64,000 nt of DNA from Marinobacter sp. ATCH36 (GTDB lineage Bacteria > Pseudomonadota > Gammaproteobacteria > Pseudomonadales > Oleiphilaceae): the NCBI RefSeq assembly GCF_023555055.1, contig NZ_JAMJPL010000001.1:1488001-1552000 (forward strand), given 5' to 3'. Shown one piece after another: positions 1 to 64,000 of this stretch (the first letter of the stretch is position 1; each line of letters starts with the position of its first letter). The position numbers and the translations under genes were made by a program. The notes below the pieces were generated by a model. That model was not told the origin of the DNA, did not search any database, and saw nothing but the letters and a program-made list of their open reading frames with translations.

Positions 1-279
1 TGCACCTCGTTCAACGAGTTGAAAGCTTCATCCAGTTTGACTGAGTGCGCTTCCGCGCCGCCAAGCAGTGTGGAGACAGGGAGGAAGGCCCTCAGCAAAA
101 GCCGCCATATAATTGGGGCCGTAGGGGCACACCTCACCATAGCCCTCCAGCCCCGTGTCTGTTGAAAGGGCAACAACCGTCGTCTCGAATCCCTGGTGGG
201 AGCGGCCGCCAGCAAAGGCATAGGCTTTTCCGGTATATTCCAGATGCGCCGTGTATACCGCCATTCGCTCGATGCGCAT
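1..279 (-). pseudogene. Enolase-superfamily (mandelate racemase/muconate lactonizing type) enzyme, 5' end, frameshifted
   Basis: The start of an enolase-superfamily dehydratase or racemase reading leftwards out of the window. The N-terminal capping-domain pattern is visible: MRIERMAVYTAHLEY, then a GxEGYGEVCPYGPNY segment typical of the family. ATG at 279 is preferred over ATG at 294 because GGAG lies six bases before it. After AFAEG, at about position 80-95, the frame runs into an unrelated tail and a stop near 28. The next frame instead reads FLPVSTLLGG and continues openly to base 1 with the family-like LLGG..AHSVKLDEAFNSLNEV pattern. I infer a frameshift, perhaps with a few codons lost; a sequencing error is the alternative. 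The catalytic barrel lies outside the window. Confidence 0.6.
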
Positions 280-413
280 AAGCAACTCCGCCATTACTGG
301 AACCGTTATGATACAAATTTAGTTTACAGGTGTATGAATAGATAGCTGTTTCAGGTCGGATTGTTTTCTACTGATCGGGCCCGGCCGATTTATTTTTCGT
401 CAAAGGAGATGTT

Positions 414-635
414 ATGACGGCTCAACGCTTTACCGAATACAAGATGGTCCATATCTCGGAGGGCGGCTGTGGCACATTGCTGCTCGGCTCCTCCGGCTTG
501 CCTTTAAAAAAGATTGAAGCGGAATTAAACCGCTACGCTTCCGAAGGTTGGCAGGTTGTATTCCAGGTTCTGGAGATGAAGCGCTTCTGGCTGTTTTGGC
601 AGCGTGAATCTGTGATTGTTACGTTGGGACGTTAA
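414..635 (+). CDS. DUF4177 domain protein
   Basis: A 73-residue cytoplasmic protein with the DUF4177 pattern: a YKMVHI strand near residue 9, a helix with LNRYASEGWQVV near residues 39-48, and a closing strand SVIVTLGR. No function is established for this family. AAGGAGA five bases before the ATG gives a secure start. It is the first gene of a tight trio with yidD (3 bp gap) and a TM2-domain gene, so the three are probably co-transcribed. Confidence 0.8.
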   Translation: MTAQRFTEYKMVHISEGGCGTLLLGSSGLPLKKIEAELNRYASEGWQVVFQVLEMKRFWLFWQRESVIVTLGR

Positions 636-638
636 CAG

Positions 639-896
639 GTGCTGAACACTCTAGCTCTGAAGGTCATCGGTTTTTATCGTCGAACGGGTGGTGGCACTCG
701 GTGGTTTGGCATCGACTGCAATTTCGAACCGAGTTGCTCTGCCTATTCTGAGGAAGCTATCCGGCAATTCGGTCTTCGCAAAGGGCTGGCATTAACGTTT
801 CACCGTCTTCGAAGGTGCAACAGGCCTGACGCGATCTGTAAATGCATCGAGCCGGTCACCTGGGATAACGAGCATGCTGAAGCAAGAGGAAGTTGA
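639..896 (+). CDS. yidD: Membrane protein insertion efficiency factor YidD
   Basis: An 85-residue YidD-family protein. YidD is a small amphipathic protein at the inner face of the cytoplasmic membrane that assists the YidC insertase. The conserved core is visible: ALKVIGFYRR, then CNFEPSCSAYSEEAIRQFG (the CxxxPSCSxYxxxA signature), then a C-terminal RRCNRPDA. It uses a GTG start three bases after the DUF4177 stop. Unlike the usual chromosomal yidD it is not beside rnpA and yidC, so it may be a second copy; the window cannot show this. Its 3' end overlaps the next gene by 23 bp. Confidence 0.85.
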   Translation: MLNTLALKVIGFYRRTGGGTRWFGIDCNFEPSCSAYSEEAIRQFGLRKGLALTFHRLRRCNRPDAICKCIEPVTWDNEHAEARGS

Positions 897-1248
897 TGCC
901 GAGGAAGAGTCGCTCAGAAAGGCGGTTCGAGAGCTGTCAGAAGAGCAGCGGGCAGAATTCTATCGGCAAGCCGGGAAAACAGTTAAGGATCCGGATACCT
1001 ACGCCGCATTGAACTGGTTTTTTATCACCGGACTGCACCATTTTTATCTGGGGCGCTGGCAATGGGGGCTGATGGACCTTGGCGCTCTGCTGGTGGCAGT
1101 TGGGTGTTTCTTGGCTGGTTTGATTTGGCCGGGTGTTGCCCTGCTTGTGATCGTTTATTCCTGGGAGTTGTGGCAACTGTTCAGGTCCCAGATTATCGTC
1201 CAGGACAGGAATAACCGGCTTTATCGGGAATTGTTGCGTCGCTATTAA
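874..1248 (+). CDS. TM2 domain membrane protein
   Basis: A 124-residue protein with a charged N-terminal half (residues 1-45, probably helical) and a TM2 domain. NWFFITGLHHFYLGRWQWG (about 47-65) is the typical first segment with the aromatic GxHxFYLG loop, followed by a second hydrophobic stretch at about 69-98 and a basic tail. TM2 proteins are small inner-membrane proteins of mostly unknown role. It starts inside yidD (23-bp overlap), which suggests translational coupling. A copy of the dispersed GGGACAG repeat begins six bases after its stop. Confidence 0.8.
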   Translation: MLKQEEVDAEEESLRKAVRELSEEQRAEFYRQAGKTVKDPDTYAALNWFFITGLHHFYLGRWQWGLMDLGALLVAVGCFLAGLIWPGVALLVIVYSWELWQLFRSQIIVQDRNNRLYRELLRRY

Positions 1249-1254
1249 CTAACG

Positions 1255-1278
1255 AAAACAGGGACAGATTAATATTTT
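1255..1278 (+). repeat. Dispersed GGGACAG-type intergenic repeat, copy 1
   Basis: Contains GGGACAGATTAATATTTT preceded by AAAACA. It matches the family also found at 6282, 13719, 30029 and, inverted, 33237. It lies six bases after the TM2 gene stop and before radD. Confidence 0.6.
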
Positions 1279-1351
1279 GCTCACGGTTATCGGCAACCGC
1301 GTTTGCTAGTATGGCCACCTCTTCATCCTGAAAACGATTAAGCCCTGCAAA

Positions 1352-3121
1352 ATGAATGTTCCCTTCAAACTGCGGCCCTACCAGCAGGAAGCGGTTGATG
1401 CCACGTTAAGGCATTTCCGCCAATCGGATGAATCTGCCGTCATTGTGCTGCCAACCGGCGCCGGTAAAAGCCTGGTCATTGCCGAGCTGGCCCGCCTTGC
1501 CCGGCGCAAGATTCTGGTGCTGACCCATGTAAAAGAACTGGTGGAGCAGAATCACGCCAAATACCAGAGTTACGGGTTAACTGGCGGCATTTTCTCCGCA
1601 GGGTTGAAGCGTAAAGAAAACCAGCATCAGGTGACCTTTGCCAGTGTGCAGTCCGTGTCGGCGAATCTGGATCAGTTCAGGGGTGAATACTCGTTGGTCA
1701 TCATCGATGAGTGCCATCGAGTCAGTGGTGATGAAACCAGTCAGTATCAAAGGATCATCGAGCTACTGCGGCAGCAGAACGACTCCCTCAAGGTGTTAGG
1801 GCTGACCGCGACTCCCTATCGTTTGGTCATGGGCTGGATCTATCGCTATCACTACCGGGGCTTTGTTCGTAGTGAAGAGGACAAGCCTTTTCAGCGCTGC
1901 ATTTATGAACTGCCGTTGAGCTATATGATCAATCGGGGGTATCTCACCAGGCCCGAGTTGGTGAACGCGGCGGTGGCGCAATACGACTTCTCCTCGCTGG
2001 CCCAGGACCGCTTTGGTGAATATGCGGAGAAGGACGTCAATCAGCTGCTGAGCAAGCACAAGCGGGTGACTCGGGCCATCATTGAGCAGGTGATGGAGCT
2101 GGCCGCTGAACGTCAGGGGGTGATGATCTTTGCGGCAACGGTGGATCATGCGCGGGAGATCACCGGCTATCTGCCGGAACACCAAACCGCCCTGGTTACT
2201 GGCGGTACCGATCTGAACGAACGGGCGGTACTGATTCAGCGCTTTAAACAGCGGCAATTAAAGTATCTGGTCAATGTGTCCGTGCTCACCACAGGCTTTG
2301 ACGCACCCCATGTGGACCTAATCGCTATTCTTCGGCCCACCCAGTCGGTCAGCCTGCACCAGCAGATCGTGGGCCGCGGTCTTCGTCTGGACGAGGGTAA
2401 ACAGGATTGCCTGGTGATCGACTACGCGGGCAACCATGTGAATCTGCATCACCCGGAGGTGGGGGAGCCGAAACCGAACCCCGACAGTGAGCCGGTGCAG
2501 GTGTTCTGCCCGAGCTGTGGTTTTGCCAATATCTTCTGGGGCAAAACCGACAGTGAAGGCCTTGTTATTGAGCACTACGGGCGCCGTTGTCAGGGGCTGC
2601 TGGAGTCTGAAGACGAGGGCAGGGCTGTAGCTCAGAGCGGGCGCCCTGAGCAGTGCGATTACCGATTTCGTTTCAAGGAGTGCCCACACTGCGGTAGCGA
2701 GAACGATATCGCGGCCCGTAACTGCGGGCAGTGTCAGAACGCCATCATCGACCCGGATGATCAGCTAAGAGATGCGCTGAAACTCAAGGATGCCATGGTG
2801 ATTCGCTGCGCCGGCATCACGCTGGGTGTCGATGGCAGCAAACTGAGGGTCACCTATCACGGTGAAGATGGGGAGGAACTCAGCGAGTCGTTTGATTTCA
2901 GCAAGCCCTCACAGCGCGCCGTTTTTAACAAACTGTTCGGCCGTCGTTTCGCCAATAGCCAGGCCCCGAAAACGTTCAGCGGAGTTGATGAGCTGATTGA
3001 GAGTCAGGCCCTGTTGCCGGCACCGGATTTTGTGATTGCCCGCAAGCAGAAGCACTACTGGCAGGTGCAGGAAAGGATTTTTGATTATCAGGGTCACTAT
3101 CGGAAGGCGAATGAAGCGTAA
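1352..3121 (+). CDS. radD: DNA repair helicase RadD (YejH)
   Basis: A 589-residue superfamily 2 DNA-dependent ATPase that matches E. coli RadD along its whole length. The N-terminal [12 protein letters not shown] is a Q-like motif. Walker A is PTGAGKS (34-40), the DECH box is at 119-122, motif III is GLTATP, and the C-terminal helicase domain has [10 protein letters not shown] and QIVGRGLR. Paired cysteine motifs follow (CPSCGF, then CPHCGSEN and CGQC), consistent with a zinc-binding region. RadD works in double-strand-break and crosslink repair, stimulates RecA strand exchange and interacts with SSB in E. coli. It appears to be a single-gene unit, convergent with the hydrolase at 3175. Confidence 0.95.
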
Positions 3122-3174
3122 AGCCTATTAGGACTGTCGAAAAACCATTTTTTCTTTTTTGGATTCTTCGGGTT

Positions 3175-4230
3175 CTAGAAAATGGGTTCGCCCGTTGCTT
3201 TGACCGCATAGAACAGACAGTCACTCTTCGCAATAACCGGGTTGGTGGTAATCATAAAGGCTTTGATGGCCTGGGCGGGGTAGATCTGTCCATCCTCGAC
3301 TCGAAGAACCTGCTCCATGTTCTCGGTCCGGTTGTGACCTATCGCGTTGAGTATGCTGAGGCCCTTTTTTCCGATCCATCCCAGAGGCTCATCTGGGGAA
3401 ACAATTCCAAAATTGCGGTGTTCGATGTCTGGCGGAAACGTCAGGTCAGCGTGACCGGTCGGCTCAAGGCGATATTCTATGGTCGCTTCGGGGGCCAGCT
3501 CCACCCGGATCGGATTTCGCAGTACCGCGACATCCCACTCTGCTTCTTCCAGTGTCAACACGTCGGGTCTTGAGGTATATCGAACGAGACCCTCGTACGC
3601 CAGTTGATGAGCTTTATCATCCTGCCCCCCACCACACTCTATGGTCACCGTGGGTACCTCCTGTTCGGAATATTCCATCAGCGCCCCCAGACGAAGATCC
3701 GTCATTATGAGGCGGTCGGTGTAGAGAGAGGTCAGCGCCTGATGTGCGGCGTCATTGGTGATGGTAACAGCGAAGGCCGGGCCTGTGCCTGAGGTGTTGT
3801 GTACGTCCAGCAGGCACTCAGGTTTCACTTTTTGAAGCTCGGCCAGCATGGCTTGTGCGATGGCACCTTCTTCCCCATCGAAAGGTTCTTTGAAACACCG
3901 GTTGAGGTCGCGCCCTGCGGGCAGCTGGCGATGTGAAAACGCGGGTAGAATCTTCGCGGGATAGACGCCCCCCAGGAGAAACAGCATGTTGACCCCGGGC
4001 GTGTGTTGCTCAAGTAGCCATCGATGAAGCGCAAACAGCCCCGAAGGCTCATTGCCGTGCAGAAGCGTTGCCATAGCCCGGGTACGGGAGCGGTCGCGAC
4101 CGGTAACATGCACAACCGTGGGCTTGTGCAGTCGGTCCAGCCACTCAAGGGGGGAGCGACCGAGCGTCCGGGGTGACGGGTCATTCAGGTAATCGAGTAC
4201 GTTTGAGTTGCTCACGGTGACAGTGTCCAT
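3175..4230 (-). CDS. Succinylglutamate desuccinylase/aspartoacylase-family zinc hydrolase
   Basis: A 351-residue member of the M14-like aspartoacylase/AstE superfamily. The expected zinc ligands are visible: HGNEPSG near residue 58 (the HxxE pair) and LLDVHN near residue 142 (the later His). IECGGGQ near residue 200 probably holds the catalytic Glu. Such enzymes hydrolyse N-acyl amino acids or small amide bonds; the substrate here is unknown. The start overlaps the end of the upstream GCS2-type gene by 19 bp, so the two are translationally coupled and probably act on the same glutamyl or amide compound. This pairing argues against a plain arginine-catabolism AstE, since no other ast genes are nearby. 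Confidence 0.8.
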   Translation of the reverse strand: MDTVTVSNSNVLDYLNDPSPRTLGRSPLEWLDRLHKPTVVHVTGRDRSRTRAMATLLHGNEPSGLFALHRWLLEQHTPGVNMLFLLGGVYPAKILPAFSHRQLPAGRDLNRCFKEPFDGEEGAIAQAMLAELQKVKPECLLDVHNTSGTGPAFAVTITNDAAHQALTSLYTDRLIMTDLRLGALMEYSEQEVPTVTIECGGGQDDKAHQLAYEGLVRYTSRPDVLTLEEAEWDVAVLRNPIRVELAPEATIEYRLEPTGHADLTFPPDIEHRNFGIVSPDEPLGWIGKKGLSILNAIGHNRTENMEQVLRVEDGQIYPAQAIKAFMITTNPVIAKSDCLFYAVKATGEPIF

Positions 4231-5696
4231 TCATGGAGCGGGATGTTTTTCTTCTGGTTGGCCATGTAAAGAGCCAGCATACTCCGGAATGCCTCATCGG
4301 GGCTCAGGGATTTAAAAAAAGACTCAGTAATGTTGCGCTGCCACCGGGCGCCAGTCATGGTTGTTTCAATGCGGCCTTCGATAATTCCCAGCAGGCGGTG
4401 AATTTCCGTCTCGTCGACGTCTGTTCGTTTCAATGCTTCCCGGGCACGCGGCAGCAGCTCACGGGCCACGGTTAACAGGGGCGTATCCTGCAATTGAACC
4501 TGATCCCTGTGCGGCCAGATGATTTCTGCGCCAATGCCATATTTGGCTGCGCGGTAGAAATTGTGTTCGGTGTAATGGAAGGGCAGTATCGACGTCAGAT
4601 GACCGATGTCATCGAGTACTGCCAACGCAGCCCCGATCACGAACAGTCCGTTCGCACACATATCAACGGCAGTCGGACCTGCAGGCATAGAGCGAATCTC
4701 GATGCGTAGATGACCGCCGTCTGCATGATCAAAGATAGCCCGGTTCCAGGGCCATGTGGTTCCCTGGTGCAGGCGCAGCTCGGCCAGTTTCGGCACCTCT
4801 CCACGATCAATGATGGCTATCGGGTCTTCGTCCGACATCACTGGAATGATGGGAGGATACAGCGAGGCTGAGGCCGCAAACAGTTCCCAGGCGCTTCGTG
4901 CCCAGCCGTTTCCGTAATAAACCCTGGGTGGGTGGCGCCAGTTTTTATGATTGGGGGATCGGCTGTCGATGGATTGCTTGAACAGCGCAATACGGGTTTC
5001 GTCCCAGAGGTGGTGGCCAAACAGGCTGGGCGAATTACTGGCCAGAGCCAGGACAATAGGCGTGACCAATTGGACCGCATTGAAATAATCGGCGAAGCGA
5101 TGGGCGGGGACACGCCAGTGCAGCTGAAACGACGTATTTGCCCCTTCCATGTAGACGTCGTCGGCCTCCAGATCTATGACATCGTTGCCACCGATATGGA
5201 TGCTGAATGGCTGGCCGCGTTGTTTGAGCAGCGCGTTGGATAGAGCATGGTAGCGGGGTTCGTCTGTCATCACATGCGCGCCCATATCGGACTGGCGAAG
5301 TGTGGGCAGAATGCCTATCGGTACCAGTTCGCCGCCCAGTGGTGCGGCGTGCTGATTGATTCGTCTAATGGCAGCGAGCAGCTCTTGTTCTGTTCTGGCA
5401 AACGGATCTCCCCTGAAATCCTGGGGGCTGAGATTGTATTCGAGATTGAAGCGGTTGAGCTCAACCGTCAGTTGGGGGTCCTGAACGCTGGCGGCGATTT
5501 CCGTGTTAATGGGGTGAACTCGCAGGTCAGGATTTACGATGTAGAACTCGACCTCGGCTCCAATAGAGCTCTCGCCCTCACCAAAGTCGGGCCGATCCAG
5601 AAGACGAGTAAGTGCTGCAAGGTCCGTTCGGACCTTGGCAGCAAAACGTTCAAAGTCTTTCGTCGAGAATTCTGTTTTTTTGATCGACAGTCCCAC
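4212..5696 (-). CDS. GCS2-type glutamate-cysteine ligase-like amide ligase
   Basis: A 494-residue carboxylate-amine ligase of the GCS2/YbdK type, within the glutamine-synthetase-like fold. The diagnostic segments are IGAEVEFYIV near residue 45, VELNRFNLEYNLSP near 77, a MGAHVMTDEPRY region, FSIHIGGNDV, EGANTSFQLHW and LRIEIRSMPAGPT. These enzymes join an amino acid to glutamate or a related acid using ATP; the true substrates of this subfamily are mostly untested. It starts with GTG. The downstream hydrolase gene overlaps it by 19 bp. I infer a two-gene module that makes and trims an N-glutamyl-type compound, not the organism's main glutathione pathway. Confidence 0.82.
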   Translation of the reverse strand: MGLSIKKTEFSTKDFERFAAKVRTDLAALTRLLDRPDFGEGESSIGAEVEFYIVNPDLRVHPINTEIAASVQDPQLTVELNRFNLEYNLSPQDFRGDPFARTEQELLAAIRRINQHAAPLGGELVPIGILPTLRQSDMGAHVMTDEPRYHALSNALLKQRGQPFSIHIGGNDVIDLEADDVYMEGANTSFQLHWRVPAHRFADYFNAVQLVTPIVLALASNSPSLFGHHLWDETRIALFKQSIDSRSPNHKNWRHPPRVYYGNGWARSAWELFAASASLYPPIIPVMSDEDPIAIIDRGEVPKLAELRLHQGTTWPWNRAIFDHADGGHLRIEIRSMPAGPTAVDMCANGLFVIGAALAVLDDIGHLTSILPFHYTEHNFYRAAKYGIGAEIIWPHRDQVQLQDTPLLTVARELLPRAREALKRTDVDETEIHRLLGIIEGRIETTMTGARWQRNITESFFKSLSPDEAFRSMLALYMANQKKNIPLHEWTLSP

Positions 5697-5798
5697 GGTA
5701 ACGTCGTCTCTGGCGATAACTTACCTTGATAGTAGTCAGTTTTGTGAAAAACCGCAGCCGTTTATAATGGCGTACTTTAAACCGAAGCAGAGAACCCT

Positions 5799-6278
5799 AT
5801 GCCAATCGAAAAGAATCAGGTGGTCCTGTTCCATTACAGTGTCAGTGATGAACAGGGCAACGTTGTTGAAGACTCCCGTACCGGCGAACCGAACGCCTAT
5901 CTGCATGGCCACGGCGGTATTATCAAAGGCCTGGAAGAAGCCCTGGAAGGTCGTGGCGCCGGCGAAAGCTTCAGCGTCACCCTCGCTCCGGAAAAAGCCT
6001 ACGGTCCGCGCAAGGCCGATGCCATTCAGCGCGTGCCGATCAAGCATTTGATGGGGGCCAAGCGCTGGAAACCGGGCATGATCGCCCAGGTGCAAACCGA
6101 GCAGGGCCCGCGCCATGTGCTCGTCGCCAAGGTCGGCCACAAGTTTGCCGATGTCGACACCAACCATCCGATGGCGGGTCGAACCCTGACCTTCGATATC
6201 GAAATCATCGAAGTACGTGCCGCCGATCCGGAAGAGTTAGCGCACGGCCACGCGCATGGGCCGGGTGCGCATCATTGA
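5799..6278 (+). CDS. SlyD-like FKBP peptidyl-prolyl cis-trans isomerase
   Basis: A 159-residue cytoplasmic prolyl isomerase and chaperone of the SlyD type. The FKBP half opens with NQVVLFHYSVSDEQG and has GIIKGLEEALEG. The insert-in-flap chaperone domain follows PEKAYG, and the family-specific VDTNHPMAGRTLTFDIEI closes the FKBP fold. The C-terminal tail is His-rich (HGHAHGPGAHH), like the nickel-binding tail of E. coli SlyD but shorter. It lies alone, divergent from the GCS2-type gene. A GGGAC-type repeat starts three bases after its stop. Confidence 0.88.
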   Translation: MPIEKNQVVLFHYSVSDEQGNVVEDSRTGEPNAYLHGHGGIIKGLEEALEGRGAGESFSVTLAPEKAYGPRKADAIQRVPIKHLMGAKRWKPGMIAQVQTEQGPRHVLVAKVGHKFADVDTNHPMAGRTLTFDIEIIEVRAADPEELAHGHAHGPGAHH

Positions 6279-6281
6279 AGA

Positions 6282-6306
6282 GAAAACCGGGACCGATCTA
6301 TTTTCC
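6282..6306 (+). repeat. Dispersed GGGACAG-type repeat, copy 2
   Basis: Contains GGGACCGATCTATTTTCC preceded by AAAACC, three bases after the SlyD-like stop codon. The rest of the 6279-6610 gap holds A+T-rich DNA that presumably includes the promoter of the DUF3494 gene; I see no further gene in it. Confidence 0.55.
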
Positions 6307-6610
6307 ACAGTGATTTAGCGGCATGTTTTTCACCTGGATGGCCATGAGGCTGTGATATACGGCGCCACTCTGAAAAGAAATATTAGTAAAACCTTTTTTT
6401 GTCCCGAATAGGGTGTATAACAGTACCCAGCCGTGTGATTACGCGGTCTCTCCAAAAGCGCAAACCAAGCGCATTCAGATAAACTTCTGTGTCTTCGAAA
6501 ACCACCTCGAACCTTCACAAAGCTTCCGAGAATGAGTACGCGTTGCTCCTTCAATCAACCGGTAGTTACACACACCGTGTACGGCTGGTTTTAAAAAGCA
6601 GGTAATTATT

Positions 6611-8080
6611 ATGGGTATTTTTAACAAATACTCCCGGTCGATTATGACCTTTTCCATTGCACTCATGTCGGTATCGCTTGTTGCATGTAACGATAGCAAC
6701 AACCGAAGCAGCACCGTTGAGGATGAAACTCCGGTTGCCATCGCCACACTGGCAGTGACCTCCACAGGTCCTGCCGATAACGCTACGGACGTTGGAACTA
6801 ATACCAAGGTTGTTGCGGTTTTCAATAAAGACATGAAACGCGCAAGCCTTACCGGGGAAAGCTTCACCTTGCAGGGTGAAAGTGGGCCTGCGGTCTCTGT
6901 TGATGCCACCTATAACGCTGGTACCCGCACCGCGACACTCGATCCAATCGATCAAGGCGGGCTGGGCGCCAACGAAGTTTACACCGCTACGGTAACCACC
7001 GCTGCTGAAGATGAATCCGGCGCTAACCTGCTGGAAGACTTTCAATGGACCTTCACTACCGGCACGACAACCGATGCTGAATCACCGACCGTCATCTCCA
7101 GCAGCCCTGCAATCGACGCAATCGATGTGCTTCGCAACACCACAGTAAAGGTTACTTTTAGTGAAGCGATGGACCCGAACACCCTGACCGCCGACTCCTT
7201 TGAGCTGAGCAAAAATCCGGACGGTCCAGTCGTGTCGGGTAATCTGCGCTATTTAAACCCTACTACTGTGGTGCTCACCCCAGCGGATGACCTGGAGGCG
7301 TCGACGGACTATACCCTGAACCTGACAACAGCCCTCGCCGATCTTGCAGGCAACAGCCTGGCACTGGTGACTATCGGATTCACAACGGGTACGGATACCT
7401 CCGCAGGCCCTGCGGCCGTGGACCTTGGAACCGCAGAAAACTACGTAATTCTGGCCGAGACCGGCATTTCCACCACCGGAACCACCAGCATCACTGGCGA
7501 TATTGCTGTCAGCCCCATCGACCGCACGGCGATCACCGGCTTCAGCGAGACCCTTTCTGCTGACGAAACCTTTGCCACATCGCCACTGGTTACCGGCCAG
7601 ATCTTTGCGGCGAACATGACCTCGCCCACTCCAGCCAACCTGACGACAGCCGTCAGTAACATGAGAACAGCCTACACAGACGCAGAGACCCGCGTTGATC
7701 CGGACTTCACTGAACTGGGTGCCGGCGAAATCGGCGGCCTGACGCTGGACCCCGGCCTCTACAAATGGGGTACCGGTGTACTGGTGACGTCTGATGTAAC
7801 GCTGAACGGTTCTGAAAACGACGTCTGGATCTTCCAGATCGGCCAGGACCTCAAGCTGGAAGATGGTAAAGCCATTATCCTGACTGGCGGTGCGCTGCCA
7901 GAGAACGTGTTCTGGCAGGTAGCGGGTGAAGTCACCCTGCAGGCTGGTACCACCTTCAATGGCATTATTCTTGGCAAGACCGGTATCGTGTTCAAGTCAG
8001 GCGCGGTGCTTAATGGCAGGGCACTGGCGCAGACAGCGGTTACGCTCATTTCCAACGACGTGACTCGGCCTGCTCAGTAA
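6611..8080 (+). CDS. Ice-binding-like DUF3494 lipoprotein with two Ig-like (Big_5-type) domains
   Basis: A 489-residue exported lipoprotein. Residues 1-26 are a signal peptide ending in the lipobox SLVAC (Cys26). Two Ig-like domains follow, at about 45-150 and 158-260, each with the VxVxFxxxMDxxTLTxxSF pattern and ending in FTTG. The C-terminal DUF3494 domain (about 268-485) shows AENYVILAETGIS, SITGDIAVSP, TLDPGLYKWGTGV, DVWIFQIGQDL and TFNGIILGKTGI. DUF3494 is the beta-helix of microbial ice-binding proteins, though many members are adhesins or have no known role. I infer a cell-surface protein for ice or surface attachment. A strong terminator follows at 8111. Confidence 0.88.
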   Translation: MGIFNKYSRSIMTFSIALMSVSLVACNDSNNRSSTVEDETPVAIATLAVTSTGPADNATDVGTNTKVVAVFNKDMKRASLTGESFTLQGESGPAVSVDATYNAGTRTATLDPIDQGGLGANEVYTATVTTAAEDESGANLLEDFQWTFTTGTTTDAESPTVISSSPAIDAIDVLRNTTVKVTFSEAMDPNTLTADSFELSKNPDGPVVSGNLRYLNPTTVVLTPADDLEASTDYTLNLTTALADLAGNSLALVTIGFTTGTDTSAGPAAVDLGTAENYVILAETGISTTGTTSITGDIAVSPIDRTAITGFSETLSADETFATSPLVTGQIFAANMTSPTPANLTTAVSNMRTAYTDAETRVDPDFTELGAGEIGGLTLDPGLYKWGTGVLVTSDVTLNGSENDVWIFQIGQDLKLEDGKAIILTGGALPENVFWQVAGEVTLQAGTTFNGIILGKTGIVFKSGAVLNGRALAQTAVTLISNDVTRPAQ

Positions 8081-8110
8081 GCTCTGAATGACTGCAGTAA
8101 CCTGAAGACG

Positions 8111-8139
8111 AAAACCGCGACTCTGATCGCGGTTTTTTT
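8111..8139 (+). terminator. Rho-independent terminator after the DUF3494 gene
   Basis: Stem CCGCGA, loop CTCTGA, stem TCGCGG, then a run of seven T; an A-run precedes the stem. It lies 30 bases after the stop at 8080. Confidence 0.88.
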
Positions 8140-8276
8140 ACGATGAAAACTCCCGTGGCGGCGAGCCGAACGCCCAACCGACTGGCCCGTGCCATGTAAT
8201 CGCCAGAGCCAGGGTGGCATTGGTTTCCTTATCTCTTATACTGGAATGGTGGGCTCGTTTTTGGGGCAGGGCAGCC

Positions 8277-8487
8277 ATGAATCAGAAAGCTTATACTGCA
8301 CCAGAGGTTCTGCGTACTGGATCACCAACCCCGGTACTTCGACGAGGAGCACCGCTCCCTGCTGCGTCGATTCGCCGATCTTATCGAGAATGAAATTGCC
8401 CATCAGGCTGACGTGCTGGCTTTGAAAAAATCAATCCACGCGCCTGCGACAACAGGAGAATGCCCGCCGGGGCAGGAGAGCGGCTAA
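8277..8487 (+). pseudogene. Remnant of a GAF-domain protein
   Basis: From 8290 one frame reads FCVLDHQPRYFDEEHRSLL followed by RRFADLIENEIA and runs to a TAA at 8485. This is the typical C-terminal end of a GAF domain (CVLDxxPRxFxxEdrxLLxxLAxLIExEla). No start or upstream domain exists in that frame. A plausible original start, MNQKAYTAPEVLR at 8277 with AGGG upstream, lies in another frame, so I infer that most of the gene was lost to an internal deletion or deletions. Nothing else is recognisable between 8140 and 8562. Confidence 0.6.
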
Positions 8488-8562
8488 ATTTCGTTCCCAG
8501 GTGAAAGTAAAAGCATTCCATGACGATTCTGGCCCTTTCACGCCACTGAGGCATCCATTCCA

Positions 8563-9660
8563 ATGTTCCGCCATGTCCTCGCCAGGGCCAGTGAAGACAG
8601 ACTTCTGATCGTCCTTCTGGCCGCCCTGGCTCCCTTGCTATTTTTTACGCCAGAGCGAGATTGGGCCCTGCACCAGCTCGTTGATTGGAAAACCGTCGGT
8701 GCGCTGGCGGGACTCATGATTCTGAGTCGGGGGCTGGAGGAGAGTGGCTATCTCGGTCTTGCAGGGCAGTGGCTCTTGCAGCGAGTGAGGGGTGAACGGT
8801 TGCTGGCGATTGTTCTGATCCTTTTTTCTGCCTGCCTTGCTTCCGTCATCACCAACGATGTGGCTTTGTTCATTGTGGTGCCGCTGACTTTGAGCCTTCG
8901 CCAGGTCGCCGATATTCCCTTGGGCCGACTGGTGATCTTCGAAGCGCTGGCCGTGAATGCCGGCTCAGCGCTCAGCCCTATTGGCAATCCGCAAAATCTT
9001 TTCCTGTGGCAGGCATCCGAAGCCGGGTTCCTGGAATTCACGGTTATGATGGCCCCCTTGGCGCTGGCACTCACCTTCCTGCTGATCGTTATTGTGCCTC
9101 TGGCCTTCCCCGGAAAGGAGATTTCAGCGTCCGCAGTTGCCGCCGATTTACCTCGGGAGCGTGGATTATTCTGGGTTTCCATGCTTTTGTACATGCCGTT
9201 TCTCATCCTGGCAGATCTGGGTTATGCGGCAATTGCTCCGGTCGGGCTTGTTGTGCTTTTTCTGCTTTACCGGCGACGACTGCTGCTGGGTGTGGACTGG
9301 TTGCTGTTGCTGGTTTTTGTCCTGATGTTTATTGACATGAATCTGCTGGCAGGACTTCCAGCCGTTCAAGATGTGGCCAACAGTCTACTGCAGTTGCCCG
9401 GGCAGGCGTTGACCGCCGGCGTTCTCGCTTCCCAGATCATGTCCAATGTGCCGGCCGCTATTTTCCTGGCGTCTTTCACAGATGAATGGCGTGACCTGGC
9501 CTGGGGTGTGTCGGTGGGCGGGTTCGGCCTGGCTATCGGTTCCCTGGCCAATCTGATCGCGCTCCGCTTGGCTCGGGAGCCGGGCCTGTGGCGGGAATTT
9601 CATTACTGGTCGGTACCGATTCTGTTTGGTGGGTGGCTGATTGCGATGGTGATTAGCTGA
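8563..9660 (+). CDS. SLC13/ArsB-type anion permease
   Basis: A 365-residue integral membrane protein with about ten hydrophobic segments. It belongs to the ion-transporter superfamily of ArsB, NhaD and SLC13 permeases. The two re-entrant signatures are visible: ITNDVALFIVVPL near residue 95 with SALSPIGNPQNLFLW near 133, and QIMSNVPAAIFLASF near 290. It is shorter than the usual 400-450 residues but complete at both ends. Substrate cannot be told from sequence; dicarboxylate, sulfate or arsenite are possible. No ars or dct genes are adjacent. Fragments of the GGGAC repeat follow its stop, at 9682 and 9711. Confidence 0.8.
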   Translation: MFRHVLARASEDRLLIVLLAALAPLLFFTPERDWALHQLVDWKTVGALAGLMILSRGLEESGYLGLAGQWLLQRVRGERLLAIVLILFSACLASVITNDVALFIVVPLTLSLRQVADIPLGRLVIFEALAVNAGSALSPIGNPQNLFLWQASEAGFLEFTVMMAPLALALTFLLIVIVPLAFPGKEISASAVAADLPRERGLFWVSMLLYMPFLILADLGYAAIAPVGLVVLFLLYRRRLLLGVDWLLLLVFVLMFIDMNLLAGLPAVQDVANSLLQLPGQALTAGVLASQIMSNVPAAIFLASFTDEWRDLAWGVSVGGFGLAIGSLANLIALRLAREPGLWREFHYWSVPILFGGWLIAMVIS

Positions 9661-9722
9661 GCTCAGATGGACTTGCAAATAGGGACCTGCCAATATGAAC
9701 TAGTCAATACGGGACAGAAATC

Positions 9723-10487
9723 ATGGATCTGTCAACCAGCTTTCTGATTTACGCTACCCTGTTTCGGTTGGCAGTTATTGCTGCCGGCGTCCTGATTATT
9801 GTGCTCGGCTATCGCTTATTCTTGCAGGGTCTGGCGTCCAGGGATGAAACCGATGCCTCCGTCGAGGGTGGCGGGTTCAAATTGACTCTGAAAAATGCGG
9901 CTCCGGGTACCAGTTTTGCTCTTTTCGGGGCGGTGTTGATTTCGGTGATGGTTATTCAGGGCAGTCCGGAGCTGGATATCACTACTGCCGCGCCCGGCAC
10001 TATCGCAGGCTCTGCAGAGCTACAACAGAGCGCTGGAAGTTTGCGCTTGCGGGGTAACGGCACCGCAGCGGTTGTGCCGCCCAAAGAGTCCGAGGTGCGT
10101 GCATTGGTCGCTGCAGCCAGTGAACAGTTACTGCAAGCCGGTATCCAGAGGGAGCTGCAAGAAGATTTTTCAGGCGCGCTGGAGGCTTACCACCTGGCGT
10201 TGTCGATGCCGGGCCAGCAACTGCCGCATCTGGTTAATCCACTTAACCAGATCGCCTGGGTTTACCTCCAGCAAACCGAGCCCGATCTGGCGCTACCGTT
10301 GGCGCTCCTCGCCCATCAGATCAATCCAACCAGCACGGTGGTGATGGATACCCTGGCACGGGTCTATGCGCAGCTGGAACAGTTCGATAAGGCGCAAGTG
10401 TTGTTGGATCGCGTATTGCAGATCGATCCGGATAACAACGACGCCGAAGCGACGGCCAGGTTGATCAAACAACAAGAGCCCCGCTAG
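9723..10487 (+). CDS. Membrane-anchored TPR protein
   Basis: A 254-residue protein with two transmembrane helices (about 8-33 and 62-81) and a soluble C-terminal region. The C-terminal half contains TPR-like helix pairs: EDFSGALEAYHLALS, NPLNQIAWVYLQQ, TSTVVMDTLARVYAQLEQFDKAQ and LLDRVLQIDPDN. TPRs bind protein partners. The partner here is unknown, but the gene faces a Sel1-repeat caspase-like lipoprotein, itself a protein-interaction design. The start follows a GGGACAG element whose GGGA may serve as the ribosome site. Confidence 0.7.
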   Translation: MDLSTSFLIYATLFRLAVIAAGVLIIVLGYRLFLQGLASRDETDASVEGGGFKLTLKNAAPGTSFALFGAVLISVMVIQGSPELDITTAAPGTIAGSAELQQSAGSLRLRGNGTAAVVPPKESEVRALVAAASEQLLQAGIQRELQEDFSGALEAYHLALSMPGQQLPHLVNPLNQIAWVYLQQTEPDLALPLALLAHQINPTSTVVMDTLARVYAQLEQFDKAQVLLDRVLQIDPDNNDAEATARLIKQQEPR

Positions 10488-10533
10488 CAACGGGTAGAGG
10501 CCCCCACCTTCCTCGCCGCAACTCGGCAAATTC

Positions 10534-12204
10534 CTAATGCGGGACAAATACAAAGTCGCCGGCTTCATGACCCGCCATGTGAATGGGTTCATAGGTGGGT
10601 ATCTGTCTTACATTCAAATCGAACGCGGCGTCGGATACGCGTTCGCGGATGGCGAGAAACAGACGCTCGGTTTCGAGGACCAAGCCATTTTCCTGCAGTA
10701 CATCAAGAAAGGCTTTGGTAAAAACGGAGTGATCGCTACCCCCGGAATCAAGCACCGGTTGCACGCCTCCGGAGGTGAGCGCGGTGCGCACCCTGGAGCT
10801 GGCAAAGGACTGCAGTAATTGCAGTCGCTTTTCGTTGGAGATGCCGGCCTTCAAGCGGGATAGCGAACCGCGGGAGAGCGTGCCCGCGTAACAGGAGTCG
10901 GCAACCACCAGAACATGTTTGGCCGACATGATTTTCAGTTGACCGGTGATATTCCGGGTCGAAATCCACTCAGTGTTGTCGTCCTGTTTGGCGTCCACCG
11001 GAATCCAGTAGCCCTCATCCAGTTGCTCTACCAAATGCCCATGGCCCGCGTAATAAATGAGAAAGTTGTCTTTTTCCGTCAGTTTCTTGCGCAGGTTATT
11101 GATGGTCGACAGGATGGCCGACCGCTCGGCATTGTAGAGTTCGGTGACCTCGAAGTCGTAGTGCTGTTCCAGTAGTTTCGCTACTGCGCGGGCATCGTTC
11201 ACCGCATTGTCGAGCGGTGTCCAGTAGTGGTATTTGTCGTTACCGATGACCAGTGCGTAGTAGCGGCCGAAGCCTTCAGCGAGTATGTCCTGATTCGACA
11301 GCTGTGCCTCGCCCCGAGTCCCGGCGGAGACAATTATCTGCAACGTGGCGCGCTGATTGCGGTTGTCGATGGCGACAATTTGTAAGCTGATCTCGTTGTT
11401 ACTACTGCGGTATTTGGGCAGCTCGGTCCTGAAGAAACCATTGTCGGAGGTGGGTACGGATTGGCCGTTAACCGTTAGCGACTGCAGTCCAGCCGGAGCG
11501 ATCGCCCGGCCGGAAATTTGCTGACGCTCGCCCTCGGGAAGAGATAAGCGGATCGACCCTCCACTAATGGTCAGCGGTGGGTCAATCAGGTCGATGATCG
11601 GTGCCTCAACGGCTGACTCCATCAACAATGCACCACTGTTTTTATCCTGCCCAGCCGCCTTTCGGTAGAGGCGCACGGCTTCTGCTTCATCCTGTTTGAC
11701 GCCCAGGCCTTGCTCGTAAAGTCGACCGAGGTTGACGGCAGCGCGCTTATAGCCCTGGCTGGCCGCTTTTTGATACCAGGCGGCCGCCAGTTGGTAATCC
11801 GGCTGCTGACCGGCGAGTCCCTTTTCGTAAATCTCGCCCGTGTAATATTGCGCCTCGGCGTCGCCTCGATTGGCGGCCTCCTGCCAGATACTCAGCGCCG
11901 CCTGAAAGCTCGCCGGTTCATCAAGAACATACTCACCGCCACGTAATTTGCATTCACCAACGGTTGTTTGGAGTGGTTTCCGTTTACCTACGTAGGTCAT
12001 ACCTCCCAAATGCCGGATCTGACCAGGCAGTAAACAGTTAACGACGGAATACTCCTCTGCGTCATCGGCATGGGCAATCGACGGGGAAAAAGCCCCCTTT
12101 CCATTGGGATTGAATGGTGGGGAAGTGCCGCAGCCGATGAGCAATAGTATTGCAATAATACAGGGCCCGGATCGCAGCAAAGTCATTAGAAAGGATTGGA
12201 ACAT
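10534..12204 (-). CDS. Sel1-repeat caspase-family (peptidase C14) lipoprotein
   Basis: A 556-residue exported protein. Residues 1-25 form a lipoprotein signal with lipobox LLIGC (Cys25). Sel1-like repeats lie at about 100-185 (AEAQYYTGEIYEKGL, AAVNLGRLYEQGLGV). A predicted beta-rich linker follows, and then a caspase-like domain at about 315-556. The catalytic dyad is visible: His388 in YYAGHG and Cys438 in ADSCYAG. The S1-type basic pocket and proteolysis are inferred from the family only. Periplasmic or outer-membrane metacaspase-like proteins of this layout are known in proteobacteria but few have a proven role. It converges on the TPR gene. Confidence 0.85.
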   Translation of the reverse strand: MFQSFLMTLLRSGPCIIAILLLIGCGTSPPFNPNGKGAFSPSIAHADDAEEYSVVNCLLPGQIRHLGGMTYVGKRKPLQTTVGECKLRGGEYVLDEPASFQAALSIWQEAANRGDAEAQYYTGEIYEKGLAGQQPDYQLAAAWYQKAASQGYKRAAVNLGRLYEQGLGVKQDEAEAVRLYRKAAGQDKNSGALLMESAVEAPIIDLIDPPLTISGGSIRLSLPEGERQQISGRAIAPAGLQSLTVNGQSVPTSDNGFFRTELPKYRSSNNEISLQIVAIDNRNQRATLQIIVSAGTRGEAQLSNQDILAEGFGRYYALVIGNDKYHYWTPLDNAVNDARAVAKLLEQHYDFEVTELYNAERSAILSTINNLRKKLTEKDNFLIYYAGHGHLVEQLDEGYWIPVDAKQDDNTEWISTRNITGQLKIMSAKHVLVVADSCYAGTLSRGSLSRLKAGISNEKRLQLLQSFASSRVRTALTSGGVQPVLDSGGSDHSVFTKAFLDVLQENGLVLETERLFLAIRERVSDAAFDLNVRQIPTYEPIHMAGHEAGDFVFVPH

Positions 12205-12431
12205 GATCGTTATATTCCCTGAACAAAGGGTATGAGAATAATCCCCTAATACTAAAAAATATCCGATTTACGGTTTTTATGTGACTATCTCAACTATACT
12301 GCCATAAGCATGTATAAGCTAAGTAAGTTGACTTTTTAATGAATTGCTATGCGCCATAATAGAGGCGTTCACTACTGTCGTCCGTTGTAGCAGGAGAACG
12401 CGAATCCGGCTTCACAAGGGAGGCAAATGCC

Positions 12432-13706
12432 ATGAACGTCATCAACGCCTCGGAAAACCCTCGACAAGCGGTCGCTACCTTCCCGGGATTGTTGCCGGAC
12501 ATCTCCGCACTGGTGAAGAACGTCGAACGCTCCGGCAGGCTGACGCTTTGCGTCCTCTTGCTGGGACTGTCACTCATGCTCGCGCCATCGGCATTTTCGG
12601 CACAGAGTCTGGATACTGCGGTCAATAGCGCCGTGAAGTTTGGCTGTGTAAACCTGGACCCGATGGGTGCCAATCTGGCTTCATTTTGTAGCGATGGCGG
12701 TGCAGCGGATTCAAGTACCGGTGGCACAATAACTTCGCAGATCAGCATCGGGGCATTGGATAAACAGGACGCCACCCGGAACGAACTTGCGAGCGTGGAC
12801 CTGGGCCCTGTAAGCGCGTTTCTATCGTTGGACTTCGAATCCCACGAGAAAGACGCCACCGCCATTGAAGGCCAGGGGTTCGAGTCAGATGGTACTGCGG
12901 TGTTGGTGGGTCTGGATTACCTGGTCAATGATAATTTCAGCCTTGGTGTGGCGGTGAATTACGCCACCGTTGATGGCGATTTTGATGGTGAAGTCCAGGG
13001 CGAGGACAGCGGCGGATTTGATAACAGTAGGTATGGATTGGTGGTTATTGGCGAATATGGTTTTGCAACCAACGCCTATATGGGGTGGTCGCTGGGCTAC
13101 AACAACCACGAATACGAAACCGATCGTTATTCAACAGTCACCATGGGTGGCAATGAAGCCAACGGCGTGCTGGAAAGTGAAACCGACGCGAATGAAATCA
13201 ACGCCGGATTCGAACTCGGCTACGATATGACAATGAATACCCTCACTATTGGCCCCCGTTTCGCGCTGCGATACAAGAAAACGGATATTGATGGCTACAC
13301 GGAAAAGGTGAAACGCAACAATCCATCGGGCACTGATGAGCCGCTGGCGTTAACCGTTGACGAACAGACCGAAAAGTCCCTCACGTCGCATTTGGGCGTG
13401 CAGCTTTCCAAAGCTATCAGTTGGGACTACGGCGTTTTAATGCCTCAGCTGTACCTCGATTATGTGCATGAATTCGAGGATGACCAGCGTGACATTAATT
13501 TTTCGTTCGTGGGTGACGATCCCGGCGCGGGAAATACATTCAGTTACAACAACGACGCTCCTGATCGCAATTACGGTAATGTGCTCGTGGGTTTGGTGGG
13601 AGTGTTTGCGGGTGGCCTGCAATCGTTTGTCAGCTATGAACGCCTGTTGGCTTACAGCGATCACGACAACGACAGATTCAGCTTGGGCGTGAGGCTGGAA
13701 TTTTGA
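12432..13706 (+). CDS. Autotransporter-type outer membrane beta-barrel protein
   Basis: A 424-residue outer-membrane protein. A hydrophobic signal segment lies at about residues 39-56, ending SAFSA, after an unusually long polar N-terminal part; GGGAGG eight bases before the ATG at 12432 supports the long form. From about residue 125 onwards the sequence alternates aromatic and polar residues like a beta-barrel (VSAFLSLDFESHEKD, SLGVAVNYATVDG, VVIGEYGF). It ends in FSLGVRLEF, the terminal-Phe signature of outer-membrane insertion. Only a short region before the barrel could be a passenger. Its cargo or function is unknown. Confidence 0.78.
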   Translation: MNVINASENPRQAVATFPGLLPDISALVKNVERSGRLTLCVLLLGLSLMLAPSAFSAQSLDTAVNSAVKFGCVNLDPMGANLASFCSDGGAADSSTGGTITSQISIGALDKQDATRNELASVDLGPVSAFLSLDFESHEKDATAIEGQGFESDGTAVLVGLDYLVNDNFSLGVAVNYATVDGDFDGEVQGEDSGGFDNSRYGLVVIGEYGFATNAYMGWSLGYNNHEYETDRYSTVTMGGNEANGVLESETDANEINAGFELGYDMTMNTLTIGPRFALRYKKTDIDGYTEKVKRNNPSGTDEPLALTVDEQTEKSLTSHLGVQLSKAISWDYGVLMPQLYLDYVHEFEDDQRDINFSFVGDDPGAGNTFSYNNDAPDRNYGNVLVGLVGVFAGGLQSFVSYERLLAYSDHDNDRFSLGVRLEF

Positions 13707-13718
13707 TAACCGGGACAT

Positions 13719-13745
13719 AAAAACTGGGACAGATTTATTTTCGGG
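13719..13745 (+). repeat. Dispersed GGGACAG-type repeat, copy 3
   Basis: Contains GGGACAGATTTATTTTC preceded by AAAACT, the clearest copy. A shorter GGGACATAAA lies just before it at 13712. The pair starts within a few bases of the barrel gene stop. Confidence 0.65.
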
Positions 13746-13781
13746 TCCGCCAAAATGGCCTGGACACCGGGGAGGTTCAGG

Positions 13782-14387
13782 ATGAGCGACAGATTATTTG
13801 GCGAGGACGTGCTTTTTTTTCAACGTCTGCTGAAGTCAGAGGGTTTTTATCGCGGCGCGTTGGACGGATTGTGGGGCCCGATCTCCGAGGCAGCCGGCAA
13901 CGCCTTCGATACCGAATACGAAAAACTTAAGCGCAAACTTGGCGCGTTTGACCGGCGCACTGAACAGAAGATTTCGTCCCTGTCTATCCGGGCTCAAAAG
14001 GAGGCTCGTGAGTTCATGACTCGGGCATTGAGCCGGGGTGTAAGTGTGAAAATCATCTCTGGAACCCGCACCTACGATGAGCAGAATCAGCTCTTTCGCC
14101 GGGGGCGCTACGGCAATCCTGGCCCGGTTATCACGCGAGCGCGGGGTGGGCAGAGCAATCATAATTTCGGCATAGCCTGGGACATTGGTATTTTCAGGGA
14201 GGATGGCACCTACTCAGTGAGCGAAAGCGATTACGACGCCGTTGCTGAATACGCCGCCGGACCACTGGTGTGGGGTGGTAGTTGGCTTTCGTTCAAGGAT
14301 TCACCACACTACCAACTGGCGACGGCCAAGACCCAGATTGCCTGGGTGCGGACGCGCTTTGAGCAGGGTGAAGCCTATGTAGTCTGA
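13782..14387 (+). CDS. M15-family peptidoglycan peptidase (CwlK-like) with peptidoglycan-binding helix
   Basis: A 201-residue M15C-type peptidase. The metal-binding pattern is visible: SNHNFGIAWDIG (the SxHxxGxAxD motif with His and Asp ligands) and SPHYQLA (the later HxxW/Y-type His). GTRTYDEQNQLF is the conserved strand before the site. Residues 5-45 (VLFFQRLLKSEGFYRGALDG) resemble a PG_binding_1 repeat. No signal peptide is evident, as in endolysin-type members. I choose ATG at 13782 because GGAGG lies seven bases before it; an in-frame ATG at 13755 has no such site. Endolysin or cell-wall recycling roles are both possible. Confidence 0.82.
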   Translation: MSDRLFGEDVLFFQRLLKSEGFYRGALDGLWGPISEAAGNAFDTEYEKLKRKLGAFDRRTEQKISSLSIRAQKEAREFMTRALSRGVSVKIISGTRTYDEQNQLFRRGRYGNPGPVITRARGGQSNHNFGIAWDIGIFREDGTYSVSESDYDAVAEYAAGPLVWGGSWLSFKDSPHYQLATAKTQIAWVRTRFEQGEAYVV

Positions 14388-14399
14388 CCGTGCTGATCT

Positions 14400-15231
14400 A
14401 TGCACTGCACGACTGTAAAGGTACTCCTGCGCCATATGGCTGATGTGGAGGAGCCCCTTAAGGGAATGGCCTGTGCTCTCTTGTTGCCCAGCCTGTGCGT
14501 GGCGCAGACACCGGAAGACAAAGAGATGCGATGGTTTTCCATCGATTCGTTGAATGCCGGGTTCGATAAGCCCCCCGAGGCGGTCAAGCGACAGACGCCA
14601 CGCGAGTCGGTTCGTAGCTTTCTCGAGCTCACCAGACAGCTGGCTGCGGTTCTCAGGCGTGGCGAGTGGATCGATGCCTCCAACTTGTCCGGCCGACAGG
14701 ATGCCGCCATTGAAGATCCCTCGGGGCAGAATCCCCAGGCAGGGCAGCCAAGGCGCAACCTCCAGATCGCCTTCCGGCTTACCCAGCATCTTCGCTGGCC
14801 AGATCAGAGTGCCCATGGCGTTCGTCGTCATGACGCTCGTGGCCCAGACCCTGCTCAATTACGTGGTGTCCTTCTCGGCGGTGGCGACGACTTCATTCCG
14901 CATACTGCTGATAACCATCCTGGCCTGGGGCGTCGGTTTGATCGCGCTGCGTTTCGTGGACGTCATCATGACAAGCTCTCGTGTTTTGTCACTGCGCAGA
15001 CCGAGACAGGCCAGAGAGTCTCCTTCTTCCTCATGACCTCCGAACCCTTTGCTGGCTGGGAGGCAGAAATGAATGTCCGTGAGAAGTTGCTGGGCTTCAT
15101 CCGCGACAAGCACCCCGAATGGTGGCCGACGCAGGAGACTCACCATGATGCTGAAACGTCGCCCGGCTTAAGGGAATTCCGCCACATTCCAACTGTCGAA
15201 TATCTCTGGTTGTGGACTTTATGGTTCGATT
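14400..15231 (+). pseudogene. MscS-family mechanosensitive channel-like pseudogene with internal deletions
   Basis: Three parts of one membrane protein appear in alternating frames. First, a signal-like start and FSIDSLNAGFDKPPEAVKRQ with TPRESVRSFLELTRQ, then WIDASNLSGRQDAAIEDPSG (to about 14775). Second, in another frame, PMAFVVMTLVAQTLLNYVVS and more transmembrane sequence to about 14975. Third, back in the first frame, HHDKLSCFVTAQTETGQRVS and a C-terminal end REKLLGFIRDKHPEWWPT. The order fits an MscS-type channel, but the pore and beta domains between parts two and three are missing, and codons are also missing after FLELTRQ. The family assignment is my recognition; the broken frames are read directly. 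Confidence 0.75.
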
Positions 15232-15263
15232 AACCTGATAAACCTGCGATAAGAGGATTGGAT

Positions 15264-15644
15264 ATGCCTCAACTTCGTTTTACCTACCTGCTCTGTTTTG
15301 CTGTTCTTGCTGCTGTTCTTACTGCCTCTGCCGCTCAGGCTCATCACGGTTGGGCCTGGGCAACGGACGAGGAATTTGAAATAACTGGTGTCATCACGTC
15401 GGTGCGTCTTGGTAATCCCCATGGCGAGGTCACCATTGATGTGGATGGTGAGGCATGGGTTGTGGAAGTTGGTCAACCCTGGCGTAACGACCGTGTCGGG
15501 CTCAGCAAAGAGATGTTGAGCCAGGAGCGGGAAATTACCGTGCATGGCCATCGTTCCGCCAAAGAAGGCGAGCGGCTGATTAAGGCTGAGCGAGTTGTGA
15601 TCGACGGGAAGAGCTACAACTTATACCCCGATCGTGATTCCTGA
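15264..15644 (+). CDS. DUF6152 family exported protein
   Basis: A 126-residue periplasmic protein with a signal peptide (residues 1-26, ending SAAQAHHG). The mature start HHGW, then FEITGVITSVRLGNPHGEV and ITVHGHRSAKEGERLIKAER, is the DUF6152 pattern. The two His at the mature N-terminus suggest metal or haem binding, which is inference. ATG at 15264 is better placed for the GAGG at 15252 than ATG at 15258. It leads a cluster with DUF6644 (8-bp gap) and a ferric-reductase-like flavoprotein. Confidence 0.78.
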   Translation: MPQLRFTYLLCFAVLAAVLTASAAQAHHGWAWATDEEFEITGVITSVRLGNPHGEVTIDVDGEAWVVEVGQPWRNDRVGLSKEMLSQEREITVHGHRSAKEGERLIKAERVVIDGKSYNLYPDRDS

Positions 15645-15652
15645 TTCTGGGA

Positions 15653-16138
15653 ATGATTGAGCAAGCACTGGTCTTCGTCGAAAATCTGGCGTTTGTCTCT
15701 GCTTTGCGCAATTCCACATTTATGTACCCGCTGGTAAATGCCGGGCATATTTTTGGAGTTGCGCTGCTGGTCGGTGGGATTGTGCCAGTGGATTTGCGCT
15801 TGCTGGGATTTTGGCGCAACTATCCCGTGATGATGTTTGTCGATGTGCTTCGAATCACATCGGCAATTGGTTTGGGGTTGGCGGTTGTATGTGGTGCGCT
15901 TTTATTCGCCACAGCGGCCGTGGACTACGCCGGGTCAACGTTGTTCCAGGCAAAGATAGTGCTTGTCTTGTTGGGTGTTTCGAACGCGTTGATTCTGGGG
16001 CGGGTGTTGGTGCGCCAGGATATACGGGGCCTGCCGATGAAGGCTCGCATGCCTTTATCCTTGAGGGTGGGGGCCATGTTGTCTCTGGTAGTCTGGATCA
16101 GTGCGCTGATCCTTGGCAGGTTATTGGGGTACTTCTGA
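15653..16138 (+). CDS. DUF6644 family inner-membrane protein
   Basis: A 161-residue protein with four predicted transmembrane helices: residues about 28-47, 66-86, 96-116 and 139-158. YPLVNAGHIFGVALLVGG has a His inside the first helix, a pattern seen in membrane cytochrome-like proteins. The family has no established function. It is co-oriented with the exported DUF6152 gene just upstream and the ferric-reductase-like gene 69 bp downstream, so a shared redox or metal role in the membrane is likely. Confidence 0.75.
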   Translation: MIEQALVFVENLAFVSALRNSTFMYPLVNAGHIFGVALLVGGIVPVDLRLLGFWRNYPVMMFVDVLRITSAIGLGLAVVCGALLFATAAVDYAGSTLFQAKIVLVLLGVSNALILGRVLVRQDIRGLPMKARMPLSLRVGAMLSLVVWISALILGRLLGYF

Positions 16139-16207
16139 ACTCGCGTTGCCAAGGTCTCTGTGGAGGACTAGATTGGATGGCCAGAGGACGGGAAACAGGC
16201 CGGACAG

Positions 16208-17512
16208 ATGAAATCGCTCTTTTTGATCGTTGCTTACCTTGGCGCTGTGACATTGCCGTTAGTCCTGTCCTGGTGGGTGGGAGGGCCGCCACGCCAGTTC
16301 CACCAGGAACTGGCATCGGGCCTTGGGATTCTTGCCTTTTCGATGGTCCTCATGGAATTCATTCTGTCCGGTCGTTTCAAGATTTTTTCAAATGGCGTTG
16401 GGCTGGATGTGACCATGCGGTTTCATCAGATCATGGCTCGCGCAGCACTGGTCTTTGCTCTAATGCACCCGTTTCTTTACCAGGGAACGCCGTCAGGTGG
16501 TCAACGCCCATGGGACCCGACGCGCGTACTGACCATCACGACTGATTTTTCAGCTCTGTGGACAGGCATTGCCGCCTACCTGCTTCTTCCAAGCCTTGTG
16601 CTACTGGCAATCGGGCGCAACCAACTGGACTTCAAATACGAGACATGGCGCCTTTTACATGGGGTCGGCGCACTCTTGATTGCGGTTCTTCTGTTGCATC
16701 ACACCGTGTATGCAGGGCGTTACGGATCGGAGCCTGTGATGACCTGGATGTGGCTGGCAATGACTGGAGTGGCTGTTGGGTCACTGCTTACGGTTTACTT
16801 GCTGGTTCCCCTTTTGAAGAAGGAGCGCCCCTGGCGCGTGGCCTCCGTCCTCCAGTTGACGCCAAAGCAATGGGAATTGACCGTGGAGCCAGACGGCCAT
16901 CCTGGGCTGGATTACAAAGCCGGGCAATTCGTCTGGCTGAATGTGGGGCACGCCCCGTTCTCGATCCGAGAAAATCCGTTTTCCATTTCCTCAGCGCCGG
17001 CGGCAGGGCCGGCAATAGCGTTCATGATCAAGGAGCTTGGCGACTTCACACGAACCGTTGGCCAGATAAAAACCGGAACAGTCGCCTATCTTGACGGGCC
17101 TTATGGCAATCTTTCTGTCGATGGTCGCGCTGAGCCCGGGATCGCTCTCATCGCAGGCGGTGTTGGCCTGGCACCGCTGTTGGGCATACTCAGGCAAATG
17201 CGCCGGACCGGTGATACGCGCGCGGTGAAGTTGATCTATGGGAATAGAGTAATCGATCAGATTGCCTATCGTGAGGAGTTGGATGCGGAGGACATAGTCT
17301 ACGTGCTGTCAGAACCGCCAGAAACCTGGCATGGAGAGACAGGCTTTATCGATTCAGCGCTGATGGATCGCGTTTTTTCAGAGAGAGAATTCAGCGAATG
17401 GGTCTTTGTGATGTGCGGACCGACGATCATGATGGATATCGTTGAAGATCACCTGATCAAGAGGGGGGCGCCTTCTCAGCGCATCCTGTCGGAGCGGTTC
17501 AACTATGACTGA
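16208..17512 (+). CDS. Ferric reductase-like transmembrane flavoprotein
   Basis: A 434-residue membrane oxidoreductase of the ferric reductase/NADPH oxidase type. The N-terminal half has about six helices with paired haem-ligand candidates (MRFHQIMARAALVFALMHPF near residue 75 and WRLLHGVGALLIAVLLLHHT near residue 148). The C-terminal half is a ferredoxin-reductase-like module: FSIRENPFSISSAP binds FAD, IALIAGGVGLAPLLGILR binds NAD(P)H, and VFVMCGPTIMMD is the closing motif. It moves electrons from NAD(P)H through FAD and haem across the membrane. The electron acceptor is unknown, but the DUF6152 and DUF6644 neighbours are candidates for partners. Confidence 0.87.
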   Translation: MKSLFLIVAYLGAVTLPLVLSWWVGGPPRQFHQELASGLGILAFSMVLMEFILSGRFKIFSNGVGLDVTMRFHQIMARAALVFALMHPFLYQGTPSGGQRPWDPTRVLTITTDFSALWTGIAAYLLLPSLVLLAIGRNQLDFKYETWRLLHGVGALLIAVLLLHHTVYAGRYGSEPVMTWMWLAMTGVAVGSLLTVYLLVPLLKKERPWRVASVLQLTPKQWELTVEPDGHPGLDYKAGQFVWLNVGHAPFSIRENPFSISSAPAAGPAIAFMIKELGDFTRTVGQIKTGTVAYLDGPYGNLSVDGRAEPGIALIAGGVGLAPLLGILRQMRRTGDTRAVKLIYGNRVIDQIAYREELDAEDIVYVLSEPPETWHGETGFIDSALMDRVFSEREFSEWVFVMCGPTIMMDIVEDHLIKRGAPSQRILSERFNYD

Positions 17513-17613
17513 TCCAATCAAGGGTGTGAGCCCGTGGCGACGGGTTTCTTGATAAATTTATTGTGGCTGGCAGAGTGATGTCTGATAGCTGACATCAGCA
17601 GACAGGAGGCCGA

Positions 17614-18078
17614 ATGAGGTTTGAACACATTGTTCAGATCAACGACCTGACGAAGCCCGAACTGCCTACCTTGACCCGCTTCCAGATCTGGGAAGGGCTG
17701 GTTCTGCGGGCCCGGCGCCCGGACAAGTTCCTGGTAGGCGTTGAGGATTATGAAATTCTTGAGCAGGAACCTGCCTATATGAAACGGTGCCTGCAATTGC
17801 CGGGGCTGGAGGTATTTGACGAAGTTACGTTCTGGTCGGAGGCGAGAATCGAGTATAGAACCTTGCCAACGGACACGGTTCCGGCAGCAAATCTCGTGAT
17901 GGATATTGAAGAGCCGGAACCGGGATCGCTTTTTGTCCGGTTCCGATATCACGCCGCAAGCATCGAGAATCGGGGCGATTCGATGCCGTACGATCAGTAT
18001 CTCCATGAGGCCTATGTGGCCACAGACATTGAAACGATTCAGATCATACGGCAGTTGGCAGAGACGGGCGTGTTCTGA
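17614..18078 (+). CDS. AtaL-like DUF1857 SRPBCC-fold protein
   Basis: A 154-residue soluble protein. The start FEHIVQINDLTKPELPTLTR with FQIWEGLVLRARRPDKFLVGV is typical of the DUF1857/AtaL-like group, which has the SRPBCC lipid- and small-molecule-binding fold. AGGAGG four bases before the ATG makes the start firm. No reaction is known for bacterial members. It stands apart from the ferric-reductase cluster by 101 bp and is followed by a CopD-like gene. Confidence 0.8.
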   Translation: MRFEHIVQINDLTKPELPTLTRFQIWEGLVLRARRPDKFLVGVEDYEILEQEPAYMKRCLQLPGLEVFDEVTFWSEARIEYRTLPTDTVPAANLVMDIEEPEPGSLFVRFRYHAASIENRGDSMPYDQYLHEAYVATDIETIQIIRQLAETGVF

Positions 18079-18139
18079 TGAATTAACCCGTCATAAAGCT
18101 TATGCTCATTAAACACGTTTCCTGTCCGGGAGTTCCTTT

Positions 18140-18604
18140 ATGAGTCTGGCTATCGCACTTCACGTACTCTCTGCCGTGATCTGGGTTGGCGGCATGTTTT
18201 TCGCCTATATGGCCATGCGGCCGGCGGTCGTTGAGGTGATTGATGCATCGCAGCGGGGCGTACTCTGGTGCCACACCCTGTCCCGGTTTTTCCGGTGGGT
18301 TTGGGCGGCCGTGATCCTGTTGCTGGTGACCGGCTACTGGATGATCTTCAGTGTGTTTGGTGGCATGGCGGGTGCCGGCTGGCATATACACGTTATGCAG
18401 GGGCTTGGGATTGTGATGATCCTGCTCTATTTTCACGTGTATTTTGCCCCCTTCCGCCGACTGAAGCAGGCGGTTGCCAACCAGGATCCCCAGGAAGGTG
18501 GGCGCCAGGTGGCGCAGATCCGCAGGCTGGTGGGTACCAATCTGCTTCTTGGGCTGATTGTGGTGGCGATTGCTGCTGGCGGCCGGTATCCCGTTTCTTT
18601 CTGA
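18140..18604 (+). CDS. CopD-family membrane protein
   Basis: A 154-residue protein with four transmembrane helices. The opening IALHVLSAVIWVGGMFFAY has the HxxxAxxWxGG pattern of the CopD copper-resistance domain, and GWHIHVMQGLGIVMILLYFH adds conserved His residues in the third helix. CopD-type proteins may bind copper or haem in the membrane; no other cop genes are near. GGGAG before the ATG supports the start. Confidence 0.82.
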   Translation: MSLAIALHVLSAVIWVGGMFFAYMAMRPAVVEVIDASQRGVLWCHTLSRFFRWVWAAVILLLVTGYWMIFSVFGGMAGAGWHIHVMQGLGIVMILLYFHVYFAPFRRLKQAVANQDPQEGGRQVAQIRRLVGTNLLLGLIVVAIAAGGRYPVSF

Positions 18605-18749
18605 ATGCTTGTTCAGCGCGTTCAGAGAGGTAAGTGCCCCGCCAAAGCGGTGCGATGAACGAGGCGCAAGTCAGTCAGTGGCTGCGGTCGAAAGGTGTCG
18701 GCTGACAGACGAATACGGCCTGGCTCCAGTTGACTTGCATGAATCATAG

Positions 18750-19124
18750 TTATCTTGGGTCAGAATCGTGGATCACCACTTTCGGCGCAGGCGCAACGCC
18801 CATCTTGTAAACGTTCCATTGGCGATCGGTGGGCGGCAACTCGTCATCACCGCCGATTTCGTAGGCAAGGTGTCCGTCCAGGCGGCAGATACGCCAGGAT
18901 TTGAAACCGATGGAATAGGAGATGGCCGGGCTTCTGGCGGCTTTGCCATCGGCGCGATCCCAGGCCATCTTGCCGTTCCAGTAGCCGGGAGCAGACATAA
19001 CCCCCGCATCGGATTTGGCAGGGGGCGCTTTTGACGGCACGTAGAGGCCATCTACCTCAGGCAGGCCAGAGCCGGATACTTCGATGAACAGGGTGTTGGG
19101 TTTCGGGTTCTCTGTTCCGGTCAT
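18750..19124 (-). CDS. Small protein with eukaryote-style NG-Y/W-I/PAP pattern domain
   Basis: A protein of about 124 residues with no signal peptide. Its pattern, EVSGSGLPEVDGLYVPS, then GYWNGKMAW, then SWRICRL, then LAYEIGGDDELPPTDRQW and VAPAPKVV, resembles a compact module that recurs in proteins of ciliates, oomycetes and other protists, where its role is unknown. I know of no bacterial function. ATG at 19124 has AAGGA at a workable distance; ATG at 19136 is too close to it. The pattern match is from memory and needs a profile search. Confidence 0.55.
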   Translation of the reverse strand: MTGTENPKPNTLFIEVSGSGLPEVDGLYVPSKAPPAKSDAGVMSAPGYWNGKMAWDRADGKAARSPAISYSIGFKSWRICRLDGHLAYEIGGDDELPPTDRQWNVYKMGVAPAPKVVIHDSDPR

Positions 19125-19204
19125 GCTTATTCGCATCCTTAATTAACAAAATTGTGTGTTATCTGGCAACGCTATCACCAATACAGGCTATCCGGTGAAT
19201 AACG

Positions 19205-19210
19205 TATAAT
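19205..19210 (+). promoter_or_regulatory. Candidate -10 element for the acyltransferase gene
   Basis: A perfect TATAAT. Transcription would begin near 19217, which rules against the in-frame TTG at 19217 as start and favours ATG at 19268. No convincing -35 box is visible. Confidence 0.5.
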
Positions 19211-19267
19211 CCGGGCTTGCTGCCAATATTGGTAGATTGTGTCGTTTTTAATCAATGGATAACAGGT

Positions 19268-19897
19268 ATGCCACAGAAAAAAGTGGGTGCCGGGGCGCAT
19301 ACTGAGAGTTCAGTTATGCAGCGACTGGCCTCCGGAATGTTGCGTGTAGCCGGCTGGGAGATTCACCCTTTTCCGGATATCCCCAAGGCCATGGTGGTGG
19401 CTGGGCCACACACGTCCAACTGGGATGGTGTTCTGGGCCTTGCTTGCGGCGTTGCCCTGGGCCTGGATGCCCGGTTCATGATCAAGCACACCCTGTTCAA
19501 GGGGCCGTTGGGTTGGGTGTTGCGGCGGTTTGGTGCCATTCCGGTTGACCGTTCGCAGGCAGGCGGCGTGGTTGGGCAAGCGGTAGAACAATTCGCTGAG
19601 CACGACCAGATGGTTATTGTGGTCACACCCGAGGGAACCCGCCATAACGCGAAAAAATGGAAAACCGGGTTTTACCAGATTGCCACACAGGCAGGGGTGC
19701 CCATTGTTGTGGCCGCCGCAGATTACCGTAAGAAACAACTGACTTATCCACTTATTCTTCAACCAAGTGACGATATGACTGCGGATATGCAAAAGCTCTA
19801 TGAGGCTTTTGCCGGGGTCACTCCGCGCAGGCCCGAGCGCCTTTCTGCGCCTGTGAAAGTGTTGTGGGACGCGGAAAACAGGGGTGAAACCGGCTGA
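19268..19897 (+). CDS. PlsC-like lysophospholipid acyltransferase
   Basis: A 209-residue glycerolipid acyltransferase-fold protein. Motif I HTSNWD (HxxxxD, residues 48-53) holds the catalytic His-Asp pair; FGAIPVDRS is motif II and VTPEGTR (the EGTR motif) is motif III. It moves an acyl chain to a lysophospholipid or a related acceptor at the inner membrane. It is shorter than PlsC and is closer to the small acyltransferases of uncertain acceptor. It ends before a bidirectional terminator shared with the cold-shock gene. Confidence 0.85.
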   Translation: MPQKKVGAGAHTESSVMQRLASGMLRVAGWEIHPFPDIPKAMVVAGPHTSNWDGVLGLACGVALGLDARFMIKHTLFKGPLGWVLRRFGAIPVDRSQAGGVVGQAVEQFAEHDQMVIVVTPEGTRHNAKKWKTGFYQIATQAGVPIVVAAADYRKKQLTYPLILQPSDDMTADMQKLYEAFAGVTPRRPERLSAPVKVLWDAENRGETG

Positions 19898-19932
19898 TAT
19901 CCGGGAAGAATAGCGCATCCGCGAGGAACCAT

Positions 19933-19964
19933 AAAAAAAGGCAGCCTGAAGAGGCTGCCTTTTT
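19933..19964. terminator. Bidirectional terminator between the acyltransferase and cold-shock genes
   Basis: A perfect stem GGCAGCCT / AGGCTGCC with loop GAAG, flanked by a run of seven A on the left and five T on the right, so it can end transcription from both sides. Confidence 0.9.
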
Positions 19965-19986
19965 GCAGTTTCTTATTGGCTGTTAT

Positions 19987-20193
19987 TTACAGTCCAATAA
20001 CGTTTTCTGCCTGTGGGCCTTTCTGGCCCTGGGTCACGCTGAATTCAACGTTCTGGCCTTCGGCCAGAGTTTTGAAACCGCTGCCCTGAATGGCGCTGTA
20101 ATGAACAAAGACGTCTGAGTCTCCTTCACGAGTGATAAAGCCAAAACCTTTTGCTTCGTTGAAGAACTTAACGTTGCCAGTAATTGTAGACAT
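19987..20193 (-). CDS. Cold-shock protein (CspA family)
   Basis: A 68-residue cold-shock-domain protein that binds single-stranded RNA and DNA. RNP1 is KGFGFIT (residues 15-21) and RNP2 is VFVHYSAI (27-34); length and N-terminal [14 protein letters not shown] are standard. It acts as an RNA chaperone. As in known cold-shock genes, a long 5' leader seems likely, since the upstream region of more than 200 bp has no gene. The copy cannot be named among the several csp paralogues such genomes carry. Confidence 0.93.
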
Positions 20194-20517
20194 AAATAGC
20201 TATCCTGAAATTGATCAATAATGTGCCGTCCAAAAATCGTTGTGATTTTTGATCAGCGATATGCGGGAAACAAAAAAACGTGCAGGGTCAAAAACAGGAC
20301 GAGAAGTATTACAACTAAAAGGTCTTATTCGTGAAGTGCTTTGCTAGATCTTTCCGACCAACAAGACGGTACGCTGATTACCCGGCAATGTATAGAGAAA
20401 TTTTCAATTTTTTAAACCAGGGAATTCCAGAGCAGGCTGAATCTCGGGTCGACCTGCTTCCCTCTGGCTGTCCCGGCTTCAGAAGTCTGCTCGCGTAACC
20501 ACCTAAGCCCGGCTAAG
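20194..20517. other. Intergenic region between csp and tsdB
   Basis: About 320 bases without a gene. The part nearest csp is A/T-rich and probably holds its leader and promoter, but I could not pick out convincing boxes. The part nearest tsdB leads to the FNR-like box at 20518. Confidence 0.5.
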
Positions 20518-20531
20518 TTGATCTTTATCAA
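20518..20531. promoter_or_regulatory. FNR/Anr-type box upstream of tsdBA
   Basis: TTGATCTTTATCAA, an exact match to the TTGAT-N4-ATCAA consensus of FNR and Anr. It ends 85 bases before the tsdB GTG, a suitable place for an activator. A TAGAAT sequence at 20570 may be a -10 box. Confidence 0.75.
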
Positions 20532-20616
20532 ACATGGTTTTGTTGAAGCAGGCAAAGTAACAAGAGCAATAGAATACGCCATTTTGAGTTGGCGCTGACT
20601 GAGAGGGAAATCTACT

Positions 20617-21264
20617 GTGAAAAAGATTCCAGGAATCCTGGCTGCTCTGGGGCTGGCTACCTGCTCCGCCTATGTGCTTGCGGAAGTGGATGGTGATGCT
20701 GAAAGAGGTGCAGCAGCGGCCGGCGTGTGTGCGGCCTGCCACCAGGCCGATGGCAGCGGCAAAAATGTCCCCGGTGGTGAATCCTGGCCCCGGCTGGCAG
20801 GACTGGACGCCGCCTACATTGCCAAACAACTGCATGATTACCAGAGCGGCGAGCGAAGCAACGCCAGCATGATGCCTTTTGCCAATATGCTGAACGAGCA
20901 GCAAATCGCAGATGTCGCCGCATACTATGCCAGCTTGGCTGCCACCCAGGGCAGTGGTGGCGAAGGTGCCGACGAAACGACACTCAAGCGCGGCAAACAA
21001 CTGGCTGAGCGGGGTGACTGGTCCAGCTACGTTGTTTCATGTAAAAGCTGCCATGGCCCCGGCAATCAAGGTGCTGGAGAGGTTTTCCCCGGCATTGCCG
21101 GCCAACACGCCGGTTACATTGAAACACAGTTGCAAGCCTGGAAAGCGGGTGCCAGAGAGAACGACACGCAAGACCTTATGGGCTCAATCGCCCGTCGGAT
21201 GAGCGATGACGATATTCACGCAGTCTCCGTTTGGCTCGCTAGACAGAACTCCGCTGCTAACTAA
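20617..21264 (+). CDS. tsdB: Dihaem cytochrome c4-type protein TsdB
   Basis: A 215-residue periplasmic dihaem cytochrome. Signal peptide residues 1-22; haem motifs CAACH (38-42) and CKSCH (142-146); methionine ligand candidates lie in SMMPFA (near 86) and IARRMSDD. On its own it would be called cytochrome c4, but it lies 15 bp before a TsdA-like gene, the order seen in tsdBA operons, so TsdB is the better name. TsdB takes electrons from TsdA and passes them toward terminal oxidases. It starts with GTG after AGAGGGAAA. An FNR-like box lies upstream. Confidence 0.85.
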   Translation: MKKIPGILAALGLATCSAYVLAEVDGDAERGAAAAGVCAACHQADGSGKNVPGGESWPRLAGLDAAYIAKQLHDYQSGERSNASMMPFANMLNEQQIADVAAYYASLAATQGSGGEGADETTLKRGKQLAERGDWSSYVVSCKSCHGPGNQGAGEVFPGIAGQHAGYIETQLQAWKAGARENDTQDLMGSIARRMSDDDIHAVSVWLARQNSAAN

Positions 21265-21279
21265 GAGGTTTCCGATATC

Positions 21280-22293
21280 ATGATTCGCAAATTAACTTAC
21301 GCTGCCCTGTCCGGAACCCTTTTGTTCTCAGCCAATGCATTAGCAGAAGACGAAATAACCCAGCAATACATCGATACCTTGGCGGAGCTTGGCTACCCGG
21401 AACCAAAAGAAAGCGAGCTGGTGCACATACCACCCACGATGGAGGATCTGGAAGACGCGAGTCTGCACCCGGAATTGAAGCGTGTAATTCGAAGAGGCTA
21501 CGACTTGTTCACCAACACCCAACAACTCCGTGGCGAGAACGTGTTCAACAACATGAACTGCTCCAGCTGCCATTTGGGCGAAGGCCGGATGCCCTTTAGT
21601 GCGCCAATCTGGCCAGCTGCAGTTACCCTCCCCAACTTCCGGGGCAAGAACGCCCACGTAAATAACCTTGAGGAACGCATTGCCGGCTGCTTCACCTACT
21701 CCATGAATGGCAAGCCTCCCGAGTACGGCAGCGATAATATGGTTGCACTGTCTGCGTATCATCAATGGCTGGCCACGGATGTGCCCATGTATCCGCAACA
21801 GCCCATATATGGCCGCGGCTTCCCGGCACCGGAGCGCCCTGAGGAGCTGAGCTATGCTAGGGGTGAGGCCGCCTTTCAGGAAAAATGCTCTGCATGCCAT
21901 GGTAACAACGGCGAGGGCCTGCGTGTGGACGATCAGACGGTTTTCCCTGCAACCTGGGGAGATATGTCTAACAACTGGGGGGCAGGCATTGTAAGGGTTT
22001 TCACTGCAGCCGGTTTCATCAAGAACAACATGCCGCTGGGCCAGCCTAACAGTCTTGATGATCAGGAAGCGTGGGACATAGCCTACTACATGAGCAACCA
22101 GGAACGCCCGCAGGATCCTCGATACACGGGTGATATAAAAGAAACTCTGGAACAGACCAGGGAGCCTTTTCACAAGCACTCGATGTATGGGCAGGCCAGG
22201 GAAACCGATGGCCATGTGCTGGGAGATCACAGCAACCTTGGCGAGAAGTCGTTCCTGAAACCGGATACGGTTCGTCCAAGAACGTTTGAATAG
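21280..22293 (+). CDS. tsdA: Thiosulfate dehydrogenase TsdA
   Basis: A 337-residue periplasmic dihaem enzyme. Signal peptide 1-22; haem motifs CSSCH (94-98) and CSACH (203-207). The segment LPNFRGKNAHVNNLEERIAG followed by Cys137 in GCFTYSMNG matches the TsdA region that supplies the unusual axial cysteine to the active-site haem. TsdA couples two thiosulfates to tetrathionate, with two electrons released; some act mainly in reverse. Direction cannot be told here, but the upstream FNR-like box would allow use of tetrathionate at low oxygen. It is co-transcribed with tsdB and ends at a strong terminator. Confidence 0.9.
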   Translation: MIRKLTYAALSGTLLFSANALAEDEITQQYIDTLAELGYPEPKESELVHIPPTMEDLEDASLHPELKRVIRRGYDLFTNTQQLRGENVFNNMNCSSCHLGEGRMPFSAPIWPAAVTLPNFRGKNAHVNNLEERIAGCFTYSMNGKPPEYGSDNMVALSAYHQWLATDVPMYPQQPIYGRGFPAPERPEELSYARGEAAFQEKCSACHGNNGEGLRVDDQTVFPATWGDMSNNWGAGIVRVFTAAGFIKNNMPLGQPNSLDDQEAWDIAYYMSNQERPQDPRYTGDIKETLEQTREPFHKHSMYGQARETDGHVLGDHSNLGEKSFLKPDTVRPRTFE

Positions 22294-22300
22294 TATTTGA

Positions 22301-22341
22301 AAAAAGGAGGGGCTGCCCAAAGGCCAGCTCCTCCTTTTTTT
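22301..22341. terminator. Bidirectional terminator between tsdA and the porin gene
   Basis: Stem AGGAGGGGCTG / CAGCTCCTCCT (one mismatch) with a nine-base loop, an A-run before and seven T after. It sits between convergent genes. Confidence 0.88.
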
Positions 22342-22363
22342 GCACCCTGTCTCTTCCTGACAA

Positions 22364-23500
22364 TCAGAACCGGAAGCGGCTACCAACCATCGCTATATTG
22401 ACGTCATCGTAGTTGCCAACATCACTGTCTAGAGAGAAGTTATTGTAAGCCGTATATATGTCCAGTCGCTTGATGGGTTTGTAGACGTAAGCAGCGCCGA
22501 AGACGATAGCCTCTGAACCGGCAACTGTGAAACGGGTATCGGGCTGTCCCGCCGCAGCCGACGGTGTAATGACTACCGGGTTGAAGTCGTCACCTTGCGC
22601 ACGATGAATGGTAAAAGAGTGCTTTCCAGTCTTGTAGCCCAATTTGAACATGCTGAAATCAGAATCGCGGATAGAGTCATTCTCGATATTGGAATACACC
22701 ACCGTCATGTTAATGCCGGTGTTATGTAGCCAGGATACGGAACCACCAATATTCACCACATCACCCGCTGGGCCGCCCGTATCCCGAGTGGAATAACCAA
22801 TCGCGGAAGATAGCTGACCAACCCCTTCGATAGCCTTGTTGTAGCTCGCAGCCACCTCGGTAATATCCATTTCATTCTTGTAGCCCTGACTCACAGAAAA
22901 TGTGACCGGACCAAAGGCTGGCGTGTCATAGCGCAGACGGTCGTAGCGTGCTTCGAAATCCTGATTGCGGATGGTCTGAAATAGGGTAGGACTAGTGGTT
23001 GCATCACCACTATTGTCTACGAATGGTAAAGCACCGCCCACCAGTGCCAGGTCTGGAAAGGAGGCGACTTTGGTGCCAGACAAATCCATCTCGGTAGAAT
23101 CATCTGCGGCGCCATGCCCCTGTCCCACGGAAACCTTGCCAAATCCGCCTTCTGCAAAAAGGTTGAGGTGTCGCTCGTCAAAATCTCCCTTGATCGTCCG
23201 GTTTTCGGGTGTCACCAGGTTCGAGGGGTTGTGCTGATATTCGTACTCAATATGTGCGCCAACCTTCAGGTCAATCTCTTCAAGGTTAGTGCTGATCACG
23301 CCACCGACTCGACTTGAGGCATAATCGTTATCGACGATGTACTGCTCGGAGCCGTTTCCAGTTTCTGCGTGCATCACTGCCATGTTGATGTGGCCATAAA
23401 ACCTGACATTCAGGTCCTGAACTTCAAAGTTCTGCCCTGCTGCGGGGGCTGAGACCATGCCAGCGACGGCTATATACAGCGCTGATTTCCTTTTCTTCAT
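22364..23500 (-). CDS. Gram-negative porin
   Basis: A 378-residue outer-membrane porin. I place the start at ATG 23500, preceded by GGAGG, followed by a signal peptide (MKKRKSALYIAVAGMVSAPAAG); upstream in-frame codons add a non-signal stretch. The mature part has VRFYGHINMAVMH, repeated amphipathic strands, DFEARYDRLRYDTPAFGPVT and a terminal MVGSRFRF ending in Phe. It should form a trimeric diffusion channel; its cargo is unknown. An FNR-like box lies about 80 bases upstream, and it converges on tsdA. Confidence 0.88.
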   Translation of the reverse strand: MKKRKSALYIAVAGMVSAPAAGQNFEVQDLNVRFYGHINMAVMHAETGNGSEQYIVDNDYASSRVGGVISTNLEEIDLKVGAHIEYEYQHNPSNLVTPENRTIKGDFDERHLNLFAEGGFGKVSVGQGHGAADDSTEMDLSGTKVASFPDLALVGGALPFVDNSGDATTSPTLFQTIRNQDFEARYDRLRYDTPAFGPVTFSVSQGYKNEMDITEVAASYNKAIEGVGQLSSAIGYSTRDTGGPAGDVVNIGGSVSWLHNTGINMTVVYSNIENDSIRDSDFSMFKLGYKTGKHSFTIHRAQGDDFNPVVITPSAAAGQPDTRFTVAGSEAIVFGAAYVYKPIKRLDIYTAYNNFSLDSDVGNYDDVNIAMVGSRFRF

Positions 23501-23578
23501 TTTGGTCCTCCAGTAATCGAATAGGTCGGAATTCCCGATTATCTGGAGGCCAAGGTAGGGGATTATCACAGCGTTGTT

Positions 23579-23592
23579 TTGATTGATATCAG
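23579..23592. promoter_or_regulatory. FNR/Anr-type box upstream of the porin gene
   Basis: TTGATTGATATCAG on the plus strand, one mismatch from TTGAT-N4-ATCAA. It lies 79-92 bases upstream of the porin ATG. A GATAAT-like -10 on the minus strand at 23562-23567 is close by, so the box might block or activate; the sequence does not decide. Confidence 0.6.
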
Positions 23593-23858
23593 TTTCGGGA
23601 GTTTTCGCGTATTTTTGCGATGGAAAATTCACTTAAAACTGATGTGACCAGACTGGCTGGGCGCGTGGCAACCCGGGCGGAGCCCATCCTGGCTTGTCAC
23701 GGCTATACCCAGACAGCTATTTGCAGGCTTTTCGCCTGTGCAATGTTCCTGAATGCCCAGGCTTGATAAGCTGATAGTTAATCTCACGTGTACACCCATT
23801 GCCAGGGCCGCTGCATCTGAGCTACAGCCAACTCCCTGAACGAGGAATCAAGTAAACG
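23593..23858. other. Intergenic region between porin and serine hydrolase genes
   Basis: The remainder of the 358-base gap after the FNR-like box. I see no gene, repeat or clear promoter. Confidence 0.5.
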
Positions 23859-25076
23859 ATGACCGAGAACCGACATATCGCCGGTCTGTCCCTGGATCGG
23901 CTTGAGCGTATAGAAAGCCACCTGGACCGCCGCTATATTCAGCCCGGCAAATTACCCGGCGCGCTGACCCTGGTGGCTCGGCGCGGCGAAATTGCCTGTG
24001 TTACGGCTCAAGGCATGATGGATGTGGAGCGCAGCAAGCCCATGACACGGGATACCATCTTCCGTATCTATTCGATGACCAAGCCCATCACCGCCATCGC
24101 CATGATGCAGCTTTACGAGCAGGGCCGCTTCCTGCTGGATGACCCGGTCCACAAGTACATTCCGTCCTGGAAGCGGATGCGGGTATTCAAGGCCGGGGTC
24201 TATCCGAATTTCCTCACCGAGCCGGCCGCCGGTGCCATGACGATCCGGGATCTGTTCACCCATATGTCGGGGCTGACCTATGGCTTCATGAACCGCACCA
24301 ACGTCGACGCCGCCTACCGGAAGCTTGGTCTTGACGGCCGCAGGGACCTTACCCTGGATACTCTGGTGGAGCGGCTGGCAGAGCTGCCGCTGGAATTCAG
24401 TCCCGGTAGCGCCTGGAACTACTCGGTGAGCACGGATGTGCTGGGCTACCTGGTGCAGTTGCTGGCGGACCAACCGTTCGACGACTACCTGCGGGAGAAT
24501 ATCTTTGAGCCCCTGGAGATGATGGATACCGGCTTCCAGGTAAGTAATCTGCAAGCTGACCGTTTGGCCGCGTGCTACGAGTACCAGCCCGGCGACCGCA
24601 TGAAGTTGCAGGATGACCCGGAGCGCTCCCATTTTCGTACTGAAGCGAGTTACCTGTCCGGTGGCGGTGGCCTGGTGTCCACCATCGACGACTATTTCCA
24701 TTTCGCCCAGGCCCTGTGCCAGGGCGGCGAGTTTCAGGGCCAGCGCATCATCGGCCGCAAGACCCTTGAGTTCATGCGCCGCAATCATCTGCCCGGCAAC
24801 CAGGACCTGCCTGGCTTGTCGGTAGGGGCGTTCAGTGAGACTCCCTATGCGGGCACCGGCTTTGGCCTGGGCTTTTCGGTCAAGACCGATGTGGCCAAGT
24901 CCCAGATCAACGGTTCGGAAGGCGAGTTTGGCTGGGGTGGGCTGGCCAGCACCAATTTCATGGTGGATCCGGTGGAAGAACTTGTGATGATCTTCATGAC
25001 ACAGTTGATCCCGTCATCCACTTACCCTATACGTCAGGAGCTGCGGGCTATCGTCAACGGCGCCCTGGTGGACTGA
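23859..25076 (+). CDS. Beta-lactamase-fold serine hydrolase (EstB-like esterase)
   Basis: A 405-residue class C beta-lactamase-fold hydrolase. The nucleophile motif is SMTK (Ser72, Lys75), the YxN-like motif is YSV (Tyr188), and [10 protein letters not shown] and [13 protein letters not shown] lie near the third active-site region. No signal peptide is present, so it is probably cytoplasmic. The family includes esterase EstB, which splits short esters, and DD-peptidase-like enzymes; the lack of export argues against a cell-wall or antibiotic role. The real substrate is unknown. It precedes a small exported coiled-coil protein by 35 bp. Confidence 0.87.
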
Positions 25077-25111
25077 GGTTTACAATTATTTTTCGAGGGA
25101 GGTACCAGACC

Positions 25112-25585
25112 GTGCGATACCGATTACTACTACAGGCCAGCGCCTTGCTGCTGGTCATGATAATGCCATTGGCCCAAAGCCAGGCAGCGGAGGATGAAGG
25201 CGAGGTGACCGTGGAGACGCTGCGCCAGGATGTCGAGAACCTTGACCAGGAGTTGAATGATTTCACCGCCGAGCGGCGGGAACGGTTAATGACGGGTATC
25301 GATGAAGTGCTCAGCGATATCGATGCTCGTACCGCGACCCTGGAGAATCGTCTCAAGGAGGACTGGGATGAGGCCGACAGGCTGGCCCGGGCCCAGGCGC
25401 AGACCGCGCTGGCGTCCCTGCGCCGGGAGCGGGCGCGGGTGACGGAGTGGTACCAGCGTATGCAGGACAGCGCCGACTATACCTGGGAATCCATGAAGGA
25501 AGGCTTTAATGATGCCTTCGACCAGCTCGCCGAGGCTTGGCAGAAAGCAGAGCAGAGTGTCCGCCAGACTGATGGCGAGAACTGA
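25112..25585 (+). CDS. Exported coiled-coil protein of unknown function
   Basis: A 157-residue protein with a signal peptide (1-26, ending SQAA) and a mature part that is almost all charged helix: EVTVETLRQDVENLDQEL, then LENRLKEDWDEADRLARAQA and LRRERARVTEWYQRM. Coiled coils are likely. It starts with GTG after GAGGGAGG. I do not recognise a family. Position 35 bp after the serine hydrolase suggests co-transcription. Confidence 0.7.
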   Translation: MRYRLLLQASALLLVMIMPLAQSQAAEDEGEVTVETLRQDVENLDQELNDFTAERRERLMTGIDEVLSDIDARTATLENRLKEDWDEADRLARAQAQTALASLRRERARVTEWYQRMQDSADYTWESMKEGFNDAFDQLAEAWQKAEQSVRQTDGEN

Positions 25586-25635
25586 CCAGCAGAAGGCACA
25601 ACGGAAAAGCCCCGTCCATTCGCTGAAACGAGAAG

Positions 25636-27546
25636 TTATTCGTGGAACGCCTTCTTGACGTCTTCAATTGAAGAATGCGCCTTCGTCGGTGATGGGCTCA
25701 TGGCGAGGGCGGTGGTCACCTCTGGCGCAACCATTGCCGGGTCCAGCGACAGGATAACGTAGCCACCAACGGCTCCTGCACCGAAGCCCGGCGTGAAAAC
25801 CTGCGACCGTTTGCTGATCACCCCGTCGAAGACGGCGTCGGCCAACGCGATGGGGATGCTCGCCGCAGAGGCGTTCCCGACCTCTGCGATATTGAAATAA
25901 ATGTCCTTGGCATCAATCCCCTGGGGCTCGGCGATTTCGATGATCATTGTTTTGTTGGCCTGATGGGGCACGATGATGTCGATATCGAGTCCGAGCTCGG
26001 AAAGCTCGCCCATCATCTGGTTCAGGTAGCGTTTGACCAGAGCCTTGACTTCGGGGCCATAGACCGTGATGTCGTTGTCAAAATCGTGATTCGGCCAGAT
26101 GATCGAGTTTACCTGGCTGGCGGGCCCGCTCGCATAGGTCTGAACTACATGAATATCACGTTCACCTTCGGACGGCGCGATCACCATGGCGGCCGCCCCG
26201 TCGCCAAAGATCATCCGCGACGGTCGGGCATTACCGATCTTGTCCGAGAACTTCTCGGCCATAACCAGCAGGACCGGACGTTCGATCTCTCGCAGCAAGC
26301 GAACTGCCTCGGCGACGCCATACGGAAATCCGGCGCACGCAGCGACGATGTCGGCCGAGCAGTGGGTCTGCAGGATGCCCAGTTGGCCTGAGAGCCAGGT
26401 GGCGGTTGACGGAATCAGTCGGCTCGAGGTACAGGAGCAGAATAGCACCGCACCGATTTCCTCGGATCCACGACCGGCATGCGTCATCGCGGCTCGCGCG
26501 GCCTCAAGGGCAATATTCTCCAGTGGCTCGGCCGTATAACGGCGTCGTTCGATGCCAGTTTTGTCGGCGATTTCCTCCGCGCTCATCGGTGACCACGAGA
26601 ATGGAGAGTTCCGGACCACATCCTCGTTTGAGCAGATGACCTCACCCTTGCGGATTGCCAGCGCCTCGATCTTCGGTTGAATGGGCGCATCGTCGCCGAT
26701 CACCATCGGCGGATAGGGCCTTATGGGCTCGACCGCAGGATCTGGCGTCGGCGCCTGCTTGGCGGCGGTCGTACCATTCTTTTCGCGGTTGATGAATTCG
26801 AGAACGTGGCGGTTTTTCGGATAAAACAGCACAACGATGTCGTCATCCTGCATTTCGGCCAACGGTTTCAGACTGGCCTGGCTCCGGTCCCAGGGCTGCT
26901 GGTTGTGAAGCACCATCGCCCAGCGCCGTAGTGCCTCCAGTTCGGCCTGTTCGTCTGAGACATCAAGGATGTCGTCGATGCTGTAGCGCGGGTGGTCGGG
27001 GTTATAGTTGCCGAGGGTGGTCGTCCTGGCATCGGCGGTGGCGAGCGCCTCGGCAATCGTGGCCTTGATCGGCGGTAGTGACGTTGCGTGATAGAGCTTG
27101 TTTGAGAAGCAGTCGAAGAGTCTGTCGAACAGTTCGTCTTCAACTGCTGCGTTCCACTTTGCCGGCAGCTGCGCGTAGGCCTCGCGGACGCTTGCGGTCT
27201 TGGCTTTCCGTCCTTCCCAGGGCTGCAGCAGAGGGACGAAGACATCGTCGCGGTTCCGCGGGACATCACGCCAGCGCATCGGCTGCTTGTTGTACATCAC
27301 CAGCGCGTAACGGTTTGCCCAGAAAAGGTGCAAGCCGATGTCGCGCAAAAGGTCATAGCGCGTTGCATAGCTTCCCGCAGCGGCCCGATCGGCGATTTCC
27401 GTGCCGGTTGGAGCCTTCACTTCGAAGTCGCGCCGAATAATGGCCTCAAGCTGGTTAAGATCGTTGATGATCGAGAAGTCAAGCTCGGTAAAGATGCTTG
27501 TGGGAAATACCAGCTTTCCATGGTTGTTCAGTCGAAACGGTTTCAT
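25636..27546 (-). CDS. Beta-ketoacyl-ACP synthase III (FabH-type) with large N-terminal extension
   Basis: A 636-residue protein. Residues about 285-610 are a thiolase-fold KAS III domain with a complete triad: Cys404 in VAACAGFPYG, His528 in VPHQANK and Asn558 in EVGNAS, and it ends in the GFGAG loop. Residues 1-265 are an extra domain I cannot assign, mostly predicted helical, containing RYDLLRDIGLHLFWANRYAL and WAMVLHNQQPWDRS, with a RyR-like or ligand-binding feel but no clear motif. A Pro-rich linker (about 266-281) joins them. FabH-type enzymes start or extend acyl chains, including in lipid and secondary-product pathways. AAGGAG before ATG 27546 supports the long form. No other fatty-acid genes are adjacent. 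Confidence 0.83.
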   Translation of the reverse strand: MKPFRLNNHGKLVFPTSIFTELDFSIINDLNQLEAIIRRDFEVKAPTGTEIADRAAAGSYATRYDLLRDIGLHLFWANRYALVMYNKQPMRWRDVPRNRDDVFVPLLQPWEGRKAKTASVREAYAQLPAKWNAAVEDELFDRLFDCFSNKLYHATSLPPIKATIAEALATADARTTTLGNYNPDHPRYSIDDILDVSDEQAELEALRRWAMVLHNQQPWDRSQASLKPLAEMQDDDIVVLFYPKNRHVLEFINREKNGTTAAKQAPTPDPAVEPIRPYPPMVIGDDAPIQPKIEALAIRKGEVICSNEDVVRNSPFSWSPMSAEEIADKTGIERRRYTAEPLENIALEAARAAMTHAGRGSEEIGAVLFCSCTSSRLIPSTATWLSGQLGILQTHCSADIVAACAGFPYGVAEAVRLLREIERPVLLVMAEKFSDKIGNARPSRMIFGDGAAAMVIAPSEGERDIHVVQTYASGPASQVNSIIWPNHDFDNDITVYGPEVKALVKRYLNQMMGELSELGLDIDIIVPHQANKTMIIEIAEPQGIDAKDIYFNIAEVGNASAASIPIALADAVFDGVISKRSQVFTPGFGAGAVGGYVILSLDPAMVAPEVTTALAMSPSPTKAHSSIEDVKKAFHE

Positions 27547-27775
27547 GAATGCTCCTTGCAGATTCTGCCTGTGTATCTGCCGACCTCGGAAATCAAACGT
27601 TGCCCCGGTACTTCGCCAGTTTCCTGATGTTGTGCTCTAGGCAGTATAGACGCTATTGGCCGTGTGTCCCCTCACCGCCAACGTGCGAATCTCATTCCAA
27701 ACAATTTTTTTCTATTTCGGATACCATGGCGGTTTGCAGTTGGTGAATAAGCCAACAGTTAACCTGGAGAATATG

Positions 27776-27937
27776 ATGAGCAAGAAACCCGCACAAGCCA
27801 CACTAACAACTGCCACCATTGAGGAGCAGACTGCTGCTTTTTTAAAGTCTGGCGGGACTATTGAGTATGTAGGCAAGGGTAAAAGTGGACAATTCGCATC
27901 TACAGGATCAAAGCAGATTAACCTGAACGCTAGCTGA
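27776..27937 (+). CDS. Small 53-residue protein
   Basis: A short, basic, soluble protein starting MSKKPAQATL after a GGAG site (an adjacent ATG at 27773 is possible). The centre reads EEQTAAFLKSGGTIEYVGKG, a FLxxGGxI pattern shared with the C-terminal part of some small RNA-polymerase-associated regulators such as SutA, but the match is too short to name it. It lies alone between two minus-strand genes. Confidence 0.55.
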   Translation: MSKKPAQATLTTATIEEQTAAFLKSGGTIEYVGKGKSGQFASTGSKQINLNAS

Positions 27938-27991
27938 AAAGCGTGACTATTGATTGTCTGTAGGCAGGTACTCTTTCTGCATCAGGGGCAT

Positions 27992-29980
27992 CTAACGCCC
28001 CGAGGCCCAGCTGTCCCGGGCCAGTTGCATGGCCCGACTGACGTCATCAGTTGGTACATCGCCCGGCTCGCCTTTTTCTATCGGATCATAGTGAAACACA
28101 TACAGCCGTGAGGCGAACTCGGCCACTGGCAACGAGGCCTCGCCGTAAAGCTCGCCGTGGCCCTGGGTTGAGGTGACAATATCCTGGCCCCAGTTTTGCC
28201 CGCTGTCGTTGTTGGGGTTGAAAAAGTAGACACGCATGACCTCGTCCGGGTCCATCGCGAGCCGCTGAATGGTGATAGCGTGCCAGCCAAGAAAGCGAGT
28301 GGCGCTGTCAGTTACCGCAATGCCGGCCGGTTGTGGATTGATGACCGGGATGTTGCCGTTGTAGAAAGGATGGTAGGCGGCGTAGAAATCACGAATAAAC
28401 CCTTCGAAGTCTTTTAGGTTACCCGTAAACACGTCCACGGCGATACGAAATCCGTGGCCAACATGATCGCCATGGAATTCGGCGTTGACCCACTTGTGCG
28501 GATCCTCTCCGCGTCCAATGCTGCGGCGACCCATTTCGAAATAGATGCGATCCAGGTGCGGCACTGTCAACAGTGAAACGGCATCCACATCCACCGGAGG
28601 CTCGCTGGCGAGCCCTGCGCCTAGATCCCGCGAAGAAATGCTGTTGCCTTCGAAACGCATCACGATTTCATCGTCGCGTGCCGCCCAGGCGAGGATGCGG
28701 AGCAGTTCTGCCGGCATGTTGTAAGCCCACATGGAAAGGGCGCGTGTCGACTGGCAGGTGGGGTAGTTGCCCTGTCCAACACCCAGCGGGCGCCCGAGCA
28801 CATTGAGCACGTCGGCGAGCAGAAAGCATTCCGGGGGGCGACTGTTCCCGAACACGGCTACGATTTTCTGGACCGCAGCGTCGCAGAGCGTCAGTCTTAT
28901 CTGCCGCCACAGGGAAGGCGCGACCGGAGGCGCATAGAGAATACCCCGTTCCAGCATCATGGCCAGGCCATAGGCACACTGGCTGGTTTCGGGGAACAGG
29001 GCTTCATCAATCAGTTTGTGGATCAGTGCCGGGTAGCAGTGAAAGGCGTCGGCGCCGGTGTGGCTCAGGCCCAAAGCCGTGGGAATCAGGGCGTTCCAGC
29101 GACCGCGCAGGAAGCGTATGAACACCGGCATGTAGGCTGACACCAGGCCGGTGCTGTGCATGGCTCTGGCAAAGGCGATGGCTTCTTGCAGCAGAGTGGC
29201 GTCGTCCATTTCCGCCAGTCGTTCCATGTAGACATCAAAGCCGGGGTCTTCGCGGCAACCTTCAGTGGGGCTGAACACGGCGTTGATTAGTTGCAGAGCA
29301 TCGTCGTTGACTTCGCCACCCAGTGCGTGCGGTTTTTCCAGGCAGACCGAAATCTGGGTCACCATCTGTTTGACTCCGTCGACCTGGACCGGACGTTGCG
29401 CCAGAATTCGCCAGACTTCGGCCACCAGATGTTCCAGCAGGTTCTCGTAGCCCAGGTGCCGCAGCAGGTAATGATACAGATTCTGAACGGCGTAACCGAG
29501 TCTGTCGGGCCGCAGCCGGTCGCTCTCCTGGAGATCACTGACCACCAGGTCAAGATTCATCGCCAGTACCTGGGCGAGAAAGTGATGGGCGTGTTCCGCG
29601 GAGGTAGAAGGGTGAGTGAAGTCACCTTTGGCCACCGCCAGCAGGCGAACCTGGCTAAGTATCTCGACCAGAGTTGCGGTCGGCTCGCCGTGGCGCACCG
29701 TGCGCACGGCCAGGGAGGGCACCAGCGTCTGGGGGTAGTCCCAGTCGCTGCCGCCAAAGAGCCCGGCCGCCTCAATGGCTGGCACGCGCTCGTAGATAGC
29801 CTCCAGGCCTTCCGGACTGAACATCAGGGGCTGGACTGCCTCAATGACCTCGAAGACCGGCGATACGCCTTCAACGGCATTGAGTTCAGCAAGGCGGCTG
29901 ATGGCCGCGTCAAGCGGCTTCAGGAGCTCTTCTGGTGCGCCACTCTCACTGCTTTCGGGTTCGCTTTTTGCTCTGGACAT
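27992..29980 (-). CDS. Conserved-looking 662-residue protein of unknown function
   Basis: A long soluble protein with no signal peptide or transmembrane segment, acidic and mostly helical in its first 480 residues (SEHAHHFLAQVLAMNLDLV style segments). The last 180 residues change in character and become rich in aromatics, Gly and His: KWVNAEFHGDHVGHGFRIAV, RVYFFNPNNDSGQNWGQD, GHGELYGEASLPVAEFASRL. The protein could have two domains. The GHGE and HGDHVGHG stretches invite a metal-binding idea, but I see no known active site. AGGG lies before the ATG. It is a true gene by length, start and codon pattern; its family is not recognised. Confidence 0.75.
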   Translation of the reverse strand: MSRAKSEPESSESGAPEELLKPLDAAISRLAELNAVEGVSPVFEVIEAVQPLMFSPEGLEAIYERVPAIEAAGLFGGSDWDYPQTLVPSLAVRTVRHGEPTATLVEILSQVRLLAVAKGDFTHPSTSAEHAHHFLAQVLAMNLDLVVSDLQESDRLRPDRLGYAVQNLYHYLLRHLGYENLLEHLVAEVWRILAQRPVQVDGVKQMVTQISVCLEKPHALGGEVNDDALQLINAVFSPTEGCREDPGFDVYMERLAEMDDATLLQEAIAFARAMHSTGLVSAYMPVFIRFLRGRWNALIPTALGLSHTGADAFHCYPALIHKLIDEALFPETSQCAYGLAMMLERGILYAPPVAPSLWRQIRLTLCDAAVQKIVAVFGNSRPPECFLLADVLNVLGRPLGVGQGNYPTCQSTRALSMWAYNMPAELLRILAWAARDDEIVMRFEGNSISSRDLGAGLASEPPVDVDAVSLLTVPHLDRIYFEMGRRSIGRGEDPHKWVNAEFHGDHVGHGFRIAVDVFTGNLKDFEGFIRDFYAAYHPFYNGNIPVINPQPAGIAVTDSATRFLGWHAITIQRLAMDPDEVMRVYFFNPNNDSGQNWGQDIVTSTQGHGELYGEASLPVAEFASRLYVFHYDPIEKGEPGDVPTDDVSRAMQLARDSWASGR

Positions 29981-30028
29981 AGTGCCCTAGCCTCTAACTA
30001 ACCTTGGGGTATGTCAACCTGGCTGATT

Positions 30029-30050
30029 AAAGCGGGACAAATTTATTTTA
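30029..30050 (+). repeat. Dispersed GGGACAG-type repeat, copy 4
   Basis: Contains GGGACAAATTTATTTTA, in the gap between the divergent 662-residue gene and the PsiE-type gene. Unlike other copies it does not follow a stop codon. Confidence 0.6.
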
Positions 30051-30133
30051 CAATGCCGCTGAAGCATTTGGAGGCTATAGTGATTGCATAGCTTCTTCGC
30101 AAGTTCAGTAATTTGGCGCTGAAAGGTTCAGTT

Positions 30134-30580
30134 ATGCAAGACTCAGGCTCCGAACGTGATCGACAAAATCAGGATCAGGAACCGCATGAACCCGGCGCTG
30201 ACTCCATGAGCGACGTCGAACGCGTTCTGGCGGTCGGGGGTTTCCGGATCGCCGAAAAACTGATGTTGATTCTGACGGCGCTGCTGACGATCGTTGCTGC
30301 CAGCATTGAGGTTGTCAGCGTTTACCAGAGTGGAACCGTCGAGCTTGCGGATATCCTGCTGATGTTCCTGTACACCGAGGTGATTGCCATGGTCGCGGTT
30401 TTCTACACCGGGCAGGGGTCACCCTTCATCTATCCCATTTTTATTGCGATCACCGCTCTTGCCCGCCTGATCGTACTGCAGGGAAAGGAAATGGATCCCC
30501 TGAACATTCTCTACGAGGCTGGCGCCATCGTTTTGCTCGCCGTTGCCGCAATGTTTATCCTGCGCGCCCCGAAGCGTTGA
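30134..30580 (+). CDS. PsiE-family (phosphate-starvation-inducible) membrane protein
   Basis: A 148-residue inner-membrane protein with a polar N-terminal region of about 30 residues and four hydrophobic helices from residue 45 to the end. ILLMFLYTEVIAMVAVFY and PIFIAITALARLIVLQGKEM are the conserved PsiE segments. The role of PsiE is unknown. I prefer ATG 30134 (AAAGG nearby) to the upstream TTG. Confidence 0.8.
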   Translation: MQDSGSERDRQNQDQEPHEPGADSMSDVERVLAVGGFRIAEKLMLILTALLTIVAASIEVVSVYQSGTVELADILLMFLYTEVIAMVAVFYTGQGSPFIYPIFIAITALARLIVLQGKEMDPLNILYEAGAIVLLAVAAMFILRAPKR

Positions 30581-30928
30581 GATTCGAAGAGTGTGTCCCT
30601 GACGGCTGTTCCTGATCGCCGCGCTTACGTACGTGAAGGTGCGTGAGGAGATTTGAGAACAGGTAACCCTACCAAGCCATGATAGCCCACGCCGCAAGGC
30701 CCAGGGGTGTTGGTCTCAAGGGGATTTTACCCATAGGTGTAATCCACCCGAAAGTTAGTATGCATAGTCAATTATTAGGAATATATTTCGCGCGAAGATG
30801 GGGGGAGGCCAATCGCATCGTGCAAGGCCTGCCAACCGTCTTTGAGGCGCAGTGGAAGCCGTAGTCCGATCTGGAAACTGGCTACTGTCATCAATGCCCT
30901 CTATCGCAAATAAGAAGGAGTCGTTTAA
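30581..30928. other. Intergenic region before ATP-grasp gene A
   Basis: A 348-base gap. It has AAGGAG just before the ATP-grasp ATG. Small open frames are present but none has a ribosome site or recognisable protein pattern, and it does not resemble the region upstream of the second ATP-grasp copy. Confidence 0.5.
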
Positions 30929-32236
30929 ATGACGAATACAACTGAATCAAAACTTTCTCAAGAAGTACTGGCTTGGCGCGATCCGGAAATGCCGTCGGTC
31001 AAGGGCACCGAAACCCCGAAAGATCCGAACAAGGGCTATATCGCCCTGCTTGGCTGGAGCGTCAATGCCATCAAAGCGGCCCAGAAGTTTAACCGTCGTT
31101 ACGTGGTTGTTGCGCCTGAATGGGCTGCAGATTTCTGCACCGCCAACAATATTCCGTTTATCCCCTGGGATTTCATACGGCTGAATGACCGATCTCTTGA
31201 AATTGCAGAAACGCTCAAAGCGGAAGGCGTTGATGTGGCTATACCGCTGTTCGAGGAAACCGTCGAATGGTCAGGCGCCATCAACTCCGTCCTCATGGAC
31301 AGTCCACGGATGTACGGACAGTCGATTCTGTTCCGCGACAAGGCCCTGATGAAACGCCGTGCCCAGCTTGGCGGTATTCGGGTCGGCATCTTTGAGGAGG
31401 CTCACGAGAAAGAAGACATCATCCGCTTTATGAAGCGTGTTAACCAGACGCTGCTCAAGCTCGACGGTGACCCGGATGACCCGATTCACGTCAAGGCCTT
31501 CGACAAGGCTGGCTGCCTGGGTCATCGCATGATCCGCACTCTGGAAGAAATTGACCAGATTCCGGCCGAGGAATATCCGCTGCTGATGGAAAGCCATCTC
31601 AGTGGCTGGGAATTTGCGGTTGAAGCCTGGATTCACGATGGCAAGATCCAGTTCCTCAATATCTCCGAGTACGTAACCCTGGGGTATTCGGTGTTTGTGC
31701 CGGCTACCAAGGAGCTCGAGAGCTGGCGAAATGCGATCACCAAGCAGATTGAACTGTTGATCAAAACCTTTGATATCAAGTTCGGTCTGATTCATCCCGA
31801 GTACTTCGTCACCGCAGACGGCGAGATGTACTTTGGAGAAATCGCTTATCGCCCACCGGGCTTCAAAGCCTTCGAGCTGATAGAGCGAGCCTACGGATTC
31901 AGTGCTTACCAGGCTTCCATGCTGGTTTTCGACCCGAAGAGCACAAAAGAGGAAGTGGCTGCCTTCTTCCCCAAGGAAGTCGAAGGTGCGAGAGGTTACG
32001 CGGGCTGCTTCGGTGTCTATCCGCGGCGCCGGGTTGTCAGCAGGCTGGAGATGCCCAAGGAAACCACTGAGCATCCGTACTTCGAGTCCCACGAGCTGCT
32101 TGAGCCAACCGAAGAGACAGTTCCGGACCGGTCAGCCTTTGGCACGCACTGGGGCCTGCTCTTCTTCTTCGGAGATGATCCCATCAAAATGCGGGATCTG
32201 CTGAAAGCCCAGGAAGACCTGGACTTTTACGTTTAG
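30929..32236 (+). CDS. ATP-grasp domain protein, copy A
   Basis: A 435-residue ATP-grasp ligase-like protein. The N-terminal Rossmann-like part begins GYIALLGWSVNAIKAAQKFN. The ATP-grasp core has RDKALMKRRAQLGGIRVGIF (ATP-binding Lys region), LLMESHLSGWEFAVEAW, and GEMYFGEIAYRPPGFKAFEL, the metal-binding end motif in place of EINxRxxG. Such enzymes join a carboxylate to an amine or other nucleophile via an acyl-phosphate. The substrates are unknown. The same-length paralogue at 48822-50129 is almost identical from residue 38 to about 363, but the ends differ. A strong terminator at 32246 makes this a single-gene unit. Confidence 0.82.
   Translation: MTNTTESKLSQEVLAWRDPEMPSVKGTETPKDPNKGYIALLGWSVNAIKAAQKFNRRYVVVAPEWAADFCTANNIPFIPWDFIRLNDRSLEIAETLKAEGVDVAIPLFEETVEWSGAINSVLMDSPRMYGQSILFRDKALMKRRAQLGGIRVGIFEEAHEKEDIIRFMKRVNQTLLKLDGDPDDPIHVKAFDKAGCLGHRMIRTLEEIDQIPAEEYPLLMESHLSGWEFAVEAWIHDGKIQFLNISEYVTLGYSVFVPATKELESWRNAITKQIELLIKTFDIKFGLIHPEYFVTADGEMYFGEIAYRPPGFKAFELIERAYGFSAYQASMLVFDPKSTKEEVAAFFPKEVEGARGYAGCFGVYPRRRVVSRLEMPKETTEHPYFESHELLEPTEETVPDRSAFGTHWGLLFFFGDDPIKMRDLLKAQEDLDFYV
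31040..32016 (+). repeat. Near-identical inverted tract, copy A
   Basis: A 977-base stretch that matches 49042-50018 in inverted orientation. Reading both by eye I find about six differences, two of which change a residue (31421 Ile/Val and 31992 Arg/Lys). Similarity falls sharply outside these limits. Confidence 0.9.
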
Positions 32237-32245
32237 AGAAGGTTT

Positions 32246-32280
32246 GGGCGACCGGAAGTCAGTCCGGTCGCCCATTTTTA
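32246..32280 (+). terminator. Terminator after ATP-grasp copy A
   Basis: An 11-bp perfect stem GGGCGACCGGA / TCCGGTCGCCC with a six-base loop, then ATTTTT. It begins ten bases after the stop. Confidence 0.9.
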
Positions 32281-32420
32281 CGATAAGCGTTTGCATCAAG
32301 AAATTGGCTTTCGATAACTGAAGCGGTTGAATGAAAATTGCGCGAGTTCATGATCCTTCCTGGAAGATCGAGGAGTTATCAGGCGTGTGCAATTGCGTTT
32401 TCCACGGAAAGGACAAAAGA

Positions 32421-33245
32421 GTGACCAGAGCAGTGGCCAAATCTCTGGTGTGGATGTTTTGCGCACTGGCGATTTCCCCTGCCTGGTCCGATACCCGGGC
32501 GGCAAAATCGCTTACTGTGTCGATTGCAGCTCCGGAATATTGGTGCCCGTACGCCTGTGATATGGCCGGGTCGCGTTTGGGCTTCACAGTAGATATCACC
32601 CGTGCTGCTCTGGAATCACAGGGGCATAGGGTCGTTTATAGAAACCTGACCTATGACCGTGCGCTTGTAGAGGCAATGCGCGGTCGTATTGACGCCACCA
32701 TACCTACGTTCAAGAGCGAAGCCCCCGATTTTATCTTCCCGTCACACGCAGTATCGCGGACTGAATATTGCTTCTACGTTCCCAAGGGCGAGCCGTGGCG
32801 CTATAACGGCGTGGATTCACTCGAAAACATGCGCTTTGTGGCTACTTCGGGCTACAGCTATGGCGAGGATGTGGATGCTTACATTTCTGAAAATCAGGAC
32901 GTGGGCGTAACACTGATAGGGGGAGATGACATCCCCAATCGCCTCCGCGAGCTTGTGCGCAGAGAACGCTTTGGTGCGCTTCTCGACGACCGACTTCTGT
33001 TCGAATCCAGTCAGAAAAATGTTGGCCTGGTAAATGCGGGCTGTCTCGATGAACACCACGCCGGTTATCTGGCACTGTCCCCGGCAAACCCCGATCGATC
33101 AAATGCCATTGCCCGGGCTTTCGAGCGCGGCATAAAAGTTATCCGGGAGAACGGGCAGTTCTGCGAGATTCTGGATAATTACAGGCTCGGCGCCGAATTT
33201 GTGCCAGGTCTGGATCGCTGTAGCGCCAACCTTCAAGAAAAATAG
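32421..33245 (+). CDS. Family 3 extracellular solute-binding protein
   Basis: A 274-residue periplasmic binding protein of the SBP_bac_3 type. I place the start at GTG 32421, where AAAGGA is seven bases upstream and a signal peptide (TRAVAKSLVWMFCALAISPAWS) follows. The mature protein shows LTVSIAAPEYWCPYACD, LGFTVDITRAALESQG, GRIDATIPTFKSEAPDFIF and an ending RAFERGIKVIRENGQFCEIL, all family features. No permease or ATPase is adjacent, so it may be an orphan binding protein or a sensor component. The stop codon lies inside an inverted GGGACAG-type repeat. Confidence 0.82.
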   Translation: MTRAVAKSLVWMFCALAISPAWSDTRAAKSLTVSIAAPEYWCPYACDMAGSRLGFTVDITRAALESQGHRVVYRNLTYDRALVEAMRGRIDATIPTFKSEAPDFIFPSHAVSRTEYCFYVPKGEPWRYNGVDSLENMRFVATSGYSYGEDVDAYISENQDVGVTLIGGDDIPNRLRELVRRERFGALLDDRLLFESSQKNVGLVNAGCLDEHHAGYLALSPANPDRSNAIARAFERGIKVIRENGQFCEILDNYRLGAEFVPGLDRCSANLQEK

Positions 33246-33260
33246 ATTTGTCCCGTTTTT
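33237..33260 (-). repeat. Dispersed GGGACAG-type repeat, copy 5 (inverted)
   Basis: On the minus strand it contains GGGACAAATCTATTTTTC preceded by AAAAAC. On the plus strand it overlaps the binding-protein stop codon (33243-33245). Confidence 0.6.
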
Positions 33261-33400
33261 ACTGTCGCGCTTGCACAGTCTCTGCACTTTGTGTGGAGGC
33301 TGATCCTGGTCTATGTTTCAAAGTGAGGTAGCATAATTGGCAAAAACCAGTTGCAGTCATCTCGTCTGTGTCCATCAGGATGGTCAGGGAAGGATTGGTT

Positions 33401-33748
33401 ATGAAACTCAGAATCATACCCGTTATATTGGCGAGCGTCTTTTGCCTGGAAGCCGGGTCAGCATTTGCCGACTCCCATGGTCTGGAAACGATGCAACTGG
33501 CTGAGGAAAAGAAGTGTACAGCCTGTCATTCCAAGAGTGAAAGCGACGCTTTGGCGATAGCCCCCTCCTTTGAGAATATTGCCCAGAGGTATTCGATGGA
33601 TGAAGCTGACCGGCTGGTTGAAGTTGTGCTTACTGGCGGAGAGGGCCACTGGGGTAGCGCAGAAATGCCAGATATGGGCGTTCGCACTGATGTCAGTCGT
33701 AAAGATGCCGAAAAGCTCGTGAAGTGGATTCTAGACATGGGAGAGTAA
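33401..33748 (+). CDS. Small monohaem cytochrome c
   Basis: A 115-residue periplasmic class I cytochrome. Signal peptide residues 1-23 (ending SAFA); haem motif CTACH (39-43); probable Met ligand in SAEMPDMG near residue 90. It should carry electrons in the periplasm. The family resembles c551/c552-type proteins. ATG 33401 with AAGGA upstream starts at the signal peptide. A DUF4399 gene follows after 3 bp, so they are co-transcribed. Confidence 0.85.
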   Translation: MKLRIIPVILASVFCLEAGSAFADSHGLETMQLAEEKKCTACHSKSESDALAIAPSFENIAQRYSMDEADRLVEVVLTGGEGHWGSAEMPDMGVRTDVSRKDAEKLVKWILDMGE

Positions 33749-33751
33749 AAC

Positions 33752-34180
33752 ATGATCAACAATACACAACGCTTTTCTCTTGGTTTTATCCTCGCAGCAT
33801 CGATGGTCGCCGGGGCGCACGGGGCAACACCCGCACCTGACGGGGCGGCGGTGTATTTCGTTACGCCTCTGGATGGGCAGACGGTCAGTTCTCCGGTTAC
33901 TGTCAGATTCGGTCTGGACGGGCTTGGAGTGGCGCCGGCAGGCGTGGAGCGTGAGAGCACCGGGCACCATCACCTGTTGGTGGATGTAGACGAACTGCCG
34001 GCGCTGGACAAACCGATCCCTGCGGATGAACGCCACGTTCACTTTGGCGGCGGCCAAACCCAGGCCACCGTGGAACTGGAGCCGGGTGAGCATACCCTGC
34101 AACTACTGGTCGGGGACCACCTGCATATACCCCATGAGCCGCCTGTTATGTCCGAGAAAATCACCATCACGGTTGAGTAG
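33752..34180 (+). CDS. DUF4399 exported protein
   Basis: A 142-residue periplasmic protein with a signal peptide (1-24, ending AHG-A). The DUF4399 pattern is clear: AVYFVTPLDGQTVSSPVTVRFGLDG, STGHHHLLVD, HVHFGGGQTQATVELEPGEH and LLVGDHLHIPHEPPVMSEKI. It is rich in His, with HHH and HVH, so metal binding is likely, but the role is unproven. The GGAGAG ribosome site overlaps the cytochrome stop. Confidence 0.85.
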   Translation: MINNTQRFSLGFILAASMVAGAHGATPAPDGAAVYFVTPLDGQTVSSPVTVRFGLDGLGVAPAGVERESTGHHHLLVDVDELPALDKPIPADERHVHFGGGQTQATVELEPGEHTLQLLVGDHLHIPHEPPVMSEKITITVE

Positions 34181-34242
34181 CAGCGGAAAGGCGTGCTTCG
34201 AGGCCATGAAGTCCAGCGTTTGTTGGCGTTCCGAAGGCTTTG

Positions 34243-35625
34243 TCAGATCAGGTTGTAAAGGAACACCACGCCGATACCGGCGGGTGTGAGGTACCGGAGC
34301 ACGAACATGAATGCTTTGTAGCTGCTGCCTTCCAGACCAATATCGGCCGGCAGGCCGTCGCGCTTCATGGCCCAGCCCGCAAACAGGGCAATGGCCAGTC
34401 CGCCCAGGGGCATCATCAGGTTGGAGACCAGGAAATCGAGCAGATCGAATACCGTCTTGCCTTCAAAGAACGTGATGAAGCCCAGGGGATGTAGATCTTC
34501 CCAGACGTTGAAAGACAACACGGTACCGATACCTATAAACCAGATTGCCAGTCCGCCGCCAAGCGCGCTTTTAATCCGGCTGACGCCTCTGTGTTCTTCT
34601 AGCCATTCCACCACTGGCTCCAGCATGGAGATGGCCGATGTGATGGCCGCTACCAATAGCAGGGCAAAGAAAATGGTGCCGAACAGGGCGCCGCCGCTCA
34701 TCTGTCCGAAAGCCAGGGGCAGCGTAACAAAGATCAGACCGGGACCGGCGCCGGGCTCAAGGCCGTTAGCGAACACCAGCGGAAAGATCGCCAGCCCGGC
34801 GAGCAAGGCAACACTGGTGTCCAGAACGGCGATGGTCATCGCGGTTCTGGCAATATTGACGCTCTTCGGAAGATAAGAACCATAAGCCATCAGCACGCCT
34901 ATACCAATGCTGAGTGTAAAGGCAGCGTGTCCCAGGGCGGTGAGTACCCCAGCGGTGGTCAGTTTGCTGAAATCCGGCGAAAACATGAAGCTCACGGCGC
35001 GGCCGAAGCTGCCACTGTTCATGGCATAAATCACCATGGCGACGAGCAGCACAAACAATAGGGGCATCAGCATATTGACCGCTCTCTCCAGACCTGAGCG
35101 AATGCCCCGACCAACGATGAAAACAACAATTGCCATGAATACCGAATGCCACAGAAGCAGTTCCCAGGGGTTTGCCAGCAACCCGCCGAACTGGCCGCCA
35201 ATGGCTTCGGCGTCTGCGCCGGTAAACAATCCGGTGGCAGCCTTGCCGATGTACACCAGGGCCCATCCCCCGATCACGGCATAAAAAGAAAGCACCAGGA
35301 ATGAGGCTATAACGCCGTTCCAGCCGATCGCTCTCCAGCCCCTGGCGGTACCCTCGGTTCTGGTCAGGGTGCGCATGGTGGCGATGGGGCTCTGGCCGCC
35401 CCGACGTCCAATCATGGTTTCAGCAATCAGTACGGGCACTCCAATCAGGAAGATGCAGGCGAGATAGATCAGAACGAAGGCGCCGCCGCCGTTCTCTCCG
35501 GTGATGTAGGGGAACTTCCAGATATTTCCCAGGCCGACTGCCGAGCCGGCAGCGGCCAGGATAAAGGCCATTCGTGAGGACCAGAGGGTGTTGGCCTGCT
35601 GGTGTGGTTGGGTATTCTGACTCAT
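34243..35625 (-). CDS. Neurotransmitter:sodium symporter (NSS) family transporter
   Basis: A 460-residue LeuT-type sodium symporter with about eleven or twelve helices. The first helix AGSAVGLGNIWKFPYITGENGGGAF carries the family signature and sodium-site residues. Bacterial members take up amino acids such as Trp, Tyr or Leu. It is 59 bp after an aminotransferase and a fused indolepyruvate oxidoreductase gene, so I infer uptake of aromatic amino acids for that pathway. GGAG precedes the ATG. Confidence 0.9.
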   Translation of the reverse strand: MSQNTQPHQQANTLWSSRMAFILAAAGSAVGLGNIWKFPYITGENGGGAFVLIYLACIFLIGVPVLIAETMIGRRGGQSPIATMRTLTRTEGTARGWRAIGWNGVIASFLVLSFYAVIGGWALVYIGKAATGLFTGADAEAIGGQFGGLLANPWELLLWHSVFMAIVVFIVGRGIRSGLERAVNMLMPLLFVLLVAMVIYAMNSGSFGRAVSFMFSPDFSKLTTAGVLTALGHAAFTLSIGIGVLMAYGSYLPKSVNIARTAMTIAVLDTSVALLAGLAIFPLVFANGLEPGAGPGLIFVTLPLAFGQMSGGALFGTIFFALLLVAAITSAISMLEPVVEWLEEHRGVSRIKSALGGGLAIWFIGIGTVLSFNVWEDLHPLGFITFFEGKTVFDLLDFLVSNLMMPLGGLAIALFAGWAMKRDGLPADIGLEGSSYKAFMFVLRYLTPAGIGVVFLYNLI

Positions 35626-35684
35626 TGTGGTCTCCGGCTAGTTGTTTTTGTCGGATTGACGTTTCTGGTCTTTTTTGAAGCTGT

Positions 35685-36872
35685 TTACTTGCTCATGACG
35701 TCCTGTATTGCGGCCGCCACCTGGGGAAGTACGCGATCGTTCAGTCCTGCTACATTCACGCGGCTGCTTTCCAGCATGTAGACCCCATGCTCCTTCCGTA
35801 ACCGGTTCACCTGCTCCGGACTGATCCCGAGGAACGAGAACATGCCCCGCTGATGGGCGATAAAGCTGAAGTCGCCAACCGGCGCCAGAGCGTGTGCAAA
35901 GGCATGGCGCAGATACAGGATTCGCTCACACATTCCGTTCAGCTCATCCTGCCACTGGGCCCGCATCCCCTGGTCGCCAAGAATGGTTTCCACGATGGCA
36001 GCGCCATGGTTCGGGGGCATGGAATAGTGGGACCGGATGACGCTCAGCAGCTGACTGGTGGCCGCCGAGTTGATGGTTGCTGTGGCGGAGATCAGAGCTA
36101 GCGCCCCCGTACGCTCCCGGTAGAGACCAAAGTTTTTTGAGCAGGATGCCGCAATCAGCATTTCCGGCACGGCATTGGCGAGATGCCTCAGGCCTGCCGC
36201 ATCCGCATTAAGGCCCTCGCCCAGACCCTGATAGGCCATATCCACAAAGGGCAGCAGGCCCTTGCGTTGAATCAGGCTGGTGACTTCCTGCCATTGTTCC
36301 AGGCTCAGATCAGCACCTGACGGGTTATGACAGCAGCCATGGAGAAGCACCACATCCCCCGCTTCTGCCCCCTCAAGGGTTTCCAGCATGGCGGCAAAGT
36401 CTACCTGCAGCGTTTCTGGATTGAGGTAAGGATATTCGCGAATGGTCAGGCCAGCGCCACCAAGAAGTGGGAGATGATTGGCCCAGGTGGGTGTGCTCAC
36501 CCAAACCCTGGTGTCCGGTTCGCACAAGCGCAGAAACTCGGCCGCCATGCGCAGGGCACCACAACCGCCCGGGGTCTGGACAACGGACGTACGACCATCC
36601 CGGATCAGCGGGCTGTCGCTGCCCATGATCAGCTCCGCCATGGCACTGTTGAACCCGGCAGAGCCAGCAGGCCCCACATAGCTTTTGGTCGTTTCGCGTT
36701 CCAGCAGGTGGCGTTCGGCTTCATGCACAGCGGCCATGATCGGCGTTTTGCCGGCATCATCCTTGTATACACCGATGCCCAGGTCCACTTTGTCCGGCCG
36801 GGTATCTTCCCGGAAGGTCTGCATCAGTTGCAGGATCGGGTCCTGTGGCAGGGTCTTGAGAGCTTCAAACAT
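35685..36872 (-). CDS. Aromatic/aspartate aminotransferase (class I)
   Basis: A 395-residue PLP enzyme of the AspC/TyrB type. LHGCCHNPSGADL has the substrate-site Asn and Pro, PFVDMAYQGLGEGL holds the cofactor Asp and Tyr, and SCSKNFGLYRERTGAL includes the PLP lysine. It swaps an amino group between an amino acid and a 2-oxo acid. Its start overlaps the fused oxidoreductase gene by 8 bp, so it likely forms the arylpyruvates which that enzyme then decarboxylates. TAAGGAG precedes the ATG. Confidence 0.9.
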   Translation of the reverse strand: MFEALKTLPQDPILQLMQTFREDTRPDKVDLGIGVYKDDAGKTPIMAAVHEAERHLLERETTKSYVGPAGSAGFNSAMAELIMGSDSPLIRDGRTSVVQTPGGCGALRMAAEFLRLCEPDTRVWVSTPTWANHLPLLGGAGLTIREYPYLNPETLQVDFAAMLETLEGAEAGDVVLLHGCCHNPSGADLSLEQWQEVTSLIQRKGLLPFVDMAYQGLGEGLNADAAGLRHLANAVPEMLIAASCSKNFGLYRERTGALALISATATINSAATSQLLSVIRSHYSMPPNHGAAIVETILGDQGMRAQWQDELNGMCERILYLRHAFAHALAPVGDFSFIAHQRGMFSFLGISPEQVNRLRKEHGVYMLESSRVNVAGLNDRVLPQVAAAIQDVMSK

Positions 36873-39800
36873 GGTTCGGCTCCTTATCGGCCTGTTGAGT
36901 GCGGATGAGGGTAGGGCGGCCAGTCTCCAGCGCCTGCATCAACTGCGCCTGTTTTTCCCGGATGCCTTCCGCAGCCTGCTCGCGCACGGGCCCAAAGCCC
37001 CGAACGTCGGCTGGTAATTCCGCCAGTTGCAGGAAGGTTTCGTAGTTACTGGGGTCCAGTTCCCGGCCAATGCGGTCCACAAGAATCTGATAGTCCTTCA
37101 GCATGGCGCGATCCAGTTTCCGGTCCGCTGAGTAACTGAACGGGTCCACAACCGTTCCTCGCAGGCTGCGGAATTTGGCCAGCAGCCTGAAGGCCCGGAA
37201 CATCCAGGGACCGAAGCGGCGTTTTCTAGGACGTCCCTGTGCATCGGTTTCCTTGCTGAGCAGGGGTGGGGCCAGGTGGAAGTGGACCTTGAAGTCGCCC
37301 TCGAAGGTTTCATTCACTTCTTTCATAAAGTCGGTTTGCGCGAACAGCCGCGCCACTTCGTACTCGTCTTTGTAAGCCATGACGCGATACAGTTGTTGGG
37401 CCACGGCGCGGGTCAGGAGCAGGTTTGTTTGCCCCAGGCTTTCCTCGGCCTTGCGGACTTTGGCAACACTGTCCTGATACTGGACGGCCCACCTGCGGTT
37501 CTGGTAGTTGATAAGGTGCTGATGACGGGTTTCGATCAACTCATCAAGAGTTGGCTCGGGTTTCGGACCGACAACCTGCGCTTTGCCGTTGTCCAGCAGT
37601 TCGGTTACCGCGCTCAGATCAACTGCTGCCAGGCGGCCCCAGCCGAAGGCTTCCTTGTTGCGATCGATCGCAACACCATTGAGTTCGATGGCCTTCATCA
37701 GGGCTGCCTCTGTCAGCGGTATCAGCCCTTTCTGCCAGGCAAAGCCCAGCATCATCACATTGGAGAACACGGTGTCGCCCATCAGCTTCTCGGCGATTCC
37801 ATTGGCATCAAGCTGATCGAAATGGTCCTGCCCAACCGCATCCCGGAGCAGACCCAGTCGCTTGTCAGCCTTCATGTCGGCATCGCGGAAGAGCACGTAA
37901 TCGGCGGTGGGCAGTTCCGCTTCGTTGGCAACAATCCGGGTGTGGTTCGGCCTCAGTACGCTCAGGGCTTTCTGGGAGGAAGCCACCACCAGGTCACAGG
38001 CAATAACGGCATCGGCCTGGCCGTTGCTGATCCGCACCTGATGGAGTTTGTCCGGAGACGGCGCCATGCGAACATAGCTCAGAACCGTGCCACCCTTCTG
38101 GGCGAAGCCCATGAAATCCAGTACCGACGCACCCCGGGATTCCAGATGTGCGGCCATGGTAATCAGCTGGCCCACCGTAACCACGCCGGTGCCGCCGACG
38201 CCGCCGACGAGAAGGTCATAGGAACCGGTCATTTCTGGCAGCTTCGGAGCCGGTACACCGGCCAGCTTGCTGGTCAACACTGAGCCGGTGTCCATGCCCC
38301 GGGACTTGCGCAGCTGCCCGCCTTCAATAGTGACAAAGCTGGGGCAAAAGCCATTCACACAGGAAAAGTCCTTGTTGCAGGAATGCTGGTCAATCTTGCG
38401 CTTGCGGCCCAGTTCGGTTTGGCGAGGCACAACCGAGAGGCAGTTGGATTGCACCGAGCAATCGCCACAACCTTCGCATACATGGTGGTTTATAAAGGCC
38501 CGCTTTGCCGGATCCGGGAACTGGTTGCGCTTGCGGCGACGGCGTTTCTCGGCGGCGCAGGTCTGGTCGTAGATCAGCACGGTGCAACCCGGAATGTCCC
38601 GCAATTCACGCTGCAGCGTATCCAGTTCGGAGCGGTCGTGGAAGGTAACGTCCTTGGGGAACTGGTCTTTATGGCCATCGTACTTTTCCGGCTCGTCACT
38701 GAGCACTGCTACCCGGCGAACACCCTCGGCTGCCACCTGCTGGGCAATCATGGGAACGGTGATCTGTCCATCCACCGGCTGGCCACCGGTCATCGCCACC
38801 GCATCGTTGAACAGGATCTTGTAGGTGATGTTGATGCCAGCGGCAACGGCCTGGCGGATAGCCATGGAACCGGAGTGGAAATAGGTGCCTTCACCCAGGT
38901 TCTGGAACACGTGGGGATTGCCGGTATACCGGCTCTTGCCAATCCAGTTGACGCCTTCACCACCCATCTGGATCAGGGATTCGGTGTTCCTGCCCATCCA
39001 GGAGGCCATGAAGTGGCAACCGATACCGGCCAGAGCTTTACTGCCTTCCGGGACCTTGGTTGAGGTGTTGTGGGGGCAGCCGGAGCAGAAATAGGGCATC
39101 CGCTTTACGCCACCCGGGTCCTGGGCGTTGGACATGGCACTGATATCCGCCATGCGCTCACTGAAATCCACCGACAAGAACCGGCCAAGCCGTGCGGCCA
39201 GGAAACCGGCTACCAGTTTCGGGCTCAGCTCTCCCACATAGGGAATCAGCGGGCGCCCCAGTTCATCCTGTTTGCCAGTGATCAGCACCTCGCCGGGCCG
39301 ATCCGGCTCGGACATATACTCCTTCATCTGGCTCTCGATAATGCCCCGTTTTTCTTCAATGACGAGGACTTCTTCCTTTCCGTGTACGAAATTGAGGACG
39401 CCGCGGCGCTCCAGAGGCCAGACCATACCGACCTTGTAGATATCCAGCCCCATTTCCCGGGCCTTGTCTTCATCAATGCCCAGCAGATCCAGCGCTTCGA
39501 GCAGGTCCAGGTGGCCCTTGCCGGTGGTCACAATTCCAAAACGCGCTTCCTGGTTACTGTACAGGCAGCGGTCAATAGGATTTGCGCGGGCAAATGCCTG
39601 CACCGCAGCCAGCTTGTGCTCAATACGGGTCTCCAGTTGGGGCCCGGGCAGGTCCGGCCAGCGGTAATGAAGGCCGCTTTCGGGTGCGGTGAAATCATCC
39701 GGTGTTACAAATTCCGGCAAGGGCGGCAGCTTCACGGATGCCGCACTTTCAACCGTTTCCGAAATCGCCTTGAAACCCACCCAGCAGCCGCTGTAACGGG

Positions 39801-40383
39801 ACAGGGCATAGCCCCAGAGGCCGAATTCCAGATACTCGGCGAGGTTGGCCGGGTTGATGGTGGGCATGAAGAAGCTCATGAACGCCACATCGGACTGGTG
39901 GGGCATGGAAGAGGACACGCAGCCGTGGTCATCGCCGGCGACCACGAGAACACCGCCATGGGGTGAAGAGCCATAGGTGGTACCGTGCTTCAGGGCATCG
40001 CCGGCGCGGTCGACCCCGGGGCCCTTGCCGTACCAGAGGCCGAATACACCATCCACCTGCCGGTCATCATCGGTCTCCACCTGCTGGGTGCCCAGCATGA
40101 TGGTAGCCGCCAGGTCCTCGTTAATAGCCGGTACGAAGTCGATACCGTTGTTATCGAGCAGGGTCTGGGCCTGCCAGAGCGCCTGGTCGTAGGCGCCCAG
40201 AGGAGAGCCCCGGTAGCCACTGACCATGCCAGCCGTGTTCAGCCCCTGTTTGCGATCCAGGGCGGCCTGCATCAAAGGAATGCGGACCAGGGCCTGTGTT
40301 CCGGTCAGGAAAACACGGCCTGATTCTCTCAGGTACCGGTCTTCAAGTTTGTAATTGTCGAGTTGGGGGGTATCGGCGGACAT
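36865..40383 (-). CDS. Fused indolepyruvate ferredoxin oxidoreductase (IorA-IorB type)
   Basis: A 1172-residue 2-oxoacid oxidoreductase with all modules in one chain. The N-terminal pyrimidine-binding region has VSGYRGSPLGAYDQALW and WYGKGPGVDRAGDALKHG. The TPP region has YFCSGCPHNTSTKVPEGS. A ferredoxin-like cluster site HHVCEGCGDCSVQSNC follows near 620, then the gamma domain with GGVGGTGVVTVGQLI near 715. It turns arylpyruvates into aryl-acetyl-CoA with reduction of an electron carrier. It is the first gene of an operon with the aminotransferase and NSS transporter. AGGAGG precedes its ATG, and it is divergent from an Lrp-type regulator. Confidence 0.92.
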   Translation of the reverse strand: MSADTPQLDNYKLEDRYLRESGRVFLTGTQALVRIPLMQAALDRKQGLNTAGMVSGYRGSPLGAYDQALWQAQTLLDNNGIDFVPAINEDLAATIMLGTQQVETDDDRQVDGVFGLWYGKGPGVDRAGDALKHGTTYGSSPHGGVLVVAGDDHGCVSSSMPHQSDVAFMSFFMPTINPANLAEYLEFGLWGYALSRYSGCWVGFKAISETVESAASVKLPPLPEFVTPDDFTAPESGLHYRWPDLPGPQLETRIEHKLAAVQAFARANPIDRCLYSNQEARFGIVTTGKGHLDLLEALDLLGIDEDKAREMGLDIYKVGMVWPLERRGVLNFVHGKEEVLVIEEKRGIIESQMKEYMSEPDRPGEVLITGKQDELGRPLIPYVGELSPKLVAGFLAARLGRFLSVDFSERMADISAMSNAQDPGGVKRMPYFCSGCPHNTSTKVPEGSKALAGIGCHFMASWMGRNTESLIQMGGEGVNWIGKSRYTGNPHVFQNLGEGTYFHSGSMAIRQAVAAGINITYKILFNDAVAMTGGQPVDGQITVPMIAQQVAAEGVRRVAVLSDEPEKYDGHKDQFPKDVTFHDRSELDTLQRELRDIPGCTVLIYDQTCAAEKRRRRKRNQFPDPAKRAFINHHVCEGCGDCSVQSNCLSVVPRQTELGRKRKIDQHSCNKDFSCVNGFCPSFVTIEGGQLRKSRGMDTGSVLTSKLAGVPAPKLPEMTGSYDLLVGGVGGTGVVTVGQLITMAAHLESRGASVLDFMGFAQKGGTVLSYVRMAPSPDKLHQVRISNGQADAVIACDLVVASSQKALSVLRPNHTRIVANEAELPTADYVLFRDADMKADKRLGLLRDAVGQDHFDQLDANGIAEKLMGDTVFSNVMMLGFAWQKGLIPLTEAALMKAIELNGVAIDRNKEAFGWGRLAAVDLSAVTELLDNGKAQVVGPKPEPTLDELIETRHQHLINYQNRRWAVQYQDSVAKVRKAEESLGQTNLLLTRAVAQQLYRVMAYKDEYEVARLFAQTDFMKEVNETFEGDFKVHFHLAPPLLSKETDAQGRPRKRRFGPWMFRAFRLLAKFRSLRGTVVDPFSYSADRKLDRAMLKDYQILVDRIGRELDPSNYETFLQLAELPADVRGFGPVREQAAEGIREKQAQLMQALETGRPTLIRTQQADKEPNHV

Positions 40384-40485
40384 GGTGCCCTCCTTTTTGT
40401 CGATTTTATAACCAGAATTCTAGAGGGAAGTCCGCAAAAGGTGCTTGCTTATTCAGACAAGGTTTTCAGTGTTTGCGAAAGATCG

Positions 40486-40524
40486 TTTGATAAATGACAA
40501 TAATGAGAAAGAACCTTTGATAAA
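40486..40524. promoter_or_regulatory. Direct repeats in the ior/lrp divergent promoter
   Basis: Two copies of TTTGATAAA, at 40486-40494 and 40516-40524, start 30 bases apart, about three helix turns. They fit an Lrp-type operator by place and spacing; no consensus proves it. Confidence 0.45.
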
Positions 40525-40540
40525 AATCAGGTGTTACCAA

Positions 40541-41026
40541 ATGAAACAGGTTGAACTCGACAAGTTGGACCGGAAAATTCTTTCGTTAATGCAGCAGGAC
40601 GGTCGCATCAGCAACCAGTTACTGGCAGAGCAGGTGGGGTTGTCGCCGGCGGCTTGCTGGCGGCGAGTAAGGACGCTTGAAGAAAACGGGGTTATTCGCG
40701 GATACAGCGCCAGGGTGGATCCGGAGAGCATCGGGCAGGGCCTTTGTGTGCTGGTCAATCTGTCACTGCAGCGGCACACCATCGACAGCACGGCGGAAAT
40801 TGAGCAGCAGGTCAGCAGTTATCCAGAGGTGCTTCAATGTTTTGCGGTTACCGGAAATGCTGATTTCGTATTGCGTGTCATCGTGCCAGACATGGCTTGC
40901 TATGATCGGTTTCTGAACGAAAAGATTTTCACCTTGCAGGGCATCGCTCAGGTGAATTCAAACTTTGCATTGCGGGAGATTAAAAACACCGAAACGATTC
41001 CGGTTGATGGAAGGAGCAACACATGA
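40541..41026 (+). CDS. Lrp/AsnC-family transcriptional regulator
   Basis: A 161-residue feast/famine regulator. The start at ATG 40541 gives the family opening ELDKLDRKILSLMQQDGRIS, then an HTH (LLAEQVGLSPAACWRRVRTLEENGVIRGY) and a C-terminal RAM domain with FAVTGNADFVLRVIVPDM. RAM domains bind amino acids. It is divergent from the indolepyruvate oxidoreductase operon, so it probably senses an aromatic or branched amino acid and controls that operon. Its TGA overlaps the ATG of the next gene. Confidence 0.92.
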   Translation: MKQVELDKLDRKILSLMQQDGRISNQLLAEQVGLSPAACWRRVRTLEENGVIRGYSARVDPESIGQGLCVLVNLSLQRHTIDSTAEIEQQVSSYPEVLQCFAVTGNADFVLRVIVPDMACYDRFLNEKIFTLQGIAQVNSNFALREIKNTETIPVDGRSNT

Positions 41027-41796
41027 GCTTATTTCCAGCAGAACAACTGAAACGAACCCTGGGTCTGGCGAGATCCCTGATTATCTACAGGCGGCCTGGA
41101 AGGCAAAAGCCGCTCCGGAATCTTTACCGCCAGTTTGTTAAGAGTGGTGACCTGGTGTTCGACCTGGGCGCACACGTGGGTGACCGCACGGTCGCCTTTG
41201 CGGCACTGGGTTCAACGGTGGTTGCTGTTGAGCCCAATCCATACTTGATGCGGTGGCTTCGCAGGCTGGCCACCCCTAAAGAACGCATTGTGTTCCTGGC
41301 TGAGGCCGTTGGAAGCCGTCCCGGTACGGCAGAACTGGCACTGAGCTATCGCACCCCGACCGTGTCTTCGTTGGCCGCTGACTGGCGCCAGACGCTGCAA
41401 ACCCGCGCGCCGGGATTCCGTAACATCCGGTGGGAGCAAACTATCACAGTGCCGGTTACCACGCTTGATGAAATGATCGGCAGATATGGAGTCCCCGACT
41501 TCTGCAAAATCGACGTGGAAGGGTTCGAGGCGGAAGTGCTGGCGGGACTGACCAGCCCGATACCAGCGCTGTCTTTTGAATTCGTATCTGGCACCCTGGA
41601 CCAGGCAATTCTCTGTCTAGAAGAGCTGCAACGGCTCGGGGAATACGAGTTCAATGCCATATCCGGAGAGAGGCGGAGTTTTCTCTGGCCCGACTGGCAA
41701 CGGTCCGACCGGGTCCGCCGATGGCTTGCCGATGGCCCGGCCGGTATTGCCTCTGGAGATATCTACGCAAGATTTATCAGCGCAAAGCCGGCTTGA
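41023..41796 (+). CDS. FkbM-family methyltransferase
   Basis: A 257-residue SAM-dependent methyltransferase. The SAM site is LVFDLGAHVGDRTVAFAALG, then VVAVEPNPYLMRWL; FCKIDVEGFEAEVLAGL is the typical FkbM motif (KIDVEGxExxvL). FkbM enzymes methylate hydroxyls on sugars or natural products; here the acceptor is unknown. It overlaps the Lrp-type gene by four bases (ATGA), so the two are translated together, which is odd for a regulator of amino acid use. Confidence 0.85.
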   Translation: MSLFPAEQLKRTLGLARSLIIYRRPGRQKPLRNLYRQFVKSGDLVFDLGAHVGDRTVAFAALGSTVVAVEPNPYLMRWLRRLATPKERIVFLAEAVGSRPGTAELALSYRTPTVSSLAADWRQTLQTRAPGFRNIRWEQTITVPVTTLDEMIGRYGVPDFCKIDVEGFEAEVLAGLTSPIPALSFEFVSGTLDQAILCLEELQRLGEYEFNAISGERRSFLWPDWQRSDRVRRWLADGPAGIASGDIYARFISAKPA

Positions 41797-41799
41797 TTA

Positions 41800-42072
41800 T
41801 TAACCGGGTCCCTCCGCGCCAACCTGATTTTTGTCGAACTGGGAGTGAGTGCCGTCACAATAAGGCGCATCGCTGGTGTGTTTACACTGACAGAGGAACG
41901 CGTGGCCATCCTCTTCTGGCACGAAGCTCTTTGGAGTGATACCGGTACCTTTGTGAGAGCCGTCGCAGAAGGGTTGGTCGCTGGACCGCCCGCAGGCGCA
42001 AAACATGTACTTTTTACCCTTCTCCAAGGTAACTTTTTTGGGCTTGTTGTCTGCAATGACGGGGTTGCTCAT
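41800..42072 (-). CDS. CDGSH iron-sulfur domain protein
   Basis: A 90-residue protein with two CDGSH motifs: CACGRSSDQPFCDGSH (25-40) and CQCKHTSDAPYCDGTH (61-76). Each binds a 2Fe-2S cluster with three Cys and one His, as in mitoNEET-type and prokaryotic double-CDGSH proteins. Roles in iron-sulfur or redox handling are known only generally. It is adjacent to a glutathione S-transferase gene, on the same strand. Confidence 0.92.
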   Translation of the reverse strand: MSNPVIADNKPKKVTLEKGKKYMFCACGRSSDQPFCDGSHKGTGITPKSFVPEEDGHAFLCQCKHTSDAPYCDGTHSQFDKNQVGAEGPG

Positions 42073-42144
42073 AGACTCTCTCCCTTGTTGTACCGATATT
42101 TTCGATCTTACCGTTGGTGCGGTTTGGTGTCAGCCAGTTCCTGA

Positions 42145-42813
42145 TCAGGCAAAATCATAGTCTCCACCCTTTTCAAGAGCCTTCTGGTACGCAGGCCTGG
42201 CATGCACTCGCTCGACCCAGGCGGTGATATGAGGCCGGTTCTTGCCGACAATACCCCGTGCTACTGAGGCTTCCAACGGAAAACTCATCTGAATATCGGC
42301 TGCACTGAGATTATCCCCGAGAAACCAGGTGTTTTTCGCAAGGTGGGATTCGACAAAATCCAGGTGTGTCTTGATCATCGGGCCGATGAATATTTCATTG
42401 GTTTTGTCTGAAATGCCTTTTGCCACTGGTTTGATAAAAAACGGCATCGGGCTGGTTTTCACTTTTTCAAACACCAGGCGCATCACCAGCGGAGGCATCA
42501 GGGAGCCTTCGGCGTAATGCAGCCAGTAGGTGTAATCAAGCCAGGCTTGGCCGCCTGCCTCAGGCAGCATGGTGTCTTTGCCGTAGGTGTGGGCAAGGTA
42601 TTCGATAATGGCACCGGACTCCGCCACCACCAGATCGCCGTCGGTGATCACCGGTGATTTTCCCAGCGGATGCACCTTTTTCAGGCTCTCAGGCGCCAGC
42701 ATGGTTTTGGGATCACGCTGGTAACGCTGAATTTCGTAGGGCAATCCCAGCTCTTCCAGCATCCAGAGAACGCGTTGTGAGCGGGAATTGTTAAGGTGGT
42801 GAACTGTGATCAT
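42145..42813 (-). CDS. Glutathione S-transferase family protein
   Basis: A 222-residue cytosolic GST. The thioredoxin-fold domain starts ITVHHLNNSRSQRVLWML, with KSPVITDGDLVVAESGAII, the cis-Pro and Glu-Ser glutathione site. The helical C-terminal domain has GDNLSAADIQMSF, the N-capping box. Ser10 or Asn8 would be the catalytic residue. Its substrate is unknown. It lies upstream of and in line with the CDGSH gene, 72 bp apart, so they may be co-expressed. CGGAG precedes the ATG. Confidence 0.92.
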   Translation of the reverse strand: MITVHHLNNSRSQRVLWMLEELGLPYEIQRYQRDPKTMLAPESLKKVHPLGKSPVITDGDLVVAESGAIIEYLAHTYGKDTMLPEAGGQAWLDYTYWLHYAEGSLMPPLVMRLVFEKVKTSPMPFFIKPVAKGISDKTNEIFIGPMIKTHLDFVESHLAKNTWFLGDNLSAADIQMSFPLEASVARGIVGKNRPHITAWVERVHARPAYQKALEKGGDYDFA

Positions 42814-42904
42814 GCAGGAACTCCGTTCGCTTCAAAAAATGAGCAGGTATGGAAAGTAGGCTTAAAATGGCTTTTTGGTTCACTGCTGCCCGTGCGTTGC
42901 GTCG

Positions 42905-43798
42905 CTAGTTTCGTTTACGGGCGGTAAAGGAGTGGTGTTTAAGGTCTTTGATAATCTCGGGTACCTTGAGGGGCAATAACTTCCCGCCCGCTTTAATAAG
43001 GCTGATCACGGCATTCATCCGCTTGTACCATAGCACCTGGTGAATCTTTGCCTTCATGGGGCGGTAGCCTTCCTGATAAAGCTCATCCACGCAGTCAGCA
43101 TTGTTGGTAAGGCTATAACGGCTTAAATCCAGCGCCACGGCTATGTCCGCCTTTTTTAACTGCTTGCGGGTATTGAAGTCGATACCAATGTTGATGGCAT
43201 TACTAATCACATCGAGCGTATTTTCCGGTTTTGGGTAGCGGCCCACATGGCTCAGATCGACGGCCACAGTGATACCCGCTCCCATTTTTCCCAACGGTGA
43301 GATCGGGACATTTTCAACCAGACCACCGTCTACCAGAATGCGACCGTCGATCTCCACTGGCACAAACAGGCCGGGTACAGCCATGGACGCACAGACTGCG
43401 TCCGCCAGATTTCCTTCTCTGAAAATCAGCTGCTCACCCGTTTCTATATCCGTTGCGCAGATGGCCAGAGGAATGTCGGCATCTTCGATCCTGCAATCGC
43501 CCAGATCTCGATGGATCATTTCCCGAATGGTATCGGTGCTGAACAGGCCTCCGCGCTCAAAGGTGAAGTTGATAATCTTCGACAGATTCAGCGTTGAGCA
43601 GACGGAGAGTATAGACTCTGCCGGACGGCCGAAGGCATGATAACTGGCGATCAGCGCCCCTGCACTGGTGCCCGAGATGCAATGAATCCTGATTTGCTCT
43701 TCTTCAAAGGCCTTCAAAACGCCGATGTGGGCAATGCCCTTGGCAGCTCCGCCCCCGAGGGCGAGGCCGATACGTGTATTAAAGGGATTGAGTTTCAT
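42905..43798 (-). CDS. Patatin-like phospholipase (RssA/YchK-like)
   Basis: A 297-residue patatin-fold hydrolase. The oxyanion site is GGGAAKG, the nucleophile motif is GTSAG (GxSxG), and the catalytic Asp is in VDGGLVENVP. Its length and simple layout suit the RssA/YchK type. It probably splits acyl lipids. ATG 43798 is chosen at the family start KLNPFNTRIGLALGG; an in-frame TTG at 43822 is less likely. Confidence 0.88.
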   Translation of the reverse strand: MKLNPFNTRIGLALGGGAAKGIAHIGVLKAFEEEQIRIHCISGTSAGALIASYHAFGRPAESILSVCSTLNLSKIINFTFERGGLFSTDTIREMIHRDLGDCRIEDADIPLAICATDIETGEQLIFREGNLADAVCASMAVPGLFVPVEIDGRILVDGGLVENVPISPLGKMGAGITVAVDLSHVGRYPKPENTLDVISNAINIGIDFNTRKQLKKADIAVALDLSRYSLTNNADCVDELYQEGYRPMKAKIHQVLWYKRMNAVISLIKAGGKLLPLKVPEIIKDLKHHSFTARKRN

Positions 43799-43860
43799 GC
43801 TGAAGGCCTGAAGATGATACAAAGGGGATATAGTGATATTAATGTTAACAGAGGTCGATT

Positions 43861-44316
43861 ATGGCGGAACTGTCACTCAAGGAAAAATTGGGCAACGCGG
43901 TAAAGAACGCGATGCGAAGCAAAGATAAAACCCGGCTTGTCACTCTTCGTATGGCCCAGTCTGCGGTCAAGCAGATCGAGATTGATGAACGCCGTGAGCT
44001 GTCTGACGAGGACGTCCTGAAGGTGTTGGATAAAATGCTCAAGCAACGCCGTGACGCTGCCAGTCAATACGACGATGCTGGCCGCGAGGAGCTGGGTGAT
44101 AAGGAACGGGCAGAAATGGTGATCATCGAGGAATTCATGCCCGCTGCCCTGACCGAGGATGATCTGGACGCCCTGATCCGGCTGGCTATCAGCTCAACCA
44201 ACGCCCAGGGCATGCAGGATATGGGGCGCGTGATGAACGAGCTGAAACCCCAGGTGCTCGGCCGCGTTGAGATGGGCCATCTGAGCAAGAAGGTACGGGC
44301 TGCGTTGGCGGCCTGA
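43861..44316 (+). CDS. GatB/YqeY domain protein
   Basis: A 151-residue YqeY-type protein. SLKEKLGNAVKNAMRSKDK, then LRMAQSAVKQIEIDER, then GMQDMGRVMNELKPQVLGR, cover the whole family pattern. YqeY resembles the tRNA-binding tail of GatB and is thought to act with aminoacyl-tRNA metabolism. Divergent from the patatin-like gene. Confidence 0.92.
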   Translation: MAELSLKEKLGNAVKNAMRSKDKTRLVTLRMAQSAVKQIEIDERRELSDEDVLKVLDKMLKQRRDAASQYDDAGREELGDKERAEMVIIEEFMPAALTEDDLDALIRLAISSTNAQGMQDMGRVMNELKPQVLGRVEMGHLSKKVRAALAA

Positions 44317-44409
44317 CGGGTGTTCCCGTGTTTTCCGCCTTGAATTGTCGGTGCCGCGCACTCAGCTATAAAAGTTAGATACGCCAAATGCCTAACCAGG
44401 AGATTCGCC

Positions 44410-45048
44410 ATGCATGTGTTCATTGCCGGAGCTAACGGGCAAATCGGTCAATACCTGTTGCAAGAATTGGCAGACAGCGATCATGAGGCACGTGCGTTGA
44501 TCCGCCACCCGGATCAGGGGCCGGAATTGCAGCAGATGGGTGCTACGGAAACCGTGCTTGGCGACCTTGAGCAGGACTGCAGTGAGGCCATGAAAGGCTG
44601 CGATGCTGTCATTTTCACTGCGGGCTCTGGCCCTCATACCGGGCCGGATAAAACCATCGATGTGGATCAGGACGGTGCCATCCGGCTGGTGGATACGGCC
44701 AGGGCCATGGGTATAAAGCGTTTTATCATGGTAAGCAGTATGCGAGCTGAGGAGCCGGAGAAAGGGCCGGAAAAACTCCGTCATTACCTTCAGGCCAAAC
44801 ACAATGCTGATGAGCATCTGAAGAACAGCGGTCTGAATTACACCATTGTTCGTCCGGGCCAACTGACTAACGATGAAGGCACAGGCAAGGTTGCTGTGAG
44901 TGCCAGGTTGGAGAGTTTCGGCAAGATTCCACGGCAGGATGTTGCACGCGTGCTGCTCGCGGTGCTGGATTCGGATAATACCGACAACCGTGTTTTCGAT
45001 GTGGTATCCGGCGACACACCGGTGTCTGAGGCGCTGGCTGGAGCCTGA
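44410..45048 (+). CDS. NAD(P)-binding SDR-type protein (NmrA/YhfK-like)
   Basis: A 212-residue atypical short-chain dehydrogenase. The cofactor site is FIAGANGQIGQYLL (GxxGxxG); ALIRHPDQGPEL sets the NADP end, and LKNSGLNYTIVRPGQL is the family segment after the active-site region. It lacks a clear YxxxK, like many regulatory SDRs. AGGAG precedes the ATG. A fragment similar to its codons for NADEHLKNSGLNYTIVR lies at 46227. A small membrane protein gene follows after 5 bp. Confidence 0.87.
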   Translation: MHVFIAGANGQIGQYLLQELADSDHEARALIRHPDQGPELQQMGATETVLGDLEQDCSEAMKGCDAVIFTAGSGPHTGPDKTIDVDQDGAIRLVDTARAMGIKRFIMVSSMRAEEPEKGPEKLRHYLQAKHNADEHLKNSGLNYTIVRPGQLTNDEGTGKVAVSARLESFGKIPRQDVARVLLAVLDSDNTDNRVFDVVSGDTPVSEALAGA

Positions 45049-45053
45049 TAACC

Positions 45054-45233
45054 ATGGACACCCTGCTGATAATTCTCGCTGTTCTTTTTGTGGCACTGAT
45101 TGTCATTATCCCGCTGGTGGAAAAATACGCCCCGAAGGGTGAACCCCATAGCTTTGGCAATATCACCCGCTGGATCATTCCGCTGATGATACTGGTTCTT
45201 GTGCTGCAACTGCTTCGGCAATATTTCATGTGA
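45054..45233 (+). CDS. Small two-helix membrane protein
   Basis: A 59-residue protein starting MDTLLIILAVLFVALIVIIP (first helix), then a polar loop KYAPKGEPHSFGN, then a second helix WIIPLMILVLVLQLL. GGAG is 11 bases before the ATG, and the gap after the SDR gene is only 5 bp, so it is likely co-transcribed. I do not recognise the family. Confidence 0.7.
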   Translation: MDTLLIILAVLFVALIVIIPLVEKYAPKGEPHSFGNITRWIIPLMILVLVLQLLRQYFM

Positions 45234-45284
45234 GGAGCGGGGCGACATGCTCGGGTTGAGAGCATTGCGTTAACGAACACCGAT

Positions 45285-46154
45285 CTACCAGCCGAGCATG
45301 ATGCTCCCCAGAAGGGCATCGCCCAGACTTAGGTCCTGGGTGCCCGCCTCCAGGTCCCGATACTGGACACGGGTATCCAGACTCGCGCCAATTCCCAGAA
45401 CTACCGTCGGCCACAATCTGTCACCCGAGCTGACCCGGTAGGTCAGCTCCGTTCTCCACTCGCGCAGATAAAGCGTGTTTTCGACTTCCCGTGCCTGATC
45501 AAGGGTTGCCCAGCGATCTCCCTCGCGCTCCAGCCGAATCTCCCAGCGTCTGCCGGGGCTTTGCCATCTCACCAGGACGGGCAGATCCATCAGCCAGTGG
45601 CCGCTATCACTGGCGTGCTCCCAGCGCACCCTGGGAAGCCAGCGGAATGAACCGAAGCGATGATCGCCGCCAACTCCCAGGCTCAGGGGCGAGCCCTCAC
45701 TGACTGCCCGAAACATCGCAATACGGCCATTTACCACATCACTATGAAATGTTCGATGCTTGAACATATTGGATGTACCGGCAAAACCAGCCTGCGCTTC
45801 CACGCGGTAAAGCCGGTGCTGCCATTGGCCACCGAAGGTTAACCGGTGCAGATGGCCATTGTGAGCCGGTTCACCGGTGCGTATGCGCAGAGGCTGATAA
45901 TCGTAATCAACACCGAACCTGCCGGCGGCGATCTGGCGACGCCAACCCAGCCCACGCTGGGAGCGGGTCACCTCGGTGGTCGAGGGCACACTTTCCGGCC
46001 AGTCGTAGGGCTGCCATTGGCGGTAAAGCAGATATAGGTCACTGGAGGCCTGAGCAGGGCGCGGCAGGGCAAGGGCGGCTAGCAGAAGAACCACCGGAGG
46101 GGAAAGACATGAAATCGCACGACCTATGATTCGAAAACAATGCCCATTGCACAC
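45285..46154 (-). CDS. Predicted outer-membrane beta-barrel protein
   Basis: A 289-residue exported protein starting with GTG. The signal peptide runs through about residue 36 (VVLLLAALALPRPAQA). The mature protein is rich in Trp, Arg and alternating strands (FGVDYDYQPLRI, RLTFGGQWQHRLYRVEAQAG, WEIRLEREGDRW), like a barrel, but its last residue is Trp within MLGW; a terminal aromatic is accepted for outer-membrane insertion. The family is not recognised. Confidence 0.65.
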   Translation of the reverse strand: MCNGHCFRIIGRAISCLSPPVVLLLAALALPRPAQASSDLYLLYRQWQPYDWPESVPSTTEVTRSQRGLGWRRQIAAGRFGVDYDYQPLRIRTGEPAHNGHLHRLTFGGQWQHRLYRVEAQAGFAGTSNMFKHRTFHSDVVNGRIAMFRAVSEGSPLSLGVGGDHRFGSFRWLPRVRWEHASDSGHWLMDLPVLVRWQSPGRRWEIRLEREGDRWATLDQAREVENTLYLREWRTELTYRVSSGDRLWPTVVLGIGASLDTRVQYRDLEAGTQDLSLGDALLGSIMLGW

Positions 46155-46226
46155 AATACGGTGTCCCTAGCCGTCAGAGGTATTCAGACTTGTTTACCAA
46201 CAATACGGTTTCTTCGGACCAAGTAA

Positions 46227-46277
46227 AACGCCGATGAGTACCTGAAGAACAGCGGACTGGATTACCCCATTGTTCGT
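46227..46277 (+). repeat. Partial copy of an SDR gene segment
   Basis: Bases 46227-46277 match 44803-44853, inside the SDR gene, at 44 of 51 positions by my count. The translated strip is NADEYLKNSGLDYPIVR against NADEHLKNSGLNYTIVR. The frame continues to a stop near 46366 without SDR features. The remainder of the 46155-46523 gap has no recognised gene; a short repeat lies at 46377. Confidence 0.7.
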
Positions 46278-46376
46278 AAAGCTGTTCCCGCCACCCGCCC
46301 TTCGAGAAAATCAAGAAAACCAGAGCCATCATCGCTAAACCCGTTTGTTGAAGGCAGCTTTTTCTAAGACACTAAT

Positions 46377-46399
46377 GATGGGATTTTGTTACTTTCAGG
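46377..46399 (+). repeat. Short repeat with TTTGTTACTTTCAGG, copy 1
   Basis: Matches 48390-48412 at 22 of 23 bases, both on the plus strand. The second copy overlaps the end of the 2OG-oxygenase-like gene. Confidence 0.6.
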
Positions 46400-46523
46400 G
46401 TTCCAGTTTATGCTCTGGCATCTGTTAAAGTGTTTATGTCGGTAGTATTTGTGCTGGTGTCAAGTAGTGCGCTGTTCCGGAATGAAATCCTGATCACTGT
46501 TACCTTTCCGAGGGATCTAAACC

Positions 46524-47003
46524 ATGTCTCTTTTCCCGGCCGACAACGGCGAAAATGATCTGTTCATTTCACGAACCGATTCAGATAACCCATTGGGAAC
46601 CCATGCATCCTTCAGCTTTGAGCTGGAAGGCAAAGTATGGCCCACAGTGGAACATTACTTCCAGAGTATGAAATTTACCGATGAAAACCGCCAGGAAAAA
46701 GTGCGGGTAGCGGCCACTCCCGCGCTGGCGGGAAAGCTGGGTCGCAAACGCCACAAAAGCCTGCGACGCGACTGGAAGCAGGTGCGTGAAACCGTCATGA
46801 CGAGGGGGGTATACGTTCGCTGCCGCACCCACCCCGAACTGGCGGAGGAATTGCTCAACACCGGCGACCAGAAGATCGTGGAAAACAGCAATTTCGATTA
46901 CTTCTGGGGGTGTGGCCGTGATCGTCGGGGCGAAAACCGTTATGGCAAAGTGCTGATGAATGTCCGGTCCAAGCTGCGAGAAGAGCAGGCGGAGAACCTC
47001 TGA
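46524..47003 (+). CDS. NADAR-family protein (YbiA-like)
   Basis: A 159-residue protein of the NADAR (DUF1768) family. WPTVEHYFQSMKF (the VEHxYQxxKF motif), KRRDW-like RRDWKQVRETVM and FDYFWGCGRDRRGENRYGKV (the WGxGxxxxGxNxLG motif) are clear. NADAR proteins act on N-glycosidic bonds; E. coli YbiA is a riboflavin-intermediate hydrolase and other members remove ADP-ribose from DNA guanine. No DarT-like toxin is beside it, so a YbiA-like role is more likely. It is a lone gene, followed by a weak GGGGCAGATTTG repeat-like element. Confidence 0.9.
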   Translation: MSLFPADNGENDLFISRTDSDNPLGTHASFSFELEGKVWPTVEHYFQSMKFTDENRQEKVRVAATPALAGKLGRKRHKSLRRDWKQVRETVMTRGVYVRCRTHPELAEELLNTGDQKIVENSNFDYFWGCGRDRRGENRYGKVLMNVRSKLREEQAENL

Positions 47004-47093
47004 TCAGCAACCAGAAAATCCGGGGCAGATTTGAGTTCTGATTATCCGTTGGGCGGTGTCTGATATTCACGCGTTACTGATGGAGAAAGTATC

Positions 47094-48377
47094 GTGAAGT
47101 CTTTGTCGAGTACAGGGTTTGCTTTTTTTGGCGCCTCGCTGATTGCGATCAGTTATGGCCTTGCGCGCTTTGCCTTCGGCTTGTTCGTACCGCCCATCCG
47201 TGCCGAGCTGGATCTGACGCCCGATCTGATCGGTATCATCGGCGCCCTGCCACTCATCAGTTTCCTGCTGGCTACATCCATTGCGCCGATTGCAGCCGAT
47301 CGCCTCGGTGCCCGCAATACGGCGGTTCTGTCCGGTGGTTTTGGTGCTGTCGGCCTGGCGCTTATCAGCCAGGCTTCTGGTTTCGTATCACTCGGGGTAG
47401 GGGTGTTTGCTTGCGGCATTTGCACTGGCCTGATGATGCCGGCGCTGACGGCCGCCATGCAGGTACTGGTCGACCGTTCCGTGCACGGGCGCGTCAGCTC
47501 GGTGATGAACGCGGGTACGAGCATCGGTGTCATGGTTGCCGTGCCTGCCGTGCTGTTTCTGGCGGGTATCTGGCGCTACGCGTACATGTCTTTTGCCGCT
47601 ATGGCGGTCATCGGGCTGTTTGCCGCATGGTATTTCATTCCTTCGGTATCACGGGTTGCTCCGTCAAACGCAGCGCCGCCGCCTCCCATCACCGCGCTGC
47701 AGTGGTGGCGCCTGTTCAGGCTCTCGCTGTTTGCCTTTGTGATGGGATTTGTCTCTTCTGCTTACTGGATTTTTGCTCCCGATCTCGTCGTCACCCTCGG
47801 CGAGCTGCCGTCCGGGGAAACCGGGTGGCTTTGGCTGGCGGTCGGTATCGCCGGGCTGGGAGGTGCTGTGGTGGCTGACCTGGCCGATCGCAATAATCCG
47901 CCCATCACTCAGGCACTGATGCTGATGATGCTGGCCGCGAGCCTGGCATTGTTGGCTGCCAGTCCCGGCCAATTGGTGCTGGCGGCGTTTTCCGGGCTGG
48001 TCTTTGGCCTGGCCTATATGAGTTTGACGGGGCTTTATCTGATGACAGGTATCCGGCTCTTGCCGGGCCGACTGTCGATGGGCCCCGTATTGCCCTTCAT
48101 GGCAGTCTCGCTCGGTCAGGCGGCCGGCTCACCCATTGTCGGTATGTTGGTTAACAACTTTGGTTACAGCAATGCGTTTGCCATTTTTTCCGCGATCGGC
48201 ATCGTGGTGGCACTCCTGTCACCGCTGTATCCGCGCAACATTGAGCATGCGTCCGAGGAAGAGGCAGCGGAGGACACTGGCCTCCAGGCAGCATACGATT
48301 ATCAGCTCCAGGACGAAGAGGGCGAGCCGTTCACTTACGACTCCGAAGAAACCTCTTCAGGTGGCACTAAGGACTAA
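47094..48377 (+). CDS. MFS transporter (CynX/NimT-like)
   Basis: A 427-residue 12-helix transporter of the major facilitator superfamily. AISYGLARFAFGLFVPPIR near residue 18 and APIAADRLGARNTAVLSGGF near 60 (the loop 2-3 motif) mark it. The last 40 residues form an acidic cytoplasmic tail (ASEEEAAEDTGLQAA, QDEEGEPFTYDSEE), unusual for the family. The GTG start follows GGAGAAAG. Its substrate is unknown. It converges on the putative oxygenase gene 30 bp away. Confidence 0.87.
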   Translation: MKSLSSTGFAFFGASLIAISYGLARFAFGLFVPPIRAELDLTPDLIGIIGALPLISFLLATSIAPIAADRLGARNTAVLSGGFGAVGLALISQASGFVSLGVGVFACGICTGLMMPALTAAMQVLVDRSVHGRVSSVMNAGTSIGVMVAVPAVLFLAGIWRYAYMSFAAMAVIGLFAAWYFIPSVSRVAPSNAAPPPPITALQWWRLFRLSLFAFVMGFVSSAYWIFAPDLVVTLGELPSGETGWLWLAVGIAGLGGAVVADLADRNNPPITQALMLMMLAASLALLAASPGQLVLAAFSGLVFGLAYMSLTGLYLMTGIRLLPGRLSMGPVLPFMAVSLGQAAGSPIVGMLVNNFGYSNAFAIFSAIGIVVALLSPLYPRNIEHASEEEAAEDTGLQAAYDYQLQDEEGEPFTYDSEETSSGGTKD

Positions 48378-48389
48378 TGAGTGGCCAAG

Positions 48390-48412
48390 GATGGGAGTTT
48401 GTTACTTTCAGG
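48390..48412 (+). repeat. Short repeat with TTTGTTACTTTCAGG, copy 2
   Basis: Second copy of the repeat at 46377, located between the convergent MFS and oxygenase-like genes and covering the latter's stop codon. Confidence 0.6.
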
Positions 48413-48716
48413 CTCGGTTATTTGTCATCGCAAAACTCAGCAACCACCGGTTACCGCGCTCGATCTTTGAAACCCTGTGCTGATAGAGGTCCGGGCGAAA
48501 CAGGTATAGCCGCCCGAACAGGTTGAAAATGTTCTTTTCGCAGATGAATTCGCCACCGGCTTTGGGCTTCACCAGAACGCAGTTGAACTTGTAAAGCTGG
48601 CCCTCGGAGATCATGTCCACGTGGGGTACAACCTTGTGGCCCTCGGGGTATCGAACCAGATATATGTTCAGGCGTTTGGACTTGAACAGAATCCGGGTTT
48701 TAACATTTGCAGGCAT
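48408..48716 (-). CDS. Small putative 2OG-Fe(II) oxygenase-fold protein
   Basis: A 102-residue protein shorter than usual for its fold. VPHVDMISEGQLYKFNCVLV has the HxD pair (His32 and Asp34), LYQHRVSKIERGNRWLLSFA supplies the distal His and the 2OG-binding Arg, and KPKAGGEFICEKNIF is the strand between. This is the order of the double-stranded beta-helix of 2-oxoglutarate/iron(II) oxygenases. It lies 105 bp after ATP-grasp copy B on the same strand, so the two likely form one unit. No strong ribosome site is visible. The activity is inferred from motif order only. Confidence 0.6.
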   Translation of the reverse strand: MPANVKTRILFKSKRLNIYLVRYPEGHKVVPHVDMISEGQLYKFNCVLVKPKAGGEFICEKNIFNLFGRLYLFRPDLYQHRVSKIERGNRWLLSFAMTNNRA

Positions 48717-48821
48717 AGGGTGACCAGTTCTGGTATTTGTAATGCGCCGGAGGCAGCCTTTTCGCTACCTCCAGCTTACCTGTGTTATGGGACCAGAAAC
48801 AATCGTTCCCTGAACGACAGG

Positions 48822-50129
48822 CTAGACATAGAAGTCCAGATCTTCCATGGATTTCAGCAAATCCCGCATCACGATCGGGTCCTCACCAAAGAAGAACACA
48901 AGTCCCCAGTGGGTACCGAAGGCTGAACGATCAGGAACCGTTTCCTCTGTCGGTGCCACCAGTTCGTGTGACTCGAAGTAGGGATGATCAACACACTCGG
49001 GAGGCATTTCCAGTTTGCTGACCACGCGACGGCGTGGATAAACACCGAAGCAGCCCGCGTAACCTTTCGCACCTTCGACTTCCTTGGGGAAGAAGGCAGC
49101 CACTTCCTCTTTTGTGCTCTTAGGGTCGAAAACCAGCATGGAAGCCTGGTAAGCACTGAATCCGTAGGCTCGTTCGATCAGCTCGAAGGCTTTGAAGCCC
49201 GGTGGGCGATAAGCGATTTCTCCAAAGTACATCTCGCCGTCTGCGGTGACGAAGTACTCGGGATGAATCAGACCGAACTTGATATCAAAGGTTTTGATCA
49301 ACAGTTCAATCTGCTTGGTGATCGCATTTCGCCAGCTCTCGAGCTCCTTGGTAGCCGGCACAAACACCGAATACCCCAGGGTTACGTACTCGGAGATATT
49401 GAGGAACTGGATCTTGCCATCGTGAATCCAGGCTTCAACCGCAAATTCCCAGCCACTGAGATGGCTTTCCATCAGCAGCGGATATTCCTCGGCCGGAATC
49501 TGGTCAATTTCTTCCAGAGTGCGGATCATGCGATGACCCAGGCAGCCAGCCTTGTCGAAGGCCTTGACGTGAATCGGGTCATCCGGGTCACCGTCGAGCT
49601 TGAGCAGCGTCTGGTTAACACGCTTCATGAAGCGGACGATGTCTTCTTTCTCGTGAGCCTCCTCAAAGATGCCGACCCGAATACCGCCAAGCTGGGCACG
49701 GCGTTTCATCAGGGCCTTGTCGCGGAACAGAATCGACTGTCCGTACATCCGTGGACTGTCCATGAGGACGGAGTTGATGGCGCCTGACCATTCGACGGTT
49801 TCCTCGAACAGCGGTATAGCCACATCAACGCCTTCCGCTTTGAGCGTTTCTGCAATTTCAAGAGATCGGTCATTCAGCCGTATGAAATCCCAGGGGATAA
49901 ACGGAATATTGTTGGCGGTGCAGAAATCTGCAGCCCATTCAGGCGCAACAACCACGTAACGACGGTTAAACTTCTGGGCCGCTTTGATGGCATTGACGCT
50001 CCAGCCAAGCAGGGCGATGTAGCCTTTGTTCGGATCCTTCGGTGTTTCTGTGCCACGAACGGAATCCAAAGTGGGGTCTTTCCAGGCTTCAATCTCTGGG
50101 GATAACTTGGCTTCTTGTGTAATCGACAT
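48822..50129 (-). CDS. ATP-grasp domain protein, copy B
   Basis: A 435-residue paralogue of the gene at 30929, in opposite orientation. All ATP-grasp motifs are present, and residues 38 to about 363 differ at just two positions that I could find (Ile/Val and Arg/Lys). The first 37 residues and the last 70 differ far more; copy B has MSITQEAKLSPEIEAWKDPT against MTNTTESKLSQEVLAWRDPE. AAGGAG precedes the ATG. Unlike copy A it is followed by a small oxygenase-like gene rather than a terminator. Its substrate is unknown. Confidence 0.82.
   Translation of the reverse strand: MSITQEAKLSPEIEAWKDPTLDSVRGTETPKDPNKGYIALLGWSVNAIKAAQKFNRRYVVVAPEWAADFCTANNIPFIPWDFIRLNDRSLEIAETLKAEGVDVAIPLFEETVEWSGAINSVLMDSPRMYGQSILFRDKALMKRRAQLGGIRVGIFEEAHEKEDIVRFMKRVNQTLLKLDGDPDDPIHVKAFDKAGCLGHRMIRTLEEIDQIPAEEYPLLMESHLSGWEFAVEAWIHDGKIQFLNISEYVTLGYSVFVPATKELESWRNAITKQIELLIKTFDIKFGLIHPEYFVTADGEMYFGEIAYRPPGFKAFELIERAYGFSAYQASMLVFDPKSTKEEVAAFFPKEVEGAKGYAGCFGVYPRRRVVSKLEMPPECVDHPYFESHELVAPTEETVPDRSAFGTHWGLVFFFGEDPIVMRDLLKSMEDLDFYV
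49042..50018 (-). repeat. Near-identical inverted tract, copy B
   Basis: The inverted partner of 31040-32016. The edges are abrupt: codons just outside already differ by silent and then by coding changes. Confidence 0.9.
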
Positions 50130-50503
50130 AAGGTGTTCTCCTTGCTGATTAATCCTGGCAGCCGGCTATCAGGGTGGAGCACATTCGGTATTCCGTGCTG
50201 CTGCGTATTGCCGATTTTCGGGAGGGGTCGCAAGGACCGAAAAAATAGCGGTGCTCCGTAGTTGATAAAAATCTGTAACGAGCCGGCTGGGTGGTCCGGA
50301 ACGCCCACATCCCCTCATCACTATAGTAGAGCTGGCCGTAAATATGAAAAATTGTAGAATAATTGAGAGCAGGTGTTGTGCGGGCCGAAAACTTCACCAT
50401 GCCAGGCTGCGGGGAGCACCGTCGAATAGTGTTTGACGCCGGTGTTTACAGGCGGCACTGTTATAAAAATTGAAAATTCCGACTGCGATGGCGAGAGGAC
50501 GTT
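50130..50503. other. Intergenic region between ATP-grasp B and the methyltransferase gene
   Basis: A 374-base divergent promoter region. It is A/T-rich at 50320-50370 with TATAGT and TAGAAT strings that could be -10 boxes, but no clear -35 is seen. An 83-codon open frame on the minus strand (50149-50400) has no known pattern and I do not call it. Confidence 0.5.
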
Positions 50504-51115
50504 ATGGACGGAGAAAGTGGTGGCGCAAAGTCCGATTCAAACCGGAGAACGAGTCCAGCGGCCTTTTTTCTCGGTTTTTTGCGGGAGCCGGGTCAGGTCG
50601 GTTCGGTGATTCCCAGCTCGCGATTCCTGGAGCAGCGAATTGTCGATGCTTCAGACCTTGCCACTGCCCGGAGGGTAGTGGAGCTGGGGCCGGGCACCGG
50701 TGGGACCACGCGAACATTTTTGCAGCATCTTGGGCAGGATGCGCGCCTGCTCTCAATCGAGTTGAGCCCCTTTTTCCATGAGCTGCTGGATGAGATTGCG
50801 GATCCGCGTTTCACCAACCATCTGGGCAGTGCCGAGGAACTCGCTGACATTCTGGCGTTGCATGATATGGAGCAACCGGATGTGGTTATCTCTGGCATCC
50901 CGTTCTCAAAAATGCCGAAACCGGTGGCTACCCGTGTGGCGCAGGCAGTGAAAGATAACCTCGCCGAGGGGGGGCGTTTTATTGCCTATCAGTTCCGCCA
51001 GGATGTGGCACGGATAACCAATCCGATCATGGGCGCGCCAGCCGCCTGTGCGCTGGAAATGCTGAACATACCGCCGATGCGGGTCTATCGTTGGAGCAAG
51101 GTTGCGGCTGGCTGA
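50504..51115 (+). CDS. Class I SAM methyltransferase (phospholipid N-methyltransferase-like)
   Basis: A 203-residue methyltransferase. FFLGFLREPGQVGSVIPSSR is the opening typical of PmtA/KsgA-like phospholipid N-methyltransferases. The SAM site is VVELGPGTGGTTR, then LLSIELSPFF, then VVISGIPFSKMP in the NPPF/Y place. In that family the product is methylated phosphatidylethanolamine; rRNA dimethyladenosine activity is less likely given the length and opening. GAGAGGA precedes the ATG. It is a lone gene. Confidence 0.8.
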   Translation: MDGESGGAKSDSNRRTSPAAFFLGFLREPGQVGSVIPSSRFLEQRIVDASDLATARRVVELGPGTGGTTRTFLQHLGQDARLLSIELSPFFHELLDEIADPRFTNHLGSAEELADILALHDMEQPDVVISGIPFSKMPKPVATRVAQAVKDNLAEGGRFIAYQFRQDVARITNPIMGAPAACALEMLNIPPMRVYRWSKVAAG

Positions 51116-51127
51116 CCGGTGTCCCGA

Positions 51128-51586
51128 TTAATCAGAAATCTCTTCTGAAAGTTCCACCAATATCGGGTCCATCAGCCGGTACACCCAGGCTGAACTGCCG
51201 TCGTCGAGTGTCAATTTAACTCGCTCATAGCGCACACCCAATCGTTCGTATCGGTCCAGCGCTCTGAGTTCCTCGGCATTCACCTTGATAACTTCGCCTT
51301 CGGTGACTGCTCCTGCAACCGGTTTGATGTCCAGTTTGTCCTTCCGGAAGCCTGGCAGCTTCGCGGGTTCACTATCCCCCGCGCGCCCTGTGACCAGCCA
51401 GCGTACCCAGGGTTTCGTGAGGGTGCCGAATACGAAGACCGAATAGGTGGTGTCTTCTTCTATGGTGGGCAGGTCTCCGGTCGGGTTATAACCGTAGGGA
51501 CTGGCAAAGGTTAGCCAGAGGTAACCAGCCACCAGCGCAAAGAGAGTTGAGATCGTCGCCAGGGTATATCGGATTGATTTTCTCAT
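51128..51586 (-). CDS. GGCT-like (AIG2-family) membrane-anchored protein
   Basis: A 152-residue protein with a hydrophobic N-terminal helix (about 8-28) and a gamma-glutamylcyclotransferase-like domain: TYSVFVFGTLTKPWVRWLVTG is the family YxxYGtL opening, then AVTEGEVIKVNAEELRALDR with the acidic EL...LDxYE that holds the catalytic Glu. GGCT proteins split gamma-glutamyl groups. The membrane anchor suggests the domain faces the periplasm. It faces the methyltransferase gene tail-to-tail. Confidence 0.8.
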   Translation of the reverse strand: MRKSIRYTLATISTLFALVAGYLWLTFASPYGYNPTGDLPTIEEDTTYSVFVFGTLTKPWVRWLVTGRAGDSEPAKLPGFRKDKLDIKPVAGAVTEGEVIKVNAEELRALDRYERLGVRYERVKLTLDDGSSAWVYRLMDPILVELSEEISD

Positions 51587-51733
51587 CGAACTCTTTGCAC
51601 TCTCCTCCGTATGACTGATTCACGTAATATGACCTCCTGTACGTCTTTTGTGAATAATTCGACCAATTATCTAGACACGAAACCCACGATCAGCAAATAC
51701 TGAAGAGAATTGTGCAAGCTGGAACCTTGTGCC

Positions 51734-53080
51734 ATGGCAAACACCGGCCAGATCGCTCATTCCTCTACCGTCACGGGCTTCGACCGCCTGCAGGGCGTCT
51801 GGCGGTCACGGGGCTATGGCAAGGTGCTGCTGATCGACGGTGATGAATACACCATCTTTGAAGAAACGGCCCTCAGTTGCCTGAAACTCCACGCCGGATC
51901 ACTCGACGAGCTCGACCACAGTTACGAGAACCTTGAAGTATCTCCCAATCAGCAGGCGTTTAGCGCCCGCCGGGCTACAGGGGTAACGCGCATTGGCTTT
52001 CGTCGTCTTAAATCGCTGCCCGCAACAGCGGCGGAGGCCCGGGCCCGTGACAAGGATGATCCGGACTATAACTTCGAGGTTTTCTGGCACACCTTTGCTG
52101 AACATTACGCACTGTTTGCGCTCAAGGGTGTGGACTGGCACGAGATGTACCAACGATTTCGCCCCAGGATCACGTCGGGAAGCGACCCGGAGCTGCTGTA
52201 CGCCACGCTGGCCGCCATGCTGCGCCCGCTGAGGGATGGCCATGTGCACCTCCACACTCCCTGGGGGCACTACAGCGCAGGTGCGCTGCCGGCACTCTAC
52301 AAACGACTTGATGTCGAACTGGAGGACGCTGGGGAACACCGGGAAACTACCAGCTACCTGGGCGAGCTCAGGGACTGGTTGCGCGAAGTGATCCACGAGA
52401 ATTATCTCGGCGGCCGGGTTCGTCACGGTGCCAATCACCTGGTGGAATGGGGGCGGCTGAATGAGACCACCGGTTACCTGAATATACGTGCCATGGCAGG
52501 TCAAAGTGGGAAAGTGGGACATCCGGCGAATGACCTGGCCGCCACTCACGTCGTGATGCAACAGGTGCTGTCTGAACTGGGCGGCCTGCCCAACCTGGCT
52601 GTGGATATAAGAGGCAACGGTGGCGGCTACGACGGCGTAGCCCTTTGCTTTGCCTCCTATCTGATGGATCGTAAACGCCTGGCTTTTACCAAGTCTGCCC
52701 GACACGGGGGAGGCTTCACGGGCCAACAGGCGGTGTGTGTCACTCCCGCGCCCCATGACACCTACGGCGGCAACCTCTTCGTATTGACCAGCGAGCTCAC
52801 AGCCAGCGCGGCGGAAATCTTCGTCCTGGCGCTACTTCAGCACCCACACCTGACGCTGATTGGTGAACCTACTCTGGGTATCCTGTCTGATACCCTCGAA
52901 CGTCACCTGCCCAACGGCTGGCATATGACCCTGTCGAACGAGGTTTACCGAGCGTTTGACGGTGAGACCTACGAAGATGTCGGTATCCCGCCGCACATTC
53001 GCCTACCTTTTCTTGGCCGTGTGGGCAGGGAATCGGGCAGGGATCCCATGCTTGACCGTGTGCTGAAGTTGGCACGCTGA
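51734..53080 (+). CDS. S41-family peptidase
   Basis: A 448-residue protein of the C-terminal-processing peptidase type. The N-terminal region (FDRLQGVWRSRGYGKVLLIDG) is a small beta domain with no signal peptide. The core has NFEVFWHTFAEHYALFALKG (tricorn-like S41B start), YLNIRAMAGQ, LAVDIRGNGGGYDG and VLTSELTASAAEIFVLALLQ with the catalytic Ser. No PDZ domain is visible. The S41B layout fits tricorn-like or CtpA-related proteases of unknown substrate. I prefer ATG 51734 to 51710. It is upstream of the HDAC-family gene by 129 bp. Confidence 0.82.
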   Translation: MANTGQIAHSSTVTGFDRLQGVWRSRGYGKVLLIDGDEYTIFEETALSCLKLHAGSLDELDHSYENLEVSPNQQAFSARRATGVTRIGFRRLKSLPATAAEARARDKDDPDYNFEVFWHTFAEHYALFALKGVDWHEMYQRFRPRITSGSDPELLYATLAAMLRPLRDGHVHLHTPWGHYSAGALPALYKRLDVELEDAGEHRETTSYLGELRDWLREVIHENYLGGRVRHGANHLVEWGRLNETTGYLNIRAMAGQSGKVGHPANDLAATHVVMQQVLSELGGLPNLAVDIRGNGGGYDGVALCFASYLMDRKRLAFTKSARHGGGFTGQQAVCVTPAPHDTYGGNLFVLTSELTASAAEIFVLALLQHPHLTLIGEPTLGILSDTLERHLPNGWHMTLSNEVYRAFDGETYEDVGIPPHIRLPFLGRVGRESGRDPMLDRVLKLAR

Positions 53081-53209
53081 TACAGTCAACCCTGACGCAG
53101 CCAGAAGCAGATCTGGTCGGCATGGGCTATATTGATATGGCACGAAGCCCTGAACAACCGGCCCTGAGCCGGTACTTCATAAGATGCTCAAGGCAATAAG
53201 GAGGCCAGA

Positions 53210-54310
53210 GTGCTGGGCGATCGAACGGTGAATGTCTTTTATGATGATGTCATGCTGGGCCACGATCCCCAGGTGGATCTGCCTTTCGTTCCCAGCCGTG
53301 TGGAAAAACGCGTCAGACATATTCTGCAGGGTCTGGATTTCAAATGGAGCTATCCGGAACACCCGGGGCGACTGTCCGCGATTATGGAGTACCTGGAGCG
53401 CCACCCTGTTCCCGGTGTCCAGTTCAAGGTGGGGAGTGCTGCTACCTATAATCAGCTCGCCCGGGTACATACCACCTCCTACCTGGATCACTTTCTTTCA
53501 CTGTTCGGCAAAAGTGCCTGGGTGGACTCGGATACCACCGCGGTCTCACCCGACAGTGTCAACGCTGCCCTGGCTGCTGCCGGAAACGCTATTGCGGCTG
53601 TGGAGAGCGTGGTTAACGGCGAGTGCCAGAGTGCGTTCGCGCTGGTGCGTCCTCCTGGTCATCACGCTGAGCCGGTCAGGGCAAGGGGCTTTTGCCTGCT
53701 GAATAACGTTGCCGTGGCCGCCGCCCATGCCCAGGCAAAACTGGGTTGTGAACGGGTACTGATCGTCGATTGGGATGCCCACCACGGTAATGGAACCCAG
53801 GATATTTTCTGGGCCGACCCGGATGTGCTCTTCTTCGATACCCATTGTGCCGCGCCTTTTTACCCCGGTTCTGGAGATCTGGAGGAAGTGGGCGCCGGAT
53901 TCGGCGAGGGCTACACCATCAATGTCCCGCTCCCGGAGTCAGCCGGCGACATTGCCTTTGAAAAAGTGTACCGTGAAATATTGGTGCCGGCTGCCGCACA
54001 CTTCAAGCCAGACCTGATTCTCGTCTCTGCGGGTTTCGATCCCCACCGCAATGACATGGCTATGAACCTGACCTACGACGGTTTCAGGGTCATCACCCGC
54101 ATCATCCAGGATATCGCCGACCAGCACTGTAAGGGCAGGCTCGCGCTGGTACTGGAAGGCGGCTACAACCTGACTTCCCTCTCACAAGGCGTCCATGCCG
54201 TGCTGGAGGTGCTTGCCGGCGGAGAGGTGCCGGAGTTGCTGGAAACGGGTGTAAAGGAAGCCAACGAGGCCGCAGAATTCCACCGTTCCGCATTCAGCGA
54301 TGATGACTGA
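53210..54310 (+). CDS. Histone deacetylase-family protein (class II-like)
   Basis: A 366-residue zinc amidohydrolase of the HDAC/AcuC/AphA fold. HPGRLSAI near residue 48, RPPGHHAEPVRARGFCLLNN with the His-His charge relay, VDWDAHHGNGTQDIFW with zinc Asp and His, and SAGFDPHRNDMA with the second zinc Asp are all in place, as is LEGGYNL. Bacterial members deacetylate polyamines, acetoin or proteins. The GTG start follows GGAGG. An aae-type efflux operon follows at 54379. Confidence 0.9.
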   Translation: MLGDRTVNVFYDDVMLGHDPQVDLPFVPSRVEKRVRHILQGLDFKWSYPEHPGRLSAIMEYLERHPVPGVQFKVGSAATYNQLARVHTTSYLDHFLSLFGKSAWVDSDTTAVSPDSVNAALAAAGNAIAAVESVVNGECQSAFALVRPPGHHAEPVRARGFCLLNNVAVAAAHAQAKLGCERVLIVDWDAHHGNGTQDIFWADPDVLFFDTHCAAPFYPGSGDLEEVGAGFGEGYTINVPLPESAGDIAFEKVYREILVPAAAHFKPDLILVSAGFDPHRNDMAMNLTYDGFRVITRIIQDIADQHCKGRLALVLEGGYNLTSLSQGVHAVLEVLAGGEVPELLETGVKEANEAAEFHRSAFSDDD

Positions 54311-54378
54311 AAGGGATTTTTATCAGCCGAATTGAACCATGATTGTCCACCACGTCATCACACAACGATAAGGGATGC

Positions 54379-54579
54379 ATGCTTCACGAAGTCGGTTTTG
54401 GCGGTATGCTGTTCAGTCCATTATTGGTGCTTGTGCCGATGGCGTTTGTTCTGAGCGCTTTCACCCGGCTGGCGCTGCATCGTCTGGATCTGCGCCGCTA
54501 CATCTGGAAAGAAGCATGGTTCGATGTCGCCGCGTTTGTGTGCTACCTGGCAATAATTGTGTATCTGTTCGGGGACTAG
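54379..54579 (+). CDS. DUF1656 (AaeX-like) small membrane protein
   Basis: A 66-residue inner-membrane protein with two helices. HEVGFGGMLFSPLLVLVP and the ending KEAWFDVAAFVCYLAIIVYL fit DUF1656/AaeX, the small partner of AaeAB-type efflux. AAGGG precedes ATG 54379. It is 9 bp from the HlyD-like gene. Confidence 0.88.
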   Translation: MLHEVGFGGMLFSPLLVLVPMAFVLSAFTRLALHRLDLRRYIWKEAWFDVAAFVCYLAIIVYLFGD

Positions 54580-54588
54580 GGAAGGCTC

Positions 54589-55449
54589 ATGGGAAAGCTA
54601 CTGCGTGTTGGTATTACCTTGCTGGTGGTTGTGATCGCGGTTGTTGCCGGTAGCTGGGTCTGGAACCATTACCTGTATTCGCCCTGGACACGCGACGGAA
54701 GGATACGGGCAGATGTCATCACGATTGCGCCAGATGTTTCAGGCTGGGTGATGCAGGTGAGCGTGAAGAACAACCAGGCTGTAAACCAGGGAGATCCGCT
54801 GTTTACCATTGACGATACGCGTTATCAGGCAGTGCTTGCGAAAGCCAGGGCGAAAGTTGCAGAAAAACACAGTGCTCTGGAGCTGGCCAGCCATAGCTAC
54901 CAGAGCCTAAAAGGGATCTCTGACACCCGGGCCATCAATGAGGAAGACCTGGAAACCTACCGCATTAATAGGGAGTCTGCCAGGGCCAGTCACGAACTAG
55001 CCATGGCTGAACTGGAGATGGCGCGTATTGATCTGGAGCGTACACAGGTGGTGGCGCCAGCAGACGGCACTATCAATAACCTCCATTTGCGCCAGGGCAA
55101 TTATGTCAATAAAGGGACGGCCGTGTTGTCTCAGGTGAAAGCCGATTCGTTTTATGTTACCGGGTACTTTGAAGAGACCAAGCTGCAGTTGGTTCAGGCG
55201 GGGCAGCCCGCCCGGATGACACTGATGGGTGGCGACCGCAAGTTGACTGGCACGGTTGTCAGCATTGCCCGGGGGGTTGCCGATATCAACACCAGCAGCA
55301 ATGACCAGATGCTTCCCCAGGTGCAACAGGCATTCAACTGGGTGCGGCTGGCCCAGCGGATTCCGGTGGATATCGCGCTGGACCCGGTGCCGGAGGATAT
55401 TCATCTGAGTGCCGGGATGACGGTTTCGATTTACCTGGACTCTGAGTAG
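54589..55449 (+). CDS. HlyD-family membrane fusion protein (AaeA-like)
   Basis: A 286-residue periplasmic adaptor anchored by one N-terminal helix (about 6-26). RDGRIRADVITIAPDVSGWV and APADGTINNLHLRQGNYVNKG are the two halves of the lipoyl domain, separated by a helical hairpin (LAKARAKVAEKHSALELASH). It links the FUSC-type pump to an outer-membrane channel encoded elsewhere. GGGAAGG precedes the ATG. Confidence 0.9.
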   Translation: MGKLLRVGITLLVVVIAVVAGSWVWNHYLYSPWTRDGRIRADVITIAPDVSGWVMQVSVKNNQAVNQGDPLFTIDDTRYQAVLAKARAKVAEKHSALELASHSYQSLKGISDTRAINEEDLETYRINRESARASHELAMAELEMARIDLERTQVVAPADGTINNLHLRQGNYVNKGTAVLSQVKADSFYVTGYFEETKLQLVQAGQPARMTLMGGDRKLTGTVVSIARGVADINTSSNDQMLPQVQQAFNWVRLAQRIPVDIALDPVPEDIHLSAGMTVSIYLDSE

Positions 55450-55462
55450 CGGGCTGGCGGAT

Positions 55463-57556
55463 ATGTCCCTCCATCCACTAGCGGTGCAACTCCTGACGCC
55501 CAACCGATACGCCGTAATCTTCGCCATTAAAGGTTTGGTCGCCATGGCGTTGGCGCTGTTCGTGTCGATGGCCCTGCAACTGGACCGTCCCTATTGGGCG
55601 ATGGTTGCGGCGATTTTCTTGCAGATCCGCCCGGAAAGCGGACTGGTGATCGAGAAAGCGCTTTGCCTGATCGTGGGTTCGGCGGTCGGCGGCGGCTTTG
55701 GCATTCTGGTGCTTGCGTTCCTGACGGCGTATCCCCTTCTCGCACTGGGCTTGTTAACTCTGTGGATCGGCCTGAATTCCGCAGCCTCCTCCATGGTGCA
55801 CAACCTCAACTATATCTACGCTTTCGCGATGGCGGGAATGACGGCCGGGCTGGTGGTCATTCTGGTGATGGCGGATGCCAGCACAACAAACAGTCAGGCG
55901 GTTTTTGCCATTGCCCAGGCCCGGATCAGCGAGATCGCTACCGGCGCAGTGTGCGCCATGCTGGTCAGCCAGTTGTTATGGCCGATAACCGTAAAAGAAG
56001 GCCTGCGTGTGAATGCCCGGAACGTGATCAATAAAACGTTGGCCTATCTCACGCTGGAGCTGGAGCCAGGAAGTTCCCACGAACAGCGCCATCAGCACGC
56101 GGATGAGATTCTCGAAACCCTGGTGGCGCTCAATGACGATTCCAGTGCTGCTGCCTACGAAGGCCCGGAAGGCTCCGGCCGGAGCAGGGCAGCCAATTTG
56201 TTGTGCAATAAGGTGATGTCATTGCTGGCGGTTACCCAGATTATGGGGCGCTTCCAGAGAAATCATGGTGACCTGGTGTCACCCGCGTTCAGTGAGGTGT
56301 TGAGCCAGATGCGGCAATACTTCAGCGAAATCGCACAAGCAGACAGCTATCAGGAAGGTTACCTGCTTGCCCATGTCCTGCGCAGATCCTTGCTGGAACG
56401 GCGGGCCGGGTTCAGGAATGAGTCCGCGATCGTGACGCGCTTGACCGGGACGGCACTGGAGCTGGTGAGTGATCTGGTGGTGGTATTGCGGGCCTATAAC
56501 GCGCTGGAAAGCCGTGACCGGACGTTGCTCAAGACGCCCATGCTGGAAACCCATCGGGACCCATTAATCGGGCTGATCAACGGGTTTCGCACGGCTGTAA
56601 TATTTGTAATCGGAGCGATCATCTGGATCCAGACGTCAAGCTCGGCGGCCCTGATGATCATGATCATGCCTGTGGTGTTTTCCGTGATGTTTGCCCGTTT
56701 CTCGCTGGCTGAGCTGACGCTGATTCTGCGTCGGGTGCTGATTGGTGCCACGGTGGCTATTCCCGTCGCCCTGATCTTTGGGCTGGGCTTGTTATCCCGT
56801 GCCAGTGGCAATTTCGAACTCCTGATTATGGTTCTCGCCGGCCCCTATTTCTTCGGCTTGCTTGCCCTTGCCAATCGTCCCACGCTGCCTTACGGGCTTG
56901 GCTTCTGTATTCCGTTCACCATTATCACTCAGCCCAGCAACAGCATGACGTTCAATGCCGAAAGCGCGGTGAATATTGCGCTGGGCCTGTTTGTGGGACT
57001 CAGTATTCTCTATTGGGTCTTCAAACTCATTACCCCGCCCGACAGCCGGTTTATGCAGCGCCGCCTGCTGAGATCAACGGCCCGTGATCTGACCGCAATC
57101 GACAATCACGAAAATCCGGAAAACTGGTTCAACGGTCGTATGGGGGAGCGCCTGTTGCGACTGGCCAATTATGACCAGAGTTCCGGGAGCCGCGATCGTT
57201 ATATGACAGACCTGGGGTTCACCGGGCTTAATCTCGGGCACGTGTCCATTCGCCTGCGCAAGTTGATTCAGGACCATCGCAGTCCCGCGGTTGATTTGCT
57301 TTTGAGGGAGTGGCAGCGGACCCTGGCCGAAACCTACCTGTCAAGCGCCAAGGGTGCAGTGAATCCGGCATTCCGGAAGGTGAGCGCCAGGCTGCTTGAG
57401 GCGATTCATGCCCAAAGGGAGCCGGATCAGAAAACAATTATCGTCGAAGGCATGTTTGAGCGGCTGGCACTGACAATGGAGCGAACCGCCAGAACAGTGG
57501 CTGAGGCGACAGATCAGCCGACGTTACCCTCTGCCGTGCCTGAATCGCTGGTTTGA
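55463..57556 (+). CDS. FUSC-family efflux permease (AaeB-like)
   Basis: A 697-residue inner-membrane protein with the AaeB/FUSC layout: a first set of about five or six helices (residues 20-170), a helical cytoplasmic part (about 180-365), a second set of helices (370-525), then a C-terminal soluble region. FSMALQLDRPYWAMVAAIFL-like LQLDRPYWAMVAAIFLQIRP is the family opening. It pairs with AaeA and AaeX to export aromatic acids, as in E. coli p-hydroxybenzoate efflux. No AaeR-type regulator is adjacent. A 13-bp inverted repeat spans its stop codon. Confidence 0.9.
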   Translation: MSLHPLAVQLLTPNRYAVIFAIKGLVAMALALFVSMALQLDRPYWAMVAAIFLQIRPESGLVIEKALCLIVGSAVGGGFGILVLAFLTAYPLLALGLLTLWIGLNSAASSMVHNLNYIYAFAMAGMTAGLVVILVMADASTTNSQAVFAIAQARISEIATGAVCAMLVSQLLWPITVKEGLRVNARNVINKTLAYLTLELEPGSSHEQRHQHADEILETLVALNDDSSAAAYEGPEGSGRSRAANLLCNKVMSLLAVTQIMGRFQRNHGDLVSPAFSEVLSQMRQYFSEIAQADSYQEGYLLAHVLRRSLLERRAGFRNESAIVTRLTGTALELVSDLVVVLRAYNALESRDRTLLKTPMLETHRDPLIGLINGFRTAVIFVIGAIIWIQTSSSAALMIMIMPVVFSVMFARFSLAELTLILRRVLIGATVAIPVALIFGLGLLSRASGNFELLIMVLAGPYFFGLLALANRPTLPYGLGFCIPFTIITQPSNSMTFNAESAVNIALGLFVGLSILYWVFKLITPPDSRFMQRRLLRSTARDLTAIDNHENPENWFNGRMGERLLRLANYDQSSGSRDRYMTDLGFTGLNLGHVSIRLRKLIQDHRSPAVDLLLREWQRTLAETYLSSAKGAVNPAFRKVSARLLEAIHAQREPDQKTIIVEGMFERLALTMERTARTVAEATDQPTLPSAVPESLV

Positions 57557-57583
57557 GGCATACAGAAAACTCTGTATGCCTCA
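57554..57583. terminator. Perfect inverted repeat at the aaeB-like stop codon
   Basis: TGAGGCATACAGA, loop AAAC, TCTGTATGCCTCA. The stem includes the stop codon. It has no T-run on either side, so its use as a terminator is uncertain, but it lies between convergent genes. Confidence 0.5.
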
Positions 57584-57621
57584 GGCCAGCGACGGTTAAC
57601 AAGGGAAGCCAGCCTCCGGGT

Positions 57622-59424
57622 TCAGGAGAGATGATGAACGCCCTCCAGGCCATAGACCGGTGTGTCGAGCCCCTCTTTCCGGGCTTTTAGCTGAAGTGCC
57701 AGGTAGAGCGAGTAGTGACGTGACTGGTGCAGATTGCCACCGTGGAACCAGAGTGCTTCCTGGTGAGTGGGTTTCCACATATTCCTCAGTTCGCCTTCCC
57801 AGGGGCCGGGATCTTTTGTGGTGTCCGAGCCCATGCCCCAGCATTTGCCAACTTTGTCGGCAACTTCCTGGGAGATAATCCGGGCGGCCCAGCCATTCAT
57901 GGAGCCAAAACCGGTAGCGTAGACGATCAGGTCTGCCGGCAGCTCCGTGCCATCGGTCAGGGTTACAGATTTGGGATTAACCCGTTCGATGCTGACGCCG
58001 CTTTTGAGCTTGATCTCACCCTGGGCAACAAGTTCGGATGCACCGACGTCAATGTAGTATCCAGAGCCGCGGCGCAGGTATTTCATGAACAGGCCAGAGC
58101 CATCGTCACCGAAGTCCAGCATGAATCCGGCCCTCTTCAGGCGCTGGTAAAAGTCTGCATCCTGTTCGGCAACCTGCTCATAAACCGGTATGTGCATGTC
58201 CGGCATGATTTTGAACGGAACCGATGCAAAGGTGAGATCGGCTTTCTCGGTAGTCATGCCATTCTGTACGGCTTCTTCGGAATAGAGCGGGCCGAGCACC
58301 AGATCCATAAGTGTGTCGGATTTCACGATGTGAGTGGACGAGCGCTGAACCATGGTGACGTCGGCGTCGTTCTCCCAGAGTGCCGCGCATATGTCGTGGG
58401 CAGAGTTGTTGGCGCCAAGCACAACACATTTCTTGCCCTTATAGGCTGCGCCGCCGGGATGCTTGCTTGAGTGGTGCTGCTCACCCTCGAAGCTGTCCAT
58501 TCCCGGAATGTCGGGGATATTGGGGATACCTGACATCCCCGTCGCCAGAACCAGCTGCTTGGGGTGCAGGGTGACTTTCTCGCCTTCCCGAACCACGTCG
58601 ACGACCCATTCCTTGCTGGCTTCGTCATAGCGAGCGCCGGTGCATTCCGTGGAGCCCCAGTAGTTGAGCTCCATGATTTTGGTGTACATCTCCAGCCAGT
58701 CCCCGAGCTTGTCCTTCGGTGTGAAAACAGGCCAGTGCTCCGGAAATGGCAGGTAAGGCATGTGGTCGTACCAGACCGGGTCATGCAGGCAAAGTGATTT
58801 GTAGCGGTTGCGCCAGGAATCACCCGCCTTCGGGTTGCGTTCGATAACGATGGTTGGCACATCCAGTTGCCGCAGTCGAGCTGCCAGGCCGATGCCGCCC
58901 TGTCCACCACCAATAATTACGCAGTAGGGCTGGCGGCTGTAGCCCAGCTCCCGTTCTTCCTCCTGCTTTGCCTCAAACCAGGTCTGTCGTGATTTGGTCG
59001 CGCCGTGTTGAGCGCCCTTTGGACGCAGAAATTTTCGTTTCTCCGGGAATTCTTTCAGTTCCTGCATGGTGGTCAGTAATGTCCAGGCAGCGCCGTCGCG
59101 CAGGCGAACATGGCCTTTGCCAAGCGCGTCTTTGGTCTCGAATGTTATCCAGGCTTCGGTAACGCCATCCTGCTCGGTGGCCTCTTCCGCAACCTTCCAG
59201 TTACTGGGGCGGGTATTGCCGACCGTTTGTTCCAGCATGTCACGGATGCCATCGCGACCTTCCACTGTCTTGATGTTCCAGGTCATGGTGACGAGATCTC
59301 GCCAAAAACCGTCTGCCTCGAATAGCTCAGCGGCCCGGCCGGGATCGCTTGATTGCAGGGTTTCGTTGAACCCGTCGAGCCATTGCTGGACTCGTTGGGT
59401 GGAAGTGCTTTGTGTTTCGCTCAT
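57622..59424 (-). CDS. Flavin-containing monooxygenase with N-terminal SnoaL/NTF2-like domain
   Basis: A 600-residue FAD/NAD(P)-dependent monooxygenase. Residues 1-145 look like an NTF2/SnoaL-type cup (FNETLQSSDPGRAAELFEAD). The FAD site is VIIGGGQGGIGLAARLRQL, the FMO signature is FEGEQHHSSKHPGG (FxGxxxHSxxY-like), and the NADPH site is VVLGANNSAHDICAALW. Such enzymes add oxygen to ketones, sulfur, amines or alkanes. I prefer ATG 59424 with CGGAG upstream. A -24/-12 sigma-54 promoter and two operators lie upstream, with a divergent AcoR-like activator, so it is a substrate-induced catabolic gene. Confidence 0.87.
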   Translation of the reverse strand: MSETQSTSTQRVQQWLDGFNETLQSSDPGRAAELFEADGFWRDLVTMTWNIKTVEGRDGIRDMLEQTVGNTRPSNWKVAEEATEQDGVTEAWITFETKDALGKGHVRLRDGAAWTLLTTMQELKEFPEKRKFLRPKGAQHGATKSRQTWFEAKQEEERELGYSRQPYCVIIGGGQGGIGLAARLRQLDVPTIVIERNPKAGDSWRNRYKSLCLHDPVWYDHMPYLPFPEHWPVFTPKDKLGDWLEMYTKIMELNYWGSTECTGARYDEASKEWVVDVVREGEKVTLHPKQLVLATGMSGIPNIPDIPGMDSFEGEQHHSSKHPGGAAYKGKKCVVLGANNSAHDICAALWENDADVTMVQRSSTHIVKSDTLMDLVLGPLYSEEAVQNGMTTEKADLTFASVPFKIMPDMHIPVYEQVAEQDADFYQRLKRAGFMLDFGDDGSGLFMKYLRRGSGYYIDVGASELVAQGEIKLKSGVSIERVNPKSVTLTDGTELPADLIVYATGFGSMNGWAARIISQEVADKVGKCWGMGSDTTKDPGPWEGELRNMWKPTHQEALWFHGGNLHQSRHYSLYLALQLKARKEGLDTPVYGLEGVHHLS

Positions 59425-59508
59425 TACGATTCTCCGGATTTGCATTGTTGTTGTTGGCTGGGTGCTATTGGCGCCCAGTGCAGAAATGAATCCTTCCGTC
59501 GAGACTGA

Positions 59509-59523
59509 GCAGATGGTGTGCCA
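59509..59523 (-). promoter_or_regulatory. Sigma-54 promoter of the monooxygenase gene
   Basis: On the minus strand it reads TGGCACACCATCTGC, a GG-N10-GC match to TGGCAC-N5-TTGC with one T-to-C change. Transcription should start near 59497, about 70 bases before the ATG at 59424. Confidence 0.8.
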
Positions 59524-59632
59524 GCTTTGCTTTCGGGATCTTCCGGGCTCCTAAAGTACTGAATACAAGCGCAATACCTGGTCTTCCGGTGGGTCATGGA
59601 CAGCGAGGGGACGGATCCGGATCAGGTTTTTT

Positions 59633-59650
59633 GCGTTACACCTGTAATGC
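59633..59650. promoter_or_regulatory. Upstream activator site 1
   Basis: GCGTTACACCTGTAATGC, an 18-base near-palindrome. It lies about 145 bases upstream of the predicted sigma-54 start, a usual place for an enhancer. Confidence 0.72.
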
Positions 59651-59664
59651 TTTGGGTGGTATGC

Positions 59665-59682
59665 GCGTGACAGGTGTAATGC
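59665..59682. promoter_or_regulatory. Upstream activator site 2
   Basis: GCGTGACAGGTGTAATGC, aligned with site 1 at 15 of 18 bases. Its start is 32 bases from that of site 1, three helix turns, so two activator oligomer units would face the same side. Confidence 0.72.
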
Positions 59683-59759
59683 CCGATCGGGCACTAAAGA
59701 AGGATGTTGATATCGGCTTGTGAGGTATATGCTATCTGGGCGATGCAGCAGTATCTCTC

Positions 59760-61757
59760 GTGGATGACAACAACAAGATCAGAGCGATGCAGGAGCTTGG
59801 CATGACTATGCAACTGGCAAAGCGGCGCCACATTGATGCGGTTCTGAGTTTTACAGACGACCGCTCGTCCTCAGTGTTGCCGCCGGGTTCGGAATTGATC
59901 GGGCGTTCCTGGAAACGATGTATCGATGAGTACGGACTGGATCCCAGTCAGCCACGCAGCGCGCGGATTGTGACTCAGCAAATCCTGAAAGAGCATCAGG
60001 ACTCGGTGGACGAGTTTCTCAATGTGGCCAGGGCTGGTGTAGAGCAGCTTTACATGAACATCGCCAACCTCGGTTATGTGTTGCTGCTTACGGATCACCG
60101 GGGTATCACTGTGCAGTATCTGGGTGACCGCCGTTATGATCAGCGTTTGCGTAAAGCCGGTCTGTATCTTGGCGCCGACTGGAGCGAACAGTATGCAGGT
60201 ACCTGTGCTGTCGGCACCTGTATTGAGGAGCAGCAGCCTCTGACCTGCCATCGGGTCGACCACTTCGACGCCAGCCACATCAATCTGACCTGCACGTCAG
60301 CACCGATTCTTGATCCTCTTGGCAATCTGTTAGCGGTTCTGGATATATCCGCCCTCGATTCACCCGACCCGCGTAGTAGTCAGACCTTTGCAATGCACCT
60401 GACACAACTCTATGCCCGGATGATCGAGGATGCTTACTTTCTGCGTCGTTATCGTAACCAGACAATTTTCAGGTGTGACGCCTCTCGCGAGTTTGTTCAG
60501 GTGAATGGTCAGTACCTGTTTGCTATTGACGATGATGGCTGTGTGGAGGCCGCTAATACAGCCGGGCGCTCTCTTATATCGAGCCCGAAAGCAGAAGCCG
60601 GCCTGATATCCAGGCCGGACCTTACCAGTCTGTTCGAATGCGAGTTGAGGGATATCTGGAGCATCCCCTACGATCATGACGATCAGGTAAAAGCATTCAG
60701 GCACTGTGCCACCGGAAGTACCTTTTTTGCCTCACTGATCATGCCCAGCGCCAGGTCTTCGTCCTCGCCTTCGGCTGAGGCCCTTTCTGCTGATGACTAT
60801 GTACCCGAGTTAGATGCCCTGGCAGCGGATGATCCGGTAATGCGGCGTACCCTTGGGTTGGCCAAGCGACTCAGAAACAGAGATGTCGGGCTGCTGGTGC
60901 TGGGAGAGACCGGCACGGGCAAGGAAGTACTGGCCCGTGCAATACACGACTCCAGCCATCGCTCCCGTCGGGCATTTGTGGCGGTAAATTGTGCTGCCAT
61001 TCCGGAATCACTGATCGAGAGCGAACTTTTCGGTTATGTGGCGGGGGCTTTTACCGGTGCCCGGTCCAAAGGCATGCGGGGGATGATTCAACAAGCGGAC
61101 GGAGGCACGTTATTCCTGGATGAAATCGGCGACATGCCTTTGCAGCTACAGACGCGCCTGCTGCGGGTTCTGGCCGAGGGTGAGATCCTGCCCGTCGGTG
61201 CTGACAGTCCCGTTAAGGTGAACTGCCGTGTGATAGCAGCCACGCATCAGGATCTTGGACAACTGATTGAGCGTGGTGCCTTCCGGGCAGACCTGTATTA
61301 CCGATTGAATGGCGCTACCCTGCGTTTGCCTTCACTGGGCGAAAGGGCTGATCGCCAGTATGTGATTAAGCGGGTGCTTGCAAACCTGATTGCCAGGGGT
61401 GAATTACCCGATGTCCGCATCCGGGCAGATGCGATGAGTGCACTGCTTGCCTATGACTGGCCGGGTAATATTCGCCAGCTCGTTAATGCGCTGGCGTTTG
61501 CCGAGGCTACCTGCGACAACGGCCAGATTACGGTTAATGATTTGCCGGAAGAATGTCTTTCTGATCATGCACTAGCCAACTCAGCCCCTGTTTCGGTTAT
61601 CGAACAGAACGAGCATAATCCACTGTTGTCGGCCCTGAAAAAATATCAGTGGAATGTTTCCGAGGTTGCACGCTCTTACGGTGTCTCACGGCCGACCATT
61701 TATCGCTGGATGCACCAGCAGGATATTGAGCCACCAAGGTTTTTGGGCAAGAAGTGA
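59760..61757 (+). CDS. Sigma-54-dependent activator (AcoR-like, GAF-AAA-HTH)
   Basis: A 665-residue regulator. Residues about 75-230 form a GAF-type sensor (ANLGYVLLLTDHRGITVQY, GTCAVGTCIEEQQPLTCHR). The AAA+ domain has Walker A GETGTGKE (382-389) and GAFTGA (429-434), the loop that contacts sigma-54, then LFLDEIGDMP. The C-terminal Fis-type HTH is about 630-658 (NVSEVARSYGVSRPTIYRWM). It should bind the two palindromic sites next to it and drive the divergent monooxygenase gene when a small molecule binds the GAF domain. It starts with GTG; ATG 59802 after GGAG is an alternative. Confidence 0.9.
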   Translation: MDDNNKIRAMQELGMTMQLAKRRHIDAVLSFTDDRSSSVLPPGSELIGRSWKRCIDEYGLDPSQPRSARIVTQQILKEHQDSVDEFLNVARAGVEQLYMNIANLGYVLLLTDHRGITVQYLGDRRYDQRLRKAGLYLGADWSEQYAGTCAVGTCIEEQQPLTCHRVDHFDASHINLTCTSAPILDPLGNLLAVLDISALDSPDPRSSQTFAMHLTQLYARMIEDAYFLRRYRNQTIFRCDASREFVQVNGQYLFAIDDDGCVEAANTAGRSLISSPKAEAGLISRPDLTSLFECELRDIWSIPYDHDDQVKAFRHCATGSTFFASLIMPSARSSSSPSAEALSADDYVPELDALAADDPVMRRTLGLAKRLRNRDVGLLVLGETGTGKEVLARAIHDSSHRSRRAFVAVNCAAIPESLIESELFGYVAGAFTGARSKGMRGMIQQADGGTLFLDEIGDMPLQLQTRLLRVLAEGEILPVGADSPVKVNCRVIAATHQDLGQLIERGAFRADLYYRLNGATLRLPSLGERADRQYVIKRVLANLIARGELPDVRIRADAMSALLAYDWPGNIRQLVNALAFAEATCDNGQITVNDLPEECLSDHALANSAPVSVIEQNEHNPLLSALKKYQWNVSEVARSYGVSRPTIYRWMHQQDIEPPRFLGKK

Positions 61758-61778
61758 TTGCCGGCCAGTGACACCGCT

Positions 61779-63218
61779 TCATATCTGCTTGTGCACAACC
61801 TCGGACAGCCGGCTGCGGTTTCCGTCGGTATCAAGGGTGCGGATGGCGAAGTACCAGTTGCCTTCGGTGAGCTCATCCACCAGCAGTTCGTCGATTGAGG
61901 CATCACCAATGGCGACACTTTGGTTCAGGGTTTCTTGGCTGGTGCCGTAGACCACCTCAAAGCCGGCGATTTCGCCCATGGACAGGCTTTCGCCATTTTC
62001 ACGGGTGAGCGGCGCAGTCCAGCTCAGCAGTGCAGTGTTGGCCGGAAGGGTGTCTTCAGGAGAAGTTTCCGTTGCCTGTGGCTCATCGGCTTCAGTTTCC
62101 GTGTTGGCGACGGTGTCTCCGGTGTTGCCGTCGACGGTGGTGGTATCTTCGGTCTTATCAGCCAGTTCGGCGTCGCCGTTGGTGTCGTTCGTCTTATCGT
62201 CCGTTGGGTCTGAAACTGTACTGTCTTTGTTCGTGTCTGCGAGGCTGGAATCGCTGTCTTGGTAGACGTCTGCAATGGACTTGAAGCGTTGCACGTTGCG
62301 GTGCTCAACCACCGCAAGTCTCTGGCTGATGATGCTTGAGTCCACGGTGGCCTGGAGTTCGGAGGCCTGCACCGCTGCTGCGGTAACGAGATCTGCCAGC
62401 GCTACGTTCACGCCATCGCCCATCAGGCTGATCCGCCCGGTTTTACTTGCCTGCATGGCAAGGTTATTTAATACATCGGAAATGGTGTCCCATTGAGCGT
62501 TGTCGTTCACCAGCGCGAGGAAAGCAGCATTGGCGATAGCCATCTGCAAGGCGTCTGCGGACACGCTGCCGGATTCATCCAGTCGGGTCAGATCCGGTGG
62601 GGTCAGGCGCAAGGAGCCGGCTGTCAGGCCAAACCAGCCTTCCACTGTTTCGTAGGCACCGGAGATGGCCTCTGGAGAAAGCCCGTTGGGGCTGCGTTCA
62701 GCCAGGGTTACGGCCAGGTGAGTCAGCGGGGTGAGGTTGACGGTTTCCAGTTGCAGGTCGCCCGCTCCGCGCAGGGAGAAACTGCTGTCCAGCCCCATGG
62801 GGTGGCCGAAGGCTACCGGCTCGGCGTCACTCTGTATGCAGTGGGGTGTCACGTCACAAATCATGCGGGTGTTCACGTCTGCCCGAAGTTCGACCAGTGC
62901 CCAGCTATCTGCCTTCCCGCGCAGTTGCCACTTATAACTACCTTCGTCGTCGGTCAGTACCGGCTTTGCATAGTCTCTCTGTGGGGTGTGGTTGCCGTGT
63001 ATGTCGGAAACCAGGCGATTGACAGTTACCCGCCCCTGTTGGATAACGCCTTTCATGGCAGCACCGGTGACCTCAAAGGTCGGCTCGTTTGTGCCCTGGG
63101 ATTGCGCTGCTGTGCTGTTGTCGTTGGAAGTAATGTCCAGACCGCAGCCCGAGAGCAGTACTACCGCAGAAATCATCAGCAGTCCATGCTTCGATGTTTT
63201 ATTGCCGCAATATGACAT
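61779..63218 (-). CDS. Lipoprotein with acidic linker and C-terminal Fn3-like domain
   Basis: A 479-residue lipoprotein. A signal peptide ends in lipobox LLSGC near Cys24. Residues about 45-100 look like an Ig- or carboxypeptidase-regulatory-like module (VTGAAMKGVIQQGRVTVNRL). A long helical region follows, then an Asp/Thr/Glu-rich linker at about 325-390 (DTNKDSTVSDPTDDKTNDTN). The last 90 residues form a fibronectin III-like domain (LLSWTAPLTRENGESL, AGFEVVYGTS, YFAIRTLDTDGNRS). It probably sits at the outer-membrane surface. ATG 63218 is preferred over TTG 63230; neither has a strong ribosome site. Confidence 0.78.
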   Translation of the reverse strand: MSYCGNKTSKHGLLMISAVVLLSGCGLDITSNDNSTAAQSQGTNEPTFEVTGAAMKGVIQQGRVTVNRLVSDIHGNHTPQRDYAKPVLTDDEGSYKWQLRGKADSWALVELRADVNTRMICDVTPHCIQSDAEPVAFGHPMGLDSSFSLRGAGDLQLETVNLTPLTHLAVTLAERSPNGLSPEAISGAYETVEGWFGLTAGSLRLTPPDLTRLDESGSVSADALQMAIANAAFLALVNDNAQWDTISDVLNNLAMQASKTGRISLMGDGVNVALADLVTAAAVQASELQATVDSSIISQRLAVVEHRNVQRFKSIADVYQDSDSSLADTNKDSTVSDPTDDKTNDTNGDAELADKTEDTTTVDGNTGDTVANTETEADEPQATETSPEDTLPANTALLSWTAPLTRENGESLSMGEIAGFEVVYGTSQETLNQSVAIGDASIDELLVDELTEGNWYFAIRTLDTDGNRSRLSEVVHKQI

Positions 63219-63566
63219 TTTATGCACCAATTTATTGACGAAATCGGGCGAATCATACAGCGGAGATTTTCAGTGAAATGAGGCCTGGGTCTGGTTTTAA
63301 ACACAGGTTGCGTCAGCAAAATGGCGTTTACGGAAGGAAACACGTTGAGATAGAGGGTTACGTGCTGCGTATGCATGGGGCGCTGTTTAACCTATTGGTT
63401 TCATGAGTTTTATTAAATCGTTGATGAGTGCTGGCGAGGTGATTGGAGGGTGCAATAGTGAAGAGGACTTACAATTTTAAACACGGCTGAAGAGCCGGCA
63501 GATGGTTTGACGACCTGATGTGCATGCGGGAGTATTACCCTCCGGATTCAGACACAAGGAGCCAGT
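63219..63566. other. Intergenic region before the homocysteine methyltransferase gene
   Basis: A gap of about 350 bases. I see no clear riboswitch, promoter box or gene. A 25-codon open frame at 63403-63480 lacks a ribosome site and is not called. Confidence 0.5.
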
Positions 63567-64000
63567 ATGAGACCCGTTGTACTTCTGGACGGAGGCCTTG
63601 GCCAGGAAATCTACCGCAGAGCCCGGCGGGTCAGCTCGCCGCTCTGGTCCGTGGCCGTCATGCTGGAGCAACCCGAGGTTGTTACGGCGGTGCATGCGGA
63701 TTTTATCCGTGCCGGGGCCAGAACCCTGTCACTGAATACCTATGCGGCCACAGCAACCCGCATGCGTGAGCAGGGGATGCACGAACAGATGGCGGAGGTT
63801 CATCAGCAAGCCTTTGATGCCCTCGAACGTGCCATCAATGCGACCGACGCAGAGGTGGATATTGCAGGTTGTCTGGGCCCACTGACCGGAAGCTATCGGG
63901 GCCAACCCGACCGTACCTTTGAAGATCTGAGAGACGAATATTCCACACTGGTCCGGTTGCAGGCCGGGGTTGATGTATTCCTGATCGAAACCATGACCAA
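63567..64000 (+). CDS. Homocysteine S-methyltransferase-family protein, 5' part
   Basis: The first 144 residues of a betaine/cobalamin-independent homocysteine methyltransferase-type barrel, cut by the window edge. LLDGGLGQEIYRRARRVSSP is the family opening (the LDGGxG loop), followed by AGARTLSLNTYAATATRMRE and DIAGCLGPLTGSYRG. The zinc-binding cysteines lie beyond the window. AAGGAG precedes ATG 63567. It may methylate homocysteine or selenohomocysteine; the donor cannot be told. Confidence 0.88.
   Translation, partial: MRPVVLLDGGLGQEIYRRARRVSSPLWSVAVMLEQPEVVTAVHADFIRAGARTLSLNTYAATATRMREQGMHEQMAEVHQQAFDALERAINATDAEVDIAGCLGPLTGSYRGQPDRTFEDLRDEYSTLVRLQAGVDVFLIETMT

Follow-up and report, generated by a model that had tools for sequence, protein, structure and literature searches.

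Probable gene conversion between two inverted ATP-grasp-like paralogues with a sharply bounded, near-identical core in Marinobacter

Introduction

A close parallel among described cases of gene conversion is the tufA/tufB pair of Salmonella. In the published account (PMC5485169), the copies differ at 12 positions and lie 762 kb apart, the conversion events are laboratory-selected, inversion accompanied nearly half of those selected at one site, and the conversion tracts are mostly contiguous and contained inside the gene. Here we describe a pair from a stretch of 64,000 nucleotides of Marinobacter sp. ATCH36 (hereafter the window) that resembles tufA/tufB in consisting of two chromosomal paralogues of about 1.2 to 1.3 kb in inverse orientation. 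Literature searches that combined gene conversion with Marinobacter returned, judged by title, no work on such a conversion; gene conversion combined with ATP-grasp gave no match; and ATP-grasp combined with Marinobacter gave a match on DddX.

Identity along the two copies

Copy 1 (30929..32236, + strand) and copy 2 (48822..50129, - strand, inverted relative to copy 1) are ATP-grasp-like open reading frames of subfamily A, each encoding 435 amino acids; the two genes are thus of equal length, as had been noted in the preliminary description, and their products are 94% identical. When aligned without gaps, the genes were found to differ at 105 of 1,308 nt, with 6 differences in a core of 977 nt and 99 in the other 331 nt. 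This homogenised core extends over 31040..32016 in copy 1 (+ strand) and 49042..50018 in copy 2 (- strand). The differences within it are located at 31421, 31429, 31882, 31885, 31936, and 31992 of copy 1 and at 49637, 49629, 49176, 49173, 49122, and 49066 of copy 2; four of the six are silent and two change the protein (I165V and R355K). By base comparison of the copies, 41 of 111 nt differ in the diverged 5′ end (30929..31039, + strand, in copy 1; 50019..50129, - strand, in copy 2) and 58 of 220 nt (26%) in the diverged 3′ end (32017..32236, + strand, in copy 1; 48822..49041, - strand, in copy 2). The earlier estimates of about six, mostly silent core differences, of the core limits, and of strong divergence in the first ~110 and last ~220 bases were therefore accurate, the count of six and the limits exactly so.

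A repeat finder (seed 16, minimum 40) reported a single inverted repeat, 31004-32055 / 49003-50054, that is 98% complementary with 16,947 nt between the arms, and reported no direct repeat at the same settings. The 400-nt flanks of the two copies aligned no better than shuffled sequence, both upstream, where the regions had already been described as unrelated, and downstream.

The contrast between core and ends was evaluated at the 418 third positions that vary within the gene family. The longest mismatch-free run between the copies covers 144 of these positions, a length reached by 0 of 20,000 shuffles (shuffle maximum 92), so that a GENECONV-like conversion test excludes chance and bears out the reading put forward at the outset; an even spread of differences along the genes, which would have spoken against that reading, was not what was found. 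Among 4,656 gene pairs from 97 rows, the gap in identity between core and 3′ end was 0.26 for the window pair and 0.13 for the next pair. In addition, the final 135 nt of the core hold four of its six differences (post hoc binomial test, 0.004), a clustering that would fit two overlapping tracts.

Gene family and control pairs

The family in Marinobacter comprises subfamily A, whose members are 86-94% identical to copy 1, and subfamily B, at 73-77%. Subfamily A was detected in 48 of 124 Marinobacter genomes, the window genome counted in, and in two copies in 6 of the 124 (counted from the 54 subfamily A rows of a match table with an E-value limit of 1e-200). In the window genome, two genes belong to A and one, at C11:1137604, to B. 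The latter (L132 9605-12867, from G000:C11:1137604 onward) is a third paralogue, 76% identical, with a relative of the 662-aa protein described below directly downstream. One or two in-frame stop codons interrupt the matched part of the subfamily B matches at L018 (G002) and in G094, G099, G120, and G121; these stops may precede the true start. Both window copies score 24.8 bits against Pfam ATP-grasp_4 (PF13535), under the gathering cut-off of 27, and copy 1 matches the L-amino acid ligase chains 4wd3 and 3vot (BL00235-like) weakly, with E-values of 2.7e-4 and 2.3e-3. The product is ATP-grasp-like and weakly resembles L-amino acid ligase BL00235; the AlphaFold model of the protein has a mean pLDDT of 50.7.

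The five other two-copy Marinobacter genomes (G076, G085, G095, G114, and G135) were used as controls. Their pairs differ at 130-210 sites of the 977-nt core (13-22%) and at 19-52 of 217 sites in the 3′ end (9-24%), with the differences distributed over the length of the gene, and their observed longest run was matched by 785-4,392 of 5,000 shuffles, compared with 0 of 5,000 for the window pair. The window pair is therefore the only homogenised pair among the six two-copy genomes. Relatives in which both copies are alike to their ends would have told against conversion; instead, the five other pairs are diverged over the whole gene.

These controls also bear on whether purifying selection on a conserved catalytic core could have kept the copies alike. 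The core protein is indeed highly conserved across the gene family, but the family-variable third positions of the core differ between the window copies at 4 of 313 sites (42 of 70 in the 3′ end), in contrast to 98-170 of 313 in the control pairs. Since the silent sites of the core are also near-identical, selection at the protein level cannot explain the identity, and we give this explanation practically no weight.

Histories of the core and the ends

Separate trees were built from the core and the ends. For the 112-row trees, L108, L104, L072, L101, L109, and L074 (long-branch or distant) were dropped before the set of 118 rows, from which six duplicates were then removed; a quick tree was built from the 97 rows left after duplicates had been taken out, and 32 rows for AU tests were picked from the 112 after the larger tree had been seen. 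In the 112-row core tree, the two copies are sisters (100/100) and form, together with G036, G095a, and G133, a five-member set (97/94). For the ends, the 112-row tree groups copy 1 in a set of 12 rows (98/98) that includes G009, G076a, G098, G135a, and G082, and copy 2 in a set of 8 rows (95/93) that includes G022, G036, G067, and M. salarius. The quick tree built for the ends from 97 rows places both copies in one 15-row set (99), with copy 2 next to G022 (L040) and beside genes at the copy 1 position. AU tests of the ends as sisters gave p values of 0.766 for the 97 rows, with the constrained tree scoring even better there, 0.158 for the 112 rows, and 0.0136 for the 32 post hoc rows; the 3′ ends alone as sisters gave 0.242 (97 rows). 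The sister relation was thus rejected on the 32 rows alone. On these rows, placing copy 2 inside the copy 1 group gave p 0.116, again no rejection, and placing copy 1 inside the copy 2 group p 0.048. It is likely, but not firmly proven, that the ends of the two copies belong to two separate lineages, and given the mixed AU results and the 97-row tree the duplication can be dated relative to speciation only tentatively. That the copies are older paralogues, as the preliminary description had it, is well supported; the 112-row ends tree splits them, and the AU tests, run on short ends, are too mixed to fix the depth of that split.

Among the rows compared, the 5′ end of copy 1 is nearest to G133, G059, G095a, and L046 (81-84%), and the 3′ end of copy 2 to M. 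salarius, G022, and G036. For copy 1, the 3′ end cannot be clearly assigned to the lineage of the 5′ end, so that the gene may combine more than two pieces of different origin. L046, a metagenome-assembled genome labelled Halothiobacillus, holds the gene nearest to the ends of copy 1 (84%), owing either to transfer or to mis-binning. A mosaic was also seen at L165 and L171 (G095a and G133), where the ends group with the copy 1 lineage and the core with the window copies and G036; judging from the trees, this may reflect either a shared older core exchange or independent ones.

Related cores therefore circulate in the genus, with G095a, G007, and G036 nearest to the window core and G095a, G133, and G036 grouping with it, which would be in keeping with separate imports of one foreign donor's core into the two copies. 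Such an origin would require two imports with matching boundaries, and among 110 other genes none exceeds 86.9% identity to the core; we consider a foreign third donor improbable. Two candidate indicators of the direction of transfer between the copies were discarded. (i) At the six core differences, the rarer base among 86 rows is in copy 1 at offsets 492, 500, 953, and 1063 and in copy 2 at 956, with 1007 ambiguous; these bases could have arisen by mutation afterwards and do not identify the donor. (ii) The affinity of the core is to G095a/G133, whose ends go with copy 1, as well as to G036, whose ends go with copy 2.

Gene order and the segment between the copies

Ten genomes were compared for gene order, counting matches of at least 60% identity in the fetched stretches and scoring relative orientation after turning the whole region where needed. 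Seven of them (G062, G007, G016, G006, G009, G076, and G098) have genes mapped both inside and outside the segment between the copies (32237..48821) and are informative on its orientation; G135, with two genes that both lie inside, and G082 and G059, each with a single gene that is concordant by construction, are uninformative. The preliminary description had suggested that the inverted pair could drive inversion of this 17-kb segment. No inversion was seen in the seven informative genomes, where all 71 mapped backbone genes keep their relative orientation, while local gene order varies in places among the compared genomes. Given the inversions that accompany tuf conversion (PMC5485169), inversion by recombination between copy 1 and copy 2 would nonetheless be possible.

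The gene order also bears on the assembly, as the genome is in 26 contigs and a repeat of ~1 kb can mislead short-read assembly, by collapse or mis-joining. Copies that differ by 13-22% would not collapse, however; the two cores carry six distinct bases; and both copies lie inside one 1.68-Mb contig in which the backbone genes are oriented as in relatives. An artefact is accordingly very improbable.

The position and orientation of copy 1, between a gene like 17614 and genes like 42145 and 42905, are common to G009, G076, and G098 (both flanks) and to G135 and G082 (one flank each), the five genomes named above whose genes join copy 1 in the 112-row ends tree. For copy 2, G062 and G006 have the genes 47094 and 50504 side by side, separated by about 90 and 560 nt, too little to hold an ATP-grasp gene; in the window these two genes bracket 48408 and copy 2. 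It might be supposed that the whole gene was recently duplicated and that the ends of one copy were afterwards replaced by a foreign allele of the same family. The mosaics of G095a and G133 show the family to be mixed across the genus, so that exchange between lineages does happen; but such a history needs replaced ends on both sides of the same core as well as unrelated flanks on both sides, and the copy 1 position is common to other species. We regard it as unlikely, with only a small share of the probability.

A link of copy 2 to a histone-deacetylase-like gene at 53210 was considered, since the orthologue of that gene adjoins an ATP-grasp gene in G036, G067, and G010. The link is weak, as (i) the two genes are 3.1 kb apart in the window, in another arrangement, and (ii) in G007, G016, and G062 the orthologue is in the backbone without an adjoining ATP-grasp gene. 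The gene at 46524-47003 (+ strand) encodes a NADAR-domain protein that scores above the TIGR02464 cut-off and below that of a NADAR anti-phage family.

Copy 1 is adjoined by a gene for a 662-aa protein (27992-29980, - strand) without a Pfam or NCBIfam match. A PDB profile search with this protein gave one chance-level match (E 0.7), and its AlphaFold model has a mean pLDDT of 59.5. A search for related loci was limited to the best 80 of 585 relatives, 62 of which have more than 3 kb on both sides; in 28 of these 62 loci, a relative of the 662-aa protein lies within 2 kb of the ATP-grasp gene, either upstream, in the same or the opposite orientation, or downstream in the same orientation. The 662-aa protein and the ATP-grasp protein may work together. 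The window genome has three paralogues of the 662-aa protein. A relative at L150 9944-11857 (G000:C11), of a kind that adjoins a subfamily A gene in other species, has no such gene beside it, which would look like loss or relocation of the ATP-grasp gene.

Discussion

Recent gene conversion between older paralogues very probably explains the pattern of core and ends, in agreement with the preliminary description, and is supported by the abrupt boundaries, the unrelated flanks, and the five unconverted control pairs. Two features expected of such an event were observed: a tract of high identity, silent sites included, with sharp edges within diverged copies, and flanks that were neither exchanged nor duplicated, as the unrelated 400-nt flanks and the constant orientation of the mapped genes indicate. 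In the sequence of events that we propose, paralogues of one ATP-grasp-like gene would first have diverged, to the extent of 26% of bases in the 3′ end. Recent homologous recombination would then have copied the ~1-kb core between the copies with the flanks left unexchanged, presumably during double-strand-break repair that used the other copy as template and was resolved without crossover. We infer an intragenomic, non-crossover transfer of the RecA type. In eight pairs taken as proxies for the unconverted pair, the longest exact runs were 20-38 nt, a poor substrate for homologous recombination, and with runs this short the event was probably rare or stepwise. Gene conversion at this locus is a fresh instance of a known process and an ordinary outcome of homologous recombination.

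Because G095a and G133 show a similar mosaic, a broader reading may be considered, in which the core of the family is a preferred exchange module, swapped across paralogous or inter-species lineages, while the ends stay tied to the locus. This would be a rather unlikely, though not negligible, possibility; candidate cases are the window strain, G095, G133, and perhaps G036. If it were true, the ends might have functions specific to their locus, with the core being kept interchangeable. With regard to gene conversion itself, the window pair offers a clean natural case of a recent event between paralogues with ends that differ at a quarter of bases or more, accompanied by five controls from the same genus. 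It also calls for caution with trees of this ATP-grasp family, which mix histories along the gene.

The pair can be compared with three described systems. Unlike the tuf genes (PMC5485169), the Marinobacter copies differ by 26-37% in their ends and lie 17 kb apart, and conversion is inferred here, with no inversion seen. Like concerted evolution of prokaryotic paralogues, in which paralogues of one genome are more alike than orthologues, the process has made two copies of the same genome alike; concerted evolution is described as recurrent and long-lasting (PMC6053082), whereas the Marinobacter conversion is found in one of six two-copy genomes. Like the release factors RF1 and RF2, an internal region was converted between anciently diverged paralogues and the rest remained diverged (PMC4530459). 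In the release factors, the conversion covers nearly one domain and is described in two cases, one of them termed ancestral (PMC4530459), whereas in Marinobacter it is recent, with 0.6% divergence, and takes in three quarters of the gene.
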